From Pseudobutyrivibrio ruminis (GTDB lineage Bacteria > Bacillota > Clostridia > Lachnospirales > Lachnospiraceae), in assembly GCA_015057315.1 (NCBI GenBank), contig SVER01000001.1, positions 1 to 64,000 on the forward strand: a stretch of DNA of 64,000 nucleotides, in the 5' to 3' direction. Both the position numbers and the translations under genes were made by a program. The notes below the pieces were generated by a model, which saw only the letters and a list, made by a program, of their open reading frames with translations, did not search any database and was not told where the DNA came from. The stretch's first letter is position 1, and every line of letters starts with the position of its first letter. Shown here in pieces: positions 1 to 64,000 of this stretch.

Positions 1-265
1 GAATGGATATACCATTCTTAATCCCGCCGATGGAATATTTGGATTCGGGCATTACCCATGCCTTCCTGCGGTCTAATTGAAAGATACCATCATCAGCGTT
101 GATTATCAATAGTTTTTTCTAAATAATATTTATTATTTACGTTGATTATTCTGCTCTGTGTTTATTTTTTTAACAGCATAAAAATAAAAGGGCAACCAAA
201 AGGGCAACGAGACTGACCACATGCTTTTCCTCCTTGATTTTATAGTATTTGTGAACCCTGTTTAA
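1..265. other. Left-edge non-coding stretch
   Basis: No convincing gene is visible. Short open stretches at the very left could be the tail of a gene outside the window, but none exceeds about 30 codons or can be recognised. The part from about 110 to 235 is AT-rich and includes a short direct repeat of AAAAGGGCAAC. Because it lies directly beside a tRNA 3' end remnant, it is plausibly the outer edge of an integrated element located to the left. That reading is inferred from context. Confidence 0.4.
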
Positions 266-287
266 GGTTCAAGTCCCGCAGCCGGCA
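266..287 (+). other. tRNA 3'-end remnant, probable attachment site
   Basis: The 22 nt match the end of a tRNA: a T-loop GGTTCAAGTCCC followed by an acceptor strand ending GCCGGCA. The 5' half of the T stem (TTAAG just upstream) does not pair with the 3' half, so the tRNA homology starts abruptly at GGTTC. A partial tRNA 3' end followed by a terminator is the usual mark left by tyrosine-recombinase integration into a tRNA gene. The implied 5' acceptor GCCGGCT fits tRNA-Thr, but that identity is inferred. No integrase is visible in the window. Confidence 0.55.
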
Positions 288-294
288 TAATCTA

Positions 295-326
295 AAAGTG
301 GTCTAGCATTGCTAGGCCACTTTTTT
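295..326 (+). terminator. Rho-independent terminator after tRNA remnant
   Basis: A 13-bp stem (AAAGTGGTCTAGC pairing with GCTAGGCCACTTT, one G-U pair) has a 3-nt loop and runs into a six-T tract. It is probably the original terminator of the tRNA whose 3' end lies just upstream. Confidence 0.85.
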
Positions 327-422
327 ATGGCACATCCTGTTTAACTGTGGCATACTATATTCATACTTGAGGAGAAGGACGGTGGAGCCAGCCTTAAGAA
401 AAAAGAAAAGGAAACAATTAAC

Positions 423-1466
423 ATGGCAAAGGTAAAATACTGGGTTCTTGAAGGTGTGGATAAGGTAGTCAAGGGTACTTATAAGATGGCTGATAAGGTG
501 CAGCATAAGTCTAATTATGTAGAGGGCACAGATGGAACCATTTATTATATTAGTGGTGCAAATAAAGGGTATGAATCACAGGTAGATGCAGAGGCGGCTT
601 TTAATTGCGGCACTGAAGCTAAGCCTAAGAAAACATCCACAAGCGGTAATAAGGCAATAGCGAAATCGGCAAATACCGCTATTGCTCCAAAGGCACCAAC
701 ATCAACAAAGCTTACACCTGGCGCCTACATAGGCTCAGATGAGGTTGGTAAGATAGAGCCCCTTAAGCAGCTGATAGTGGTAGCTGTTCATGTAAAGGCA
801 GAAATGTTTGATAAAATGAGAGCACTTGGTGTAGATGATTCTAAGAAGATTCCTACTAAGATAAGTAAGATTGGAAAGATACTCACAGGCTTTGACAGCT
901 TTGAACAGTTTGAATCAGGCAAGGTATACGAGAATGAAGAGTATGGACTTACATATTGTCCATATATACTTAGCAATGCTGAGTATAACAAGTATCATGA
1001 AGCAGGAATCAATGCTAACGAAGTGCTTACTAGAATCCATAACGAGGCAAACCTTAGGCTTTTACAGCATTTAGAGGAAGCAGGGATTAAAATAAGCGAT
1101 ATAGTCATTGATGATTATATGAATGGCTATGGTGCTAAGAAGTTTGGCGAATACCTTAATGAGAATGGCTATGACAAGGACAAACTTACAGATAAGACAG
1201 ATTTAAAGCTTACCTTTGAGACTAAGGCTGATGGCACATATAAAGAGATAGTAGGTACGGCATCGGATATATGCGCTTATCTTGATGGTCTGTGTCAGGA
1301 ATACCTTAACAATAAATATGGTATGGAATTAGACTATGGCAACATTGTTAATCACCCTAGTATGGGTAAACGCCTTAGGGATTCTTTTACAAGGATTAAA
1401 GAAATGGACCCGGATATGTCAGATGTAAAACATACCAAAACCTATAATGATTGGAAAAATATGTAA
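423..1466 (+). CDS. rnhC: Ribonuclease HIII-like protein
   Basis: Probable ribonuclease HIII, which cleaves the RNA strand of RNA-DNA hybrids in the cytoplasm. The 347-residue protein has an N-terminal lysine-rich part (about 1-65) resembling the small substrate-binding domain that precedes many RNase H proteins, a low-complexity linker (about 66-100), and a C-terminal RNase HII/HIII fold. The start of that fold carries the GSDEVG signature with the catalytic Asp-Glu pair. Later Asp-containing motifs (VIDDY and ETKAD) sit where the family has its other acidic residues. The stretch after GSDEVGK reads IEPLKQL instead of the usual GxYFGPL, so substrate contacts may differ. AAGGA lies upstream of the ATG. 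It stands alone and converges on the rubrerythrin gene across a shared terminator. Confidence 0.82.
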   Translation: MAKVKYWVLEGVDKVVKGTYKMADKVQHKSNYVEGTDGTIYYISGANKGYESQVDAEAAFNCGTEAKPKKTSTSGNKAIAKSANTAIAPKAPTSTKLTPGAYIGSDEVGKIEPLKQLIVVAVHVKAEMFDKMRALGVDDSKKIPTKISKIGKILTGFDSFEQFESGKVYENEEYGLTYCPYILSNAEYNKYHEAGINANEVLTRIHNEANLRLLQHLEEAGIKISDIVIDDYMNGYGAKKFGEYLNENGYDKDKLTDKTDLKLTFETKADGTYKEIVGTASDICAYLDGLCQEYLNNKYGMELDYGNIVNHPSMGKRLRDSFTRIKEMDPDMSDVKHTKTYNDWKNM

Positions 1467-1475
1467 TCCAAATAA

Positions 1476-1513
1476 AAAGCTAGGAGCATTGATATCATCA
1501 AACTCCTAGCTTT
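1476..1513. terminator. Bidirectional terminator
   Basis: A perfect 11-bp stem (AAAGCTAGGAG with CTCCTAGCTTT) encloses a 16-nt loop, with A-rich sequence to the left and a T-rich stretch to the right. It sits between the convergent RNase HIII and rubrerythrin genes and could serve both. Confidence 0.8.
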
Positions 1514-1536
1514 CGTTTTACTAATTAAAATGGGCT

Positions 1537-2124
1537 TTATTTAAAGTAACGGTTAAGAAGTCCCTCAAGAGCCTTGCCGTGTCTAGCCTCGTCACGTGCC
1601 ATCTCATGAACTGTGTCATGGATTGCATCAAGGTTATTCTTCTTAGCGCAAGCTGCAAGATCAAACTTACCAGATGTAGCGCCGTACTCGCAGTCAACTC
1701 TCCAAGCAAGATTCTTCTTTGTAGAATCTGTCATATTAACCTCAAGCTCTGAGCCTAAAAGCTCTGCAAACTTAGCTGCATGCTCTGCCTCTTCGTAAGC
1801 AGCCTTCTCCCAGTATAATCCTATTTCAGGATAACCTTCTCTGTGGGCAACACGTGCCATGCAAAGATACATACCAACCTCTGAGCACTCACCAGTAAAG
1901 TTAGACTTTAACTGCTCTAAGATATATTTCTTATCTTCATCTGTGATATCAGGATTGTTCTTAACTGTCTTACCATAGATACCGAATTCATGCTCTGCAG
2001 CAAGCTTAAGCTCACCCTCTACCTTCTTGAATTTGTCAGAGCTTGCATGACATACAGGACATTCCTCTGGAGGATTATCTCCCTCATAAACATAACCACA
2101 AACTGAACATACATACTTTGCCAT
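1537..2124 (-). CDS. Reverse rubrerythrin (N-terminal rubredoxin domain)
   Basis: Non-haem di-iron peroxidase that detoxifies hydrogen peroxide in anaerobes. The 195-residue protein begins with a rubredoxin-like iron site (Cys6-x2-Cys9 and Cys22-x2-Cys25) followed by a ferritin-like four-helix domain containing the [12 protein letters not shown] and [13 protein letters not shown] helices with their Glu/His ligands. Rubredoxin-first order is the reverse of classical rubrerythrin and matches the oxygen-induced reverse rubrerythrins of Clostridium. A clear GGAG ribosome site precedes the ATG. The neighbouring gene upstream encodes a PerR/Fur-type repressor in the same orientation, and an AT palindrome lies between them, so peroxide-responsive control is likely. 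Confidence 0.92.
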
Positions 2125-2176
2125 AAATTAAACTCCTTTCACACATTGAAATAAAATAGTAACCATTATTATTTTC

Positions 2177-2188
2177 ATTATTAATAAT
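2177..2188. promoter_or_regulatory. Possible PerR/Fur-type operator before rubrerythrin
   Basis: ATTATTAATAAT is a perfect 12-bp palindrome in the rubrerythrin 5' region. It resembles AT-rich Per/Fur boxes (TTATAATnATTATAA) only loosely. A related ATTAATAAT core occurs in front of the regulator gene, which supports a shared operator. Confidence 0.4.
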
Positions 2189-2227
2189 AACTTGTAGTAA
2201 GCTGTCTGATATAAGCTAAACTACCAG

Positions 2228-2617
2228 CTATTCTTTAGACTGCTCATTAAGACAGCTTTGGCACACACCGGTGAAAAGCAAATTAGCTATTTCAATTGTG
2301 CCAAGGCCTGCACTTGATGCGGCCAGAATTTGATCAACACTAGGTGTAACCTCCAAATCCATTACCCTGTGACAACACCTGCAATAATAGTGGCTGTGAG
2401 CTGATGTATCAGCATCATAATGCTCTGTGCCATCACCTGTGGAAATCTTACGAACTTCCCCTAAATCTACAAGAAGAGTGAGATTCCTATATACGGTGCC
2501 AAGGCTTATCTTAGGATAATCGGCCTTAACATGCTGATAAATAATATCAGCGGTAGGATGTTCACGGGTTGACATCAAATACTCTTTAATTGATTCACGT
2601 TGTCTGCTGTAGTTCAT
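2228..2617 (-). CDS. perR: PerR/Fur-family transcriptional regulator
   Basis: Metal-dependent repressor of peroxide-stress genes. Starting from the ATG at 2617, which has GGCGGTG upstream, the protein is 129 residues, somewhat short for the family. It has a winged-helix domain with the HPTADIIY and ISLGTVYRNL motifs, then a dimerisation domain. The structural zinc site is complete (Cys79-x2-Cys82 and Cys119-x2-Cys122). His20, the Asp in EHYDAD and the His residues of SAHSHYY are placed like the regulatory metal ligands of PerR. Longer reading to 2686 would add an unlikely hydrophobic leader and overrun the promoter. The adjacent rubrerythrin favours PerR over Fur or Zur, but metal specificity cannot be read from sequence. 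Confidence 0.85.
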   Translation of the reverse strand: MNYSRQRESIKEYLMSTREHPTADIIYQHVKADYPKISLGTVYRNLTLLVDLGEVRKISTGDGTEHYDADTSAHSHYYCRCCHRVMDLEVTPSVDQILAASSAGLGTIEIANLLFTGVCQSCLNEQSKE

Positions 2618-2639
2618 AATTAAACACCGCCAATCTAAA

Positions 2640-2686
2640 ATTAATAATGATTGACTATATAATATCAAATAAATAGCAAAAGTCAA
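2640..2686 (-). promoter_or_regulatory. Promoter and operator of the PerR-like gene
   Basis: On the minus strand TTGACT (2686-2681) and TATTAT (2664-2659) are separated by 16 bp and read toward the regulator start. An AT-rich inverted motif (ATTAATAATGATT, 2640-2652) overlaps the expected transcription start and shares its core with the palindrome before rubrerythrin, suggesting autoregulation. Confidence 0.5.
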
Positions 2687-2851
2687 TACAAAAATAGGAA
2701 TAATTACTGTTTTAGAAAGCTAATACAAGTTAGTTTTAAATAATATTTCACTGTTTTTTCTTATTTAAGTGTTATCATCTTTCTGGTGCAGAATATTGTT
2801 TTGATAAAATAATAAAAAAAGACAAAGAAAACTTTTTTTGAGGGGTGTGAA

Positions 2852-4570
2852 ATGAAACAGAGGAAAGGTAAATTAATTGGGCAGGTAGTAGGAATTTCTT
2901 GTATTGCTGCGGCTGTAGGCTGTATCATTCTATCCATAATCGGAATGAAAGAAGTTAAAGACACATACTTAGATATGACAGAAGAAGAGCTGCACACAGC
3001 TGTAACCATTGCAAACAGTGAGTTTACAAATATGTGGGATGGCGACTGGGATTATAAGGATTCTGTTCTCACAAAGGGCGGAGAGCCAGTTTATGATGAG
3101 TATCTTACAGCAATGGAGGAATTGAAGGCAGATACAAATCTTGAATATACTATTTTTTACAATGACACCAGAGCGGTTACTACTTTAAAGAAGCAGGGAA
3201 CGGATGAGTATTTTATAAATACACAGGCTTCAGCTGAGGTTGTGGATACTGTAATCAAAGGTAACAAGGTATTGTACAAGCCTGATATGACAATCGAAGG
3301 CCATCAATATTATGTTTACTATTCACCACTGTCTAATGATGATGGTACACAGGTAGGTATGATGTTTGTAGGCCGTGATGCAACTACTATTGATGCAACT
3401 ATCTTTAGAGTATCAGCAGTGCTTATTGGTGTTACAGTGATTGTTGTGCTGGTGCTTATAGTGATAGGCGTTATGGCAACAAAGCGTGGAACAAAGGCCA
3501 TGAATGCAATTTCAGAATCTATAAAAGAGGTTGCAGCTGGAAATCTTACATATGATATTCCTCAGGAATTGATTGATAGAAATGATGAGCTTGGAAACAT
3601 TTCAGAATCCATCTTCAATTTGAAAAATAAGCTGTTAGATATTATTGGAACCAGTGTTAAGCTATCTGGTAAGGTTACAGAGTCAGGTGATAATCTGGCA
3701 GATTCAGCAGAGGATGCGTCTAGCGCGTCAGGACTTGTGGCAAATGCTGTAAATGATATTTCAACAGGAGCAATGAGTCAGGCTGAAAGTGTACAAAGCT
3801 CAGCAGAAAACGTTAACGAAATCGGAACAGATATTGAGACTATTACCGATAATGTAACTACACTTAGCAATAATACAGATGAGATGAAGGAAGCTTGTAG
3901 CACATCTATGCAGGCTCTTGATATATTGCTTAAGCAGAATCTTGCTGTTATGGAATCTATGAAGCAGATTGATGAGCAGATTAGAAATACTAATTCATCA
4001 GTACAGAATATTGCAGAGTCTTCAAAGCTTATTACAGATATTGCATCCCAGACTAATTTGCTTGCACTTAATGCATCTATTGAGGCAGCACGTGCCGGTG
4101 AATCTGGTAAGGGCTTTGCAGTAGTTGCAGATGAGATCGGAAAGCTTGCATCCCAGTCTGCGGAAACAGCAGAGCAGATTAATGCAATCATTCATGACCT
4201 TACTACAGAATCTGAAAAATCAATTACAACAATCGAGCAGATGAACAGTGACCTTTCTGCTCAGTCTGGACACCTGGATGAGACAAAGCATAACATGGAG
4301 AAGATGCAGGCAGGTGTTGATAATGTGGCAGCTAATGCCAAGGATATATCAGTAAGAGTTGATAATCTGGAAGGAGCTAAGAATAATCTGGTAGAGATTA
4401 TTGACAGCCTTTCAGCAATATCACAGCAGAACGCAGCATCATCTGCAGAGACAAAGGATTCTATGGATAATCTTAACGCTACATTTGAGGTTATCACCAA
4501 TGCTTCCGAATCCCTTAAGGCGTTGGCAGAACAGCTATATGAAAAGATTAGCTATTTCACTATAGAATAA
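2852..4570 (+). CDS. Methyl-accepting chemotaxis protein
   Basis: Transmembrane chemoreceptor of 572 residues that passes an extracellular signal to CheA/CheW. It has a first membrane helix near residues 9-31, an extracellular single-Cache-type sensor (about 35-180), a second membrane helix (about 185-210), a HAMP linker, and a long cytoplasmic signalling domain. The hairpin tip is seen as [20 protein letters not shown] followed by [15 protein letters not shown]. The ligand is unknown. A GAGGGG ribosome site precedes the ATG, and a strong terminator follows, so it is monocistronic. No other chemotaxis genes are nearby. Confidence 0.93.
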
Positions 4571-4584
4571 AATAATGACACATC

Positions 4585-4619
4585 AAAACGTCAGCCTGAA
4601 AAAAGGCTGACGTTTTTTT
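4585..4619 (+). terminator. Rho-independent terminator after chemoreceptor
   Basis: An 11-bp perfect stem (AACGTCAGCCT with AGGCTGACGTT) has a short A-rich loop and is followed by a run of Ts. Confidence 0.92.
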
Positions 4620-4629
4620 ATGAATGAAT

Positions 4630-4659
4630 TTGATAAAAAAAGTTCATTTTCGATATAAA
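4630..4659 (+). promoter_or_regulatory. Probable sigma-A promoter of the glucan locus
   Basis: TTGATA (4630-4635) and TATAAA (4654-4659) are spaced by 18 bp, just upstream of the GH16 gene and downstream of a terminator. This is the most likely promoter for the GH16-GH3-GH94 run. Confidence 0.5.
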
Positions 4660-4721
4660 GATTTTTCGATTTTTCATATCATTATCCCAACATTTAGGAA
4701 AATGAAAGGAGAATGGATGTA

Positions 4722-7700
4722 ATGAGAAATGGGAAAATAGTGCGTGCGCTAGCCTTGGGGATGGCTGGCATGATGGCTTTTACAGGGATTCCAGTGGAAG
4801 CCAAAGCAGGTTCTAAGGATTCCATTAAAGACAAGTATTCTGATGAAGGCTACAGTCTGGTATGGAATGATGAATTTGATGGAGACAGCCTTAATCTAAA
4901 TGATTGGAATGTAGAAAAGCACGAGCCAGGCTGGGTCAATTCGGAGCTTCAAAGATATACCGGTATAGAAGAGGGAAACATACAGGTGAAGGATGGCAAT
5001 ATGGTCATCAAGCCTCATGTGGAAGAAATCACGGATGGCGAAGCAAGTGAACCTGAGGAAGAAAAGATTACCCATGTAAGCTTTGATTTTACAGTAGGGG
5101 ATGATAAAGAAACATCAGAAACAATTGCCCTGCAGGTTAATTTTGGAAAGATAGATGATTCAGAAGCCGGAAATGCAAAGGCTAAAGTAAAGCTTTCCAA
5201 TGTGTCCTTAGTAGATACAGAAGATGACAGTGAGCTTGTTAGAAACGGCAGCTTTTCAAATGGAGATGATTGGTATTGCGGAATCACATCACCTGCAGAA
5301 GGCTCTTACAAATATGAAGATGGCAGTGCCATCCTTGATGTGGAAAAATCAGGCGATGCCAATTGGAACTATCAGTTGCAGCAAAGCGGACTTAAGCTTG
5401 AACAGGGACACACCTACAGGTTTTCCATGGATGCTGTAGCAGATGCAGATAGAATGGTAGAGATTAGCTTACTTGATCCTGACAATGGATACAACTGGTA
5501 CGCAGGTACAAAGGCTACTATTGAAAAGTCAGCTATGGGGGCAGCAGGCACTGGCTCATCAAAAAGAGAAATCACATCAGGAAGAATAACCACTCAAGGA
5601 CTTCACGATTTTACATACGGACGATTTGAGGCAAGAGCAAAGGTACCTGAGGGCAAGGGATATCTTCCAGCCTTCTGGCTTATGGCAACAGATGAAGGCC
5701 TCTATGGTCAGTGGCCTAAGTGCGGTGAGATAGACATTATGGAGGTAATGGGCCAGGATGTATCAAAGTCTTATCACACTATCCACTATGGCTATAGCGC
5801 AGGCAGTGGTCATAAGGAAAATCAGGGAAGCAAGGTGCTTTCAGATGGAAGCTTTGCTGATGAATATCACACATACAGAGTGGACTGGGAACCGGGTCTT
5901 ATCACATGGTATGTGGATGATGAGAAGGTTTACAGCACTAATGATTGGTACACAGGAAGTGATGATAACAATCAGGTTACATACCCTGCACCGTTTGACC
6001 AGGATTTCTACATCATACTTAATCTTGCAGTAGGTGGCAGTTGGGTAGGCTACCCAGATGACAGTGTGTATGAGCACATGAATGATGACAGCTTTGCAGT
6101 TGATTACGTAAGAGTTTATCAGAAATCTGCTGAGGAGTATGAAAAGGCTGAGGCAGAGACTAAGCGTCCTGAAAAGGAGCCTGTAAAATTTAGAGAGCCA
6201 GATGAAGCTGGTAACTATGTAATCAATGGAGATTTTGCTAAGGACATAGCATTTGATGGAGCGGAGGATGCCAGTGATGACAATTGGAAGCTTCACTTAG
6301 AAAGCGATGCAAAGGATACAAAATATACAGTAAAAGACAATCAAATAAAGATTAATCCAACAGCAGTAGGTTCGCAGCCACACAGTGTTCAGCTTAAGCA
6401 ACAGAACATTCCAATGTATAAGGGATGGGAGTATGAGCTTACATTTGATGCTGTGGCAGATGAAGACAGAGACATCATTATAGATGTGGAAGGTCCTGAC
6501 AGAGGCTGGATAAGATATATGCAGGATACATCTGTACCGGTTTCTACCAAGAAGCAGTCATATACCTACACATTCACAATGAATGAAAAGACAGATGCTA
6601 ACGGTTCTCTTGAGTTTAACTTAGGCAAGCAGAATTCTACAGCGGCAGTAACAATATCAAATGTCAAATTGATACATAAGTCGGGTGATGAAATAGTAAC
6701 TGACGATTCAAAGACAATTAGACCAGATGGTAATTACATTTACAATGGAGGGTTTGATCAAGGTGAAAATCGATTGGGCTATTGGGATATCAATAATAAA
6801 GAGGCAGTTAGTGTTACTAACAAGCGTAATTCTAGGCTACTTAAGGTAGTTGCACCTAAGGGCACAACTAAAGCTAATCCTGTGAAGGTGTCACAGAGCG
6901 AATTATCTCCTATGATAGCTGGCCAGTACGAGCTTAGTTTTAACGGATATGCAGATGTTAAAGATGGTCTTACAGTAAATGTTGCTGGCAAAACTTATAC
7001 ACCAGAGTTAACAAATGAGAATGGAAGCTACTCTCATAAGTTTGTATTAGATAATAATCTTGACCGTAAGGATTCTAACATTGAATTCCTGTTTACGAAG
7101 CCAGGTGAGTATTACATTGATAATGTGTTCTTAGCTGAGGCAGCACTTTTAAAGAACGGTTCATTTAATGCAGGCCTTGCAGGATTTTCACCATACGTCT
7201 ATGACAGCGTTAAGGCAAATTATGTTATTGACAATATGAATGGAAATGACAATACATTTGCCATAACAATAGATGACACAGTGGCAGATAGCGAAGCAAA
7301 CTCTTGGTATGTACAGCTTAATCAGGATGGAATTAAGCTTGAAAAGGGTAAGAAATACAGGGTTTCATTTAAGGCTAAGTCTTCTATTGATAGACTAATC
7401 AAGTATTCATTGCAGGAATTCGAAGGTAACTGGACAAACTACAGTGGCACAGGAGCCGTAGAAATTGGTAATGAATGGAAGACATTTACCAACGATTTTG
7501 TAATGGAAAGTGAGACAGACCCTAATACAAGATTCAATATCACAATGGGTTCTGTTGATGGAATAAGAATCACTGAAAAGCATGATGTTTACATTGATGA
7601 TATAAGCTTGATAGAACTTAGCGATGAAGCTGGTGGAAATGATGAGCCAACAAAGCCATCACAGCCATCAATCCCATCACAGCCAAGTGTAAATCCTGCT

Positions 7701-8114
7701 CCAAGCGGCAATGGTCAAAGCTCTTCTAATAGTGGCGTGGTAAGTACACCTGCTACATCACAGAAGGTTGCTGACACTAAGACTCCGCTGGCAGGAAATG
7801 TACCTATTGTTAAAGATACTAAAATAGCTGATAATAAAACTAATGGAAAGCGACAGGATTCTAATAATGTAGAATCAGGCAAAACAAAAAATAATACAGA
7901 AGATTCAAACACAAAGGACACAGTAGAAGATACGGCAAAGGAAGAGACAAAAGAAGTAGTAGAAGATGAATCAGTAGATTCAAACAAGGCTAAGGAAGAA
8001 AAGATTGAAGAGCCAGAAGCTCCAAAGGCAGCTGAAAAAGAGCATGTAGGCTTCTTTGCAGCAATCGTAAATTTCTTCAAGGCTATACTTGACTTCTTCA
8101 AATCGCTTTTCTGA
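4722..8114 (+). CDS. Secreted GH16 endo-beta-1,3-glucanase with four CBM-like modules
   Basis: Secreted endo-beta-1,3(1,4)-glucanase (laminarinase type). The ATG at 4722 has AAAGGAG at a good distance; the upstream ATG at 4713 is too close to it. A signal peptide ends near VEAKA. The GH16 fold starts with WNDEFDG and NSELQRYT, is interrupted at about residues 100-275 by an inserted CBM4/9-like beta-sandwich, then resumes at SGRITTQGLHDFTYGRFEAR. The catalytic motif GEIDIMEVMG gives Glu336, Asp338 and Glu341. Three more CBM4/9-like modules follow (about 490-650, 670-805, 810-970, each opening with an NG-F motif). A Ser/Pro- then Lys/Glu-rich linker leads to a Phe-rich amphipathic tail. There is no LPXTG anchor. 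It likely supplies oligosaccharides to the two enzymes downstream. Confidence 0.9.
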   Translation: MRNGKIVRALALGMAGMMAFTGIPVEAKAGSKDSIKDKYSDEGYSLVWNDEFDGDSLNLNDWNVEKHEPGWVNSELQRYTGIEEGNIQVKDGNMVIKPHVEEITDGEASEPEEEKITHVSFDFTVGDDKETSETIALQVNFGKIDDSEAGNAKAKVKLSNVSLVDTEDDSELVRNGSFSNGDDWYCGITSPAEGSYKYEDGSAILDVEKSGDANWNYQLQQSGLKLEQGHTYRFSMDAVADADRMVEISLLDPDNGYNWYAGTKATIEKSAMGAAGTGSSKREITSGRITTQGLHDFTYGRFEARAKVPEGKGYLPAFWLMATDEGLYGQWPKCGEIDIMEVMGQDVSKSYHTIHYGYSAGSGHKENQGSKVLSDGSFADEYHTYRVDWEPGLITWYVDDEKVYSTNDWYTGSDDNNQVTYPAPFDQDFYIILNLAVGGSWVGYPDDSVYEHMNDDSFAVDYVRVYQKSAEEYEKAEAETKRPEKEPVKFREPDEAGNYVINGDFAKDIAFDGAEDASDDNWKLHLESDAKDTKYTVKDNQIKINPTAVGSQPHSVQLKQQNIPMYKGWEYELTFDAVADEDRDIIIDVEGPDRGWIRYMQDTSVPVSTKKQSYTYTFTMNEKTDANGSLEFNLGKQNSTAAVTISNVKLIHKSGDEIVTDDSKTIRPDGNYIYNGGFDQGENRLGYWDINNKEAVSVTNKRNSRLLKVVAPKGTTKANPVKVSQSELSPMIAGQYELSFNGYADVKDGLTVNVAGKTYTPELTNENGSYSHKFVLDNNLDRKDSNIEFLFTKPGEYYIDNVFLAEAALLKNGSFNAGLAGFSPYVYDSVKANYVIDNMNGNDNTFAITIDDTVADSEANSWYVQLNQDGIKLEKGKKYRVSFKAKSSIDRLIKYSLQEFEGNWTNYSGTGAVEIGNEWKTFTNDFVMESETDPNTRFNITMGSVDGIRITEKHDVYIDDISLIELSDEAGGNDEPTKPSQPSIPSQPSVNPAPSGNGQSSSNSGVVSTPATSQKVADTKTPLAGNVPIVKDTKIADNKTNGKRQDSNNVESGKTKNNTEDSNTKDTVEDTAKEETKEVVEDESVDSNKAKEEKIEEPEAPKAAEKEHVGFFAAIVNFFKAILDFFKSLF

Positions 8115-8153
8115 TGAAAAACAAAAATCTAGAAAAGAGAGGAATTGAGGTAA

Positions 8154-10958
8154 ATGGCAAACAAAATTTTTGATACTACAGAGTTTGCTAAGGTAGCAAG
8201 ACAGGCAGTTGCAGAGGGAGTTGTGTTACTGAAAAACGAAGCTAAGGTATTACCACTTAAGGAAGGCACAAAGGTTGCAATCTTTGGACGTAGCCAGTTT
8301 AACTACTATAAGAGTGGAACAGGCTCCGGCGGAATGGTTAATACCAGATATGTCACTGGTGTGTATGAAGCCATTGAAGAGGATGGCAGCTTCGAAATAA
8401 ACAGCAAGCTTAGAAGCACCTATGAAAATTGGGTGGAAGATAATCCATTTGATGCAGGTGCAGGTTGGGCTGCAGAACCTTGGTTCCAAAAGGAAATGCC
8501 AGTAACTAAGGAATTAGCTTATGAGGCAAGAGAAGATTCAGAGGTTGCTATTGTCCTAATAGGCCGCACAGCAGGTGAAGATCAGGACAATAGCGCCAGT
8601 AAGGGAAGCTATCTGCTTACTGATGATGAAGAGCAGATGCTTGAAAATGTTACCAAAGCATTTGATAAAACAATCGTCTTATTAAATGTTGGCAATATTA
8701 TAGATATGAAGTGGGTGGATAAGTATAACCCATCAGCTGTAGCCTATATCTGGCAGGGCGGCCAGGAAGGTGGAAGCGGTGTAATAGATGTGCTTAAGGG
8801 CATGGTTTCACCTTCTGGAAAGCTTACAGATACAATTGCTTATGATATTGCAGCCTACCCATCTACCCAAAATTTTGGCGGTAGCAAACGAAATATCCAA
8901 CAGGAGGATATTTATGTAGGCTATAGATATTTTGAAACCTTTGCCAAGGACAAGGTAATGTATCCATTTGGATACGGCTTATCCTACACATCCTTTGACA
9001 TAGTATCAAATGGATTTACAGTTGCAGACGGCCAGGTTAATGTGTCAGTTACTGTAACAAATATTGGTGATTACAAGGGCAAGCAGATAGTGCAGGCCTA
9101 TGTAACCAAGCCACAGGGCAAGCTTGGTAAACCAGCAGTTGAGCTTGTTGGCTTTGCCAAGACAAAGGAGCTTAAGCCTGATGAGCAGGAAACACTTGAT
9201 ATCGTATTTACGAATTATCAAATGGCAAGCTACGATGACAGTGGCGTTACAGGCTACAAGAGTGCCTATGTACTAGAGGAAGGAACCTATATCTTCTATG
9301 TAGGTGACAGCGTAAGAAATCTTACTAGAATTGGCACATATAACATAGGCAAGACTAAGGTTGTAAAACAGCTTTCTGAGGCGCTGGCTCCAGTGGTGGA
9401 TTTCACACGCATTAAGCCAGAGGCTGGCGAAGATGGATATGTTATTTCATACGAAGATGTGCCAAAGGCAACCGGCAGCTGGCAGGATGTTAGACTGGCT
9501 TTATTAAAAACCCCTAAAGCTAAGTCTGATGCATCCTACAAGCTGGTTGATGTGTTAGATAATAAATGCACTATGGATGAGTTTGTGGCACAGCTAAGTG
9601 ATGAGGAGTTAATGGCCATTGTAAGAGGCGAGGGCATGAGCTCACCAAAGGTAACACCTGGTTGTGGCGGCGCCTTTGGTGGAGTTAGCCAGTCTCTGGT
9701 AGAAAAGGGAATACCTACATGCTGTTGTACAGATGGGCCTTCAGGTATCAGAATGGATTCTGGCAAGAAGGCATTTGCTATGCCAAACGGCACTCTTCTT
9801 GCATGTATGTGGAATCTTGATTTAACAGAAAAGCTATACAACTACGAAGGATTAGAGCTTAGAAAAAACAAGATTGATGTTCTTCTTGGCCCTGGAATGA
9901 ACCTTCACAGAAATCCACTTAACGGCCGTAACTTCGAGTATTTCAGCGAAGACCCATTTGTTACAGGTAAGAATGCAGCAGCTCAGCTTAAGGGCATGCA
10001 TAGGATGGGTGTAACAGGAACAATCAAGCATTTTGCCATGAACACACAGGAGGCATATCGCCATACTGTAGAGCATGTGGCTAGCGAGCGTGCCGTTAGG
10101 GAGATTTATCTTAAGGGCTTTGAGATTGCAGTTAAGGAAGCAGGAGCTACAGCTGTAATGACTACCTACGGTTCAATCAATGGCTATTACACATCATCTA
10201 ATTACGATTTGGTTACCAGAATCCTTAGAGAGGAATGGGGATTTGAAGGAATCGTAATGACAGATTGGTGGGCAAAGGGTGGCAATGCAGCAAATGGTGA
10301 TGCAGCAGATATGGCATCTATAGTAAGAGCCCAAAACGATTTGTACATGGTAACCCAAAGTGCTATTGATAACACAAACATGGATAACCTTGAGGCGGCA
10401 CTTGAAGATGGCTCCCTAGATAGAAGAGAGCTTCAAAGAAATGCCAAAAATATATGTAACTTTGTGCTTCACACACCTACCTTTGCAAGATTTATCGAAA
10501 GAAACAATGAATTTGATATTGCTCTTGCTAATGAGGCGGAGGATGATGAGGCAGAATTTGATAACATTATAGATTGCAGAATCGACGAAAGCGGCGTGGC
10601 AACAATTGATTCAGGCTTAATTGAAACTGCAAGAAACAGTAATAATACCATCTCAGTATCCTTTAAGGAAAGAGGAGACTACAAACTGACCATGCGGGTT
10701 CGCTCTAATGCAACCAGTGATTTGGCACAGATTCCTCTAAGCATATTTAGAGATAAGGAATTAATAAAGATGGTTACCTTGACAGGTGCTGATAGAGATT
10801 GGCAGGATGTTGAGGTAATGTTTGAAGGCTGCGCAATGACATTCTTCCTAAGAATGTATTTTGCTCAGGATGGAATGGAAATAGAGGACATAAAAATAAC
10901 CCTTGCAAAATCTAAGGAAGAAGAATTCAGACTTATGTTTGCTAGAATGGGGCAGTAA
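8154..10958 (+). CDS. GH3 beta-glucosidase with inverted domain order
   Basis: Cytoplasmic beta-glucosidase (no signal peptide) acting on gluco-oligosaccharides. The domains of this 934-residue protein are permuted. The GH3 C-terminal alpha/beta sandwich comes first (about 15-270, with EGVVLLKNE and the YPFGYGLSYTSF strand), then a fibronectin-III-like domain (about 275-400). The catalytic TIM barrel follows (about 475-800), and a beta-sandwich ends the protein. The nucleophile is Asp704 in VMTDWW; barrel signatures include GPGMNLHRNPLNGRNFEYFSE and IKHFAMN. This reversed order is known from Butyrivibrio fibrisolvens and Ruminococcus albus enzymes. It is spaced 39 bp from the GH16 gene and 14 bp from the phosphorylase, consistent with one operon. 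Confidence 0.93.
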   Translation: MANKIFDTTEFAKVARQAVAEGVVLLKNEAKVLPLKEGTKVAIFGRSQFNYYKSGTGSGGMVNTRYVTGVYEAIEEDGSFEINSKLRSTYENWVEDNPFDAGAGWAAEPWFQKEMPVTKELAYEAREDSEVAIVLIGRTAGEDQDNSASKGSYLLTDDEEQMLENVTKAFDKTIVLLNVGNIIDMKWVDKYNPSAVAYIWQGGQEGGSGVIDVLKGMVSPSGKLTDTIAYDIAAYPSTQNFGGSKRNIQQEDIYVGYRYFETFAKDKVMYPFGYGLSYTSFDIVSNGFTVADGQVNVSVTVTNIGDYKGKQIVQAYVTKPQGKLGKPAVELVGFAKTKELKPDEQETLDIVFTNYQMASYDDSGVTGYKSAYVLEEGTYIFYVGDSVRNLTRIGTYNIGKTKVVKQLSEALAPVVDFTRIKPEAGEDGYVISYEDVPKATGSWQDVRLALLKTPKAKSDASYKLVDVLDNKCTMDEFVAQLSDEELMAIVRGEGMSSPKVTPGCGGAFGGVSQSLVEKGIPTCCCTDGPSGIRMDSGKKAFAMPNGTLLACMWNLDLTEKLYNYEGLELRKNKIDVLLGPGMNLHRNPLNGRNFEYFSEDPFVTGKNAAAQLKGMHRMGVTGTIKHFAMNTQEAYRHTVEHVASERAVREIYLKGFEIAVKEAGATAVMTTYGSINGYYTSSNYDLVTRILREEWGFEGIVMTDWWAKGGNAANGDAADMASIVRAQNDLYMVTQSAIDNTNMDNLEAALEDGSLDRRELQRNAKNICNFVLHTPTFARFIERNNEFDIALANEAEDDEAEFDNIIDCRIDESGVATIDSGLIETARNSNNTISVSFKERGDYKLTMRVRSNATSDLAQIPLSIFRDKELIKMVTLTGADRDWQDVEVMFEGCAMTFFLRMYFAQDGMEIEDIKITLAKSKEEEFRLMFARMGQ

Positions 10959-10972
10959 AAAGGAGTAGAGCG

Positions 10973-13663
10973 TTGATAGATTTTATAGATAAGAATGGAA
11001 CCTTCAAGGTAGCAAAGGCTGAGGACACCAGCTATTTATATTTCCCTATAGCAGGAGAAAAGGGGCTTAAGGCATCAGTTACACCTAATCTTTCAGGAGA
11101 TTCCATGATAGACCAGGAAACATTTTTACTAGAACCTGTCAGCGTGGAAAACTTGCATAACAATAAAAATGGCCGCAACTTCTGGCTGTACATGGACAAT
11201 GGTAAGGTATGGTCAGCAGTTGGAAATTCTGCTGACCAGGAAAGCAAAAAGTTTACCCTTAGCCAGGATGAAAGCAGTGTAACAGCTGGATTTATGTGGC
11301 ACAAGGCAAGCAGATACAGTAACGATTACAAGATAAGCTCTGAAATCACATCATTCATCCCAGTGGATGCCAATGTGGAAATCATGTCAGTGTGTATCAA
11401 AAACGAAAGCCCTGAGCCAAAGACAATCACTCCTATTGCAGCAGTGCCAATCTATGGCAGGTCAGCAGATAATTTGAGAGACCATCGCAATGTAACTTCT
11501 ATGTTGCATAGAATAAAGACTATAGATGAAGGAGTACTTGTAACACCTACAATGTCCTTTGATGAAAAGGGCCATAGAATGAATCACAAAACCTACTATG
11601 TAGTAGGTGTGGATGAATGTGGAAATGCACCAAAAGGATTCTTCCCAACTGTGGAAAGCTATATTGGTGAAGGTGGAAGCTTTGCAAAGCCAAGAAGTGT
11701 GTACCGTCAGGAAACTGGTGTTGCAGCAGGATATGCAGTAGATGGCAAGGAGGCTGTAGGCGCCCTTAGGTTTGCTGAGGTGAAGCTTGGTTACAATGAA
11801 AGTATCGTATATACCATAATGATTGGTGTTACAGAGGATGTAGCAGAAATCAAAAGTCTGGTAAATAGATTTAAGACTTCTGAGGATGTTACAAAAGAGC
11901 TTGAGGCTACTAAGAAGTATTGGCTTGATAAAGTTAATGTGGGCTTTAAAACAGGTGATAAAGCATTTGATGAATACATGCAGTGGGTGGCTTTCCAGCC
12001 ATTCCTTAGAAGAGTGTATGGCTGTTCCTTCCTTCCATATCATGATTATGGAAGAGGCGGTAGAGGCTGGAGAGATTTGTGGCAGGATTGTCTATCACTT
12101 CTTTTTATGGAGCCAACAGATGTTAGAAAAATGATAGTGGCAAACTTCGGTGGAGTAAGAATGGATGGAAGCAATGCCACAATCATTGGAGAAGGCCTTG
12201 GAAACTTCATCGCAGATAGAAATGGCATTGCCAGAGTATGGATGGATCACGCATACTGGCCACTTAAAACACTGCTTTTATATATCAATCAGTCAGGGGA
12301 TTATGATATTTTAAAGGAGCAGGTTCCTTATTTTAAGGATTCTATTGTTCACAGGGGAACCATTGTAGATAAGAAGTATCAAAACAGCGAGAATAAACAG
12401 CTTACAGTTGATAAGGAAATATATGTAGGCTCTATCATTGAACATCTACTTGTTCAAAATCTTGCTGCCTTTTATGAGGTAGGAGAGCATGGTGCCCTAA
12501 GGCTACGTGGCGCCGATTGGAACGATGCCCTTGATATGGCAGAGGCAGGTGGCGAATCTGTAGCATTCTCATACGCTTATGTTGGAAATCTTAAGGATTT
12601 GTCAAAGCTTATAATGGATTATTCAACCAAGGAAGGCATTGATACTATATCCATTGCAGAAGAGCTAATAGTACTAATTAATTCGTATATACGAAGTGAC
12701 AAGACTATTGCTTCTAAAAGGGAAATCTTAGAAAATTACATGAAACTTGTGGATGGGGATATCTCTGGCAAGCAGAGCATTATCACTGTTGCAAGCCTGG
12801 GTGATACCATAAACAAAATGGCAGAGGATTTTGCAAATCATCTTAATTCTAATGAATGGATTGATGGCAAAGAAAACGAAGGCTGGTTCAACAGCTACTA
12901 CGATAACAGTAAGCGCAAGGTGGAGTTCTTTGACGAAGCAGATGAGAAAACCAGAATGATGCTTACCGGCCAGGTATTTGCCATAATGGGAAATGTTGCA
13001 AAGGATGACCAGGTCAAAAAGATTACAAAGGCTGCAGATAGATATTTATATAAAGGTGAGATTGGCGGTTACCGATTAAACACTGATTTTGCCGAAGTAA
13101 AATCTGACCTTGGCAGAATGTTTGGATTCGCTTACGGCGAAAAGGAAAATGGTGCAGTATTCTCCCACATGTCTGTTATGTATGCAAATGCTTTGTATCA
13201 AAGAGGCTTTGCCAAGGAAGGCTACAAATCCCTTAAGGCTTTATTTGATGCCTCTATGAATTTCGGCGTAAGCCACATCTATCCAGGCATTCCTGAATAT
13301 TTTGCAGCAGATGGGAGAGGAAAATATCCATATCTTACAGGTGCTGCTTCATGGTATCTGCTTACAATGATAACAGAAGTGTTTGGAGTAAGAGGCAATG
13401 GTGGAAACCTTCAGATTGCACCATCCCTTTTAAAAGAGCAATTCGATGAAAATGATCAGGCAAAAATAGAGCTTAATTTTGCAGATAAAAGATTTGAAAT
13501 TATCATAGAAAATCCTGATAAGAAGGATTTTGGTTCATATAAAATAAAGGCAGCTTACTTAAATGAAAGCAAGCTACCTGTTAATGATTCACAGCTAATT
13601 ATCACAAGGGATGTTATTGAGAGGCTTGAAAATAACAATAATATTCGCGTGGTGTTAGGATAA
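10973..13663 (+). CDS. GH94 disaccharide phosphorylase (laminaribiose or cellobiose type)
   Basis: Cytoplasmic inverting phosphorylase of 896 residues that splits a beta-linked glucobiose with phosphate into glucose 1-phosphate and glucose. It has the GH94 arrangement: N-terminal beta-sandwich (about 1-300), helical linker, then an (alpha/alpha)6 barrel containing GRGGRGWRDLWQD and the catalytic Asp515 in ADWNDAL. A C-terminal jelly roll ends the protein. The start is TTG, with AAAGGAG upstream. Family members use cellobiose, laminaribiose or longer chains; the partner GH16 laminarinase makes laminaribiose the best guess, but the substrate is inferred. The gene converges on the AraC regulator with only 9 bp between them. 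Confidence 0.88.
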   Translation: MIDFIDKNGTFKVAKAEDTSYLYFPIAGEKGLKASVTPNLSGDSMIDQETFLLEPVSVENLHNNKNGRNFWLYMDNGKVWSAVGNSADQESKKFTLSQDESSVTAGFMWHKASRYSNDYKISSEITSFIPVDANVEIMSVCIKNESPEPKTITPIAAVPIYGRSADNLRDHRNVTSMLHRIKTIDEGVLVTPTMSFDEKGHRMNHKTYYVVGVDECGNAPKGFFPTVESYIGEGGSFAKPRSVYRQETGVAAGYAVDGKEAVGALRFAEVKLGYNESIVYTIMIGVTEDVAEIKSLVNRFKTSEDVTKELEATKKYWLDKVNVGFKTGDKAFDEYMQWVAFQPFLRRVYGCSFLPYHDYGRGGRGWRDLWQDCLSLLFMEPTDVRKMIVANFGGVRMDGSNATIIGEGLGNFIADRNGIARVWMDHAYWPLKTLLLYINQSGDYDILKEQVPYFKDSIVHRGTIVDKKYQNSENKQLTVDKEIYVGSIIEHLLVQNLAAFYEVGEHGALRLRGADWNDALDMAEAGGESVAFSYAYVGNLKDLSKLIMDYSTKEGIDTISIAEELIVLINSYIRSDKTIASKREILENYMKLVDGDISGKQSIITVASLGDTINKMAEDFANHLNSNEWIDGKENEGWFNSYYDNSKRKVEFFDEADEKTRMMLTGQVFAIMGNVAKDDQVKKITKAADRYLYKGEIGGYRLNTDFAEVKSDLGRMFGFAYGEKENGAVFSHMSVMYANALYQRGFAKEGYKSLKALFDASMNFGVSHIYPGIPEYFAADGRGKYPYLTGAASWYLLTMITEVFGVRGNGGNLQIAPSLLKEQFDENDQAKIELNFADKRFEIIIENPDKKDFGSYKIKAAYLNESKLPVNDSQLIITRDVIERLENNNNIRVVLG

Positions 13664-13672
13664 AATTTTTCT

Positions 13673-14452
13673 TCATTCTTGGGACTCATCTGTATATGTC
13701 ATAATATCATTTGCAGTCCCTTTCCATTGAGTACCGTAGTATTTCTCACGGTACTTTTTTGGTGTCAGGCCAGTCTCTTTTAAGAAGAGCTGGCTAAAAT
13801 GACTCTGAGATGTAAATGAAAAATAGTTTGCAATATCTGCAAGGCTATAATCGCTAAATCTAAGCAGATTCTTAGAGGCCTCAAGCTTGGCGTTTCTGAT
13901 GTAATCGCTGGTAGAAACTCCCACCTCTTCCTTAAATAATCTGGAAATATAGCTGGCAGAGTTACTGGTGTATTCAGCCAAATCCTTTACAGTAATACGT
14001 TCTTTAATATGAGAGTAGATATAATTCAAGCATTCTGTCATAGGACGGGATAGGCCGGCGCTCTGCTTGATAATCTGCATACGATAGGTATAATCTGACA
14101 CCATCTTATCGTGTATTTCTTCCATGGCCTCCACAGTATTAATATCATCAAGAGCCTGGATATAATAATCACTAAGGCGGTAGGATTTCTCCATTTCCAT
14201 GCCATTGTCCACACAAAGTCTGGAAATGATAGCTACAGACACTACAAAATGATATTTGAGATTTTGGATAGGATCCTTTGAAAGCTTGCCAACTCCTGCC
14301 TGGTTTAAAAATTCGTGCCTAAGACAATTCTCATGAATTGCCTCCATATCACCGCTGGCAACCTGCTGATAGAAAAGCAGCTCTCTGTTTTGATGGCGAT
14401 GAACCATCTCATCATCCTCAGTTATAATATAATTCAAGTGGTTTTCATCCAT
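13673..14452 (-). CDS. AraC-family transcriptional regulator
   Basis: DNA-binding regulator of 259 residues. The C-terminal 100 residues form two helix-turn-helix units typical of AraC/XylS proteins, with ITVKDLAEYTSNSASYISRLFKEEVG and the closing LTPKKYREKYY. The N-terminal 150 residues are helical and resemble the sensory half of other Lachnospiraceae AraC regulators rather than a cupin. It lies next to the glucan-degradation genes on the opposite strand and is the likely regulator of that locus; the effector is unknown. No strong ribosome site precedes the ATG. Confidence 0.88.
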   Translation of the reverse strand: MDENHLNYIITEDDEMVHRHQNRELLFYQQVASGDMEAIHENCLRHEFLNQAGVGKLSKDPIQNLKYHFVVSVAIISRLCVDNGMEMEKSYRLSDYYIQALDDINTVEAMEEIHDKMVSDYTYRMQIIKQSAGLSRPMTECLNYIYSHIKERITVKDLAEYTSNSASYISRLFKEEVGVSTSDYIRNAKLEASKNLLRFSDYSLADIANYFSFTSQSHFSQLFLKETGLTPKKYREKYYGTQWKGTANDIMTYTDESQE

Positions 14453-14483
14453 AATATCTTAGTATAGCCCCTTATTAAGTACC

Positions 14484-15284
14484 CTACGCATATAGCTTAT
14501 CGTATATACGAAGGTCGTAATGCTTGTTATACATATCATCCAAACTATCAATTTCGATGGAATCACTAATCAGCAATTTATCGAAGGAATAGTTAAAATG
14601 ATTATTAATATAATCGTGATAGCTCATATAAGCAAATGCCTCCATCAAAGATGCATTGGCCTTATATATGTTATCAATTCCAATTATATCACGATTTGTA
14701 AGATATACTCTGTTATTTATTGAGTAAAACCTAATAGAAACAATTGGATGTTTCCCGGTACTACTTTCATGAAAAGTGGCCGCAATTTTGATAGCCCCCT
14801 CATTGCCACCACCGATAACACAGCTACCCAGCTCTTCCATAGTGGCAGGCTGTGACTTAATATCAAAGTTATTATAATCATCAAAGGTTCTAATTACATG
14901 AGAAGGAGTGTTAGCTGCCTGAGCTGTATTCTTCATAAAGGATTCAATAGCGCTGGCAATCTTTTGAAGCTCGCTAAACAGGGACATATTACCAATAGTG
15001 ATAGCCGTATGCTTCGCATACTCCGCCAAATCCACAAAGTTATAAGTATTCTCAGGTACAAAATCTGAAGGCTTCACCGCATCCAAACTAGAATCCATAA
15101 AGCTGAAATCAGGATTCAGCCCCCTCTCATACAAAAGGGCATTAGAAAAATCTTCAAAAGTGCACATCCTAAGATTAATGCCTTCAATATCATTAACAGC
15201 CCCAAGAGCCCCATCATCAGCAGGCTTAGCCGCATTAATATGATAATTCAAATGGCTACTAAACAAAAAATCGTTTCTATACAT
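14484..15284 (-). CDS. Hypothetical protein upstream of the AraC regulator
   Basis: A 266-residue protein I do not recognise. The ATG at 15284 is chosen because GGAGGAG lies 7 nt upstream; a longer reading to 15374 would start without a ribosome site. It has no signal peptide or membrane helix. The central part (about 100-190) is mixed helix and strand with a glycine-rich turn (CVIGGGNEG), and the C-terminal part is rich in Tyr and Asp. It is 31 bp upstream of the AraC gene in the same orientation, so the two are probably co-transcribed and functionally linked. Confidence 0.72.
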   Translation of the reverse strand: MYRNDFLFSSHLNYHINAAKPADDGALGAVNDIEGINLRMCTFEDFSNALLYERGLNPDFSFMDSSLDAVKPSDFVPENTYNFVDLAEYAKHTAITIGNMSLFSELQKIASAIESFMKNTAQAANTPSHVIRTFDDYNNFDIKSQPATMEELGSCVIGGGNEGAIKIAATFHESSTGKHPIVSIRFYSINNRVYLTNRDIIGIDNIYKANASLMEAFAYMSYHDYINNHFNYSFDKLLISDSIEIDSLDDMYNKHYDLRIYDKLYA

Positions 15285-15405
15285 GAGATACTCCTCCCAC
15301 TTAAATATTAGCATATATAGTACATATAATTCAACATAATCACAACATTTTGTGTCCCCACCTCTGCCCAGCAACCACTCCCCTCCCTGCCCCAGGTATT
15401 GAAAG

Positions 15406-16085
15406 GTGGATTTAACAGAACTCAGGCACCAACCGCTGCCCAGGGCTAGTTACCCATAAAATAGGATGTGCCAGCTTTGTAGCAGCCCGTGGTCCTAGCT
15501 AAGTGCATCATTGGAGAAGAATTGCTGATTTTCTTAATGCCACAAACGAGCATACCGCACGTGTCCTTTCACGGCTTTGACTATTCGAAGGCACTGTATG
15601 TATCTCACAGACACTTGTTAGGTTACTTAACAGCAGGGGTGGCAATATTAGTATTAATTGCATTCATATTCCATTCGCTAAGTAGAAGCTAAAAGCAGTT
15701 TTTGTATGTTTTCCTACCGGCTTCAAGCTCAGTCCATTTCCCTATCAGCCTTGGGCTGCCGTCCGTGGCAGCCCATATGAAAACATTCAAAAACTGCTTT
15801 AAGTTTCTACTAAGCTCATTACAAAATCATGCAATTAATACTAATATTGCCACCCCTGCTATTACTTTAGGTAGAGTGTGTCTGTGAGATACATACAGTG
15901 CCGACAGAATTGTCAAACCTTGAAAGAACACGTGTAATAGAGAATGCGAGTGTGGCATTTAGAAAATCAGTAATTCTTCGACTGTGCACTTAGCTAGGAC
16001 CACGGGCTGCTACAAAGCTGGCACATCTTAACATAACAAAACTAGCCCTGGGCGGCGGTTGGTGCCGGAGTTCTGTTAAATCCAC
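15406..16085. repeat. Giant imperfect inverted repeat
   Basis: Two arms of 308 nt (15406-15713) and 307 nt (15779-16085) are reverse complements of each other with scattered mismatches and small bulges, around a 65-nt centre. Exact blocks include 43 nt (15465-15507 with 15985-16027) and 32 nt (15632-15663 with 15829-15860). Weaker CCCTCCCTGCC similarity extends outward to about 15380 and 16130. A short GTG-initiated reading frame in the left arm (15489-15692) is broken by a stop in the right arm, so coding use is doubtful. Possible explanations are a MITE-like palindromic element, two diverged inverted copies of a repeat, or a long structured RNA. It fills most of the 15285-16262 gap, in which I see no convincing gene. 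Confidence 0.93.
15752..15775. repeat. Hairpin at the centre of the inverted repeat
   Basis: TGGGCTGCC and GGCAGCCCA form a perfect 9-bp GC-rich stem with a 6-nt loop, inside the 65-nt centre of the large inverted repeat. It would cap the long hairpin in RNA or cruciform DNA. Confidence 0.75.
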
Positions 16086-16262
16086 ATACTCTGGGAGAGG
16101 GCAGGGAGGGAATTGGCGGGCAATATAATGGGCAGGGAGTGAAACGTGTGAAATTATGCCCGAAATAATGAAAATTATGTGAAAATTATAAAAGGTAATT
16201 TTTAGAAATGTTAAAATCAGTTTGGAATCTTTATGAGGTTGGTCGCATGGAGAGGGCTTAAT

Positions 16263-16856
16263 ATGAATAAAAAGTTTGTAATAGGGATATTTATAGCTTA
16301 TGTGGTGCTTTCGGTGGGGGCACTTGGATATTATATCTACAATAGTAATAAAGAGGCTGCCAGTATATCGGAAAGCGAGATGGCTGAGGAAGTGACCGAG
16401 GAAGTTAGCGAGGATTTGGCTAAGGAAGAGGCTGAAAAAGAGCCGGTGATTGAGGAAGAACCAGAAGAAGAGCCGACCCAAGAGCCTGTGGATGAAGCGC
16501 CAACAGAGATAATACCTGATGAAAAGGAGACACCTCCGGAGGAGGCCAGCGAGGAGGATAAGGGGGAGATTAGGCCAGGTCCATATTATAGATATACGGT
16601 TAAAAAGATAGATTATGATTCCTTGAATCTTTATGATGATCCTGTTTCAAAGGCTAATATATTAGGGGAGATTGAGGTAGGAAAATCGGGGTATGCAATA
16701 GATAGTACCAGGTATCGTACACTGATTCAGCTTGAGGATGGAAGTTTTGCTTTCGTGTCAAAGATGTATTTAAGCTTTACAGAGGTGCCGGAGGATGAAT
16801 ATCCTGAGGACTTAAAATATATTACCTTGGATAAGGCGGGGGAATTGTTTGAATGA
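16263..16856 (+). CDS. Membrane-anchored acidic protein with SH3-like end
   Basis: A 197-residue protein with one N-terminal membrane helix (about residues 4-24), an outside Glu/Pro-rich low-complexity stalk (about 35-105), and a small C-terminal beta domain (about 110-185) resembling bacterial SH3 modules (YTVKKIDYDSLNLYDDP, then GEIEVGKSG). The ATG at 16263 is chosen because GGAGAGGG lies just upstream and the membrane helix then starts immediately. It is first in a five-gene run with the two-component genes and overlaps the next gene by 4 bp. Function is unknown; a cell-wall-facing sensor or scaffold would fit. Confidence 0.8.
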   Translation: MNKKFVIGIFIAYVVLSVGALGYYIYNSNKEAASISESEMAEEVTEEVSEDLAKEEAEKEPVIEEEPEEEPTQEPVDEAPTEIIPDEKETPPEEASEEDKGEIRPGPYYRYTVKKIDYDSLNLYDDPVSKANILGEIEVGKSGYAIDSTRYRTLIQLEDGSFAFVSKMYLSFTEVPEDEYPEDLKYITLDKAGELFE

Positions 16857-17272
16857 AAAGATTAGTGTATGCAGCGTTACCTTTAATAATCTTGATAATT
16901 TTTACAGGGTGCCAGACTCCTAATCTTAAGGGGAAAGGGGAGGAAGGTGTAGATAAGTTCAGTGGAATGTATGTGTCTGAAAATGCTTCCATGGATATCT
17001 ATCTGGATGATAATGATGAATATGTTGGTGAAATAAGTATAGAAAATGATGATAGTACCATTTACTATTTTAAATTCACAAGTGTAAGTGATAAGAATAA
17101 GCTTTCCTATAAGGATGGGGAGCTGACAAAGCTTACCTACGATGAATATGGGGATTTTACAGAGGAAACCATTAAGGAAAAGACGAAAGGGAGTGTAAAA
17201 AGACGGGGAGATGAATTGATATGGAAAGACAGTAGTCAAAAGGAAAGTTATAGCTTTGTAGTGGGCTTGTAG
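16853..17272 (+). CDS. Small lipoprotein
   Basis: A 139-residue predicted lipoprotein. A basic start (MKR), hydrophobic helix and lipobox FTGC predict a signal peptidase II site and lipid-modified Cys. The rest is a compact beta-rich domain beginning FSGMYVSENASMDIYL. The second lipoprotein in this operon shares the same pattern (start of the domain with a GxYV strand, end with a Tyr-x-Phe strand), so they appear to be paralogues. It is translationally coupled to the gene before it. Ligand and function are unknown. Confidence 0.8.
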   Translation: MKRLVYAALPLIILIIFTGCQTPNLKGKGEEGVDKFSGMYVSENASMDIYLDDNDEYVGEISIENDDSTIYYFKFTSVSDKNKLSYKDGELTKLTYDEYGDFTEETIKEKTKGSVKRRGDELIWKDSSQKESYSFVVGL

Positions 17273-17292
17273 TGTATTTGGGGATTGGTAGT

Positions 17293-18081
17293 ATGAAAAC
17301 TTTGATAGTAGATGATAGACAATTGGCAGTGAATGCACTGGTGGGTACATTGAGGGAAATTGACCCTGCTGGTAAGCATATCGGGCTTATTTCATCAAAA
17401 GAGGCAATATCCTATCTGAAGGAAAATGAAGTTGATGTATGTTTTTTGGATATTGAGATGCCTGATATGAACGGGTTGATGTTGGCTCAGGAACTAAAGA
17501 ATATAAGGCCTAATGTAAACCTAGTGTTTGTAACAGGTCATGTAGAGTATGCCTATGATTCTTATAAATTGTTTGCCAGTGGCTATTTAATGAAACCGGC
17601 TAGTACAGATGATGTTAGAAATGTTCTTGATAATTTGAGAAATCCTGTATCATCAAGGCATTCAAGGGTTTGCGTAAGATGCTTTGGAAATTTTGAAATA
17701 TTTGTAGATGATGAGCCACTGGTTTTTCATCGTACAAAGGCTAAGGAATTGTTTGCATATCTTGTGGATAACAAGGGAGCTTTTTGTAGCACCGGTGAAT
17801 TAGTTGGGGCACTGTGGGAGGATGAGGAAGTTACAGATTCTAAATTGTCCCAGATAAGGTCTTTTATAGCTGAAATAAGGAAGGTGTTTGAAGAAAAAAA
17901 TCTTCCAGACATGATTATAAAGGAATATTCAAAGATGGCCATAAGGCCGGAAAAAATTGATTGCGACTACTATAGATATTTAAATGGTGAAGAAGGGGCA
18001 AAAAAATCCTTTATGGGTGAATATATGAAACAGTATTCTTGGGCTGAAACAAGATTAGGCGAGCTGACTATGAGGGGGTAA
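17293..18081 (+). CDS. Response regulator with SARP-like output domain
   Basis: Two-component response regulator of 262 residues. The receiver domain has the acidic pair near residue 7, phospho-acceptor Asp53 in FLDIEMP, Thr81 and Lys101. The output part begins VRCFGNFEIFVDDEPLVF and has a winged-helix pattern like OmpR/SARP regulators (KAKELFAYLVDNKGAF, then VGALW), followed by a helical extension like a bacterial transcriptional activation domain. The first in-frame ATG with the receiver start is at 17293. It shares the operon with a soluble LytS-type kinase and lies directly upstream of the CIS locus, so it is a candidate regulator of that locus. Confidence 0.88.
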   Translation: MKTLIVDDRQLAVNALVGTLREIDPAGKHIGLISSKEAISYLKENEVDVCFLDIEMPDMNGLMLAQELKNIRPNVNLVFVTGHVEYAYDSYKLFASGYLMKPASTDDVRNVLDNLRNPVSSRHSRVCVRCFGNFEIFVDDEPLVFHRTKAKELFAYLVDNKGAFCSTGELVGALWEDEEVTDSKLSQIRSFIAEIRKVFEEKNLPDMIIKEYSKMAIRPEKIDCDYYRYLNGEEGAKKSFMGEYMKQYSWAETRLGELTMRG

Positions 18082-18085
18082 ATAA

Positions 18086-18568
18086 TTGAAGGGGCAAAGG
18101 ACAAATCGCTATATAATACTTGCGCTGATATGTATTTTTTGTTCAACCATGATAGGGTGTGGACTTAAGTCTAGAGTGAATGTGAGTATGTCTGACTTTG
18201 ATACACCTGATAGCTTTCAGTGGGAAGGAACCTATGTGGATGAAACCACAGGTCAGGTGACGCTTACTATTGAAAAGGGAGTAATGGGCTATGAATGTCA
18301 GGTTAATTCTGTGGATTCTAGTATGAGCCATCTTGAATGTTTTCAGTTTACAGCAAAAGAGGATAATACAAAGGCTCTTGCCTATACTGATGGGGTGAGA
18401 AGCTCATTTGATATACCGGATTTCGAAACTAATCCAGAGGGTGAGACTATAAATGAGGAAATATACACTGATGGAACGGGTTGCATTTATTACTTGGACG
18501 GAAAAGTATATTGGATAGATGATGTAGATGATTATGGTAAGAACTATGTGTTTTATAAGCAGGAGTAA
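18086..18568 (+). CDS. Small lipoprotein, paralogue of the earlier one
   Basis: A 160-residue predicted lipoprotein with TTG start (GAGGGGG upstream), N-terminal hydrophobic helix and lipobox MIGC. The mature domain starts FQWEGTYVDETTGQVTLTI and ends DYGKNYVFYK, paralleling the lipoprotein encoded before the response regulator. Its position between the regulator and the kinase suggests it presents a surface signal to them, but this is inference. Confidence 0.8.
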   Translation: MKGQRTNRYIILALICIFCSTMIGCGLKSRVNVSMSDFDTPDSFQWEGTYVDETTGQVTLTIEKGVMGYECQVNSVDSSMSHLECFQFTAKEDNTKALAYTDGVRSSFDIPDFETNPEGETINEEIYTDGTGCIYYLDGKVYWIDDVDDYGKNYVFYKQE

Positions 18569-18571
18569 TGA

Positions 18572-19255
18572 ATGAAAATTAAAGACTTGTTCAATGTGAA
18601 TAATCAGATAGATGAAATTGAGAGCTTACGGGAGGAACTAAGAAAAAAAGATAAGGAAATAGAAATACTTAAAACCCAGGTAATGCAGAATCAAATAAGG
18701 CCTCATTTTATATTTAATTCTTTGCTTGCTATAAAACAGCTGTGTATAGAAGATCCTAAGGTTGCAGCTGAAGCAGTGCAGAATTTTGCAGGGTATCTAA
18801 GAACTAATTTAGAAGCAATGACAGAGATGGAATGTGTTCCATTTGAGACCGAACTTGAATGTATTAAGCAGTATGTGGCACTAGAAAGGGCGGATATGTC
18901 ACAAAGGTTTTCTGTCATATATGATATAAGGTATATGGATTTTGAGTTGCCACTTTTAAGTGTCCAGCCTTCCGTGGAAAATGCTATTCGTCATGGAGTA
19001 GCAAATATGGGAAGTGATGGAGAAATAATTATTGCAACAGCAAAAGAGGGAGAAAATGTTATAGTTACAGTTTCCGATAATGGAAGCGGTTTTTCCAGTA
19101 TGACCCCACAACAAGAGAATCATCGAAGCCTCGGAATAAAAAATGTGAAGGAAAGATTGAAACTCATGAGGGGAGGAGATATGGCAATTGCCCACACAGG
19201 TAGAGGCACTATTGTCAGATTTACCATTCCGCTTGGTAATGAAGTGGATAAGTGA
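18572..19255 (+). CDS. Soluble LytS-type histidine kinase
   Basis: Sensor kinase of 227 residues without membrane helices. It has a short coiled coil (about 12-40), the His_kinase motif QIRPHFIFNSL with phospho-acceptor His45, and a HATPase domain with the N box (VENAIRHGV) and G box (VSDNGSGF). LytS-type kinases normally carry membrane sensors, so this one must receive its input from a partner, plausibly the anchored proteins of the same operon. Its stop codon lies 5 bp before the promoter-like motif that opens the CIS locus. Confidence 0.9.
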   Translation: MKIKDLFNVNNQIDEIESLREELRKKDKEIEILKTQVMQNQIRPHFIFNSLLAIKQLCIEDPKVAAEAVQNFAGYLRTNLEAMTEMECVPFETELECIKQYVALERADMSQRFSVIYDIRYMDFELPLLSVQPSVENAIRHGVANMGSDGEIIIATAKEGENVIVTVSDNGSGFSSMTPQQENHRSLGIKNVKERLKLMRGGDMAIAHTGRGTIVRFTIPLGNEVDK

Positions 19256-19260
19256 GCACT

Positions 19261-19304
19261 GTTGCACTTTTGTTGCACTTGCTTTGTTAGACTTAGAGGT
19301 AACA
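19261..19304 (+). promoter_or_regulatory. Shared promoter/operator motif, copy 1
   Basis: GTTGCACTTTTGTTGC (19261-19276) is followed by TTTGTTA (19283-19289) and by a TGTTA/TAACA inverted repeat (19285-19289 and 19300-19304). The same 16-mer, with TGTTA at the same 24-nt offset, occurs at 35139. TTGCAC with TGTTAG at 17-bp spacing could be a weak -35/-10 pair. The tandem TTGC repeats could also bind an activator such as the response regulator encoded upstream. Confidence 0.6.
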
Positions 19305-19344
19305 TTGGGGGAGCTATTTGCTAAAGCAAAATAGGAGAGGGCAT

Positions 19345-21204
19345 ATGAACAATACACAACTCTATCCGTTCGAACGGAATCGTTATTATCCAAAGAAGCG
19401 CCTTTCTAGCGCAGATTACACCGTAGAGCAAGACTATTTTAATAATAAGCGTAGGTTTTTGAATGGACTTATGTATGGCTCAGGCATTGTATGTGGCTTG
19501 GGAGTTTTTTCGTTGGATGATTTATCACTGCTTGTGGAAAGCGGTGTGGCTATTGACGGTCTGGGCCGTGAAATAGTAGTGGAATCCTCAGATGTAAAGA
19601 AGCTGTCTGCACTGCCAGGCTTTGACAAATTAAAGTCAGGGGATGTAAGCCTGTGTCTGCGCTATAAGGAAGAGCCGGTGCATAAGGTTTATTCTGTGGA
19701 TCAGGCTAATTCTGACCAGGAATTTCAATATAATCGAATAAGAGAAAGCTATGAATTATTCGTAATGGATTCTGAGGATATTCCAGTAATATACGAATTA
19801 GATACTGAATTTCTTACAAGTGGTAATTTGGTTGTAAGTGATAATTACACTGTCACTTGCTTTATTCCTACTGTTGTAAGCCGTGGTAGATTGGTAAAGG
19901 CTAGAGTTGTGGTTAAGAAAACCTCTGATGAGGACGTTAGACTGACTTACCATGGCATTTTACAGGTGCCTGTATTTGCAACAGAGGATGGTGGAAATGA
20001 AATCCTTATTGATATTAATGACGTATCACTAAATGACGGTGAGACAGTAACCTATGATTATTGGATGCAGGTTCAAAACACTGCAGCGGTAGAGTCTAAT
20101 ATTATTCTTAAAACAGGTTCAGCATCGGGATATGAAAATGATAAGGCTATACCTGTACCAACAAATGTAACTATAAAGGTGTTGCTTTCATCAACCTCTC
20201 CAAGAGAGCTTGTTAATAGAGAAATTGGCAGGCTTAATCTGGAAATGAAGAATATTGGCGGTCAGGAAGATTATATCAGGTTGGCTGATTTAAAGCTGGT
20301 AAGAACTGATAGTGCATATATTATTGAATCAGTAAATGATTTCAGTGCAAAGCATTATATATGCGCTCCAGTTCAGGATATGCAAAGAGCAGAATACATG
20401 GAGTATTTTGTTAGAGAGATGGGATTGAATGATGGAGGTACATCTAGTACAAAGTCACCATCGGAACATTATACGCTAAATACAGATGGGGTTCTTGGCG
20501 CTGCAGAGATTGCCACAGGAACACTGGAAATCCCACTTGGAGAAAATGCCAGAAAGGGCGAAATTTGTTATTCCAGTGAAATTATGCATGGACTTGGAAA
20601 GGGTAATGTATATGTGGAAGTGGGATATGAATATCTAAAAGAGGATGAAGCCATTGGTGCAAACACAAAGAATACTATCTATGGTAATCCTGGTATTTTT
20701 TCAAGCGATCAACGTACAGTAGTTAATGCTGAGACAGCAATAAAGGTGTTAAACGATAAGGGTAGCTTTATTGTTGGTGCAAGGCTACTTGAAAATGTAG
20801 ATTATCTTGTCCTTACCTACAGATGGGTTGCCATTAAATTCCCTAATGGAAATGACCTTGGACTTATTGATGATTATGAAGGCAAGAGCATTTCTCCAGA
20901 GACTCCTACTGTGAGAATGGGCACAAGAGAAACCCATTACTTTGGTGTGAGATTTAACAATATGAATAAGTGTAGTATCACTTATGAAATGACTGAGTCA
21001 GGAACAGGCGAGGTATCTGCTGATGGAGTATACACAGCTCCGGGTAAGCCAGGTGTTTACGAAATCAGAATCTATTGTACTGATATGCCTGTAATTTGCA
21101 CTTATGCTTATGCCATAGTTGAAAAGAAGGGCTATGAAGAATTAGAAGTGAAGGAAGGGGACCCCGTTCCTGAAAACAATCCACTTTCGAGGATAATTAA
21201 ATGA
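19345..21204 (+). CDS. CIS-locus leading protein with C-terminal Ig-like domain
   Basis: A 619-residue protein starting at the ATG at 19345, which has GGAGAGGG upstream. The N-terminal segment (RYYPKKRLSSADYTVEQDYFNNKRRFLNGLMYGSGIVCGLGV) is of a type found in proteins encoded in contractile-tail-like clusters. The middle is beta-rich and the C-terminal 90 residues have an Ig-like pattern (GEVSADGVYTAPGKPGVYEI). There is no signal peptide or membrane segment. It is the first gene of the CIS locus and overlaps the next by 4 bp. It may be a particle accessory or surface protein; its function is not established from sequence. Confidence 0.7.
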   Translation: MNNTQLYPFERNRYYPKKRLSSADYTVEQDYFNNKRRFLNGLMYGSGIVCGLGVFSLDDLSLLVESGVAIDGLGREIVVESSDVKKLSALPGFDKLKSGDVSLCLRYKEEPVHKVYSVDQANSDQEFQYNRIRESYELFVMDSEDIPVIYELDTEFLTSGNLVVSDNYTVTCFIPTVVSRGRLVKARVVVKKTSDEDVRLTYHGILQVPVFATEDGGNEILIDINDVSLNDGETVTYDYWMQVQNTAAVESNIILKTGSASGYENDKAIPVPTNVTIKVLLSSTSPRELVNREIGRLNLEMKNIGGQEDYIRLADLKLVRTDSAYIIESVNDFSAKHYICAPVQDMQRAEYMEYFVREMGLNDGGTSSTKSPSEHYTLNTDGVLGAAEIATGTLEIPLGENARKGEICYSSEIMHGLGKGNVYVEVGYEYLKEDEAIGANTKNTIYGNPGIFSSDQRTVVNAETAIKVLNDKGSFIVGARLLENVDYLVLTYRWVAIKFPNGNDLGLIDDYEGKSISPETPTVRMGTRETHYFGVRFNNMNKCSITYEMTESGTGEVSADGVYTAPGKPGVYEIRIYCTDMPVICTYAYAIVEKKGYEELEVKEGDPVPENNPLSRIIK

Positions 21205-22031
21205 TGCAGCTAAAGACCCTGTATACGGTTAAAAGAAGCTCAGTAGGTGAGATTAGAGTTTGCGAAGATATTGGTGGAAGAAATGCTAATCGATACACTG
21301 TCTGGGTAATATCTGACCATGAAAAGGTGAAAAGGCTTCTTACGGAATATGATAAGGTATCTGATTACATAAAAGAGCCTAATTATGTTGATATGTTTTC
21401 AGACCAGGGAAAGTTTTTTATAGTTTTTCCCTATGTTCCAGAAAGGCCTCTTGAGAAGTTTTACATGGGAAATGTTCTTACGCTTCATGAGTGCGAAACG
21501 ATATGTATGAACCTTATAATCGCATGTATGACTTCGAATATGCCTTGGTCTATCCTTTATTTGGTTCTTAAACAAAGGCAGATTCATTTGTCTAAGGACG
21601 GCTCGATATCTCTTAGTGTGGCAATTGATTTAGAGGAATTTGATGAGACTGCCGACGAAGGGAAGTGTACCTTAGAATGTGCGAAAATACTGCTTGATTT
21701 ATTAGAGCCAAAGGCTAATAAAAAGGCTAATAGCTATATTCTATTGACCAAAAAGGTAGAAAAGAGCACTTATTATCATTTCACAGAATTATATAAAGAT
21801 ATTAAGGCAGCCATGGAACCTGTGAAAAAAGGTGGAATAATGCTTAGATTAAGGGTTTTTGTTATGCGCAATAAAGATGAAATCTTTACCGCATTGCTTC
21901 GTATTAGTATTGTTTTGGCAATATTTGTAATACTTACGTTTCTTACCAATTTAATCTTCGGAGATGTGCCTTGGCTAAGAGTATTTATAAAAAGCTTTGA
22001 GCATATTGGACTTGAAGATTTACGGCAGTGA
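21201..22031 (+). CDS. Membrane-anchored pseudokinase-like protein
   Basis: A 276-residue protein. Residues about 1-205 follow the outline of a protein kinase fold (the segment QIHLSKDGSISLSVAIDLEEF resembles the NILL..DG..KLIDFG strand pair), but the VAIK lysine, HRD and DFG motifs cannot be found, so it is probably catalytically inactive. One membrane helix lies near 225-247, leaving a short tail outside. It is translationally coupled to the previous gene. A scaffold that recruits particle parts to the membrane would fit; the kinase relationship itself is tentative. Confidence 0.6.
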   Translation: MMQLKTLYTVKRSSVGEIRVCEDIGGRNANRYTVWVISDHEKVKRLLTEYDKVSDYIKEPNYVDMFSDQGKFFIVFPYVPERPLEKFYMGNVLTLHECETICMNLIIACMTSNMPWSILYLVLKQRQIHLSKDGSISLSVAIDLEEFDETADEGKCTLECAKILLDLLEPKANKKANSYILLTKKVEKSTYYHFTELYKDIKAAMEPVKKGGIMLRLRVFVMRNKDEIFTALLRISIVLAIFVILTFLTNLIFGDVPWLRVFIKSFEHIGLEDLRQ

Positions 22032-22054
22032 GCAGTAAATGGAGAGTTTAACGG

Positions 22055-24526
22055 ATGATGAGAAGCAGAATTAAGAATGGCATTTTAGCTGCAGGAATAT
22101 GGTTAGTAGTGGTTATCAGTGCCAGCATTATGATATTTTTTATAACCATAAATTCCGCAACCTTTACCACATTTAATAAGGTGGCCAGGGATGATGAGTA
22201 TATCTATGTCACTGAGAACGGTACAAGAAATGGTCTTGTTTGGAAGTTAAGTGATGAAGGTAAGGTTGCAGGATTCTTTTCCACTAGTAAGCTTAAATAT
22301 CTAAGTGGATTTAAGGTTAGGGATATTGACTATGCAGATGGAAGCCTTAGATCTATTTTTGAGAGAAAAAAGAGTGAAAATGGAAGGCTAGTCAGCGAGT
22401 ATGTCATTGTAACATTTAATGATCAGATGAAGCCTGAATTTATTACTGTGCCGTTCAGGTTTGACAGGGAATTAACTTTGACCGGCTTCACTTCTACAGA
22501 AGACCGTTTTTATATGACAGCATTGCCATCAGAAAGAAAAGACATCTATGTATATCGTGTTTATTCTGCTGATATGCTCCAGCTTGAGGATAAAATGCCA
22601 TCTGATGAAGAAATTAATAATTGGGAAAAAAGCAAGATTAAGATTTCTACTATTGAAGAGGTAGGAGCAGAATCGGGGCGTTTGGTAGCAGAAGCTGAGT
22701 ATGACGAGTCTGAACTTCACATTCGTTACGACAATTCTTATCCTGAGTATTTTGCAATAGATACTCAGGCTGGTAATTTTTTTAATAGATTCACACCTTC
22801 ATTTTATCAGTATATAGAAATGTCAGGTCTTAACCTTTTTGTAGCTGTTGCTACAGCTGTAATAGGTGCAGATATATTTTTATTCCTTGGTATGCTTCTT
22901 GCAAACAGAAACAGAATTGTGTATGTGGTTGGCACATCTCAGATTATGGCCTTTTTAATATTAGGAGCCTTCTTTGGTTATCATGTCTATACCCTTGAAG
23001 AAGCAAGAGACAATGAATATTTCAGGTTTGCATCAGAAGATATATTAAGCACTTTTGATGGTTATGCATTTACGGATATAGGTTCATCAGAGATATATGT
23101 GTCCAGGGATTATTCTATAATTACAGAACGTCAAAATAGAATGATTTCAAAGGAAACCACCTATGATAATGAACCAGATGTTATAGCTGCTTTAGTAACA
23201 GATGATACAGGAGAGGTTGTACTAAGTGGTGACGGAAATAACCTGGCAACAGTGTCTATTATATATGGTTCAGATGCCAGAAATCTTGTAAAGGAAGCTT
23301 TGGCAACTGGAAGAAATGTAAAAGATAAAATAGTACTGGATGGAGAAAACGTATATCTGATAGCTACACCTTTATCCAAGGCTGGAATAAATGGATATGC
23401 AGGGCTTGTGGTTGCCAGATATGACACTATTGATAAATACTTCTTAAAAGAATACGGATTGCTATTGTTAGGATTTATACTTATCTATTTTATTGTAAGT
23501 ATAATAGTGGTTTTAATTCATATAGGGCAGGATAGAGATTTGAGTGCGTTAGCTAGTGCACTTGAAGGCCTGTCAAGGGGAGAAGAGGATATTGAAAAGC
23601 CATATTTAAGAGGTAGAGATACTAATTTTATGTGGAATTCAATATATGAAATTCAAAAAAACATACTTAATGTAAACCGTGCTAAGTTCCAGACCTATGA
23701 GGCTTATTACAGATTTGCCCCAAAGGGTGTTGAAAATATATTAGGCAAGCAGTCAATACAGGAAGTAAAGCTTGGGGATAATATAGATATAGAAGGGACT
23801 ATTGCCCATATAGCAACAGAAAAGCAACTTTCTGTGAAAAATCAAAACCAGGTATTGTTAGGTAGATTTTTGCAGATAATGTATAAAATCCGAGAAGAGT
23901 ACAATGGAATTTTTGTTTATCAGAATAATACATTGTCGGTTATTAAGATTTTGTTCCTTAACAATATCGATGATGCTGCTTCATTTGGAACTGAATTTTT
24001 GTTAAAGCTAAGAGAGGAAAGAAATGATGCTTTCCCTGAAACCACAGTAATACTTCATTATTCACCATTATCTTATGGTGTAGTAGGAACAGAAAAACAT
24101 TCTTCTATTTATATGGCATCTAACGATACTGATATTTTACAAAGCTATGCAGAATGGTTTAGGCAAAAGAAGGTGTCATTGATACTCACAGACACTGTGG
24201 TAAAGCATGAAAAGATAAGCTCAGAGCTTAGATATATAGGCTTCATTCTTCCAAATGAAGAAAATACAGATGAAAGAATAAAGCTATATGAAGCCTTAGA
24301 TGCAGAATCTGTTGCAGTACATACTAAAAGAATTGCTACTAAGGAACGATTTGAAAAGGCTTTGGATTTGTTCTACAAGCAGGATTATTATTTTGCAAGA
24401 AATACATTTACTGAAATATTGCGAGAATCTCCTGATGATGAGATTTCAAAGTGGTATTTGTTTGAATGTGAGAGATACTTAAATGAAGCAGCACCTGAAA
24501 ACTTTATTGGCGCGTTGCACATGTAG
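22055..24526 (+). CDS. Multi-pass membrane protein with degenerate class III cyclase domain
   Basis: An 823-residue protein with an N-terminal membrane helix (about 8-30), an extracytoplasmic beta-rich region (about 40-255), two further helices (about 262-320), a second extracytoplasmic Cache-like region (about 325-465), and another helix (about 467-490). A cytoplasmic domain begins YYRFAPKGVENILGKQSIQ EVKLGD, the typical entry into class III adenylate cyclase domains. Where active enzymes have the metal-binding FSD, this protein reads AHIA, so catalysis is unlikely. The C-terminal 60 residues look TPR-like. It probably acts as a sensor or docking protein for the particle. Confidence 0.72.
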   Translation: MMRSRIKNGILAAGIWLVVVISASIMIFFITINSATFTTFNKVARDDEYIYVTENGTRNGLVWKLSDEGKVAGFFSTSKLKYLSGFKVRDIDYADGSLRSIFERKKSENGRLVSEYVIVTFNDQMKPEFITVPFRFDRELTLTGFTSTEDRFYMTALPSERKDIYVYRVYSADMLQLEDKMPSDEEINNWEKSKIKISTIEEVGAESGRLVAEAEYDESELHIRYDNSYPEYFAIDTQAGNFFNRFTPSFYQYIEMSGLNLFVAVATAVIGADIFLFLGMLLANRNRIVYVVGTSQIMAFLILGAFFGYHVYTLEEARDNEYFRFASEDILSTFDGYAFTDIGSSEIYVSRDYSIITERQNRMISKETTYDNEPDVIAALVTDDTGEVVLSGDGNNLATVSIIYGSDARNLVKEALATGRNVKDKIVLDGENVYLIATPLSKAGINGYAGLVVARYDTIDKYFLKEYGLLLLGFILIYFIVSIIVVLIHIGQDRDLSALASALEGLSRGEEDIEKPYLRGRDTNFMWNSIYEIQKNILNVNRAKFQTYEAYYRFAPKGVENILGKQSIQEVKLGDNIDIEGTIAHIATEKQLSVKNQNQVLLGRFLQIMYKIREEYNGIFVYQNNTLSVIKILFLNNIDDAASFGTEFLLKLREERNDAFPETTVILHYSPLSYGVVGTEKHSSIYMASNDTDILQSYAEWFRQKKVSLILTDTVVKHEKISSELRYIGFILPNEENTDERIKLYEALDAESVAVHTKRIATKERFEKALDLFYKQDYYFARNTFTEILRESPDDEISKWYLFECERYLNEAAPENFIGALHM

Positions 24527-24550
24527 TAAACCTTAAGAAAGGAGTAGTAT

Positions 24551-25789
24551 ATGAATCTGCTTCAAATATTGCTTCAAGCCTTAAAAACCAGAATACTGCC
24601 CCTTGTAACTAAGGTCAAGCTGTTTCTGTCTCCTAATTATATTAAGTCCAGATTAACAGAATTAATAAGAACCTTTTTTACAAAGGTTCTTAATATTAAG
24701 CCCAAGGATAAGAATGATTATTATCCAATAGGAAATTGGCTGGTTTCAAAAAAGCTTGCCTTTGCAATGGTTTTAATTGTGGGGGTATTGTCGTTAGTCT
24801 ATATTATCTTTTCATGGAATGCATTATTTCCAGGAAGAAGTAATGAAAGAATAAAAACATATAGCTACAATAATGTGCTTCTAAAATTTGCCAAGGGAAA
24901 TGTGCGAATCAAGGGAAAATCAGGATATTTGGCTTATGAGGGAGAGGTTTCAAAAGGCTCATGTAATGGAGTGGGAGAATTAAAAAATCCTGCTGGAAAT
25001 GTAGTGTATCAAGGAAATTTTAAGCAGTCTATGTATGAGGGAGAAGGAACTCAATACTATGATGACGGAAGCATACATTACAAGGGTGCATTTCATGAGA
25101 ATCTTTATTCCGGAACAGGCACACTGTATAGAACTAATGGTTCGATAGAATACGAGGGTAATTTCGTTTACAACAAAAAAGAAGGTCAGGGAATTTTGTA
25201 TGACATGGGACATAACGAAATATTTAACGGTATGTTTACAGAAGATGATATAAAATACTCTGATTTACTTGGAAAAAGCGCAACGGAGGTGGCAGGCTCC
25301 TATAAAGGAGAGAGAACTTTATACAATACCAAAGATGAGCATATTAGATATATGCCTGACATAGATGCTTTGACAGTGGAGTTTGCAGATGAGGATTCCA
25401 TAGATACAGAGGGAGAGGTTGCAGCAGTATACGTGCTTAAAGATTCTTTTAATACAGCCAATGGCCCAGTAAAAAGCTTCAAGGATTTATCTGATGTTTT
25501 GGGACAACCTATCTATGTAGGTTCTTCTTATGGTACATTTTCTGAGCTTCTTGCTATTACGAAGATAAGTGATGAAAATGAGAGAGTTTATTTTAGCGGT
25601 TATCCAGAGATTGATTCAACAGCTGTATATAACGAATATATTGATGTGACAGGCTATGAAAATCAGTATGAAGTATATTTGCATACATATAGACGAGATG
25701 GTCTTGTGTATACATTTGTTACTGAACCAGGTTTGGAAACCTTTTATTTTTACTTTGTGCAGGATGAGGCTTTAGCTGATGTTGGGTAG
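24551..25789 (+). CDS. Membrane-anchored MORN-repeat protein
   Basis: A 412-residue protein with a basic N-terminal cytoplasmic part (about 1-70), one membrane helix (about 75-95), then five or so MORN repeats (about 125-225, with motifs such as YEGEVSKGSCNGVGEL, YQGNFKQSMYEGEGT and YEGNFVYNKKEGQGIL). A C-terminal beta-rich domain follows. MORN repeats generally mediate membrane or protein contact. A GGAG site precedes the ATG; the 3' end overlaps the next gene by 11 bp. Its position within the envelope module suggests a structural role at the outer face of the membrane. Confidence 0.85.
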   Translation: MNLLQILLQALKTRILPLVTKVKLFLSPNYIKSRLTELIRTFFTKVLNIKPKDKNDYYPIGNWLVSKKLAFAMVLIVGVLSLVYIIFSWNALFPGRSNERIKTYSYNNVLLKFAKGNVRIKGKSGYLAYEGEVSKGSCNGVGELKNPAGNVVYQGNFKQSMYEGEGTQYYDDGSIHYKGAFHENLYSGTGTLYRTNGSIEYEGNFVYNKKEGQGILYDMGHNEIFNGMFTEDDIKYSDLLGKSATEVAGSYKGERTLYNTKDEHIRYMPDIDALTVEFADEDSIDTEGEVAAVYVLKDSFNTANGPVKSFKDLSDVLGQPIYVGSSYGTFSELLAITKISDENERVYFSGYPEIDSTAVYNEYIDVTGYENQYEVYLHTYRRDGLVYTFVTEPGLETFYFYFVQDEALADVG

Positions 25790-28700
25790 TGGATTTAGTA
25801 GAAAAAAGCATCTTATACGATTCATATCTTTAATTCTTGTATGTAGCCTAACTCTTTCTGGCATGGCTGTAAGTAGGTACGATAGAGGGCTTGGGCAAGT
25901 TTATGCTGCCCAAAAGTTAAAGCTTTCTGCGGCCAAAAAGCTGGCAGTTGCCAATTCAGACAAAATTGATGCACTTGATACCAAAATAGAATCAAAGCAG
26001 GCTGAAAGACAGTCTGCAATCAAGGCGTTGGAAGAAAAGCAAAGGGATATGGCTACCTTTAGATGGTCACCACTTCTTAGCTTCAAGTTTCCAACCACTC
26101 CAAGTGAGGCGGAGGCATTTGAATTTCAGTTTAAACCAGTACAGCTTGAATACAGTATTAAGACTATAAAGCATCAGCTTGATGATGAAAAGCTAACAGA
26201 ATATGAAAAGGTTAGTAATCTTTATATAGATATTATTACCTATACTGCGGAGGTAGCCTTTTTAGAGGAAAGAATAGCAAATCTGGATACTGCTATTGGA
26301 AAGAACAAAGCCAAGGTATTGGAGGGAACAGCAACTAAGGGCCAGGTTGAGCTTCAGGAAAAGAAGCTAAAAAAGATGCGCTCTGATATTGCAACACAGA
26401 AAAAAAAGCTTCTAAGTGCTAAGGAAAAGCTTGGAAAGGAAGTAGGCTTTTCTGTTACCTCTGGATATACATTTGACGAAGAATTTGTGGTAACAAACAT
26501 GAGTAGAGACTGTGTGGAAAAGCTACAACAGGTTGCTGTTGATAACGACCAGACAGTTTTTGAGGCAAGGCAGGAAATGCAGCTTGCCGGATTAAATCTA
26601 CAAATTAATTATAACCTTATGAGTCAGAAATATGGTGGGGATATCAGCATGATTCAAGGTTATATTAGTCAGCTTCAAGACGGTTCTGGACAGACTATAA
26701 ATAAGAGAGCCTTCAAGAAGGATTATGATGCTTTTCTAAAAAAGATAGATTCTCCATGGGCTGGCTACTGGAAGATTCTTTTTTTTAAGATTCCAAAGGA
26801 ATGGTTAAAGGGCAGCCAGGATGGTGTTAGATATATTGAGGATGATCCTTATGTGTTGTATTCTGCAGCCTTAGATTATCAGGCTGCTTGCAAGGATTAC
26901 AATAATGCATGTGACGAATTAAAGCAAAATGTAGCTGACTATTTTGATAGTCTAATGGATGCCAGAAGTGCATATATATCAGCCAAGGATGATATGAAAA
27001 AAGAAAAAGCTGATTTAATGGAGGCTGAATCAAAAAATGCAATGGGCACCATGACCTTAGAAGAATTTGAAATGGTAAGTGAGGAATATGAAGCTGCCAG
27101 AACCCAATTAAAGGATTCGCTTTCTACATATTCCAAATCATTATATTCCTTTGACAGAATCACCTGCGGTGGAGCCAGTGAATATATTATGGCAGAATCA
27201 TTATCTGCCCAGACAGGTGGGGTTGGTTTTGGAACAGCAGAAAATAAGAAAAAGAATCCAATTGATGAAGTAACACCTGTTTTGGCAAGTGGAGCAACAT
27301 ATAGCATACGCTCTATTGTTGATACCCAGGAGTTTGTATTATATGTGGATATTCCTGATGGATTTGAACCTCAGGTTACTCATTTTGAACTATGGGCTGA
27401 TAACAGACAGATAGGACAAAGGGTTCCTGTTACAGGCTCTATCAGGCATTTAAAGATTGCTGTAAGTGACGTTAATTCTATTTTTGTAAGACTATATAAT
27501 GGGTCAGATTTTGTAGATGATTGTGCCATCGACCCGGATACCAGCTACGGACCGCTTAATATTACTTCATCCTACAAGGTAGATGAGCTAGTAAATTATC
27601 CTGTAATTGGTACATACACTATAGAGGACGATACAACAACGGATATGATAAGGGTCAGATTTGCCTTTGATCAGACTGCTGTAAAGGACGTATATCCTAA
27701 GGGTGCTGATGTGGCCTTCTATAATCTGGCTACGGAAAAAAGCCTGTATCTGTTTTCTAATGATTTGATAGCTCAAGACCAGGCCTTTAGTTACATGGCT
27801 TTTATAAAAAGGGATGTAGGTAAGCTTACCCTTAGATTATTTGATAAGAATGGAGATTATATTGGTGGAGCCAAATTAGATGGTGATAATGGCAACATTT
27901 TTGTAGATAAATCTATAACCGATGAAGATATGCATAAGGTGGCCGCAAGGCAAATCCTTACGGAGATAAAGGGTAAATCTCTTAACGATGAATTAAAGAG
28001 AGTTACTGATCTTTACAATTCTGCAAAAGGAAATTCTGCAGACTCTTCAACTGCAGAATATTATAAAAAGCATATTGAGGAAATAAAAAATGAGTTAAAG
28101 ACAATAAGCGCAAATATTTCAGATGAAGAGATAGAGGAAGCTTTATCTACATATAAGGATGAAATAGATAAAAGAGTTAGTGAAAACTCAAATAAAGCTG
28201 ATACTACAGATTCTGAAAAAGTTGCTGAAGAAATTTCTGCAAAGAATGAAATAATCAAGGATGCAGCTATTAGATTTGTTAAAGAAAAAAGGGATAAAGA
28301 CAGAAGGGCAGCAATAGCTAAAACTATTAGCGATTATGAGAATGAGCTAATGAAGGCACAGCGTCAATATGCTGCCGCAGCTGATGAAAAAACTAAAGCA
28401 GATATTGAACAAAAAGTCAGGGATACACAAGCCAAGATAATATTAGAGAAGGATAAGCTAAAGGAAATAGATAGTAGCGAAGTAACTGAGGATGAGATTA
28501 ATGCAGCTTTGATTGAGCATGGTGATGAAATATACTCCTCAGTGGTTGATAAGCTTAATTCGGCTATGCTTTTTGGAACGCCAACAGGAAAATGGGCTGT
28601 CCAGTATTTGCAGGCACATGGTGTTGCTGATTCAGAGAAAAATGTAAGAATGATTGTTTCAGCAGCATCAAAAATAGAAGACTATGAAAAGAAGCTTGAA

Positions 28701-28907
28701 AGAAAGAAGGTTATTGAAAAGCAGCTAAAAGAAGCAGAAGAAAAGCATGTAAAGCTCAGTAAAAGCAAGTCTTCTACAGATAGGGCATGTGCAAGGAAGT
28801 TAAAAATTATTATTGCAGCTTATAACAAGAATCTAAAAACTCTGGAAAAGGAAATTGAAGAAGTAGACCCTGGACGAGAGCTTAAGGATAATGAAAATGG
28901 CAAATGA
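25779..28907 (+). CDS. Secreted TolC-like coiled-coil protein
   Basis: A 1042-residue protein with an N-terminal signal peptide (hydrophobic segment about 14-32, likely cleavage after VYAA). Residues 45-470 alternate long coiled coils with short loops, including ATKGQVELQEKKLKKMRSD and a second antiparallel set, the layout of outer-membrane-efflux (TolC) proteins. A beta-rich middle (about 505-700) and a very charged coiled-coil tail (about 715-1030) follow. Finding a TolC-like fold in a bacterium that otherwise looks Gram-positive is notable. A periplasm-like spacer or a sleeve through the wall is possible but not proven. It overlaps the MORN gene and is followed 8 bp later by the first secreted paralogue. 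Confidence 0.65.
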   Translation: MLGSGFSRKKHLIRFISLILVCSLTLSGMAVSRYDRGLGQVYAAQKLKLSAAKKLAVANSDKIDALDTKIESKQAERQSAIKALEEKQRDMATFRWSPLLSFKFPTTPSEAEAFEFQFKPVQLEYSIKTIKHQLDDEKLTEYEKVSNLYIDIITYTAEVAFLEERIANLDTAIGKNKAKVLEGTATKGQVELQEKKLKKMRSDIATQKKKLLSAKEKLGKEVGFSVTSGYTFDEEFVVTNMSRDCVEKLQQVAVDNDQTVFEARQEMQLAGLNLQINYNLMSQKYGGDISMIQGYISQLQDGSGQTINKRAFKKDYDAFLKKIDSPWAGYWKILFFKIPKEWLKGSQDGVRYIEDDPYVLYSAALDYQAACKDYNNACDELKQNVADYFDSLMDARSAYISAKDDMKKEKADLMEAESKNAMGTMTLEEFEMVSEEYEAARTQLKDSLSTYSKSLYSFDRITCGGASEYIMAESLSAQTGGVGFGTAENKKKNPIDEVTPVLASGATYSIRSIVDTQEFVLYVDIPDGFEPQVTHFELWADNRQIGQRVPVTGSIRHLKIAVSDVNSIFVRLYNGSDFVDDCAIDPDTSYGPLNITSSYKVDELVNYPVIGTYTIEDDTTTDMIRVRFAFDQTAVKDVYPKGADVAFYNLATEKSLYLFSNDLIAQDQAFSYMAFIKRDVGKLTLRLFDKNGDYIGGAKLDGDNGNIFVDKSITDEDMHKVAARQILTEIKGKSLNDELKRVTDLYNSAKGNSADSSTAEYYKKHIEEIKNELKTISANISDEEIEEALSTYKDEIDKRVSENSNKADTTDSEKVAEEISAKNEIIKDAAIRFVKEKRDKDRRAAIAKTISDYENELMKAQRQYAAAADEKTKADIEQKVRDTQAKIILEKDKLKEIDSSEVTEDEINAALIEHGDEIYSSVVDKLNSAMLFGTPTGKWAVQYLQAHGVADSEKNVRMIVSAASKIEDYEKKLERKKVIEKQLKEAEEKHVKLSKSKSSTDRACARKLKIIIAAYNKNLKTLEKEIEEVDPGRELKDNENGK

Positions 28908-28915
28908 GGTAGGGT

Positions 28916-31900
28916 ATGGAATTTATTAGGCGCATAAAAAGAAAAATAGCACAAATGCTGGTGCTTATTATGCTTATGTGGTGTATTGCGCCTTCTGTGA
29001 CGCCCAAAATGGGAGGAACTGTCTATGCAGCAGGCTATGTTGATTCAGTTCTTTTACCAGTTGCAAATAAAAGTCTTGGAAAAACAGTGGAGGCATCAGC
29101 TGTAAATGATGCTGCAAAGGCTGTACATACCTCTGGTACATGGAGCAGTGTAACAGTAGTTAGTATTTTAAATAAGCTGGGTGGTGCTGCAAATCCCGTT
29201 GATTATAGCGGCAATGCAATGAGTGGTGGATATACATTAGGTAAGCTTATGGTGGATTATACAAGATCCAAATATACAGGAGCAGCCATGCTTACTGATG
29301 AAGAAATAATAGGTATTTTTGATATGCAGGCAGAAGGAGCTGGTTCTGCAAATATTGATGTGGATGCATTTATGGCCGCCGTTGCCTCTGCAGCTGCAAG
29401 TAAAGGTACAGGTGGATTTAATGCTAATGAAGGAACATCAGTTATAGATACCAGTAATTTTATTACATACGGTGAGTACATACAAAGGTTATCAAGCCCA
29501 GTTGCAGCAGGCACTTTGTATATAGGCACCTGGATTATTGACGCCCAGGCAATTACCAGCACCTTCTACGAAATGGCAATTGATTCTATGGCTCAGGTTA
29601 ATCAGAATAATAAGCTATATAAGTCTGAGCTTTCCAGTGGATATTGGAAAAATATTGAAGGTGCTGAAAGCTTAGAAGCTATTCTACCTTTAGCAGATAA
29701 TGTGCCAGAAACAGAAATGCTAAATCTATATATATCCGTAATAGTTGGAAGAGATGGCATTCCACATTCGGCAAAAACAGGGGATGTGGTAGATGTTTTT
29801 TCTATGAGTAATCCATACGAAATGGAGCAGGTTCCTGAACTTAGAGGAGTAAAAGCCTTATTAGATGGAAAGGTAGTGTCAGCATCAGATACTGGCTCTA
29901 AAAACTATACATACTGGCAATTAACCAGATTATTTAATTATGACCAACCATATGATAGAAAGCTTGATTACAAAACTGCATGTGACTATGTATTTGATGT
30001 ATCAAAAAGAAGTAATATAGCTTTCTATGCAAAGGATGCAAGGGGCACAGGAAGATTTGAGGAATCGGGCAAGGGCTTTATTAATGCCCTGGAAATGGAG
30101 GCAGAAAATAAAGGTGACCGTTACATTCAATATGTATGGAGTAGCCATAATGATACTACTGAGCATCCAGCACTTATTAGAGGTGCTGTTAACTGGGGTG
30201 GAGAAAAAGCATGGGTAGATGAAGTAAATAAATTTCCTAAAGGTATGGATACCCTTAATGAGAGATTGATGTTATTCAGACGTATTTGGTTACATACCAC
30301 TCAGGTACATGATGATATAAGTGATGATGCTGACTCTAAGATGTCAGCCCTTACAAATCTGTATTTTAGTCTTTGTCGTTCCAATAATCCGGAAGGTAAA
30401 GAGCTTGCAGAGGAAGCTATGAGTGTGGAGTCTGCTTTAGATTCTCTTAGAAGATATAGAGCCTACTATAATATGGTGGAGAATCCTGAGAACAATACTA
30501 TTGTTGGACCATCTCTAGGGTTTATTTATGAGCTGGTATCAACAGGTACATCTTCAATTGGTGGTGATTACAAGGTATGCTGGCATTGGTACACAAGCGA
30601 TGATTTTGAGCCAGTTGATTCTGTGGTTGCAGCAATGGAAGAAGCACTTGTATCTTGTACACAGGCTATGTATAAATACAAATCCAAGAGTATACAAGAG
30701 GGCAGTACCATTTTATCAAAAACAAAATACAGTCTTCAGATGAATGTAATAAATAATGCACCAGGAGGTCCTTCAGCTGTTTCAGAGGACTTAAGAAAGC
30801 TTGTTGATATTGATAATATTTCAAACAATGTTATTGCTCATAAGTCAAGAGAATTAAATCTAATTACAGATTCTTTAATTCCAACAGCTGATGCTAATTT
30901 CAGGTCACAGCTACATAGTGGGTTAAATGATGAAGGAAGGGCAGTAGTATCAGACCCAGCATCAACAGATGAAATTAAGAATGAAGTAATGAAGGATCAG
31001 AAGGCTGGAATATCTGCTTCTGCTGCAGAGCTACAGCTTTTGATAAAAGCCAGAGCTATGAGACTTACAAAGGATAGAGCTATAGATTTTATAAAGCAAA
31101 GAATTAATATAGCAGAGTCTCAGAGAGTTGGTATTAGAAATGATGTATTCAAGGTCTATGCAAATGAGGCCTTAGATGCCCATATTACATGGCTTACAGA
31201 ATTGTTAAACCAGGTTAAATCTGGAAGTAATTTAAGCGAGGATGATAACAGCTACGATACAAAGCTAAGTAATATAGAAAATGATATTCTAACAGCTTTA
31301 GATAACGGGGATATTGAAGGTGCAGAAAGATTAGAAAAGCAATTATCAGATTTAAAGGATAGTCAGGATGCAGATGAAAAAGCTAAGAGGGATATTATCA
31401 ATAACCCTAATGCATCAGCTGCTGATAAAGCAGAAGCATTAGATACAAATACTCCTACTGGTATAGCGGATAAGATTGCCAATAATGCTATTCAAGATAT
31501 TAGTGATGGCAAATATGATGGAGTATCTGGGGATATTGATGCTTTGGATGCACTTGGCTCTGATAAGTTGTCTAATGTTTTAAATGCTCTTTACGCCCAC
31601 GGGGCACCAAAGAGCCTTATCAATCAGGCTAAAGATGCAATAGCAAACAATGATAGTGATTTTAAGGACAGATACGGTACAGCAAGTAAGACTTCTGATA
31701 ATGATGCCAGTGATGCATCAATAAAAACAGAGGATGCTTCAAATGAAAATGGTATAGGAGAGCCTATTACAGGTGAGGGCACTGGACTTACTGAGGATTT
31801 GATAGCTTCTGCAATAAAAGATGCTTTTGGTAAGGATTTTAATAAATTATCTGAATTAGACAAAGCTGCTGTAGTAGCAGGCCTTCTAAATTATGCCAAG

Positions 31901-32410
31901 GCAAGAGATGATGGTGATGTTTATAATTATTTAATCGCTCGTTTAAGTAACTTGCTGGATCAGAAGAACATATTTATTTACAAACAGTATCTATCTGATG
32001 AAACAAAGGAATATGTGAGTCTGGCTGCTATTAATCGATGCAGAAGGTATTCAAGATTCAGGCTTGTAGAAGAAAAAAATGAAATTACCATGACTCAGAT
32101 AGTGGGGGGCACAGCAAGCTACCTGTTTAAGGATGGAAAGACAGACGTAATAATAAATTCCAAGGATGAGGATATAATGAATACTCCTGTGGTTTCACAA
32201 GCTGATTCCTACTTATATGGAAACAATGTAAAGACATATCCATACATAGTAGAGGATTACGGAGGAAAGTATATGTATTGCACTGGCACTTATATTCCAG
32301 GTACTACATGGGCTATTCTTGTGACACCACAGTTGGATAAGAAGATAGCCAACTTCCTTGATGAATTGGACGAATATGTAGATGGTATTGTAAACAACAG
32401 CAACAATTAG
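28916..32410 (+). CDS. Large secreted protein of the envelope module, paralogue A
   Basis: A 1164-residue secreted protein with a signal peptide (basic start, hydrophobic 11-27, probable cleavage after VYAA). It shares several blocks with the next gene product: YKSEL..G.WKN..GAESL..ILP, a GDDGIP-like turn, NPYEME..PEL, VESALDS.R, an EYVSL.AI..CR block and a closing strand AILVTP with a helix. A long Asp/Ser-rich helical insertion (about 770-960) is unique to this copy. No enzyme motif or sortase signal is visible. I do not recognise the family. Confidence 0.75.
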   Translation: MEFIRRIKRKIAQMLVLIMLMWCIAPSVTPKMGGTVYAAGYVDSVLLPVANKSLGKTVEASAVNDAAKAVHTSGTWSSVTVVSILNKLGGAANPVDYSGNAMSGGYTLGKLMVDYTRSKYTGAAMLTDEEIIGIFDMQAEGAGSANIDVDAFMAAVASAAASKGTGGFNANEGTSVIDTSNFITYGEYIQRLSSPVAAGTLYIGTWIIDAQAITSTFYEMAIDSMAQVNQNNKLYKSELSSGYWKNIEGAESLEAILPLADNVPETEMLNLYISVIVGRDGIPHSAKTGDVVDVFSMSNPYEMEQVPELRGVKALLDGKVVSASDTGSKNYTYWQLTRLFNYDQPYDRKLDYKTACDYVFDVSKRSNIAFYAKDARGTGRFEESGKGFINALEMEAENKGDRYIQYVWSSHNDTTEHPALIRGAVNWGGEKAWVDEVNKFPKGMDTLNERLMLFRRIWLHTTQVHDDISDDADSKMSALTNLYFSLCRSNNPEGKELAEEAMSVESALDSLRRYRAYYNMVENPENNTIVGPSLGFIYELVSTGTSSIGGDYKVCWHWYTSDDFEPVDSVVAAMEEALVSCTQAMYKYKSKSIQEGSTILSKTKYSLQMNVINNAPGGPSAVSEDLRKLVDIDNISNNVIAHKSRELNLITDSLIPTADANFRSQLHSGLNDEGRAVVSDPASTDEIKNEVMKDQKAGISASAAELQLLIKARAMRLTKDRAIDFIKQRINIAESQRVGIRNDVFKVYANEALDAHITWLTELLNQVKSGSNLSEDDNSYDTKLSNIENDILTALDNGDIEGAERLEKQLSDLKDSQDADEKAKRDIINNPNASAADKAEALDTNTPTGIADKIANNAIQDISDGKYDGVSGDIDALDALGSDKLSNVLNALYAHGAPKSLINQAKDAIANNDSDFKDRYGTASKTSDNDASDASIKTEDASNENGIGEPITGEGTGLTEDLIASAIKDAFGKDFNKLSELDKAAVVAGLLNYAKARDDGDVYNYLIARLSNLLDQKNIFIYKQYLSDETKEYVSLAAINRCRRYSRFRLVEEKNEITMTQIVGGTASYLFKDGKTDVIINSKDEDIMNTPVVSQADSYLYGNNVKTYPYIVEDYGGKYMYCTGTYIPGTTWAILVTPQLDKKIANFLDELDEYVDGIVNNSNN

Positions 32411-32432
32411 TTTGTTTATAGGTGCTATGGGG

Positions 32433-35135
32433 ATGAAGAGTTTTTGGAAATTAATTAAGCGCATACAAATGAGGATTCTCACATTGGTATTAGTGGGAAC
32501 TCTTTGTATGCCTTTATTTTTTAATTTTTCTTCTATCAGTAAAGTAGAGGCTAAGGAAAAAGGTGCAATAACCTATGAATATTACACAGTAACTTTAGGA
32601 AAGCAGGTTAAGACAAGCTGGCTTTTTGTAGGTACATACCTTATGAGCCTAAAGGGTGTAACACCTCAGTTATACAAAAGCGCTCTTGAGTCAAGAGATG
32701 CATTTAATCAACCAATTGCATTTTACAAATCAGAATTAGACAGAGGTAATTGGAAAAATGTAGATGGAGCCGAGTCTCTTTCAACAATTCTTCCAACAAC
32801 GGAAACTGTAAAGGAGGAAACACTTTATCCTTATTATATTACTACGGTAATTGGAGATGATGGCATACCAAAGGATCCAGTTAGCGGTAAGCGTATAGAT
32901 ATTTACGATATTAATTCTCCTTATGAAATGGAAAATCTTCCTGAGCTAAAGGATTTGTACGAGTACTTTGAAAATGGAGAGTTGCAGAAATCTTCATCTA
33001 GCTCTAATCAATATTTGTATTCTGTTTTAAATTCTTTCTTTGAAAGTGATAATTTAGAGTCCTATGATAGAAAGAATCTGGATGTAAAAAAAGCATACGA
33101 TGAATATATTGAGCTTAAGGGGCAGGGTAAAGAAGAAAATCTTATTAAGATAGAAGAGCTTTGGTCACAGTCACTTTTGAATAATCCTAATATGTATCCA
33201 GAAGAGTATAAGGACATTATGCTTGTGATGCAAAACTGGTCTAACATTAGAGGACCAAAAACAGATGAGATTGATACTCAAATGAAAAATGTAAATGCCC
33301 TTTATACCAGATTACAGGAGATGAACCTACCAGATGAAGCTGATGCAGCATTGGCAGTTGAGTCTGCCTTGGATTCGGGACGTAAAGCAAGGATTTATCA
33401 TAATTTAGTAGCTAATAAAAATCTTATAGGAAGCTATGATCCGGATGCTAAAATTGAGAACTTTGGTCCCACACCTACTTTATTGTTCTTAAGGGATGCA
33501 GCTAAAAAAGGAAATCCTGATTTTGCCAGAAAATTTCCATATACAAGATATGGAGTTATTAAGATACCTCTTATAAATAAGGGGATAAATAGAGAGTTTA
33601 AAGAGGTACCAGAGCTTACAGAGCTTGTGGATGAGGCTATTGATGAATGTAAAGAATCTCACACCTATTATTCAAGGCGCATGCTCTCCAGGGGTACTAC
33701 CATATCTGAATATGTAGAGTTCCTGTTATCAAAAACAATAATTTATAATGCCAACGATGTTGATAAGGCTATGCCATGCCTACAGATGTACGTGGATTGG
33801 AAGAATATAGGAAACAATGACATTGTTCATAGTGCAAGAGAATTGACTACTTTGCAGGCTTGCTTAATACCATTATCATCATGGGATTTTGCTAATAAAA
33901 AAACAGAAGAATCTGTTGAGGATTATCAATATTACATTAGGGCTTATTCTTATAGAGGAACTAAAGATGAAAACATCACGATGGTAAATGAGCGTATAGA
34001 ATATGCTAAATCTTTAGAGGAAGAGTTTAAGGCCGCTAATAAGGATGAACTACTAAAGGCTCATATCAAGTGGCTGAATAATTTACTTAAATCAATAGAG
34101 AATACCTCGGATGGTAAAGAAAGTGAGTCAGATTCCACTGCAAAGCTAAAAGAGGAAATGAATAAGGCCATTGAAGAGGGGGATTTAGTTAAAGCCAAAA
34201 AGATAGAAACCTACCTGAAAAAGCTGGATCCAAAATCATTGGATAATGGAGATAAAACTAGAACATCTAAGGCAGGAGTTCCTAATTTAAGCGGCAGAAA
34301 GTCAGCCAAAGAATTAATAGAGGATATCATCTATAGTGAAATAAAAAATGATGATTACGATCCTTCGAAGGATTTTGAATTATACAAAAGAGCAGGAGGA
34401 GATATAGAAAAATTATTAGGTGACAAGGGTATAGATGTTAATCCTGATTTGTATGCAAAAAAAGCAGATAATGAGTCTTCGGGTAGTGAAAGCCTGGGCC
34501 TGGCAGATGTAACAAATGGAAAAGATATATCTGCTGATGATATTGAGGGGGCTATAGATGATGTGCTTGGGGATAAGGATAATATGAGTGCTAAAGATGA
34601 GGCCATAGTAGCAGCAGCTCTTCAGGAAGTCCTGGATGAAGTTTATACAGATTCAGTACTGGATTATATGAAACAGCTGATTGCTAAAATGCTTAAGGAA
34701 GAGAATCCTTACATCTATGGAAAGTACATGAGAGATTTAAGTGTAGAATATGTATCACTTGGGGCAATTGATAATTGTAGAAACGCTACGGGCTATAGAT
34801 ATGTAGAGAAAAAATCTGCTGACCAGACTACAATGGCTCAGACTCATGGAGGCTCTGTAAGCTATACATTTACTATTTATTCTAAAGGAGTTCTTAAGAG
34901 TACTGGTGAAACCGATATGCTAAAGAACTATGCTGTACAGCAGACAGACAAATACATAAAAACAAAGGAAAATCGTAAGTATACATATATTTTGGAAGAT
35001 GATGCAAAGCAATTCATGAAGGTTGGGTGTATTTATATGCGAGGCACTGATTATGCAATTCTGGTTACGGAAAATATGGATGACAAGATAAATAAGATGG
35101 TTGAATTGTTGACACAACTAGAGGATGACGAGTGA
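32433..35135 (+). CDS. Large secreted protein of the envelope module, paralogue B
   Basis: A 900-residue secreted protein. The ATG at 32433 is chosen because AGGTG lies 8 nt upstream; ATG 32427 and TTG 32412 are alternatives. A signal peptide (hydrophobic about 13-30, cleavage near VEA) leads into a protein aligned with the preceding gene along most of its length, including YKSELDRGNWKNVDGAESL, SPYEMENLPEL and a C-terminal YTYILEDD...AILVTENMD block. The pair arose by tandem duplication. The stop codon lies 3 bp before the second shared promoter motif, so this gene closes the envelope module. Confidence 0.75.
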   Translation: MKSFWKLIKRIQMRILTLVLVGTLCMPLFFNFSSISKVEAKEKGAITYEYYTVTLGKQVKTSWLFVGTYLMSLKGVTPQLYKSALESRDAFNQPIAFYKSELDRGNWKNVDGAESLSTILPTTETVKEETLYPYYITTVIGDDGIPKDPVSGKRIDIYDINSPYEMENLPELKDLYEYFENGELQKSSSSSNQYLYSVLNSFFESDNLESYDRKNLDVKKAYDEYIELKGQGKEENLIKIEELWSQSLLNNPNMYPEEYKDIMLVMQNWSNIRGPKTDEIDTQMKNVNALYTRLQEMNLPDEADAALAVESALDSGRKARIYHNLVANKNLIGSYDPDAKIENFGPTPTLLFLRDAAKKGNPDFARKFPYTRYGVIKIPLINKGINREFKEVPELTELVDEAIDECKESHTYYSRRMLSRGTTISEYVEFLLSKTIIYNANDVDKAMPCLQMYVDWKNIGNNDIVHSARELTTLQACLIPLSSWDFANKKTEESVEDYQYYIRAYSYRGTKDENITMVNERIEYAKSLEEEFKAANKDELLKAHIKWLNNLLKSIENTSDGKESESDSTAKLKEEMNKAIEEGDLVKAKKIETYLKKLDPKSLDNGDKTRTSKAGVPNLSGRKSAKELIEDIIYSEIKNDDYDPSKDFELYKRAGGDIEKLLGDKGIDVNPDLYAKKADNESSGSESLGLADVTNGKDISADDIEGAIDDVLGDKDNMSAKDEAIVAAALQEVLDEVYTDSVLDYMKQLIAKMLKEENPYIYGKYMRDLSVEYVSLGAIDNCRNATGYRYVEKKSADQTTMAQTHGGSVSYTFTIYSKGVLKSTGETDMLKNYAVQQTDKYIKTKENRKYTYILEDDAKQFMKVGCIYMRGTDYAILVTENMDDKINKMVELLTQLEDDE

Positions 35136-35138
35136 GTT

Positions 35139-35185
35139 GTTGCACTTTTGTTGCGGATGATTTGTTATTATCGTTATAAATAACA
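35139..35185 (+). promoter_or_regulatory. Shared promoter/operator motif, copy 2
   Basis: GTTGCACTTTTGTTGC (35139-35154) is identical to the 16-mer at 19261. TTTGTTA (35161-35167) follows at the same distance, and a TGTTA/TAACA inverted repeat (35163-35167 with 35181-35185) follows it. It directly precedes the first particle gene and probably starts the structural operon. Confidence 0.6.
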
Positions 35186-35200
35186 TGGAGGAAATATATA

Positions 35201-35800
35201 TTGGCGGATTATACAATTATTTCTGATGTAAGTAACTACATATTAAAAGTCCTTAGGGAAAAGATGTGTCCTGAGCCAATACCATCACCTAACAATATAG
35301 AAGTATCTTCACCTGCATCACAGGATGTGGATTATATTTTAGGTTTGTATTTATACGACATCAGAGAGGACGATACAGTGGCACCGCCTCCTACTATTAG
35401 AAGAGGTAAGCTGCAACTTGTGCCACCTCCTAAGCCATACAGCTTGTACTATATGGTTTTCGTTAATTCAGGTGGACAGGCAGGTCTTAAGGATCAGGAT
35501 TTTCAGAAAATTTTAGGAAAATGTGCCCAGATTGTAAACGACAATAATTCAGTTCTTCCCACCCAGCTTCAAAGCTGGTTAGAAACTAACGAGCCACCTA
35601 TTACACTTTCCCAGGCAAAGATAAGCTTAGAGGAAAAGGTAAGAGTTTGGTCGGCTATTAATAAGCCATATCAAATATCCTTGTTTTATAAGGTGGCACC
35701 GGTATTTGTTTCTAGCGAGATTGTAATCAACACACCTCGCGTTGTGGAAGCAGATTTTTCATTGCATGTTACAGGCGAACAACCTGATGATAGACCGTAA
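35201..35800 (+). CDS. DUF4255 (Pvc16/Afp16-like) tail terminator
   Basis: A 199-residue protein of the Pvc16 N-terminal (DUF4255) family, the cap that closes the sheath-tube end of Photorhabdus virulence cassette and antifeeding-prophage particles. Recognisable are the early strand-helix DYTIISDVSNYILKVLRE, the PSPNNIEVSSPA stretch, YILGLYLYDIRED and YSLYYMVFVNSGG. It starts at TTG with GGAGGA at good spacing, 47 bp after the shared 16-mer. It opens the structural operon. Confidence 0.87.
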   Translation: MADYTIISDVSNYILKVLREKMCPEPIPSPNNIEVSSPASQDVDYILGLYLYDIREDDTVAPPPTIRRGKLQLVPPPKPYSLYYMVFVNSGGQAGLKDQDFQKILGKCAQIVNDNNSVLPTQLQSWLETNEPPITLSQAKISLEEKVRVWSAINKPYQISLFYKVAPVFVSSEIVINTPRVVEADFSLHVTGEQPDDRP

Positions 35801-35839
35801 GTTAATTTGACTTACGCCGGAAAGGAGGTGAAGTAGCAA

Positions 35840-36583
35840 TTGGAAGAATGCAGGGTTCATTACAGACTTGATCTTCTGATTCGAGTTCTAGATGCCACAA
35901 CAGGAAGACCTGTTACGGAAAATGATATACGTTTTTTCAGAAATGACAAAGTTGAAACAGCCTTAAACCGAGGTGAAGGATGCTATATATTTATGAACTG
36001 CGGCAGAGAAAATTGTCTTATGCGTGTAGAAGTATATGGCTTTTATCCTCAGACTGTGACAGTGGATTATGAAAAAATGGAAGATTACCTGCCATCAATT
36101 GATGTATTCCTGATACCGTCAGAGAAGCAGCAGATTGAAGGAAGATTGCTAACTTTACAAGGTAAGCTTTCCGGGCTTGTGGCAGTTGAGGCCATCCATC
36201 CTGGCCGTCCCGTAAGTAGCATCAGAGAGTATGATGCTAAAAAGCACACCATAACGGTTCTGGCACCTAACAGGCGCATGAATCTACAAAGGCTTTATTA
36301 CGGGGTATTTAATCCTAACGAGGATACATTTGAGGACATAATCGTAAAAGAGGAGCTCTCAAATAAAAAAGTCCTACTGAAGGAACCGATTAAGAATGAA
36401 CTTCCCCAAAATGCTCCACTACATGCCATAACCTTTGGGCAGGTGGATGAGGATGGAACGTACAGACTGGCTGTACTAAACGATGGGAAGGATCAGAACT
36501 ATCTGGTCAAATACATTGTAAATGGTGAGACCAGATACAAAAAAATCGACTTACAGAATATTTCGGAAGTCACACTAGACTAA
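35840..36583 (+). CDS. CIS-associated protein with carboxypeptidase-regulatory-like N-terminus
   Basis: A 247-residue cytoplasmic protein of unknown function. It starts at TTG preceded by a very strong site (AAAGGAGGTG). The first 90 residues look like a prealbumin/carboxypeptidase-regulatory sandwich (LLIRVLDATTGRPV and RVEVYGFYPQTV). The remainder is beta-rich with two further small domains. Its place between the cap and the PAAR-like tip suggests a structural or assembly role in the particle. No family can be assigned with confidence. Confidence 0.7.
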   Translation: MEECRVHYRLDLLIRVLDATTGRPVTENDIRFFRNDKVETALNRGEGCYIFMNCGRENCLMRVEVYGFYPQTVTVDYEKMEDYLPSIDVFLIPSEKQQIEGRLLTLQGKLSGLVAVEAIHPGRPVSSIREYDAKKHTITVLAPNRRMNLQRLYYGVFNPNEDTFEDIIVKEELSNKKVLLKEPIKNELPQNAPLHAITFGQVDEDGTYRLAVLNDGKDQNYLVKYIVNGETRYKKIDLQNISEVTLD

Positions 36584-36595
36584 AGGGGGGACTAC

Positions 36596-36985
36596 ATGGC
36601 AACAACAGTTGTATCACAGGCAACAATGGCTTGTTCCTTTGGAACCATGCCAGCGCCACTTACTGGCACAAATAATCTAAGAGTGTTGGCACAGGGAAAA
36701 CCAATCTGCGTCTTAGGTGATGCAGCACCCATGGTAAACATTAGAAGCTTTGGTATGTGTACATCATTAGCCAATCCTGCAGTTGCAGCAGCTACCGCAG
36801 CAGCTCTTGGAGTACTAACACCACAGCCTTGTATGCCAGCTATAATGGGCTCCTGGATGCCAGCTCAGTCTAAGGTGCTAGTGGGAGGGCAACCAGCTCT
36901 TACACTAGGATGTAGTTGCCAATGTGCCTTCGCCGGAACGATAAACATCGTTAATCCCGGTCAGGTCAAAGTGATCACCGGGTAA
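36596..36985 (+). CDS. DUF4280 PAAR-like spike-tip protein
   Basis: A 129-residue protein of the DUF4280 family, a PAAR-like fold that sharpens the spike. Typical features are the ACSFGTMPAPL start region, the CVLGDAAPMVNIRSFGMC segment, a Cys/Pro middle, and the closing GGQPALTLGCSCQCAFAG block whose cysteines may bind a metal. A GGGGGG-rich ribosome site precedes the ATG. It is the likely tip for the gp5-like protein encoded further down. Confidence 0.85.
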   Translation: MATTVVSQATMACSFGTMPAPLTGTNNLRVLAQGKPICVLGDAAPMVNIRSFGMCTSLANPAVAAATAAALGVLTPQPCMPAIMGSWMPAQSKVLVGGQPALTLGCSCQCAFAGTINIVNPGQVKVITG

Positions 36986-37022
36986 GCCGGAAACTATTTT
37001 TTACGAAAGGAGAATCTGATTT

Positions 37023-38753
37023 ATGGCTGAATATTTTAGCCCTGGCGTATATGTGGAAGAGTATGATAATTCTCCACGAAGCGTTGAAGGTATAGGAACC
37101 AGCACAGCAGGTTTTGTAGGATTAGCAGAAAAAGGTCCTACAAAGGGAGCACCACTTCTTGTTACAAATTTCAAAAATTTCCAGAAGTTATTTGGCGGAT
37201 TCTTAAGTGAGTACACTCATGGAGAGTACAGATATCTTGCCAATTCTGTAGAACAGTTCTTTGTAAATGGTGGAACACGCTGCTATGTAGCACGTGTAGC
37301 TCCAGAAGATGCTGTAAGCGCATCAAAGAAGATGGGAATCCTTACAGTAACAGCAGCTAATGAAGGAAAATGGGGTAACAGAATCCAGGTTTCTTTATCT
37401 ACTGTAATCAAAAGAAAGATGCAGTTGTTAGAGAAAGTAAGTGATACTGTTTTCAAAGCAAAAGCTGTTGATGGCTTCAGAGAAGGTGATATCGTTGAGT
37501 TCAACGGAGAATTTAACCGAATTGCTATGATTTATGATGAGCAGGTTACATTCGAAGGCAAATTCAAGGGTGACCCTGTTGATGTGGATGTTATTCCTAA
37601 GAAGGTAGTTAAGCTTGTAACATTTGATATTCAGGTTCGTTTTAATGACGAAATTGAAAACTATTTCGATGTTACAATCAATCCTTCTTCACCAGCCTTT
37701 ATCGAGTCAAAGCTTGCCAACTCTAACATTGTTAAGGTTGAAGTTCAGACCACAAAGGCTACAGGAAAGGATATCGTAAATCCAGTTGAAGCAATCCTTG
37801 GTAAGGGAGTGACAGAGGGAACCTTCACACTTGAAGGTGGTTCTGATGGCTCTATTGCTAAGGTTAACGGCGGTACATTCATCGGTAAGGATGATGGTCC
37901 ATCTGGACGTACAGGTATCCAGGCATTCCTTGAGAACACTAATGTTAATATTATGGCCGTTCCTGGAGTTACTATTCCAGAAGTTGTTGTAGCATTAGTT
38001 GCTCACTGTGAAAACACAAAGAGCCGTTTTGCAGTAATTGATATGCCAAAGGATCAGTACAAGACTGATGACCTTATCAATTATCGTGGAATGATTGATT
38101 CAACCTATGCTGCTATGTATCATCCATGGATTCAGGTATTTGATAGAAGCTCTAACAAGCCTGATTACATTCCTCCTTCAGGAGCTGTTATGGGTGTTTA
38201 CTCTAGAACAGATATTGCAAGAGGTGTTCATAAGGCACCTGCAAATGAGGTTGTTTTCTGTACAGGGTTAAAGGTTAATTACACAAAGGGTGAGCAGGAT
38301 ATCCTAAACCCAGAAGGAATTAACTTAATCAGAGCTATCCCAGGAGAAGGTATTAGAGTTTGGGGTGCACGTACAGCCAGCTCAAATTCATCATTTAAGT
38401 ATGTCAATATCAGAAGACTTTTCATCTATGTTATGGAAAGCATCAAGGCATCTACAAACTGGGTAGTATTTGAGCCTAACGACACCACATTGTGGTCAAG
38501 AGTTGCTCTTACAATCACATCTTTCTTAGATGGAATGTGGAGAACAGGCATGCTGGCAGGAAGCTCACCTAGTGAGGCGTTCTTTGTTGAAATAGGTTCT
38601 TCAACAATGAGTGCTGATGATATTAGAAACGGTAGATTGATTTGCAATATTGGTATTGCACCAAGCAGACCTGCCGAGTTCGTAATCTTCAGACTCACAC
38701 AGCGCACATCAGAAACTGGTGGCGAAGGTGGCGGAGCTGCTGAAGAAGGTTAA
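37023..38753 (+). CDS. Contractile tail sheath protein
   Basis: Sheath subunit of 576 residues that contracts to drive the inner tube. It begins with the family-typical EYFSPGVYVEEYDNSPRSVEGIGTSTAGFVGLAEKGP and contains FKNFQKLFGGF, VPGVTIPEVV and GMIDSTYAAMYHPW. The C-terminal sheath domain contains GIRVWGARTAS, INIRRLF-like VNIRRLFIYV and NGRLICNIGIAP. A Gly/Glu-rich tail ends the protein. Codon choice is more regular than in neighbouring genes, as expected for high expression. There is only one sheath gene, whereas Afp and Pvc have three. Confidence 0.96.
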   Translation: MAEYFSPGVYVEEYDNSPRSVEGIGTSTAGFVGLAEKGPTKGAPLLVTNFKNFQKLFGGFLSEYTHGEYRYLANSVEQFFVNGGTRCYVARVAPEDAVSASKKMGILTVTAANEGKWGNRIQVSLSTVIKRKMQLLEKVSDTVFKAKAVDGFREGDIVEFNGEFNRIAMIYDEQVTFEGKFKGDPVDVDVIPKKVVKLVTFDIQVRFNDEIENYFDVTINPSSPAFIESKLANSNIVKVEVQTTKATGKDIVNPVEAILGKGVTEGTFTLEGGSDGSIAKVNGGTFIGKDDGPSGRTGIQAFLENTNVNIMAVPGVTIPEVVVALVAHCENTKSRFAVIDMPKDQYKTDDLINYRGMIDSTYAAMYHPWIQVFDRSSNKPDYIPPSGAVMGVYSRTDIARGVHKAPANEVVFCTGLKVNYTKGEQDILNPEGINLIRAIPGEGIRVWGARTASSNSSFKYVNIRRLFIYVMESIKASTNWVVFEPNDTTLWSRVALTITSFLDGMWRTGMLAGSSPSEAFFVEIGSSTMSADDIRNGRLICNIGIAPSRPAEFVIFRLTQRTSETGGEGGGAAEEG

Positions 38754-38787
38754 TCTAGAAAATGTAGTTTGAAAGGAGATACACTAA

Positions 38788-39288
38788 ATGGCTGCTAGTC
38801 CTTATGAAAATAATAAAGGCTTATCATATCCATTAACCAAGATGAATTTTAGAGTCGTGGTTGCCAACGTCGAAGGTTCTGCTGCATTTTCTCAGGTAAC
38901 AGGTATCGACGCTACAGTGGATGTGATTGAGTTTAGACAAGGAAATGCTAACTCATTAGCACCTGTAAAGATTCCAGGCTTAGTAAAGCATGGAAATATT
39001 ACACTTCGTTTTGGATACACACTTGATTCTGCATTCAAGACATGGATTCAAGAGTGTGTATCAGAGGTTCGTGGTCAGATTCCAAGAAACGATGTTCAGA
39101 TAGAGCTTATCGACATCAATGGTGGTGCGCCACAGACTCTTGCAACAGCAATTTCGGGTACCAGAGTTTGGTTACTTACAAATGCGTGGGTTACTAAATA
39201 TACAGGTCCAGAGCTTGATGCAAAGACATCTGATGTTGCCATCGAATCTGTAGAGCTTGCTTACGAAGAATTAATTATTCCAAACTAA
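38788..39288 (+). CDS. Inner tube protein (gp19/Afp1-like)
   Basis: A 166-residue tube subunit forming the stacked hexameric rings inside the sheath. The pattern is typical of T4-gp19-like and eCIS tubes: NFRVVVANVEGSAAFSQVTGID, a VIEFRQGN loop, KIPGLVKHGNITLRFG, and a C-terminal VAIESVELAYEEL strand. AAAGGAG lies at good spacing before the ATG. It directly follows the sheath and is followed by a hairpin region that may limit read-through. Confidence 0.94.
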   Translation: MAASPYENNKGLSYPLTKMNFRVVVANVEGSAAFSQVTGIDATVDVIEFRQGNANSLAPVKIPGLVKHGNITLRFGYTLDSAFKTWIQECVSEVRGQIPRNDVQIELIDINGGAPQTLATAISGTRVWLLTNAWVTKYTGPELDAKTSDVAIESVELAYEELIIPN

Positions 39289-39302
39289 ATACGTGAAACA
39301 TC

Positions 39303-39376
39303 ACTACCGGATACAAAATACTGTATCCGGTAGTCTGATATAAATTTTTAGAAAGAATTTTTATTAGACTACCGGA
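39303..39376 (+). promoter_or_regulatory. Three-arm hairpin region after the tube gene
   Basis: ACTACCGGATACA (39303-39315) pairs perfectly with TGTATCCGGTAGT (39322-39334), a 13-bp stem with a 6-nt loop. A third arm, AGACTACCGGA (39366-39376), can alternatively pair with TCCGGTAGTCT (39326-39336). The stem is followed by AT-rich sequence rather than a clean T tract. It could be a processing or partial termination element that keeps sheath and tube mRNA in excess, or an attenuator with two exclusive folds. Confidence 0.6.
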
Positions 39377-39411
39377 ATAAATACAAAATTTAACAGGAGG
39401 GAATAAGCCAT

Positions 39412-39774
39412 ATGGAAACAGTATTTGAATTTACATTACCAAAGGGATATTTGGATTCTACAGGAGAAATTCATAAGGAGGGTAAGATGCGTCTTGCAAC
39501 AGCAGGGGATGAAATGAGAGCCCAAAGAGACCCGAGAGTGCTTTCAAATCCATCTTATCTCACCATCGTGCTTCTATCAGAGGTTATTACTGAGATTGAA
39601 GGGGTTGCCACTATTGCACCAAGCATTATCGAAAAGCTTTTCACAGCAGATTTGGCATTCCTTCAGGACATGTATCAAAGGATAAATGATATCGAGCCTC
39701 CAACAATGCATTTTGTATGCCCTGATTGTGGAAAGGAGCACGATATTCCAATAAATTTTACGCGAGAGGGATAA
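39412..39774 (+). CDS. Tail-assembly-chaperone-like protein (gpG analogue)
   Basis: A 120-residue acidic protein with AGGAGGG before its ATG. It begins ETVFEFTLPKGYLDSTG and ends with a small Cys pair (VCPDCGKEH). Its size, position just after the tube and overlap with the next frame match tail assembly chaperones of phages (lambda gpG, P2 gpE). Translation in frame ends at 39774, but a frameshift cassette near the 3' end predicts that some ribosomes make a 192-residue fusion with the following frame. Confidence 0.72.
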   Translation: METVFEFTLPKGYLDSTGEIHKEGKMRLATAGDEMRAQRDPRVLSNPSYLTIVLLSEVITEIEGVATIAPSIIEKLFTADLAFLQDMYQRINDIEPPTMHFVCPDCGKEHDIPINFTREG

Positions 39775-39989
39775 AGCTTTATCCGATTGATGAGCTTTAT
39801 AGGGAGATGGCTTTTATTTCATATTACTTCCACTGGAGCGAGGAGGAAGTCCTATCTATGGATCACAACATGAGACGTAGGTGGTGTTCAGAAATAAGTC
39901 AGATAAATGCTTCCCTGAATCCCTCTGAAGGAAAGAGTAGGGAGAAAAGTATCTTAGATATGACTCCTACAAATATGGTAAGAATGTAG
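39726..39989 (+). CDS. DUF6760-like small protein, C-terminal part of a frameshift fusion
   Basis: This frame overlaps the end of the previous gene in the -1 frame. It carries IDELYREMAFISYYFHWSEEEVLSMDHNMRRRWCSEISQIN, resembling the short DUF6760-type proteins common in eCIS loci. No good start codon with ribosome site exists for independent translation, since the only SD-like AAAGGAG (39732-39738) is not followed by an in-frame start. The part from 39759 onward would be expressed as residues 117-192 of a -1 frameshift product, like gpGT in lambda. Low-level independent initiation cannot be excluded. Confidence 0.72.
   Translation: MWKGARYSNKFYARGIKLYPIDELYREMAFISYYFHWSEEEVLSMDHNMRRRWCSEISQINASLNPSEGKSREKSILDMTPTNMVRM
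39732..39784 (+). promoter_or_regulatory. Programmed -1 ribosomal frameshift cassette
   Basis: Three classic elements line up. An internal SD-like AAAGGAG (39732-39738) is 14 nt before the slip site. The slippery heptamer A_AAT_TTT (39753-39759) is in the correct phase of the upstream frame (X_XXY_YYZ). A perfect 16-bp palindrome GGATAAAGCTTTATCC (39769-39784) begins 9 nt downstream and can form a stimulatory hairpin. The zero-frame stop lies inside the palindrome. Confidence 0.78.
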
Positions 39990-40004
39990 CAACGGGGGTG
40001 GGTT

Positions 40005-41966
40005 ATGGCAGATCAAGTACCTGATAGCAATGGTGTGTTACCTAAGAAAGATAATTCCCATGGATATATTAGTAATTTTAATTTTGTTCTTAGGGTGGAT
40101 GGTGCATTTGATGTACCTCTTAAATCAGTGCGGCCTTTTACCAGAGAAAATGAGTACGACTATATTCAAGAAGGCGGCTTAAATGATTATGTGCATATTA
40201 GAAGAAGGCCCGTATCTAAACCTTTCCAATTAGTATGTGAAAGATATATTCCGGCATCAGTTAATGACCCACTTTCAAATGGTACTGAATTCACATTGCC
40301 ACTATTGTTGTTTGTAGGAAAAAATCAGGGCGGAGACTATGATCTGGGAAGATATTATGTTTTTACTGGAGCTGTAGTTATGAGTAAGGAGTATGGAGGA
40401 CTTGACGCTGAGCATTCAGGACTTCTTACAGAAACAGTTACCATAGGCTATAACAGAATGTTTTGTATAACAATGGAAAGTGATGATTCTAGTAAGCCTG
40501 CATGGATATTCGAACAGAATAAAGTTAAACAGGATTACTCTGGAAAAGTTGGTAGGGAAATTAAAGAAAATGAGGTTCGTAAAAAAGAAATAATAGAAAA
40601 AAGCAGTCTTTGGGAATTTGGAAAAGATAAAAAAGAAGTAGAAGGAAATAATAAGAGACATCTAAATAAAACTGAATCACAAGGCGAAGAGGCTAAAGAG
40701 ACAAAAAAAGCCAATTTGTGGGAATTTAAGGAGGATGGTAGCCGAGAGGGCACAGGAACTAGATCTGCTGTAGAGTATTTAGACGGACAAGGTGAAACCC
40801 GTAAGAAAGATATGAAAGCAAACCTGTGGGAATTTTTAGAGGATGGTAGTAGAGAAGGCTCTGGTCCAAGATCTGCTGTAGAATATTTGGATGGACAAGG
40901 TGAAACCCGTAAGAAAGATATGAAAGCAAACCTGTGGGAATTTTTAGAGGATGGTAGTAGAGAAGGCTCTGGTACAAGATCTGCTGTTGAATATTTGGAT
41001 GGATACGGTGAAACCCGTAAGAAGGATGTGGAATCAAGTCTGTGGGAGTTTGGAAAAGATAAGAAGGAAGTAGAGGGAAATAAGAATAGACATGTAAACA
41101 AAGCAGATATAAAGAAGGCGGTTAAGGAAGATAAAAAAGAAGCTACCCTCTGGGAATTTGGCAAAGACAAGAAGGAAGTAGAAGGCAACAATAAGAGACA
41201 TGTAAATAAGGTAGATATTAAAAAGGTAGTAAAAGATGATAAAAAAGAGGCTACCCTTTGGGAATATGGTAAAGATAAGAAGGATGTAGAAGGAAATAAA
41301 AAGAGACATGTAAACAAAGTAGATATTAAAAAGTCGGTGTCTGGTGATACCCAAAAAGCCAACCTGTGGGAATTTGATAAAGCAGATTATAAGGGCAAAG
41401 GTAAAACCAGTAGGGTGACAAAGGATATTAAGGACAATTCTAAGACAAAGAGTGACCTTGAACAAAAAGCCAAGAAGGGCGTTAAGAAAACAGTAGAAGA
41501 TTATGGCATCAAGAAAAGTGAAGAGAAGGCAAGAAAATGGGAATTTGGTGACAAAGGACAAAGCAGCAGAAACACAGATGCTACAAAGGACCCTTCAAAG
41601 AGCAATATGGTATCAAAGGCAAAGTCACCAGCTGAGTTTGGCAAAGTGCCAAATCCTGTGAAAGCACAATTTTCTAGTAAGGCAGTGCAGGGGGTAAAGG
41701 AAATTAATCCAAACAAACCAGCAGGGACACAAAACACAAGAGAACCTGCTAAGTTTGGCACAGTACCTAACCCTGTAAAAGCGCAGTTTTCAGGTAGGGC
41801 AGCTCACAGGGTTAAAGCAACCAATCCATATAAACCAACAGGCAAAATGAATGTAAGAAAGCCGTCAAAGTTTGGCGCAGTACCTAATCCTGAAAAGGAT
41901 AAAATGGCTAAAAAAGCAGCACACCATGTAAAAAGAACAGTGGCAGATTTCTTAATGAAGAAGTAA
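40005..41966 (+). CDS. Tube-like protein with LWEF and PNP repeat tail
   Basis: A 653-residue protein. Residues about 15-165 resemble a gp19/Afp5-type tube domain (FNFVLRVDGAFDVPLKSVRPF, GLNDYVHIRRRPVSKPFQLVCERY, LTETVTIGYNRM). The remainder is a lysine-rich, probably disordered tail built of two repeat families: about nine units with a [LK]WE[FY] core at a period near 36 residues (about 195-520), then three FGxVPNP units with a 39-residue period (about 545-650). The head suits an initiator tube ring at the baseplate. The tail has no recognised function and could thread the tube, recruit cargo or act as a ruler. Confidence 0.75.
   Translation: MADQVPDSNGVLPKKDNSHGYISNFNFVLRVDGAFDVPLKSVRPFTRENEYDYIQEGGLNDYVHIRRRPVSKPFQLVCERYIPASVNDPLSNGTEFTLPLLLFVGKNQGGDYDLGRYYVFTGAVVMSKEYGGLDAEHSGLLTETVTIGYNRMFCITMESDDSSKPAWIFEQNKVKQDYSGKVGREIKENEVRKKEIIEKSSLWEFGKDKKEVEGNNKRHLNKTESQGEEAKETKKANLWEFKEDGSREGTGTRSAVEYLDGQGETRKKDMKANLWEFLEDGSREGSGPRSAVEYLDGQGETRKKDMKANLWEFLEDGSREGSGTRSAVEYLDGYGETRKKDVESSLWEFGKDKKEVEGNKNRHVNKADIKKAVKEDKKEATLWEFGKDKKEVEGNNKRHVNKVDIKKVVKDDKKEATLWEYGKDKKDVEGNKKRHVNKVDIKKSVSGDTQKANLWEFDKADYKGKGKTSRVTKDIKDNSKTKSDLEQKAKKGVKKTVEDYGIKKSEEKARKWEFGDKGQSSRNTDATKDPSKSNMVSKAKSPAEFGKVPNPVKAQFSSKAVQGVKEINPNKPAGTQNTREPAKFGTVPNPVKAQFSGRAAHRVKATNPYKPTGKMNVRKPSKFGAVPNPEKDKMAKKAAHHVKRTVADFLMKK
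40590..41560 (+). repeat. In-frame tandem repeats coding LWEF units
   Basis: DNA-level tandem repeats with a 108-bp period; two adjacent units (from 40785 and 40893) are nearly identical over the whole period, and the remaining units are diverged. Recent unit duplication is implied. Confidence 0.85.
41635..41960 (+). repeat. In-frame repeats coding FGxVPNP units
   Basis: Three units of about 117 bp encode FGKVPNPVKA, FGTVPNPVKA and FGAVPNPEKD, each followed by a conserved Ala-rich stretch ending in VK. They form the C-terminal end of the tube-like repeat protein. Confidence 0.8.
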
Positions 41967-41970
41967 AAAT

Positions 41971-44220
41971 ATGTTAAAACTCACAACACCTATAAAAACA
42001 GTTTTGGATCCAGAGTTTTTGGCATCTACAGACTCATTTACGGAAAGAATAATAGGCAATTATATGCAAATAGGAACTGAACTGACAGAGGTTGATTTAT
42101 TGCATGTAATGACAGAACCACCTGAGATTTTTGTTATGGATGGTGGAATGACTAGCCTGTTTAATTCTACTAATGTAGAGAATACTCAGATTCAAAAAAC
42201 TAAGATAATTAACAACTTAATAAACAGAATCTTAGTTTCAGCTGACGGGCATTTGTCTTATCAGGATAATGTTTATATTACAAACATTCTTCATAAGCTT
42301 GGTATAAAGGACGAAAAGACCTTTATGAAGGAGGTGCAACGTCTTACTACTGAAACAAAGGAGCAGCATGAGACTGTAAAGCTTTACTGGGAGCATCTGG
42401 ATGAATTAAAAGAACTTGTAAATGAGTTTAAGGAAGAAAATGAGACCACTATTAATAACCAGATTAGTGAGCTTACAAAGCCTGTTTTATACCTACATGA
42501 AGAGGTAAACAGCAGATTGCAGACAGCAGCAATCTACCACATTATGAAAAGCTTTTTTGATTATTCTGAAAGCAAACGAAGCATTACAAATGAAAGCTTT
42601 AGAATAACAGAGCAGGGACGTCTGTCTAGGGAGATGCTTCTTGAAAGACTTAGAGAAGAAGTAAGAAGTGAGCCTGCATATCTTACCTATCGCCACGAAA
42701 ACTATTACGAAGGTGATGAGATTACAGATAATCAGGTTACTATCGATGAAGTAAGCTCTAGGGTAACATCAGCTGTACTGCTAAATGTGATTGATAACAT
42801 TTATGAAAATGTATACGACAGGATAGACCATACAGTTAACAACTGGTTATCAACTGAAGCTACATATTTTGGCGCAGCTGAAAACACATTATATCGCATA
42901 GAGCAAAACACAGGATATTTACAGTATTTGTATGAGCAATCAGTTAATACCTATATGAATCAAAGCGAATACAAAGAAGAGATAGATATATTAAATAAGC
43001 TTATAGATATAAGTAACAGCATAGATGTTAGATTGCAGCAGTCCTTAGGTGGAAATACTTACGATAATGACAGCTATTATGAGAATCAATCAGGGGATGT
43101 AATAGAAAATATCTATAAGACTGATATTGAAAAGGCAGATATTACATTTAATGATAATTCTGAGATAACAGAGGAAAATACCACAGAAATAATTAATAAA
43201 GATAAGTTTACAGAAGATGTTCGTAAGATATATCAGCAAAGCATTGTTAGAAATCAACAATATATGCGAAATCTAAAGAACATCATTGAAAGTGATAAGC
43301 AAGCAACTTCTGAAAAAAATGTTATAGAAAGAATCCAAAGGGAAAGCAGGCTGTCTCTTACAAATCCTGAAGAATTTAAAAGAGGATACTATGAGGCCCA
43401 AAGGCAGGCAAAGGAACATATTGAAAGGATACATGAAAAGACCGAGCAGCTGTTATCTCCTGTCCAGCAGTATGCACATAATCTGATTTTCCATTATTTG
43501 ATGGCACCAGAGCGATTCTATAACACAGATATTATTAGTGCTGATAACATGGGACTTTTGCTAAGAGATATTAATGAGGTAGAACAGGCAAGCAAAGGCC
43601 AAAATGATGGTAGGGTAAAGGAAGCTTTAAAAGAGAAAGAAGGGGCAACTCCTACCACCAAAAGGATGGAAAACACAGAAATCATTAATGAAGATAGAAG
43701 ATTATTTAATTCTGCAAACATCATATTTGATACTACAGAGCATATAGAACGAGAGTTTAAGGACATCCATGAAAGATATTTAAATGCAGATGCTGAAGCT
43801 GTGGTTTTAAACAATGAGAAAAATGTGTTTGCAAATATTACAGACAGGGTAATCGAACGTTGGAGTGAGCGTCGCGAAAGACCTTATGGTCCAGAGGTAA
43901 GCTACGAGGATATTAAGTCATCCATGGTTCATAGGAGCAAAGAAAACATATTAAACGAAGAAGTTATTGAAAACATTAAAGAACAGATTAGTAACTTAGA
44001 ACAGACAAATAAAACTACAATTGAAACATTAGTTAATCAGGAAAAAGAAAACAGGACAAACGTAGTTAGTGTTACTAATGATGTTGTAGAAGAGAACAAA
44101 GAAGCTATAACGAGAATAGTTAATACCAGTGTGAGAAGACAATTGGATGAAATATCAGATAAGGTCTACAACAAAATAGAACGTCAGCTGAAAAATGAAA
44201 GGCAACGTAGGGGTATGTAG
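41971..44220 (+). CDS. Large helical protein of unknown function in the CIS operon
   Basis: A 749-residue, highly charged, almost wholly alpha-helical protein with coiled coils at about 110-175 and 690-745 and many Asn/Glu/Ile-rich segments. No membrane segment, signal peptide or enzyme motif is visible. It lies between the repeat-tailed tube-like gene and the Afp7-like genes. No other obvious tape-measure protein (Afp14 type) is present, so length determination is one possible role; cargo or chaperone are others. The ribosome site is weak (GAAGAAG), and it starts 4 bp after the previous stop. Confidence 0.7.
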   Translation: MLKLTTPIKTVLDPEFLASTDSFTERIIGNYMQIGTELTEVDLLHVMTEPPEIFVMDGGMTSLFNSTNVENTQIQKTKIINNLINRILVSADGHLSYQDNVYITNILHKLGIKDEKTFMKEVQRLTTETKEQHETVKLYWEHLDELKELVNEFKEENETTINNQISELTKPVLYLHEEVNSRLQTAAIYHIMKSFFDYSESKRSITNESFRITEQGRLSREMLLERLREEVRSEPAYLTYRHENYYEGDEITDNQVTIDEVSSRVTSAVLLNVIDNIYENVYDRIDHTVNNWLSTEATYFGAAENTLYRIEQNTGYLQYLYEQSVNTYMNQSEYKEEIDILNKLIDISNSIDVRLQQSLGGNTYDNDSYYENQSGDVIENIYKTDIEKADITFNDNSEITEENTTEIINKDKFTEDVRKIYQQSIVRNQQYMRNLKNIIESDKQATSEKNVIERIQRESRLSLTNPEEFKRGYYEAQRQAKEHIERIHEKTEQLLSPVQQYAHNLIFHYLMAPERFYNTDIISADNMGLLLRDINEVEQASKGQNDGRVKEALKEKEGATPTTKRMENTEIINEDRRLFNSANIIFDTTEHIEREFKDIHERYLNADAEAVVLNNEKNVFANITDRVIERWSERRERPYGPEVSYEDIKSSMVHRSKENILNEEVIENIKEQISNLEQTNKTTIETLVNQEKENRTNVVSVTNDVVEENKEAITRIVNTSVRRQLDEISDKVYNKIERQLKNERQRRGM

Positions 44221-44238
44221 TAAAAACGGGGTATATGT

Positions 44239-45138
44239 ATGGGTAATGAAAGAAGTAGTGCAGGTAGTAGTGCCGGGTTTGTTGCTGGCGCTATAGCTGC
44301 TGCAGCTGCCAGTAAAGGGGCAGCTGTAGGGCTTGAAAAAATGTCATCTAAAGCCATCCTATATGTGAAAATGTTAGGGTGGGACATAGATCCAAAAGGT
44401 AAGGGTAAGGCTGTAGATGGCGCAAGCTCCAAAGCCAATGAAGATATAGAAGCACTTAGAGCATTGACAAAGGAAAGAGATAAGTCTTCTTCGAAATTAG
44501 CAAAGATGGCTGGCGGAGTTATTAAACAATCAAATATTGTGGCTGATGCAACAAAGGCAAAAATGACTTCAGCCCAAATCAATGCAGCAATGCTTGCTAA
44601 AGGGTTCATTCCAGTGCAGGTACAGTACAATCCTTCTTCGATCACAATGAACTCTGTAGGTGGTAAGATAAAGAACTTTCAGACAATGGGTAACGAAAAT
44701 CTAAATTCCATGACAAGTACCGATAAGCAAACCTCCACCTATCTTTCTGTTGACTTAATATATGAAGACATAAATGTTGCAGATGCTTTTGGAACCTCAA
44801 GTATGAACATGAATGTATCAGATGCTAAGGATACAGTGCTTTCAACAATAAAAAATGTTGCAAATGGTGGATATTCAATAAAAAAGCCTGTGGAAGGCTT
44901 GTTATCCCTTATGATGGAAAAAGAAACAAGGCAGGTTATATTTGTTTGGAATAACATGTTTTTTCATGGGGTTATGACCTCTGTATCAGTTGATTTTACA
45001 ATGTTTAATAAAAGAGGAATGCCAATTAAGGCCAAAGTGTCAATACAAATTCAACAGTCTAATACAAATCAGTCCTTCTCATCTGATAAACAGTACTGGG
45101 ATTCCGCATTTGATGTTGCATTTGGGTTAAATAAATAA
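44239..45138 (+). CDS. Afp7/Pvc7-like CIS tube-initiation protein, copy 1
   Basis: A 299-residue protein with a CIS_tube-type domain. An Ala/Ser/Gly-rich N-terminus (about 1-35) and helical linker lead to FIPVQVQYNPSSITMNSVGGKIKN, the family hallmark. The domain follows (about 125-295) with the closing FVWNNMFFHGVMTSVSVDFTMFNKRGMPIKAKVSI. In Afp and Pvc such proteins join the first tube ring to the hub. There is no LysM domain, which is present in many homologues. Confidence 0.82.
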   Translation: MGNERSSAGSSAGFVAGAIAAAAASKGAAVGLEKMSSKAILYVKMLGWDIDPKGKGKAVDGASSKANEDIEALRALTKERDKSSSKLAKMAGGVIKQSNIVADATKAKMTSAQINAAMLAKGFIPVQVQYNPSSITMNSVGGKIKNFQTMGNENLNSMTSTDKQTSTYLSVDLIYEDINVADAFGTSSMNMNVSDAKDTVLSTIKNVANGGYSIKKPVEGLLSLMMEKETRQVIFVWNNMFFHGVMTSVSVDFTMFNKRGMPIKAKVSIQIQQSNTNQSFSSDKQYWDSAFDVAFGLNK

Positions 45139-45153
45139 TAAAAGGTGAACTGT

Positions 45154-45990
45154 ATGGGTATTGAGATTTTTTCAAATGTGCTTGAAAATGCAGCTTCAAC
45201 AGCTCTTGGAGATGTGGCAAAGGCCAAAATTCGTATAAATGATGATAGGAAGAGAGATACGGCTGCACTTAAAGAAGCAAATATGGTAAAGCAAAAATCT
45301 GGAGGTGTGTCTAAAAGTGGTGTGCTTGATGCTTCCTCTGGAAGCCTGGCCTCCCAAATTACCCAAAAGCTTATTCAGACCGCAGGTAATAAGAAAAGTA
45401 CAAAAGATAAATACAATAGAGAATTAATCGTTCAATTTAATCCTACGTCTTTACAGATTAGATCAATTGGCGGAGATGATGATATTCAGATTACAAATTA
45501 TACTTCTAAAGACAGGGGAATAAGTAGTGGTGAAGTAAATCTACATGTAGAGCTATCATTTAAGCTTATTTTTGATCAGCTTTCCATTACTTCCAGTTTT
45601 ATACAGGATTTACTTAATATTAGCACTTCAAAAGCCAGCTCACTTGTCGCACAAGGGATTAACCAAAATGTAATAACAAACAAGCCCTCAGTTCAGATAA
45701 TTGTAGATGCATTTACTGCTATTATTCGAAATGAAAATACAAGAAGGCTATGTTTTGAATGGGGGGAATTTTATTATGAAGGTGTGGTAAGAAGAATTAA
45801 TACCACCTACACAATGTTTGACATCTTGGGAAATCCTACAAGAGCAGAAGTGGCGTTGACAATGTATCTTGTAGATGAGGATAGTAAAGATACCAATGAT
45901 TATTGGAAGGATGCTTATTATGCAGCCTTTATTGAAGGAAACAAGACTGCAGAAGCTATGATGAAAATGGCAGAAAAGGGACTGGTGTAA
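45154..45990 (+). CDS. Afp7/Pvc7-like CIS tube-initiation protein, copy 2
   Basis: A 278-residue paralogue of the preceding protein. The ATG at 45154 has AAAGGTG 6 nt upstream and is preferred to GTG at 45145. The hallmark reads LIVQFNPTSLQIRSIGG and the closing part FEWGEFYYEGVVRRINTTYTMFDILGNPTRAEVAL. Two tandem copies suggest two adapter rings or a heteromeric ring between tube and hub. The stop codon directly abuts the start of the next gene. Confidence 0.82.
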   Translation: MGIEIFSNVLENAASTALGDVAKAKIRINDDRKRDTAALKEANMVKQKSGGVSKSGVLDASSGSLASQITQKLIQTAGNKKSTKDKYNRELIVQFNPTSLQIRSIGGDDDIQITNYTSKDRGISSGEVNLHVELSFKLIFDQLSITSSFIQDLLNISTSKASSLVAQGINQNVITNKPSVQIIVDAFTAIIRNENTRRLCFEWGEFYYEGVVRRINTTYTMFDILGNPTRAEVALTMYLVDEDSKDTNDYWKDAYYAAFIEGNKTAEAMMKMAEKGLV

Positions 45991-47136
45991 ATGGATTACG
46001 AAAACCTTAGAAAATCAAAATACAGTAATTTTGATTTACCTGTTATACAAGTAAAAGTAAATGACAAGGCTATCACAGATGGTAAGCGCCCATTTGCTAT
46101 ATCAAATGTAATAGTTGAGTTAACAGCCGGGTTTGAGGCTTCTCAGGCAAGCTTTTGTATATATAATGTGTACGATTATGATGATACACAGTTTGAGTTT
46201 GATGTAATAAAAGATTATGTGCTGATAGGTTCCTATGTTCAGATATTAATGGGATACAATCTTACAGTTACAGAAGTTTTTAGGGGAGTAATTACAAGAG
46301 TTAATTTTATCATCGAGGATGGGGATGTTCCCCACGTGTTAGTGACTGCCATGGATTTAAAAGCAGTGATGATGGCTAATCGTTATCACAAGGCAATTAA
46401 AGCTAAAAGTTATTCCGAGGCTGTGAAAGAAATATTTAAACAGGGTGTATATGATTCACTGAAAAATTCTGGAGTAATTGTAAGTTATGAAATTGGTGAT
46501 ACACCTGATAACAAACCATCAGCTGGTGCAAAAGGAAAAGAAGAAACTGACAAGATGATAGAAATGGTTGGGGAAAGTGATTATGAGTTTGTCACAAGAG
46601 TAGCTAAAAAATTCAATTACGAATTCTTTGTATTAGGTGGCAGAGTTTATTTTAGAGCAGCCAAGCTTGATAAAGAAACCCAGATAACAATAGACCCTAA
46701 GGCTAAGATAAAAAGTATTAATGTGGAATATGATATTACAGGTTTAACAGAAAGCATTGAAGTTAGGGGGCTTGATGTTGGAAAGGCCAAGCTGCTTAAA
46801 ACTACTAAAAAGAATAGTAATAAATTATCCCAGGGTAATAAGGCAAAATCACTTATAACAGGTTCTAAATTCGTATATATTGATCCAACTGTAGCATCCT
46901 CTGAGGATGCAGGATTTAGAGCAGGATATTTGCTGGAGGATATGATGTATAGATATGGTTCTTTGGAGCTTGAGATGATAGGCCTTCCAGATATTTTGCC
47001 AGGGAAGTTTATTAAGATAGATGGAATTGGAAAAGCTATATCAAATGAATTTTACGTACAAAGTGTAAGGCACACAATGTCTAGGGATGGTGAGTTTATC
47101 ACTAGAGTAATTGGCAAGGCTGCCAAACAGAGTTAA
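45991..47136 (+). CDS. Baseplate hub protein (gp27/gpD-like)
   Basis: A 381-residue protein of the phage late-control D / VgrG N-terminal family that forms the trimeric hub under the tube. Strand pattern and motifs such as VFRGVITRVNFIIEDGDVP, DYEFVTRVAKKFNYEFFVLGGRVYF and LPGKFIKIDGIGKAISNEFYVQSVRHTMS fit. In Afp8 and VgrG this domain is fused to the gp5-like spike, whereas here the spike is a separate gene 27 bp downstream, as in T4. Confidence 0.88.
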   Translation: MDYENLRKSKYSNFDLPVIQVKVNDKAITDGKRPFAISNVIVELTAGFEASQASFCIYNVYDYDDTQFEFDVIKDYVLIGSYVQILMGYNLTVTEVFRGVITRVNFIIEDGDVPHVLVTAMDLKAVMMANRYHKAIKAKSYSEAVKEIFKQGVYDSLKNSGVIVSYEIGDTPDNKPSAGAKGKEETDKMIEMVGESDYEFVTRVAKKFNYEFFVLGGRVYFRAAKLDKETQITIDPKAKIKSINVEYDITGLTESIEVRGLDVGKAKLLKTTKKNSNKLSQGNKAKSLITGSKFVYIDPTVASSEDAGFRAGYLLEDMMYRYGSLELEMIGLPDILPGKFIKIDGIGKAISNEFYVQSVRHTMSRDGEFITRVIGKAAKQS

Positions 47137-47163
47137 ATAACTTAGCACATAGGAGCGAAGCTT

Positions 47164-47991
47164 ATGGCCATTTTTGATATTTTTGAAGAGGTTTCTGAGA
47201 AAGCCATTACCAAAACTGAAACAGGTGAAAACAGGATATTTGGAGTAGTTGTTGGGGAGGTTGTTAATAACTATGATGAAAAGTTTCCTGGAAGAGTATG
47301 TGTGAATCTACATACCAGAGATGCAGATGCCAATGAAATGAAATGGGCCAGAATGGCAATGCCATCTGGTGGCGATGGATGGGGGCATTACTTCCTTCCA
47401 GAAATTGGTGATCAGGTTTTGGTGGTATTTGAAGAAGGCATTATAGATAGACCTTACGTAATCGGTTGTATTCAAAAATCAACAGACAAGTTTTTATCAA
47501 AGTCCAAGCACAAGAAGAACCAACACAAACGCATTGTAACAAGGCATGGTTCTACTATTGAGTTTGAGGATGTGGCAGATGAAAATGGCGGCGATGGGGA
47601 TGGCTCAAAGGACAAAATAAAAGTATACACAGCCAATGAAGCCCATAGTATAGAGCTTGATAATGAAAAAAAGCAAATAGAGATTAAGGATAAAGGGGGA
47701 AAGGCTGACATTCTTATGAAGACTGAAAATGGAGATATCTCCATTACAGCAGCCAGAAAAATTACTATTAAAGCAGGTGACAAAATCACTCTTGTAATGA
47801 ATGGAGAAAGTGGAAAGGTAACACTTAAGTGTCAGGATCTTTCTGTAGATGCAACAGGTAAGATTCAGCAGCAGGCAACAGGAAAAATGAATCTATCAGG
47901 TGCAATGTTTACAGCTGAGACCCAGGGAGCTATGAAATTAAATGCCTCAGGACTTACTCAAATTACAGGAGCTACTATCAAGATAGGTTAG
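47164..47991 (+). CDS. Spike protein (gp5/gpV-like)
   Basis: A 275-residue central spike. An OB-fold (about 20-110, GVVVGEVVNNYDEKFPGRVCV, MAMPSGGDGWGHYFLPEIGDQVLVVFEEG, PYVIGCI) is followed by a repetitive triple-stranded beta-helix stem with short alternating strands (about 125-275, ending NASGLTQITGATIKIG). No lysozyme domain is present, unlike T4 gp5. The DUF4280 protein would cap its tip. GGAG precedes the ATG. Confidence 0.92.
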   Translation: MAIFDIFEEVSEKAITKTETGENRIFGVVVGEVVNNYDEKFPGRVCVNLHTRDADANEMKWARMAMPSGGDGWGHYFLPEIGDQVLVVFEEGIIDRPYVIGCIQKSTDKFLSKSKHKKNQHKRIVTRHGSTIEFEDVADENGGDGDGSKDKIKVYTANEAHSIELDNEKKQIEIKDKGGKADILMKTENGDISITAARKITIKAGDKITLVMNGESGKVTLKCQDLSVDATGKIQQQATGKMNLSGAMFTAETQGAMKLNASGLTQITGATIKIG

Positions 47992-48001
47992 GAGAATGGC
48001 T

Positions 48002-48466
48002 ATGGCACAAGATAAAACATTCTTAGGGCAGGGAATGAAATTTCCACCTCAAATTAATCCTGCTACAGGAAGATTTGTTACAGTTTCAGAAGAGGAAAGT
48101 GTAAAGGAATCTATATATTTAATACTTATGACAGGACTGGGGGAGCGTCCTCTTAGGCCAACCTTTGGCTCTAACATAATGACATACACATTTATAGATA
48201 TGAATGTGGCCAACCTGAATATGATAGCTAGAAACATTAAGGAGCAGGTTACAGCCCAGGAGCCTCGCATAGCAGAAGTAAACATAAGAATGGAGCAGGG
48301 GGCTCAGCCTGGAGTAATACTTTTTGATGTGCAGTATACCATTATCAGTACCAATACCAAGGACAACTTCGTATTTCCGTTTTATATGAATTTGGAGGAA
48401 GAGCCTGTAGAAGAAGGAGAACCTGAGTATTATGAGCCAGAAGAAGTTGAAGAATATACAGATTGA
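48002..48466 (+). CDS. Baseplate wedge protein (gp25-like)
   Basis: A 155-residue GPW/gp25-family protein that links the baseplate to the sheath. It contains VSEEESVKESIYLILMTGLGERPLRPTFGSNIMTYTF with the conserved TGLGERPLRPTFG, and a closing strand region before an acidic Glu/Tyr tail. The ATG at 48002 is preferred to 47996 since AGGAG is 7 nt upstream. Its 3' end overlaps the start of the next gene by 35 bp. Confidence 0.93.
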   Translation: MAQDKTFLGQGMKFPPQINPATGRFVTVSEEESVKESIYLILMTGLGERPLRPTFGSNIMTYTFIDMNVANLNMIARNIKEQVTAQEPRIAEVNIRMEQGAQPGVILFDVQYTIISTNTKDNFVFPFYMNLEEEPVEEGEPEYYEPEEVEEYTD

Positions 48467-51400
48467 TAATAGGGATGCTTCTTTGATAGAAAAGAAGATA
48501 AGTGATTTGGCCAGTCAATACGAAACTGGCTGGGAGCCAGATTACGAAAATCCTGATATAGGAACTGCTATAGCAAAAGTATATGCCAAAGGTATCGAGG
48601 ACAACATTGGGCGAGTAAACAACATCCTTGACAGATATCATACAGAGTTTGTAAACATGCTTGATATGTCGCTTCTTGCTGCTAAGCCTGCAAGCTCTAT
48701 TGTTGTTATGCAGATGCTGTCTGAAACTGTGCCCGGAACAGCAGTACCTAAGGGCACCAAGCTTCTTTACGATAATGGTGATGAGCCTTATGTATTTGAA
48801 ACTGACCACAGCCTGTATGTTAGTTCATCCAGGGTATCTACAGCCTTTATGACAGATGGAGAAGAAGGTAGCATTGTGCCACTTCTCGGAAGATTTACAA
48901 GACCTTTACTTCCTGGGGAAAGACCTCATAAGAAGGAGACAGATACTCTTGATGAAGAAGCAGTAGATGATGTAGTTGAAAATGACAATACAGATAGTTT
49001 TTTCATAGAGGAATTTAAGCCATTTACCCTTTATAACGAAAAGGGGGGAATAGAAAGAAATGCAGTATGCTTTTATCATCCTAATGTTTTTGATACTGGA
49101 ATGGATGATATATATGTGCGTATAGAGGGGAACAGCTTACTTTTTTCTGATATAGAAAATGGTTTGTACATATTTTGTTTCGAAGACAAAGAGGGAGGAA
49201 TTAAGGAATTTGATCATGTTAGCCTTTTAGATGATAGGGAAACATTCATACTGAATAAAGATAATGATAGTGGATTTACAAGGTTACTTCTGGTTGCAAA
49301 GGAAGTACCAAAGGAATCAAAGAAGGTAAAGCGAATCAGCTTTTCATCAAAGGGAAAGGAAATGCCAGCCGAGGCTGTAAGCTCAGGTTCAGCTGATTAT
49401 GATATTAATAATTTTGCACCATTTACGGATACGTTAACACTTTATAGTGAATGTTACATTTGCCATAACAGATATTTCAGCAAGGTAGGGGCAAAGATAA
49501 CTATAACCTTTGATATTTTCTTTGATGAAAATAGAATCACTCTGACAACGGAAGAAGAGGAACAGAGCTTAAAAATAATAAAGCGCAGAAATAAATCCTC
49601 TCAGAAGGAGATATTTACAGATTGTTATGCACAGGAAATTGTAATTGAATATTTCACTGGAACAGTGTGGAAAAAATTACAGCTTTCGGAAGATCCTAGA
49701 ATGCTTTTTTATGGTGAGCAGAAAAAGCATGTAGAGCTTGAATTTATTTGTCCTTCTGATTGGGAGGAAACAGAGAATGGCTCTAATGATGGAAAGGCAA
49801 TTAGAATAACTCTTATTAAATCTGATAATTGTTATCTGCGTCCTGCTGTACATCATTATCCTATAGTAAAAAATCTGTTAATCTCATATACCTATGAAGA
49901 CAGATATGTTAATGCAGCAAAAACAGAAATTTATTACGATACAAAGCTTGTGGATATATCTGATTCAATATATGAGGAAAAAGGATATACACTGATAAAA
50001 AGAAGTGATTATATTGAAGACGCTTTATACCTGGGCTTTTCAGGCAGGATAGAAAATGGTCCAGCGTCAATACTGTTTCAATTACAGGATGGTATCAGAT
50101 TTTCTGGTATAAAGTGCCATTTTGAATATTTGGGACATGACGGCTGGCGTTCTTTAAAGGTACTTGATTATACAGAGAATTTTACAAGGTCAGGGGTAGT
50201 TATGTTTATGCCACCTTCTGATATGAAGTTAGCGGAGCTTGAAAAAAACAAGTGCTATTACATAAGAATCCTTAGGGTAAATAGAGAAGCTTCAGCTGAA
50301 AATACATCGGTTCTGCCTAAGATTGAAAATATAGTACTGAATGCTGTTCAGGTATCGAATATTGAGACAATGGGGCAGGTACCACTTTATATTGATGAAC
50401 CTATTCCTAACATGCGTTTTGCACTTGGGGCAACTAATGTACTTGATGCTGAGGTGTGGGTAAACGAAATGGGTAAGTTCTCTATTCAGGATATGAGAGA
50501 CTTATATGAATCAGAGCCTGAAAAATACCAGATAGAAGCTGATGATGTAGGAAATATACTTGCATTTTTTGTTAAATGGTCAGAGGTGGAGCGATTTGAA
50601 ACCTCAGAGGACAAAAGGGTGTACGTACTGGACAGGCATACCAACGAGCTGATTTTTGGAGATGGAGTACGCACATGGATGCCTAGAATAACAGATAACA
50701 CATCAGTCAGGTTCACGGTGCGCTGCTGTAACGGTCAGGCAGGTAATGTAGAGGCATTTAGCATATCAGAGCCACTTGGTGTTCTTAATTTTATTGGAGA
50801 AATCTATAATCCGGTAAAGGCCTATGGTGGTAGCAATATCGAAACCTTGGAAAATGCCTTACTTAGAGGCGCTGGAATGTTATCCTCAAGAAATCGTCTT
50901 GTATCTATGGATGATTTTATACGGACTATTATGTCCTACTCAGACACCATCGACCAGGTTGCAGGAATTACTGGAATGACTATAGATGGCAAAGAGGATG
51001 ATGCAGAAATAACATTTTTACTTTTAATGAAGGATTTTGCAGAAGGTTCATTTGCATTCCACAGAATAGTAGGAGGACTTAAGAACCAACTGGTAAAGAA
51101 CTCAGAATTGACACTTATTCCTGATAAACTGCATATAGTTGAACCAATATATGTAGATATTTCAGTTAATGTATGGGTAAACGTAGTCACAATAGATGAA
51201 AGCTTCGAAATTCAGGGGCTATTGGAAAAATGCTTAGAGGATTATCTTAATCCTTTAGGTTATAACACAGGCTCAGGCTGGAAGATAGGAACTATACCAA
51301 AGAAGCCTCAGATTCTAATGAGACTTTCAGTTCTAAAAAGCCGTGCCATAGTTAAGAAATCTGTTATGATTGCTCATTACACAGATGCTGATGGTGAGCA

Positions 51401-51482
51401 TGAAATGGACTTAGGAGATTTGGTTGTAACACCTTTTATGGTATGCAAGAGCGGAAAGCACAAGGTGAATATAATCTATTAG
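48432..51482 (+). CDS. Baseplate J-like protein (gp6/Afp11-like), large
   Basis: A 1016-residue baseplate wedge protein. The N-terminal segment EPDYENPDIGTAIAKVYAKGIEDNIGRVNN resembles the entry of eCIS baseplate-J proteins, followed by a long beta-rich expansion (about 70-640). The C-terminal core carries the J-family pattern (GGSNIETLENALLRGAGMLSSRNRLVSMDDFIRTIM, then VPIYVDISVNVWVN-like VEPIYVDISVNVWV). The start lies inside the gp25 gene in another frame. It likely pairs with the next J-like protein in the wedge. Confidence 0.88.
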   Translation: MSQKKLKNIQIDNRDASLIEKKISDLASQYETGWEPDYENPDIGTAIAKVYAKGIEDNIGRVNNILDRYHTEFVNMLDMSLLAAKPASSIVVMQMLSETVPGTAVPKGTKLLYDNGDEPYVFETDHSLYVSSSRVSTAFMTDGEEGSIVPLLGRFTRPLLPGERPHKKETDTLDEEAVDDVVENDNTDSFFIEEFKPFTLYNEKGGIERNAVCFYHPNVFDTGMDDIYVRIEGNSLLFSDIENGLYIFCFEDKEGGIKEFDHVSLLDDRETFILNKDNDSGFTRLLLVAKEVPKESKKVKRISFSSKGKEMPAEAVSSGSADYDINNFAPFTDTLTLYSECYICHNRYFSKVGAKITITFDIFFDENRITLTTEEEEQSLKIIKRRNKSSQKEIFTDCYAQEIVIEYFTGTVWKKLQLSEDPRMLFYGEQKKHVELEFICPSDWEETENGSNDGKAIRITLIKSDNCYLRPAVHHYPIVKNLLISYTYEDRYVNAAKTEIYYDTKLVDISDSIYEEKGYTLIKRSDYIEDALYLGFSGRIENGPASILFQLQDGIRFSGIKCHFEYLGHDGWRSLKVLDYTENFTRSGVVMFMPPSDMKLAELEKNKCYYIRILRVNREASAENTSVLPKIENIVLNAVQVSNIETMGQVPLYIDEPIPNMRFALGATNVLDAEVWVNEMGKFSIQDMRDLYESEPEKYQIEADDVGNILAFFVKWSEVERFETSEDKRVYVLDRHTNELIFGDGVRTWMPRITDNTSVRFTVRCCNGQAGNVEAFSISEPLGVLNFIGEIYNPVKAYGGSNIETLENALLRGAGMLSSRNRLVSMDDFIRTIMSYSDTIDQVAGITGMTIDGKEDDAEITFLLLMKDFAEGSFAFHRIVGGLKNQLVKNSELTLIPDKLHIVEPIYVDISVNVWVNVVTIDESFEIQGLLEKCLEDYLNPLGYNTGSGWKIGTIPKKPQILMRLSVLKSRAIVKKSVMIAHYTDADGEHEMDLGDLVVTPFMVCKSGKHKVNIIY

Positions 51483-51494
51483 TAGGGGACGAGT

Positions 51495-53618
51495 ATGCTG
51501 ACATACGTTGAAAAAGAGCAAAAAACTTATGAGGAAAGACTGGCAGAGGCTGTTACAGATATTCCTCTATATACCAGTGAATGGACTAATTTCAATCCAT
51601 CTGATCCAGCAATGACCATTTTGGAAACTCTTGTTGGTTTTATTACCTTGCAGCAGGATTCAATGGATGATATTCCACTTGCTGTGCGAAGAAACCTACT
51701 TAAAATGGTGGGATTCTCAGCTAAAAAAGGTAGATGTGCCAGATTACTTTTGTCCACCTCTGGTGTAGAAAGCAGATTCTCTATCCCTGCCAACCACAAA
51801 TTTGTCATTGGAGATATAGTTTTTGAGACCAATCGGGAAATTGTAATTGATGATAATAGGATAATAGGAATATACGGCAAAAAATCAAATAGGATGGATT
51901 TTGAAGAAGAATACCTGGATTTTTCTTATTTGATGGATAGGGAAACCAAGCTTCCAGCCCTTGTATTTGGTGAGCAACCCTTTGCAGGAGATTGTCTTTA
52001 TTTGATAGCAAATAAATTACCTGAGGCTGGAAAGGAAATCACATTATTTGTAAATCTTCAAAAGCGCATAGGCAGAAATGCTTTTGATGCCAAAACAGAA
52101 AAGCTTTTTGCTGACGTGGTATGGGAATGCTACACAGATGATGGCTGGATAGCTATGGATGCCAGGGATAATACCAATGCTTTTTTGATGAGTGGAGAGA
52201 TAAGAGTATGGATGCCTGATGCAACTGCAGCAATTTACGAAGATGCGCCAATTTCAGGATATGCCATTAGAGCCAGACTGAAAAGTGCACAGTATGATGT
52301 AAGGCCAAAGGTTGTATCTATTGACGCTTTTCTGTTTGAGGTTTGGCAAAAAAACACAATCAGCGAATGTCATAGCTTTAGTAGAAGTACCGAAGTAAAT
52401 CTGATTAGCGAAATGACAGAGGAAGCTTATATTGATGTGTTCTGTAGAGAAGAGAAGGGTGAGTCATATCGTAAATACGAATATAATCCTGACACAGAGG
52501 CTGAGGGTCGGTTTTACGATATTAAGCGGGTTGATTATGGAAACTTCAAAATATTATTTGACAAAAGTAAAAGAGGTATAGGTCCTAAGAAATGTCGTGA
52601 TTGTGTAAAAGTGGTTGTTTATACAGAAGATGTAATGAGGCAGTATTCACTGGGAAGAGTACTTGGATACGATAATCAGGAGATTAACCTGCCATTTAAT
52701 AATATTGTAGGAAACAGCTTTTGTATATTGGCAAAAAGAAAGGATGATAGTGGCGCATTTATATATGATTTTGTAAGGCCTGAGCATTCAGATGAGGGGG
52801 CATTGTTTTATCATCTGTTAGAGAATGATGGCAAGATAGTCATAGAGGATGCAGGACATTTTATAGGAGCTGATTTATATCTTGCAGCAGTAGCTTTAAA
52901 TAACGGCCCTGAAGGAAATATACGTGAAGGAAATTTCTTAAAATCACCAGATGATAATAATATTCCTGATGGTGTTACATTTTTTAATCCGGTGGCTGGA
53001 ACAGGAGGCTGCTTTAAAGAGACAATTGAATCAGTTAGACAGCGTTTTCTTACAGATATGGAAAAGCCATATACAGCTGTTACTGAAAAGGATTATGAGA
53101 ATCTGGTTCTTACCACACCGGGATTGTGTATTCATAAGGCAAAGGCTCAGATGGACGAGGAAAGAAATCTTGTAAAGATAGCGGTTAAGCAAGGAACAGA
53201 CGAGGGTTTTCCTAGATTGTCTGATATATATCAAAAAATAATAAAGGAGCGTGTTGAGGAAAGACGACTTCTTACCACCAGAGTAGAGCTTATTCAGCCT
53301 ATCTACATGCCAGTGAATGTTAATGCAACTGTGTATGTAAAGACTCATTTTGATAATGCAGCTTCTATGATAGAAGAAACCATAAGAGAGCGAATTGATT
53401 ATCTTAATTCAGAAAAAAACTTTGGTGAAGTGTTAAAGTTTGACGAGTTGTTTCATGCTATAGAGATGCTTGATTGTGTTGAGTATGTTTATGATTTATC
53501 ACTTAGGCCTAAGACACTTTCAGGGGCAAAGATGCGTGATGCAGATGTAGTACCAGATAAGAATTGTTTGTTATATCCAGGTGAAATACATATCGAAACA
53601 GTAACATTTGAAGACTAG
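51495..53618 (+). CDS. Baseplate J-like protein (Afp11/12 group), small
   Basis: A 707-residue second wedge protein. It begins with YTSEWTNFNPSDPAMTILETLVGFITLQQDSMDDIP, an entry shared by eCIS baseplate-J proteins, has a beta-rich centre, and ends with a J-type core (ETIESVRQRFLTDMEKPYTAVTEKDYENLVLTTPG, then YMPVNVNATVYVK). It is 12 bp from the preceding gene, with GGGG before the ATG. Two unequal J proteins forming a heteromeric wedge is usual in eCIS. Confidence 0.88.
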   Translation: MLTYVEKEQKTYEERLAEAVTDIPLYTSEWTNFNPSDPAMTILETLVGFITLQQDSMDDIPLAVRRNLLKMVGFSAKKGRCARLLLSTSGVESRFSIPANHKFVIGDIVFETNREIVIDDNRIIGIYGKKSNRMDFEEEYLDFSYLMDRETKLPALVFGEQPFAGDCLYLIANKLPEAGKEITLFVNLQKRIGRNAFDAKTEKLFADVVWECYTDDGWIAMDARDNTNAFLMSGEIRVWMPDATAAIYEDAPISGYAIRARLKSAQYDVRPKVVSIDAFLFEVWQKNTISECHSFSRSTEVNLISEMTEEAYIDVFCREEKGESYRKYEYNPDTEAEGRFYDIKRVDYGNFKILFDKSKRGIGPKKCRDCVKVVVYTEDVMRQYSLGRVLGYDNQEINLPFNNIVGNSFCILAKRKDDSGAFIYDFVRPEHSDEGALFYHLLENDGKIVIEDAGHFIGADLYLAAVALNNGPEGNIREGNFLKSPDDNNIPDGVTFFNPVAGTGGCFKETIESVRQRFLTDMEKPYTAVTEKDYENLVLTTPGLCIHKAKAQMDEERNLVKIAVKQGTDEGFPRLSDIYQKIIKERVEERRLLTTRVELIQPIYMPVNVNATVYVKTHFDNAASMIEETIRERIDYLNSEKNFGEVLKFDELFHAIEMLDCVEYVYDLSLRPKTLSGAKMRDADVVPDKNCLLYPGEIHIETVTFED

Positions 53619-53630
53619 GGGAAAAAAAGA

Positions 53631-54737
53631 ATGGCTCAAATAAACTATACAATAAGAAAAAACAGAATAGAGCGCTCCTTCCTTACAGGCTTTGACAGTT
53701 CAGATGATAGTGGATGTCTCTTTTTTGATGAGAACACTGGAATTCACAGACTGTATTTAGATGTGATTGATTCTGCAACTGAGGATGCTAACTGGGGGCG
53801 TTTTTCTTTCATATCATCTTTGCAGGAAAATATGGTTCTTTACGTATACGCAGTAGCCTATAACTATGATACCTGGTATGACGATGATGGAAATGACATT
53901 GAATTAATGTCTATCCTAAGGAATGAAGATTTTCCTGATGAGGAGAAAAAGAGAATATTTAGTGGCGAAAATGCAAGGCGATTTGTTGGTAAGAACGATA
54001 TCTTACTATATGGCTTGCAGGGACGTTATTTGTACATTGCAATAGAGGTGTTAGGTGCAGGAGAAGGCTACATAGATAGGCTTCGTGTTGATATGAAAGG
54101 GGATAATTTCATAGATGCTTTTCCTAGCATATACAGGGAAAATGATAGCTTCTTTCATAGATACCTGTCAGTTTTTTCATCCATATATAATGACCTATCC
54201 TATGAAATTGAAAAGCTCCCAGAGCTGCTTGACCCTAAAACCTGCCCTGTAGAGTGCCTCCCTATATATGCCATGTGGCTAGGTATAGATGTAAGTGGAG
54301 ATTACTTAACAGAAAGGGCTATGCGACAAATTGTTATAGAAGGCTATGAGCTTAATCGCATAAAAGGTACTAAGGCATGCCTTATGCGAATACTAGAAAT
54401 AGTTTTACAGGAAAAGGCCATTATTATAGAGAGCAATACCATCAAATCCTATATGGAAAAAGAGGATATGCAGTTTTTGGAAATAGGAACCGGTGGAATA
54501 TATGATGTAAATATATTGATCAGACAACATTTATCGGAAACTGACAGACATCAGCTTTTATATTTATTAAACCAGTTTAAGCCACTTAGATGTAAGATAC
54601 ATTTAATTCAGCTTAAGGATGCTTCAATCCTGGATGATGAAGTATATCTTGATATGAATGCAATTATTTCTGGGGAATCTGTAGGCGAACTTGATTCAGG
54701 AATGATGTTAGCTGATGATGTAGTGCTAGACGAATAA
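53631..54737 (+). CDS. Tail protein I-like baseplate component
   Basis: A 368-residue protein. The N-terminal 155 residues are beta-rich and unassigned. The C-terminal half follows P2 tail protein I / Afp12-type proteins: FIDAFPSIYRENDSFFHRYLSVFSSIYNDLSYEIEKLPELLDP, then CPVECLPIYAMWLGID and LNRIKGTKACLMRILEI. This component sits at the baseplate periphery and normally carries fibres. No recognisable fibre gene (Afp13 type) follows; regulatory genes come next instead. Confidence 0.85.
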   Translation: MAQINYTIRKNRIERSFLTGFDSSDDSGCLFFDENTGIHRLYLDVIDSATEDANWGRFSFISSLQENMVLYVYAVAYNYDTWYDDDGNDIELMSILRNEDFPDEEKKRIFSGENARRFVGKNDILLYGLQGRYLYIAIEVLGAGEGYIDRLRVDMKGDNFIDAFPSIYRENDSFFHRYLSVFSSIYNDLSYEIEKLPELLDPKTCPVECLPIYAMWLGIDVSGDYLTERAMRQIVIEGYELNRIKGTKACLMRILEIVLQEKAIIIESNTIKSYMEKEDMQFLEIGTGGIYDVNILIRQHLSETDRHQLLYLLNQFKPLRCKIHLIQLKDASILDDEVYLDMNAIISGESVGELDSGMMLADDVVLDE

Positions 54738-54748
54738 GAGGAGGCAGC

Positions 54749-55051
54749 ATGGAGATTAGTGAAAAAACAGTTGGTGAGGTAATTCAGCTTTCTGTTTCAG
54801 GAAACGTGGATTCAATTTCATCAAGCGATTTGCAGCAGCATATTCTTACCGCTTTTCAAAAAAAGAAAAATATTGTAATAGATTTTTCCAATGTAAGATA
54901 TATGTCTTCTGCGGGACTTCGCGCCCTTCTTTTAGGCCAAAAGACAGCAATGAGTAAAGGAGGAACTCTAAAGCTTATTCACGTGCAGGAATCTGTTATG
55001 AGTGTTTTTATTACCGCGGGGTTTGATAAGCTTTTGAGCATAGAATTATGA
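54749..55051 (+). CDS. STAS-domain protein (anti-sigma-factor antagonist type)
   Basis: A 100-residue single STAS domain like SpoIIAA/RsbV. The phospho-acceptor region reads VRYMSSAGLRALL with Ser53 at the expected position. Such proteins switch partners by phosphorylation from an anti-sigma kinase. No RsbW-like kinase or PP2C phosphatase gene is visible nearby. It overlaps the following ABC ATPase gene by 4 bp, so a link to that protein or to particle control is likely. Confidence 0.92.
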   Translation: MEISEKTVGEVIQLSVSGNVDSISSSDLQQHILTAFQKKKNIVIDFSNVRYMSSAGLRALLLGQKTAMSKGGTLKLIHVQESVMSVFITAGFDKLLSIEL

Positions 55052-55698
55052 TTACATTTTCACACGTATATAAGTCTTATGAGAATACGAATACAACAGT
55101 ATTTACGGATTTTTCGGCGGAAATTGATAACGGAGAATTTGTAATTGTAAAAGGCGCAAATGGAAGTGGTAAAACTACGCTTATTAATATGCTGCTTTTA
55201 GATGAGGCATGTGATGAGGGAAGAATCTATGTATTTGAAAAGGATATATCGAAAATACGAAGTAGAGAGATTCCTTTATATAGAAGACAGCTGGGAGTGA
55301 TTTTTCAGGATTTTAGATTGCTTAAGGAAAAAACAGTTTATGACAACATTTTATTGGCGAGAATGGTGATTGGGGCACCTAGAAAAGATTCTAAAATGCT
55401 TATTTGGAATATGGCAAAGCTCCTTGGAATTTCTGATTTGCTAAACAGATATCCATCAGAGCTTTCAGGGGGACAACAACAGAAGGTGTGCCTTGCAAGG
55501 GCCTTGATTAATAGTCCTAAAATACTTATTTGCGATGAGCCTACAGCCAACTTGGATCCAGAGGCTACGGAGGATTTGAAAAATCTGTTGGAGTTAATTC
55601 ATGCACAGGGAATTACGATTTTGTTATCTACCCATGATGCGATTTTGTATGATTGCAAGGATTCTAGAATTATAGAGATTAATAATAAGGTTTGTTAG
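55048..55698 (+). CDS. FtsE-like ABC ATPase
   Basis: A 216-residue ATPase with Walker A GANGSGKTT (from residue 36), Q-loop Gln88, signature LSGGQQQ (140-146) and Walker B ILICDEPTANLDP (from 160). Size and pattern (FQDFRLL after the Q-loop, YDNILLAR) are closest to FtsE, which with FtsX activates cell-wall hydrolases at the membrane. No FtsX-like or other permease gene is found in the window. It could borrow the chromosomal FtsX or act on one of the membrane proteins of the locus. It is translationally coupled to the STAS gene. Confidence 0.88.
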   Translation: MITFSHVYKSYENTNTTVFTDFSAEIDNGEFVIVKGANGSGKTTLINMLLLDEACDEGRIYVFEKDISKIRSREIPLYRRQLGVIFQDFRLLKEKTVYDNILLARMVIGAPRKDSKMLIWNMAKLLGISDLLNRYPSELSGGQQQKVCLARALINSPKILICDEPTANLDPEATEDLKNLLELIHAQGITILLSTHDAILYDCKDSRIIEINNKVC

Positions 55699-55722
55699 TG
55701 GGCTATCCAAGGAGAAGGATAT

Positions 55723-58020
55723 ATGAGCGATGCATATGATAATATTTTGGAACTCCATAAACTATTACCTGATGAAGAAAATGAAGTAGTGAACCAGGCA
55801 CAATTGGAAGGTAATAATAAGCAGGAGATAAGAAATTTTCCAAGAGAATATGATGCTGATTATGAGATGGATTTTGCAAGGAAAATATATAACCGGGGTG
55901 ACGTACAGATGGCTGGGAAAATAGCCCTTGCAAAGGTTTCGCATCTTTTAATCAGCTATAACAGAATGATGGATAGCAGAGCCAGGCGTGACGCAAATAT
56001 AATAGAAGCACAAGTAAAAGCTGAAGATCTTTTTTCAAAAGAAATAAAAGATATTTTTGAAAATTATGGTATCGCTGAAGAAAACTACCAAGCTGTAGTG
56101 ATAACTGTTGAACAAGAATTAGCCGAAGAAGAGGAGAAAAAGAAAGAAAAGGAAAAACAGCAGGACGAAAAGGAAGAGAAAGACGAAAAAAAAGAGAAAG
56201 AGGAAAAAGAAGAAAAGGAAAATAAGCAGGAAGAATATGATATAGATGAGCTTTCGGAAGAAGAGAAACAAAAAAGAGCAGTGAAGGATTATAAGAAAGC
56301 TAAAGTGATATACAACAATGAACTAATAAATATTTATAGTGGAGCTGAGGCTGAATATAAAAGAGATATTGCTTCAAATACAAATCTGGACAAATCTGGT
56401 GGAATATTATCAACATTGATGCTTGGAGGCAATGCACTTGGTTCAGAAGGCTATAGTTTAAAATCAGGGGACGCACTTGATCTTATGGCAGGGGGAATGT
56501 ATATAAAAAAAGTGGCTTCCAGTAAAGGTACTTTGTTTGAACAAATGGCACTTTTAGATAATGCAGTAAATACTAATGGAATTGATTTAAATAAAAAGGA
56601 AGATGATAAAGTTGAAGATGGTGAAGTTAAAGATGATGAAGGCGAAGATATAGGTAAATTATCTTTTGATGCCAATATAGGCTCTTCAATAAAGGGGGCA
56701 AAATATTCTCTTAACGATATTTTTTTTAAGGGAAGTAAGGAGGATATAGAAGATATTAATGCCTCTAGTTATAAGCAAGAAACTATGGAAGGAATCATGG
56801 CAACTGAAAAGATTTCTTTAGATTTTAAGGCAATAGAAAAAGAAAAAGCATTTAGGGTAGTAAATAATATTGAAGCCGATGAAAAGCTGTCAATCAAGGA
56901 AGCTAATGATAATAGAAAGGGAATAAGTGAGTTAAATGGAAAAAAACAAAATATAAGTTTTTATGATGAAGAAACCACTAAAATGCTTGTAGAAGATGTT
57001 GATGTTCTAAAACCTGTTCCTGGCCTTTTTGGAAAAACTAGTAATTCTTCAAGGGAGTTAATTAGATCAAAAAGACAATTATGGGAGCAAAGAATGAAGA
57101 AAATCAGAACCATTAGAAGCGCAACTAATTTGGAACTGATAGATTATAAGGCTAATAAAAAAGATGTTGACTTCAAGTCTATTCCTAGTCTAAGCGAAGA
57201 GCAGCTAAAGAAACAAAAGGATGCATTAAAGGAAAATGATAAGTCTGTTAAAAATATGATCTTTGCATATAAGACTATGGGCGCATCACCAAAGGATTTA
57301 TATCTATTTAGGCTTGCTATCATTGCATATATGATTCCAGCTGGTAAAAAGACATTGAAAGAGATATTAACAGAATCTGCTGAAGCAGGTTACTTAGGAA
57401 ATGAGGATTTGTCATCCTATGAAACTATGTACGCAACATTTTATGATGCACCTATTGAAGGCGAAGTCTATGTTAATAACTATGAGAAAGAGTCTAGCAA
57501 GCTATACAGATATAAGAATGTAAATCTTCAGGCTGAAAATACTGAGAGCAAAGATGAAAAAGAAAAACGCCTGGCTGAAAAATGGAAAGTAAATGACGAA
57601 ATTGTAGAGAGTGAAGAGGAGGATAAAGAAGAAGTAGCAGAAATTGAAATAGCACAAAATCAAAGTGAAGAAATAAATCTAGGTGAAGAGGGTAAGCTAG
57701 GGGAAAAAAATGAGGTTAATGTAGATAGGCAGGAACAGGGAAATGAAATAAATGCAGATGTAAAACCACAAGATAAGCAGAAACACCCTGTTGAAACAAT
57801 CATAAAAAAATTTGTAAGTAATGGTCAAAGGCAAAATGATGAACCGGTAAAAATATTCAAGGATTTAAGTGTGATAATTACTGAAAAAAGACTGGAGTTT
57901 GGATTGACTGAAGATGATATTTCATTATTAGAAGGACATTTAAAGGATGAAAGCAAAATGTTTAAAAATGGTTTGCTTAGGATAATAAGAAAAGTTGTTG
58001 AAGAAAATAAAGAAAAATAA
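55723..58020 (+). CDS. Large charged coiled-coil protein of unknown function
   Basis: A 765-residue cytoplasmic protein with no recognised family. Residues about 135-190 are an almost pure Glu/Lys tract with predicted coiled coil. Other parts are helical, and the region about 590-690 is again acidic. A Gly-rich patch near 225-265 (LMLGGNALGSEGYSL, DLMAGGMYIKK) and a helical C-terminal domain (about 685-765) are the only ordered-looking pieces. AAGGAGAAGG precedes the ATG. It closes the plus-strand run before the minus-strand kinase. Cargo, effector or assembly scaffold are open possibilities. Confidence 0.68.
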   Translation: MSDAYDNILELHKLLPDEENEVVNQAQLEGNNKQEIRNFPREYDADYEMDFARKIYNRGDVQMAGKIALAKVSHLLISYNRMMDSRARRDANIIEAQVKAEDLFSKEIKDIFENYGIAEENYQAVVITVEQELAEEEEKKKEKEKQQDEKEEKDEKKEKEEKEEKENKQEEYDIDELSEEEKQKRAVKDYKKAKVIYNNELINIYSGAEAEYKRDIASNTNLDKSGGILSTLMLGGNALGSEGYSLKSGDALDLMAGGMYIKKVASSKGTLFEQMALLDNAVNTNGIDLNKKEDDKVEDGEVKDDEGEDIGKLSFDANIGSSIKGAKYSLNDIFFKGSKEDIEDINASSYKQETMEGIMATEKISLDFKAIEKEKAFRVVNNIEADEKLSIKEANDNRKGISELNGKKQNISFYDEETTKMLVEDVDVLKPVPGLFGKTSNSSRELIRSKRQLWEQRMKKIRTIRSATNLELIDYKANKKDVDFKSIPSLSEEQLKKQKDALKENDKSVKNMIFAYKTMGASPKDLYLFRLAIIAYMIPAGKKTLKEILTESAEAGYLGNEDLSSYETMYATFYDAPIEGEVYVNNYEKESSKLYRYKNVNLQAENTESKDEKEKRLAEKWKVNDEIVESEEEDKEEVAEIEIAQNQSEEINLGEEGKLGEKNEVNVDRQEQGNEINADVKPQDKQKHPVETIIKKFVSNGQRQNDEPVKIFKDLSVIITEKRLEFGLTEDDISLLEGHLKDESKMFKNGLLRIIRKVVEENKEK

Positions 58021-58053
58021 CCTGGCAAATATTATTAGCTAATATTTGCCAGG
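58021..58053. terminator. Hairpin between convergent genes
   Basis: CCTGGCAAATATT and AATATTTGCCAGG form a perfect 13-bp stem with a 7-nt loop. On the minus strand it is followed by a T-rich stretch, so it best serves the kinase gene, though the stem can act on both strands. Confidence 0.75.
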
Positions 58054-58068
58054 TAGATTATCTAAAAA

Positions 58069-58977
58069 CTATGTGGTTGGAAGCTGGATATATATTCCCA
58101 TTCCGGCACCGGAATTACTCTTTGCATAAATGGTTCCACCATAGTAGGTGACAATAGCTTTTGCCTGGAATAGACCAAGACCATTACCACTGATTCGATT
58201 AGAACCCTGGTAGTTAAGTTCAAAAATATGCTTGGTTTCCTCTGGGGCAAGGCCATCGCCATTATCCTTACATACAACAAATATATCATCAGCAACGGAA
58301 GATATGGTAATAATAAGGCTACCACGACGATTCATATATTTGATAGAGTTATCAATAATGTTTCTAAACAAAATGCGAATTAGATTTGCATCAGCCTTTA
58401 CTAAAAGGGATTCTTCTGTTGAAGAAATAGTTAAGGATAAACCAGCCTGAATAGCCTCATCGTGAAATTCCTTAGCTACAGTTTTTGCAACATCAATTAT
58501 ATTGATAGTTGTGGACATGGATTTTTCAGGTAAGTAAGAAGGTAGGACACTTAGTTCTAATTCATCATCAGTGTTATTTGATTTAGTTTCAAGTGCTGCC
58601 TTTTTAGCATCATCAACTGCATGATTTAGCTCAGCTATTTTTTCTTTGAGCTTAACAATTTCCATGTTGTCAGAAACGATTTGTTCCTCAAGAGAAGTGG
58701 TTGAATCAATTTTTTCCTTAAGCTGGTTTTTTAAGGATTCAGTTTCCTCTCGCCATTGAGTTTTTATATTTTGTATTCTCTCAACATAATCTTCAATTTC
58801 CTCTTCAGAGGTATCTTTCTTTAGGTTGGAAAATAAAGCAAAAAGCATAAGCGTAATGCTATGCAGTATGAAGAAAACTAAGAAAACTGTTGAGCTTGCA
58901 GAAAAAAATGAATATAACGTGATAACGTAAAAAATCAATGCCGAAACAAGTAAGAATCTTTTGAAAGTATCAAACAT
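58069..58977 (-). CDS. Sensor histidine kinase-like protein lacking a clear H box
   Basis: A 302-residue protein with two membrane helices at the N-terminus (about 7-45) with almost no outside loop, then a long coiled coil (about 55-125). A HATPase domain follows with N box (NIIDNSIKYMNR), G1 (CKDNGDGLAP) and G2 (GNGLGLFQAKAIV). The usual phospho-acceptor motif (SHELRTP) before the ATPase part is absent, so autophosphorylation on a typical His is doubtful. It is the only minus-strand gene in the CIS locus and has no regulator gene next to it. It may be a regulatory ATP-binding sensor for the particle. Confidence 0.8.
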   Translation of the reverse strand: MFDTFKRFLLVSALIFYVITLYSFFSASSTVFLVFFILHSITLMLFALFSNLKKDTSEEEIEDYVERIQNIKTQWREETESLKNQLKEKIDSTTSLEEQIVSDNMEIVKLKEKIAELNHAVDDAKKAALETKSNNTDDELELSVLPSYLPEKSMSTTINIIDVAKTVAKEFHDEAIQAGLSLTISSTEESLLVKADANLIRILFRNIIDNSIKYMNRRGSLIITISSVADDIFVVCKDNGDGLAPEETKHIFELNYQGSNRISGNGLGLFQAKAIVTYYGGTIYAKSNSGAGMGIYIQLPTT

Positions 58978-59067
58978 ATTTGAGCTCCTTATATAAATGA
59001 ACAGATATTTATATCAATAAAATAATAATATCAGACATTAAAATTGTTATCAAGAAAGAGTGAGATT

Positions 59068-59316
59068 ATGAAATTTACAGATCGAGTCATTGATGGTGCT
59101 AATGAAAAAAGGCGTGAAGCCCAGAAGAAAAAGGAAATAAATTACTATGACGATTTAAATGGTACTGAGATGGGCTATGCTTATGATAACCCGCCTAAAT
59201 CTATAAATTTAAATACAGATAAAAGTATTTATGATAAAGCAGATGATACGTCCATTAATACAATGAAAAGTATTTTTGATAAAACAGCAGTTTTTCATGT
59301 TGACCCTAACAATTAA
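59068..59316 (+). CDS. Small CIS-locus protein of unknown function
   Basis: An 82-residue hydrophilic protein starting at the ATG at 59068. It is Lys/Glu-rich at the front (VIDGANEKRREAQKKKEI) and Asp/Asn/Thr-rich behind, with two similar short segments (DKSIYDKADD and MKSIFDKTAV). No fold can be assigned. It lies 12 bp upstream of the first AAA+ gene and could be its adaptor or substrate tag. Confidence 0.65.
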   Translation: MKFTDRVIDGANEKRREAQKKKEINYYDDLNGTEMGYAYDNPPKSINLNTDKSIYDKADDTSINTMKSIFDKTAVFHVDPNN

Positions 59317-59328
59317 GGAGGCGTTACC

Positions 59329-61674
59329 GTGGCAGATAATAATATTTTTTCAAGCTATGATGAATATATGAAGAATATTTTTGATTGTGTTAACAGATGC
59401 CTTAGTGTTTATCTGGAAAACATGAAATCCACCTTTTCTAATGGTCAGGGTGGGTTTAAAAATGTTCTTTATCCCGATTTGGAAATAGCTGCGGACGCAG
59501 CAGCAGAGCATGTTAGTAGGTTTCAAAGCGAATATAGTAGCATAGATGATGACTATGATGAAGCTTTTGATGAGAAAGTCGATGATGAAGACTACGATGA
59601 GGATGAAGACGACTATGATGAAGATGATGAAGAATTGTTTTCGTTACTTGGAGTCTTTAGCGCATCTAATGTGGATTTTGACGACCAAAAGTCTATAGCT
59701 GAAGACATAAATGTTACAGAGCGTCTTATTGAAATACAGGAAAAGGCCAGGCTTACAGCAGAGGCTGGTATAGATATGCCATTTTATAATCTATGCAAAA
59801 AAATGGAATTTGACCCATTCACTATTTTTTGTTTTGCCTGTGGAATCCTTTCATCAACACAGACAGATTATGCTGGCATATTCCAGATTGTAAATGAAAA
59901 TGGAAACCTGATGAATCCTACTATTGAATCAGCAGGACGTCTTTATTACGGTCAAAAATATTCTATCACTGGTGCCTACGGGGATATGTCTATTTGCTTA
60001 GAGCAGCTACTACCTATTTTGGATCTTAGGGTAGTGCCATCTATGCCATTTTCAACAGTAGTTTCACCAGACAAGCGAATTATTGATTACCTGTTTGGTA
60101 GAGACCGTATGAAAATAGATGAAAACTATATTAGATTTATGAGAATGCTTACAAAGGATGGAGAAAAGCTTGATGAAATTCTTTGTAATGAGAATGTGCT
60201 AAAAGCTATGAAAATAGCCTATAAGGATGGTAGTAAGCTATTCTCTTATCATGGAGATGAAGGCTCAGGACGAAAGTTTTTTATTAGAAAGTTCTGTGAA
60301 GAAAATGGTATGCGTGCCATCACTGTAAACTGTAAAAAGCTGTTTGTTTATGATTATTCCTATGTAGAAAAGGCAATCTGGGCTGTTACCAGAGAATGTA
60401 TTCTTACTGATGCCTGTTGTGTACTTGAAGAGCTTCAGTATAGAGAAGAGGAGAAGGAAAAGTTTTTTGGTTATATGGATCTTTTCTTCACCAAGCTTAC
60501 GGAAAAAGGAATTATCGTATTTGCCAATTCCAAGGAAACTATTAATTTTAAAGAGATTACAAAAGAGCAGATTACACTGCTTGAGCTGCCGGCTCCTGCT
60601 ATTGATGGAAGAATTGCCTGCTGGAATTACTATTCCAAGGGCTATGAATTTGGTGAGGATGTTGATTTCTTTGAGATGGCAACCAAGTTTTTGTTTACCC
60701 CTGGCAAGATTAAAGATGCCATTACCTATGGCAAGTCCCTTGCGGTAATGGACCAGATGAAGGAAATCAATAGAGCTACTCTTTTTAAAAGCTGTAATGC
60801 CCAAATGTCATCTGAGCTTTCTGCCAAGGCTACCCGTGTGGAGGCTAAATTTGGATTTGACGATATTGTAATGAACAAAGACCAAAGAGAGCAGATTAGC
60901 CATGCTATAGAACAAATGAATAACAGAAAACAGGTCTATGAGGATTGGAATTACATGAAAAAATATCCTTATGGTAGAGGCCTGACAGTTTTACTATATG
61001 GAGCTCCTGGTACTGGTAAATCAATGATGGCTCAGGTTCTTGCACATGAGCTTAATCTGGAGCTATACAGGGTAGATATTTCTAAGGTTGTAGATAAGTA
61101 TGTTGGTGAAACAGAAAAATCTCTGTCTATGATTTTTAGAGAAGCAAAAAAGTGTAATGTAGTTTTGTTCTTTGATGAGTGCGATACCATCTTTGCAAAA
61201 AGAGCAGATGATGGTGGCTCTAATCAGGCATCTGCCAATAATAAGACAGCCCTTCTGTTGCAGGAAATGGAAGCTTATGACGGTGTATGTGTACTGGCAA
61301 CTAACTATAAGCATAATATAGACCCTGCATTCTTTAGAAGAATGAAATATATTGTTGAATTCCAGTTCCCTAACGAGGACACCAGAGAGATGCTTTGGAA
61401 AACTACTGTGCCTAAGACAACACCACTTGGGGATGATGTCGATTTTAGATTTATAGCCGAGAAGTTTGAGTTTGCCGGTGGTAATATCAAAAACTGTGTT
61501 TTAAATGCAGCATTCCTTGCTGCCGAGGATAAAACAGCAGATGGTAAGGTATGGATGCGCCATTACCTAAAGGCTATTCAGTACGAATTTGTAAAAGTAG
61601 GACGTGTATTTACCAGAGCCGATTTTGAACCATACGCTGATATGATTTTTGGAGAGGTGGAGGATGAATACTAA
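59329..61674 (+). CDS. AAA+ ATPase with degenerate first and active second module
   Basis: A 781-residue cytoplasmic ATPase of the Afp15-like group found in nearly all eCIS loci. It starts at GTG with AAGGAGG upstream. After an acidic tract (about 70-105, mostly Asp/Glu/Tyr), a first AAA-like module has a corrupted P-loop (GDEGSGRK, from 309). The C-terminal module is intact: GAPGTGKS (558-565), FFDECD, sensor ATNYKHNIDPAFFRRM. The pore-loop region reads YRVDISKVVDKYVGETEKSL. Family members are needed for assembly of functional particles. The stop overlaps the next AAA+ gene. Confidence 0.9.
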   Translation: MADNNIFSSYDEYMKNIFDCVNRCLSVYLENMKSTFSNGQGGFKNVLYPDLEIAADAAAEHVSRFQSEYSSIDDDYDEAFDEKVDDEDYDEDEDDYDEDDEELFSLLGVFSASNVDFDDQKSIAEDINVTERLIEIQEKARLTAEAGIDMPFYNLCKKMEFDPFTIFCFACGILSSTQTDYAGIFQIVNENGNLMNPTIESAGRLYYGQKYSITGAYGDMSICLEQLLPILDLRVVPSMPFSTVVSPDKRIIDYLFGRDRMKIDENYIRFMRMLTKDGEKLDEILCNENVLKAMKIAYKDGSKLFSYHGDEGSGRKFFIRKFCEENGMRAITVNCKKLFVYDYSYVEKAIWAVTRECILTDACCVLEELQYREEEKEKFFGYMDLFFTKLTEKGIIVFANSKETINFKEITKEQITLLELPAPAIDGRIACWNYYSKGYEFGEDVDFFEMATKFLFTPGKIKDAITYGKSLAVMDQMKEINRATLFKSCNAQMSSELSAKATRVEAKFGFDDIVMNKDQREQISHAIEQMNNRKQVYEDWNYMKKYPYGRGLTVLLYGAPGTGKSMMAQVLAHELNLELYRVDISKVVDKYVGETEKSLSMIFREAKKCNVVLFFDECDTIFAKRADDGGSNQASANNKTALLLQEMEAYDGVCVLATNYKHNIDPAFFRRMKYIVEFQFPNEDTREMLWKTTVPKTTPLGDDVDFRFIAEKFEFAGGNIKNCVLNAAFLAAEDKTADGKVWMRHYLKAIQYEFVKVGRVFTRADFEPYADMIFGEVEDEY

Positions 61675-63709
61675 AGAACAGACATTGGCTGGCTTCTTTA
61701 GGGATAAAGAGGAAGAAGCTGAGTATGCCCTTTCATTTATAAATGCCCTAACAGTGGCCTCTGATAGTGAACCCAAAATTTGTAGAGAGCTTTTTTCTGA
61801 TTTTATTACAAGATGTGAGCTTACCATAAAAAGTAAAAAGGATTATCCTCTTTCAAAAATACTGTGGGTAGGTATGCTAGAGCCCATTGAATGGCTGGCT
61901 TTTTTGCTGGCATGGTTTTCTGCGGTTAACGGGAGCATTGAATTAGCACTTTCAAAAAGTACCTTAAGCCCAGACAAATCCTCAGTGCCAACTGCCAGAC
62001 TATGCCTGGATTTAGCTTCTATGTTTCTTGAAGATGATGAAATAGATTCAAAAATATTATTTGATAAGGATTCATTTTTGAATAGAGTACTGTTTGAACA
62101 AAATGTGGGGCAATCCAGTAGTGAATTAAACACTCCTTTAGTTTTAAGACATGAAGCATTGCTCTATATCCAGGGCAATGGGGAGACTTTAGGGGATATT
62201 TCTTTATGCGCAAATTATTTATGCTCTAATGATTCTAATTGTAATATCCATAAATCTGAAGAAAAAGAACTGTTAAATATCTTTTTAAGCAGTGGCTCTT
62301 CAGATGTTGATTCCGTTGTTTTTTTAGTTGGGGAAAAAGGAATAGGAAAGCGCTTTTTAGTTAAGCGCCTGCTTAATCATATTCAAAAAAAGGCACTTAG
62401 CGTAGATGTAAGCAGATTGCTATCCTTTTCAGAGAAAAATAGAAACGCTATTCTTTCTGATATAGCAGTAAAGCTGGTTTTAAATAATTGTATTTTATAT
62501 TTATATAATCTGCCATCTGATAGAAGCCGGTTTTCAGAAGTAAGGTACATGTTTGCTCTTTTGCAAAGCTATTTTTCGGTAATAATTGTAGGAACAGAAA
62601 ATAAACCTACAAAGGAAATAGAAGCCATGGTAACGGGGAAATGTTATCAGGTGCAGCTAACTGAACCAGGCTGTGAAGATATGAAATTAATCTGGCAGGA
62701 GGCTACTAATTATTATGGTAGCACCTTTGCTGCTGATATAGATGTGGATGAGCTGGTATCTAAATACTTTCTTAATGCAGGTAGGATATTTGACAGTGTT
62801 TTAGGGGCATTGCCATTTGCTAAAGATAAGCAGATTGACAAGAAGTCCATAGAAAAAAGCATTCGTTCAATATGTGCAGCCTCATTTGGAGATATTGCAA
62901 AGCGAATAACAAGTCCATTTACATGGGATGATTTAAAAATAGAAGGAGACAGTAAAAAGCTACTTGAACTGGCATGCAATAGGGTTAAATGCAAAAGCAG
63001 GGTAAATGATGAGTTTGGCTTTGGGCCTAAGCTTCCTTATGGCAAAGGCCTTGCAATTGTACTTTACGGCCCACCTGGAACTGGCAAGACAATGGCAGCA
63101 TCAGTGCTTGCCAATGAACTGTCACTGGATTTGTACAGGATAGATTTATCCCAGATATCCAGCAAATATATTGGCGAAACAGAAAAGAACCTAGGGGCAT
63201 TGTTTGAGGCTGCAAGAAATTCCAATGGGATACTGTTTTTTGATGAGGCAGACTCATTGTTTTCAAAACGTACCCAAGTGGCTTCATCCAATGATAAGCA
63301 TGCCAATGCAGAAACAGCATATCTTTTGCAGAAAATAGAAGAGTATCCGGGAGTATCAATTCTTGCTACAAATAATCTGCAGAATTTTGATGTGGCGTTC
63401 AAACGAAGAATGACTTACATCATACCAATAGGTATGCCGGATGAAAAGACAAGAGAAGAATTGTGGAAAGGGGCATTCCCAGACAAGGCACCTCTTGCAG
63501 CAGATGTAAACTTTAGTATTTTAGCTGAATCAATAGAAATAAGTGGAAGCAGTATAAAAAATTCGGCTATAGAGGCAGCCTATAGGGCTGCTGCCGAAAA
63601 TAGAAAAATAACCATGAATGATATTCTTGATGCTGTTGATTTGGAATGTATGAAAAATGGCATGATAGGTGTGAAAAATGAAGTAATGTCTAAATTAGTA
63701 ACAGGATAA
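61664..63709 (+). CDS. Second AAA+ ATPase, paralogue of the first
   Basis: A 681-residue paralogue of the preceding ATPase without the acidic tract. The ATG at 61664 has GGTGGAGG upstream and overlaps the previous gene by 11 bp. The first module keeps GEKGIGKR (from 223), again altered from a classic P-loop. The second is complete: GPPGTGKT (469-476), FFDEADSLFSKR, ATNNLQNFDVAFKRRM. The tight coupling of two unequal copies suggests a hetero-oligomeric ring. This is the last gene of the CIS locus. Confidence 0.9.
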   Translation: MNTKEQTLAGFFRDKEEEAEYALSFINALTVASDSEPKICRELFSDFITRCELTIKSKKDYPLSKILWVGMLEPIEWLAFLLAWFSAVNGSIELALSKSTLSPDKSSVPTARLCLDLASMFLEDDEIDSKILFDKDSFLNRVLFEQNVGQSSSELNTPLVLRHEALLYIQGNGETLGDISLCANYLCSNDSNCNIHKSEEKELLNIFLSSGSSDVDSVVFLVGEKGIGKRFLVKRLLNHIQKKALSVDVSRLLSFSEKNRNAILSDIAVKLVLNNCILYLYNLPSDRSRFSEVRYMFALLQSYFSVIIVGTENKPTKEIEAMVTGKCYQVQLTEPGCEDMKLIWQEATNYYGSTFAADIDVDELVSKYFLNAGRIFDSVLGALPFAKDKQIDKKSIEKSIRSICAASFGDIAKRITSPFTWDDLKIEGDSKKLLELACNRVKCKSRVNDEFGFGPKLPYGKGLAIVLYGPPGTGKTMAASVLANELSLDLYRIDLSQISSKYIGETEKNLGALFEAARNSNGILFFDEADSLFSKRTQVASSNDKHANAETAYLLQKIEEYPGVSILATNNLQNFDVAFKRRMTYIIPIGMPDEKTREELWKGAFPDKAPLAADVNFSILAESIEISGSSIKNSAIEAAYRAAAENRKITMNDILDAVDLECMKNGMIGVKNEVMSKLVTG

Positions 63710-63733
63710 GCAAATATTTCTAAAAACAGCTGA

Positions 63734-63752
63734 CTATGTTATCATAACATAG
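63734..63752. promoter_or_regulatory. Operator-like palindrome
   Basis: CTATGTTATCATAACATAG is a perfect 9-1-9 inverted repeat in the 91-bp gap between the AAA+ gene and the last gene. It has no T tract, so it looks more like a repressor-binding site than a terminator. Confidence 0.5.
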
Positions 63753-63800
63753 GTAAATATTACCAACACTCATCTTAAAATATTGGGAGGACATAGTTTT

Positions 63801-64000
63801 TTGAAGGACCTTAAACATCTATATTATTTTGAAAAGCTTTTAGATGACACATACAACGATTTAGCAAGAGCGGGGAAGGAAGCTGGAATGCATGCCATTG
63901 GTCATGTGTGCTTTCAGATTCCTGAACCTTTGCTAAATCTTGATGGTTGCTTTTCAACAAGACTTAGAGCTCCTCGTACAGGCTCCATAGAAATGGGAAC
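63801..64000 (+). CDS. 2-hydroxyacyl-CoA dehydratase-like protein (start only)
   Basis: The first 66 codons of a gene cut by the window edge. TTG start with GGGAGG upstream. The visible part reads YYFEKLLDDTYNDLARAG and continues through GHVCFQIPEPLLNLDGCFSTRLRAPRTGSIE. This matches the N-terminus of HgdB/DUF2229-like proteins of the 2-hydroxyglutaryl-CoA dehydratase family, whose Cys ligands bind a [4Fe-4S] cluster. One such Cys is visible in LDGCFS. It is unrelated to the CIS locus. Confidence 0.72.
   Translation, partial: MKDLKHLYYFEKLLDDTYNDLARAGKEAGMHAIGHVCFQIPEPLLNLDGCFSTRLRAPRTGSIEMG

Follow-up and report, generated by a model that had tools for sequence, protein, structure and literature searches.

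The 44-kb cluster at positions 19345-63709 of the window (the whole 64,000-nucleotide stretch of Pseudobutyrivibrio ruminis DNA analysed here) is real, and consists of a contractile injection system (CIS) and an envelope module. The module beside the CIS comprises a CIS13 tail-fibre-like protein, an adaptor with one transmembrane (TM) helix, a HAMP-pseudocyclase, a one-TM MORN protein, a TolC/OEP-family protein and two large secreted paralogues. The gene set, the CIS association, the TolC fold, the predicted topology and a common promoter box were computed here, and the linkage of module and sheath across genomes is the strong new result of the analysis. The features are:

16233, +, signal-anchored SH3-like protein (by eye)
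16853 and 18086, +, two lipoprotein-like genes (by eye)
17272-18081, +, response regulator, OmpR/PhoB-type C-terminal domain (Pfam Response_reg 4e-19, Trans_reg_C 5e-6)
18572-19255, +, LytS-type histidine kinase, no predicted TM helix (Pfam His_kinase 2e-19)
19260..19276, +, box TGTTGCACTTTTGTTGC before CIS13, 11-bp-period direct repeat
19345..21204, +, CIS13-family baseplate/tail-fibre-like protein (NCBIfam CIS13_fam E 2e-22)
21201..22031, +, one-TM adaptor: cytoplasmic domain, TM 235-253 near the C-terminus, short tail
22055..24526, +, HAMP-pseudocyclase: several TM helices, HAMP, degenerate cyclase-like domain of class III (family profile)
24551..25789, +, one-TM MORN protein (Pfam MORN 1e-10, TM 69-87)
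25779..28907, +, secreted TolC/OEP-family protein (PDB profile, Pfam family, AlphaFold/Foldseek)
28916..32410, +, large secreted paralogue A (signal peptide by eye, hydrophobic N-terminus, homology to B)
32412..35135, +, large secreted paralogue B, secB (homology to A)
35138..35154, +, box TGTTGCACTTTTGTTGC before the cap gene, same as at 19260
35201..35800, +, cap, Pvc16_N (Pfam 1.8e-26)
35840..36583, +, conserved protein, weak carboxypeptidase-regulatory-like match (Pfam; relatives)
36596..36985, +, DUF4280/PAAR-like protein (Pfam 8.9e-30)
37023..38753, +, contractile sheath (Pfam 9.6e-19 and 2e-15)
38788..39288, +, inner tube, gp19-like (Pfam 8.1e-32)
39412..39989, +, tail assembly chaperone-like gene and DUF6760 gene (Pfam, PHROG)
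40005..41966, +, Cis5-like tube adaptor, long repeat tail (weak TIGR02241, 5e-4; CIS5_fam, 2e-3)
41971..44220, +, putative tape measure (position, variable length in relatives)
44239..45990, +, two CIS_tube-family (Cis7-like) proteins (Pfam 2e-13, 3e-14)
45991..47136, +, baseplate hub (weak Pfam hub families)
47164..47991, +, spike, Phage_base_V (Pfam 2e-20)
47996..48466, +, gp25 sheath initiator (Pfam 2e-19)
48432..53618, +, pair of baseplate wedge proteins (weak PHROG wedge at 48432; Baseplate_J 4e-12 at 51495)
53631..54737, +, Tail_P2_I (Pfam 9e-12)
54749..55698, +, STAS protein and FtsE-like ABC ATPase (Pfam 2e-14, 1e-33)
55723..58020, +, candidate effector, accessory gene occupying the cargo slot
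58069..58977, -, two-TM histidine-kinase-like HATPase (Pfam 1e-18; hydropathy)
59329..63709, +, two AAA+ ATPase genes (Pfam 1e-28, 4e-32)

The sheath, tube, gp25, spike, Baseplate_J, Tail_P2_I, Pvc16-type cap and AAA+ genes, with no capsid or terminase, place the system in the eCIS lineage. An earlier note, made from the letters of the window, had recognised most of these genes, and its sheath, tube, cap, spike, gp25 and AAA+ assignments all matched in Pfam, as did the STAS and FtsE-like genes that it had seen within the structural operon. Its hub and two J-like proteins fared unevenly: Baseplate_J was found for the protein at 51495, the hub is weak in Pfam, and the first J-like protein (48432) has no Pfam match and weak PHROG wedge matches (4.5e-5). 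In agreement with the note, a Pfam scan of 40 window proteins, which covered all but some small ORFs, matched no capsid, terminase or TssJLM family, and the cluster is thus not a canonical T6SS. A prophage is rejected on the linkage described below, together with the lack of capsid and terminase families among the scanned proteins. The tube adaptor gene contains 108-bp tandem arrays. Co-directionality does not extend throughout the last 5.7 kb, where the HATPase gene lies on the minus strand.

The front block (19345-35135) measures 15.8 kb, not the 14 kb first given, and its first gene is structural rather than an envelope gene in view of its CIS13-family match. This match covers residues 17-153 in the N-terminal domain, which is the conserved part, and scores 79.9 bits where the cut-off is 370; the ATG start at 19345 is consistent with relatives. 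A simple hydropathy scan of CIS13 gave a single marginal peak (55-73, N-terminal domain) and none at the C-terminus, where thylakoid-type anchoring would place a TM helix. The best match of its profile in the PDB had an E of 0.068, and no other fibre-type family was matched in the window with Pfam or NCBIfam. The adaptor had been called pseudokinase-like, which the sequence did not confirm: its family profile reached only a kinase N-lobe in the PDB (E 0.17), and Pfam gave nothing useful. A likeness to the presumed architecture of the T7SS protein EssB was considered, and is not claimed.

The pseudocyclase assignment stands at the level of the family, whose profile matched CyaB (4e-7) and HAMP structures in the PDB and whose members matched Pfam HAMP (4/10) and Guanylate_cyc (2/10); the window copy alone had no Pfam match at 0.1. 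Class III cyclases bind metal through two aspartates, which are replaced by Ala and Ser in the window copy according to a hand alignment to CyaB, so that it departs from a class III nucleotide cyclase. The MORN protein is as proposed, with a Pfam match and a single TM helix by hydropathy, and its charges predict a K/R-rich N-terminus inside and the MORN repeats outside. With at most four hydropathy peaks per protein across 19318-35135, the block shows no six-TM anchor of the haloarchaeal type.

The TolC-like identity, too, is borne out. Pfam OEP was matched in 25 of 27 family members (the window copy itself had no Pfam match at 0.1), the profile matched in the PDB, and the AlphaFold model has the TolC fold with its two-fold repeat of long and short helices. 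Foldseek found 43 PDB matches for the model at E<=1e-3 (best E 5.5e-9), 37 of which are outer-membrane efflux channels by title, while the other six carry just the title 'membrane protein from Pseudomonas aeruginosa'. The window copy also has beta domains, and at its C-terminus a coiled coil that was not seen in 26 aligned relatives. Compared with the length of a TolC membrane strand, the segment at the first strand site is short, at 17 residues in 27/27 members, and model confidence is low there; the second site has 35-59 residues. No Omp85 match was found in the host genome by a search that was positive in 7 of 14 control genomes. The protein thus has the TolC fold, but neither the outer-membrane beta-barrel strands nor the outer-membrane host of the TolC/OEP family. 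The canonical TolC trimer has a bore of about 3.5 nm inside and a CIS tube is about 8-9 nm wide, so the particle cannot pass through such a channel unless the oligomer differs.

The two secreted proteins, whose window copies have 907 and 1164 residues, are indeed paralogues, homologous with an E of 1e-32; as for paralogue B, some relatives have a C-terminal Cu_amine_oxidN1 match. The AlphaFold model of secB is of fair confidence (pLDDT 76.8, pTM 0.60), but had no PDB match at E<=1e-3, and no solved fold was found. Profile matches of the secreted family in the PDB (best 3.5e-6) fall mostly at profile positions 500-700 and involve unrelated proteins; they were put down to low complexity or to chance similarity of helices, and not used. 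None of the scanned module proteins matched a wall hydrolase or holin family.

Among 200 genomes of the family, 21 have the sheath. The full-length TolC-like protein occurs in 11 of the 200, all with a sheath, and the MORN protein of membrane type, as told from the span of the profile match, in 20 of the 21 sheath genomes and 0 of the 179 others, 19 of which have matches to MORN-repeat positions only. In a sample of the class, the TolC-like protein was present in 5 of 391 genomes, again all with a sheath. The order CIS13-adaptor-(cyclase)-MORN-TolC-sec-cap-sheath is kept in 10 of 11 mapped clade-A relatives, a count in which G006 is visible only from TolC on and G085 and G104 have the cap gene elsewhere. 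Among named clade-A loci, 28 have >9 kb of upstream sequence; TolC-like and sec genes are each present in 27 of these, and L114 has the former without the latter. Distances for the sheath correlate with those for the TolC-like (r 0.74) and MORN proteins (r 0.94; n 32, 0/2000 permutations as high in either case). The distance from the module to the cap gene, tested in eight clade-A genomes, is -28 to 41 bases in six of them, which suggests one operon. Carriers of the module include Oscillibacter valericigenes An890, Lachnospiraceae bacterium CE91-St61 and Paenibacillus elgii NBRC 100335, and TolC-like genes near a CIS were also found in Fusibacter, a Candidatus Epulonipiscium MAG and three Paenibacillus. 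The module does not adjoin the sheath genes of G046 and Faecalicatena L180. Since the TolC-like protein is absent from 25 of 31 genomes searched in a second sheath clade (B), and its gene lies tens of kb from the sheath in one Paenibacillus, it is not required by every CIS of the lineage. The outcome that the note had named as refuting, envelope genes free of the sheath in most relatives, was looked for and not observed: full-length TolC-like and membrane MORN proteins were found only with a sheath in the sampled genomes, which speaks for an envelope module dedicated to the CIS in this Omp85-less host.

The promoter motif said to be shared by both transcription units is indeed present as two identical 17-bp copies, one at 19260 and one at 35138, and 0/100 shuffles had two matches. 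Elsewhere in the 3.42-Mb genome, there is no further copy with 0-1 mismatch and one with two. Among nine genomes including the window, a 5-mer repeated at period 8-12 and common to both promoters was found only in the window and in relative G180, where the box was seen by eye and then tested (1/2000 and 2/1000 shuffles; no shared 6-mer); a longest-common-substring test on the same nine was above the null for the window alone. The gene group upstream (16233..19255) ends in the histidine kinase, which with the response regulator may regulate the cluster; in G180, such a pair directly precedes CIS13 as well. Sigma-70 promoter-like sites were not above shuffles, with 53 against 72.9 (15400-35300, fewer) and 69 against 72.8 (44600-64000, about equal), and were therefore not used. 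Terminator-like sites exceeded shuffles in both regions (22 against 10.2 and 16 against 9.7), and a strong one follows the HATPase gene at 58054-58020 on the minus strand.

The gene at 55723, a putative accessory gene, falls in the lowest-GC 2-kb block of the window. It has no Pfam or NCBIfam family at 0.05, one weak PHROG of unknown function, and was not seen in 20 mapped relatives. Two relatives have toxin/GNAT-type pairs in the cargo slot, and in one relative the slot has an Ntox11 match (2.6e-50), a toxin-domain cargo that suggests attack.

We consider it probable that the system is an eCIS-lineage CIS whose baseplate docks on the cytoplasmic membrane of a walled, single-membrane cell and which fires outward in T6SS-like manner; docking, firing direction and target are inferred. 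The particle would assemble in the cytoplasm. As CIS13 appears to lack a TM helix of its own, docking may be passed to the adaptor and the MORN protein with one TM helix each, and the TolC-like protein and secreted paralogues could form a wall-spanning scaffold over the docking site. The HAMP-pseudocyclase and the upstream two-component system might monitor the envelope and control when the system is expressed or fired. Contraction would push the tube across membrane and wall and deliver a cargo whose gene lies between those of the ABC and AAA proteins. The interpretation in the earlier note is partly supported: the dedicated module is borne out and anchoring is a probable reading, but the TolC and secreted parts are absent from many clade-B relatives, and export through the wall is doubtful with so narrow a TolC bore. 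The literature points both ways. Firmicutes eCIS operons are described with antibacterial toxins and without an afp13 fibre gene (PMC8213781, as far as available), which we count for docking together with the Cis13 anchoring in Anabaena (PMC8894136) and the membrane-bound CIS of haloarchaea (PMC11566945); against it, a 2026 catalogue, in the part accessible, reads fibre genes in Bacillota CIS as a sign of extracellular use, and a Paenibacillus fibre receptor-binding domain moved to another particle targets a human cell line (PMC12923769).

It is unlikely that the particles are cytoplasmic and free as in Streptomyces, with a module that senses envelope damage and recruits firing, leading to producer death or particle release. 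The HAMP-pseudocyclase, the adjacent two-component system and the second HATPase do look like sensor parts, and the Streptomyces CisA is reported to be bitopic, needed for firing and absent from the purified particle (PMC12237407, in part). However, a TolC-fold protein and secreted proteins of such size, co-inherited in clade A, exceed the needs of sensing, and the toxin-domain cargo of one relative suggests attack. A release apparatus, which breaches or reshapes the wall and lets free eCIS particles out of a living or dying cell, would account for the wall-side secreted proteins, for cap, DUF4280 and AAA+ genes of eCIS type and for the fibre genes reported in Bacillota CIS (PMC12923769, in part), but is quite improbable given that no hydrolase or holin family was matched by the scanned module proteins, and no fibre-type family besides CIS13 in the window. 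That a TolC-like secretion or surface locus simply adjoins a CIS could be suggested by the two transcription units of the window and the lack of TolC/sec in many clade-B genomes; it is rejected on linkage as extremely improbable, being contradicted by both genome samples, by the common box and by the closeness of the cap gene to the module.

If the docked arrangement is correct, the system could, more tentatively, be a Gram-positive counterpart of the T6SS: an eCIS-lineage injector with its own trans-envelope complex, in which a docking pair is joined by a scaffold that derives from TolC but has no barrel, and which intact cells would turn on gut or rumen neighbours. The cluster offers conserved, testable candidate parts for docking and wall crossing, and bears on whether the CIS of walled single-membrane bacteria stay free until the cell lyses or can work from an intact one. 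No description of a CIS with such an envelope module was found in the open-licence papers searched.

Among known systems, the haloarchaeal T6SS of Halogeometricum borinquense is also of eCIS lineage and in a one-membrane cell; it is reported to be bound to the cytoplasmic membrane and contact-dependent, with the nearest relatives of its Cis11 in Bacillota. It differs in that its putative anchor is one six-TM protein, encoded ahead of the core cluster, and TolC-like, MORN or large secreted proteins are unmentioned in the available part of the source (PMC11566945). The Anabaena thylakoid CIS shares the Cis13-type baseplate protein and membrane anchoring, which is inferred here, but its Cis13 anchors the baseplate to the thylakoid membrane by its own TM helix (PMC8894136, in part), whereas separate TM proteins follow CIS13 here. 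In Streptomyces, likewise a Gram-positive host, a bitopic membrane protein is encoded with the CIS; by the architecture described, this is a single accessory protein (CisA) with a solute-binding-like outer domain, and the available part of the paper mentions no wall-side complex (PMC12237407). The TssJLM-anchored T6SS also encodes a membrane-side complex with a contractile sheath, but TssJ, TssL and TssM have no match here, and the host has none to Omp85. Finally, TolC and other outer membrane efflux proteins share the helical repeat, Pfam family and fold of the TolC-like protein, which differs from them in its short first-strand segment, extra beta domains, Omp85-less host and association with a CIS. 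For the TolC field, the association of a family member with a CIS is unexpected in a host that has no outer membrane.

The contractile injection system (CIS) spans positions 19345-63709, within the initial 64,000 bases (the window) of a 162-kb contig from a 3.42-Mb genome that is 94.5% complete, and its sheath gene is the only one in that genome. Pfam matched genes for the cap, a DUF4280/PAAR protein, sheath, tube, two CIS_tube proteins, spike, gp25, Baseplate_J, Tail_P2_I, STAS, one ABC ATPase and two AAA+ proteins. For these parts, the claim of the earlier note that the CIS components are directly recognisable holds; the hub has a weak Pfam match, and the first wedge protein has weak PHROG matches only. 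The same note's claim that capsid, terminase and TssJLM genes are lacking was borne out among the 40 window proteins scanned with Pfam, none of which matched these families. At 40717-41382, the tail of a Cis5-like tube adaptor gene contains a 108-bp unit in two tandem arrays, one of 3.1 copies and the other of 3.2, which encode WEF-containing repeats. At 54749-55698, the STAS gene is followed by an FtsE-like ABC ATPase gene with no permease gene recognised alongside; STAS is present in 6 of 7 clade-A relatives with maps extending to that position. The envelope module encodes the following proteins, with transmembrane (TM) segments predicted by a simple hydropathy scan and signal peptides judged by eye.

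Proteins of the envelope module
19345-21204, CIS13-family protein (residues 17-153, E 2e-22, far under the family cut-off)
21201, adaptor with a single TM segment near the C-terminus
22055, cyclase-like protein with multiple TM segments, HAMP and a cyclase-like domain
24551, MORN protein with one TM segment and MORN repeats
25779, TolC-like secreted protein
28916 and 32412, large secreted paralogues (sec; the latter secB)

The linkage of sheath and envelope genes, which the earlier note had proposed to check across Lachnospiraceae, is seen in a sample of 200 genomes from this family. A full-length TolC-like protein occurs in 11 genomes, every one of them among the 21 that have a sheath; five more have short TolC-like matches only (2e-7 to 6e-4), two of them sheath-positive (G016, G046). 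Relatives of secB are found in 12 genomes, 11 times beside the sheath, the remaining match (G014) being weak (7.5e-5) and in a genome without a sheath. All but one of the 21 sheath genomes have a membrane-type MORN protein (19 strong matches and a contig-edge fragment in G006), although adjacency cannot be judged in G054 and G076, where MORN gene and sheath lie on separate contigs. In G046, the twenty-first, and in 19 sheath-negative genomes, MORN-profile matches are confined to the repeat positions (at least 108). In a class sample of 391 genomes, partly overlapping the family sample, TolC-like proteins (E<=1e-10) occur in 5, all within the 17 sheath-matched genomes (E<=1e-60), 7 of which have a full-length sheath. 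Presence is patchy inside the window's genus: G153 has no sheath, TolC-like or MORN profile match.

A sheath tree (quick method, midpoint root) splits clade A from clade B (SH-aLRT 100), except that the long-branched Faecalicatena L180, counted as B, is placed in A. In this Faecalicatena orotica locus only a chaperone-like gene adjoins the sheath. The clade-A order (sheath 61-77% identical) is CIS13, adaptor, usually cyclase, MORN, TolC, sec, cap, PAAR and sheath in 10 of 11 mapped relatives, with the G006 map starting at TolC. The cap gene is located after Tail_P2_I in G085 and G104, the cyclase gene was not seen in these two or in G176, and no PAAR gene was seen in the mapped G085 locus. The ORF picker hid MORN in G149 (found by profile) and probably PAAR in G006 and G174. 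The eleventh relative, G046, has a lone sheath; no other CIS genes were recognised around it (L010). By identity, 44 of the named loci, which are the best 80 of 583, belong to clade A; among the 28 of these with more than 9 kb upstream, TolC-like genes are found in 27, sec in 27, MORN in 24 and cyclase in 22, the TolC and MORN misses being flank-limited. L114 is without sec, and L144 and L149 are without the cyclase gene. Among the matches listed, clade A takes in Oscillibacter, Agathobaculum and Family XIII records.

Clade B (sheath 52-55% identical) is represented by 9 mapped relatives. Six of them begin with the sheath, have CIS13 and MORN after Tail_P2_I, and show no TolC or sec; G086 is arranged as in clade A, minus TolC and sec, and the G076 and G054 sequences are too short for order. 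A TolC-like protein occurs in 6 of 31 clade-B genomes searched (a seventh match is short), namely Fusibacter, a Candidatus Epulonipiscium MAG and four Paenibacillus. According to gene maps, the gene lies inside the cluster in Fusibacter, the Candidatus Epulonipiscium MAG and Paenibacillus tyrfis; by coordinates, it is about 22 kb from the sheath in P. elgii and P. silviterrae, and several tens of kb away in Paenibacillus sp. MAHUQ-63. Sheath distances correlate with those of TolC (r 0.74, n=32), MORN (r 0.94, n=32), CIS13 (r 0.74, n=13) and cap (r 0.87, n=51), with 0 of 2000 permutations reaching the observed r, and owe this partly to common ancestry of whole genomes.

The box TGTTGCACTTTTGTTGC occurs in exact copies at 19260 and 35138. 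None of 100 shuffles contained the box twice, even when up to 3 mismatches were allowed, and the rest of the genome holds a single copy with 2 mismatches. The box is a direct repeat with an 11-bp period, a layout typical of sites for OmpR/PhoB-type regulators, one of which is encoded at 17272. In G180, GTGAC is repeated in an analogous way at both positions; the other 7 genomes tested have no repeat box at both. In these, the cap gene starts -28 to 41 bases after the preceding gene, which suggests that module and cap gene form one operon. A long inverted repeat of about 680 bases (15406-16085), with an Rfam TwoAYGGAY match near its apex (RF01731, 60.3 bits, 15667-15825, minus strand), has seven more long genomic copies (about 400-620 bases, 89-94% identical) and is a dispersed MITE-like element.

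Pfam OEP is matched by 25 of 27 TolC-like family members (best 4.6e-16), the window copy having no match at 0.1. The family profile finds 13 TolC-type PDB chains (E 1.3e-4 to 9.6e-4), weak evidence alone, with the best stretch in the helical region. The AlphaFold model (pLDDT 76.8, pTM 0.46) twice has a short helix, long helix, gap, long helix and short helix, with beta-rich stretches after. Foldseek matched the model to the PDB 43 times at E<=1e-3, with a best E of 5.5e-9 and target TM-scores between 0.50 and 0.63; 37 of these matches are titled as outer-membrane efflux channels and 6 only as "membrane protein from Pseudomonas aeruginosa". Each of the 27 members has just 17 residues in the first gap, at the site of TolC's first membrane-strand pair, a region where the model is uncertain; the second gap is 35-59 residues long. 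A mostly helical C-terminal extra of about 327 residues is unique to the window copy among the 27 members. As no Omp85 match was found in the window's genome, it is very probable that a protein with the TolC fold functions here in a cell lacking an outer membrane. A canonical TolC trimer is presumably too narrow to let a CIS tube pass. We therefore regard a scaffold that spans the wall, or a TolC-like oligomer of larger width, as more likely than a simple channel, and consider export of whole particles through this structure unlikely.

For the secreted paralogues, no solved structural relative was found by fold. Cu_amine_oxidN1 is matched in 10 of 37 family members (best 2e-8); it is C-terminal in two of three inspected, the third having no match. 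Lysine and arginine counts before and after the TM segment fit an inside N-terminus for the adaptor (6 vs 3), less clearly for the MORN protein (6 vs 4). The cyclase-like family profile matches CyaB (4e-7) and HAMP structures, and Pfam recognises HAMP in 4 of 10 members and Guanylate_cyc in 2 of them, neither in the window copy, in which a hand alignment has both metal-binding aspartates substituted.

The cargo slot lies between the Tail_P2_I/STAS/ABC genes and the AAA genes. That of G129 (L090:3440-9068) encodes two Pfam Ntox11 proteins (2.6e-50, 8.8e-43), with a gene for a GNAT-domain protein behind each, and that of G180 (L087) two large paralogues, each with a GNAT-like protein behind it. 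These pairs suggest that GNAT-type proteins are partners of CIS cargo, in immunity, loading or modification; no such pair was seen in G080 or G041. The window's own slot, within the lowest-GC 2-kb block, encodes a protein of 765 residues with no recognised domain; this protein may be an effector.

As far as searched, a CIS envelope module with TolC-like and MORN proteins is not in print: the open-licence literature yielded no description of a CIS with TolC in Firmicutes or with a MORN repeat, and nothing pertinent on CIS in Lachnospiraceae. The available portions of PMC12210884, PMC10598620, PMC9230969, PMC12961389 and PMC8213781 contain no comparable module. An opposing view takes Bacillota CIS fibre genes to indicate extracellular use (excerpt of PMC12923769), and the action of Chloroflexota and Deinococcota CIS is described as probably cytoplasmic (PMC12998442, in part). 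Antibacterial eCIS-associated toxins listed for one Paenibacillus and one Ruminiclostridium, in operons without afp13, support a bacterial target (passages of PMC8213781). Membrane-associated CIS are already known from the excerpted accounts of tCIS (PMC8894136), of the haloarchaeal T6SS, with its closest Cis11 relatives in Bacillota (PMC11566945), and of the Streptomyces CIS with CisA (PMC12237407). Whereas the simple hydropathy scan finds no TM segment in the C-terminus of the window's CIS13 protein (19345-21204), the CIS13-type protein of the Anabaena tCIS is, in the same account (PMC8894136), baseplate-bound with its C-terminal helix inserted in the membrane.
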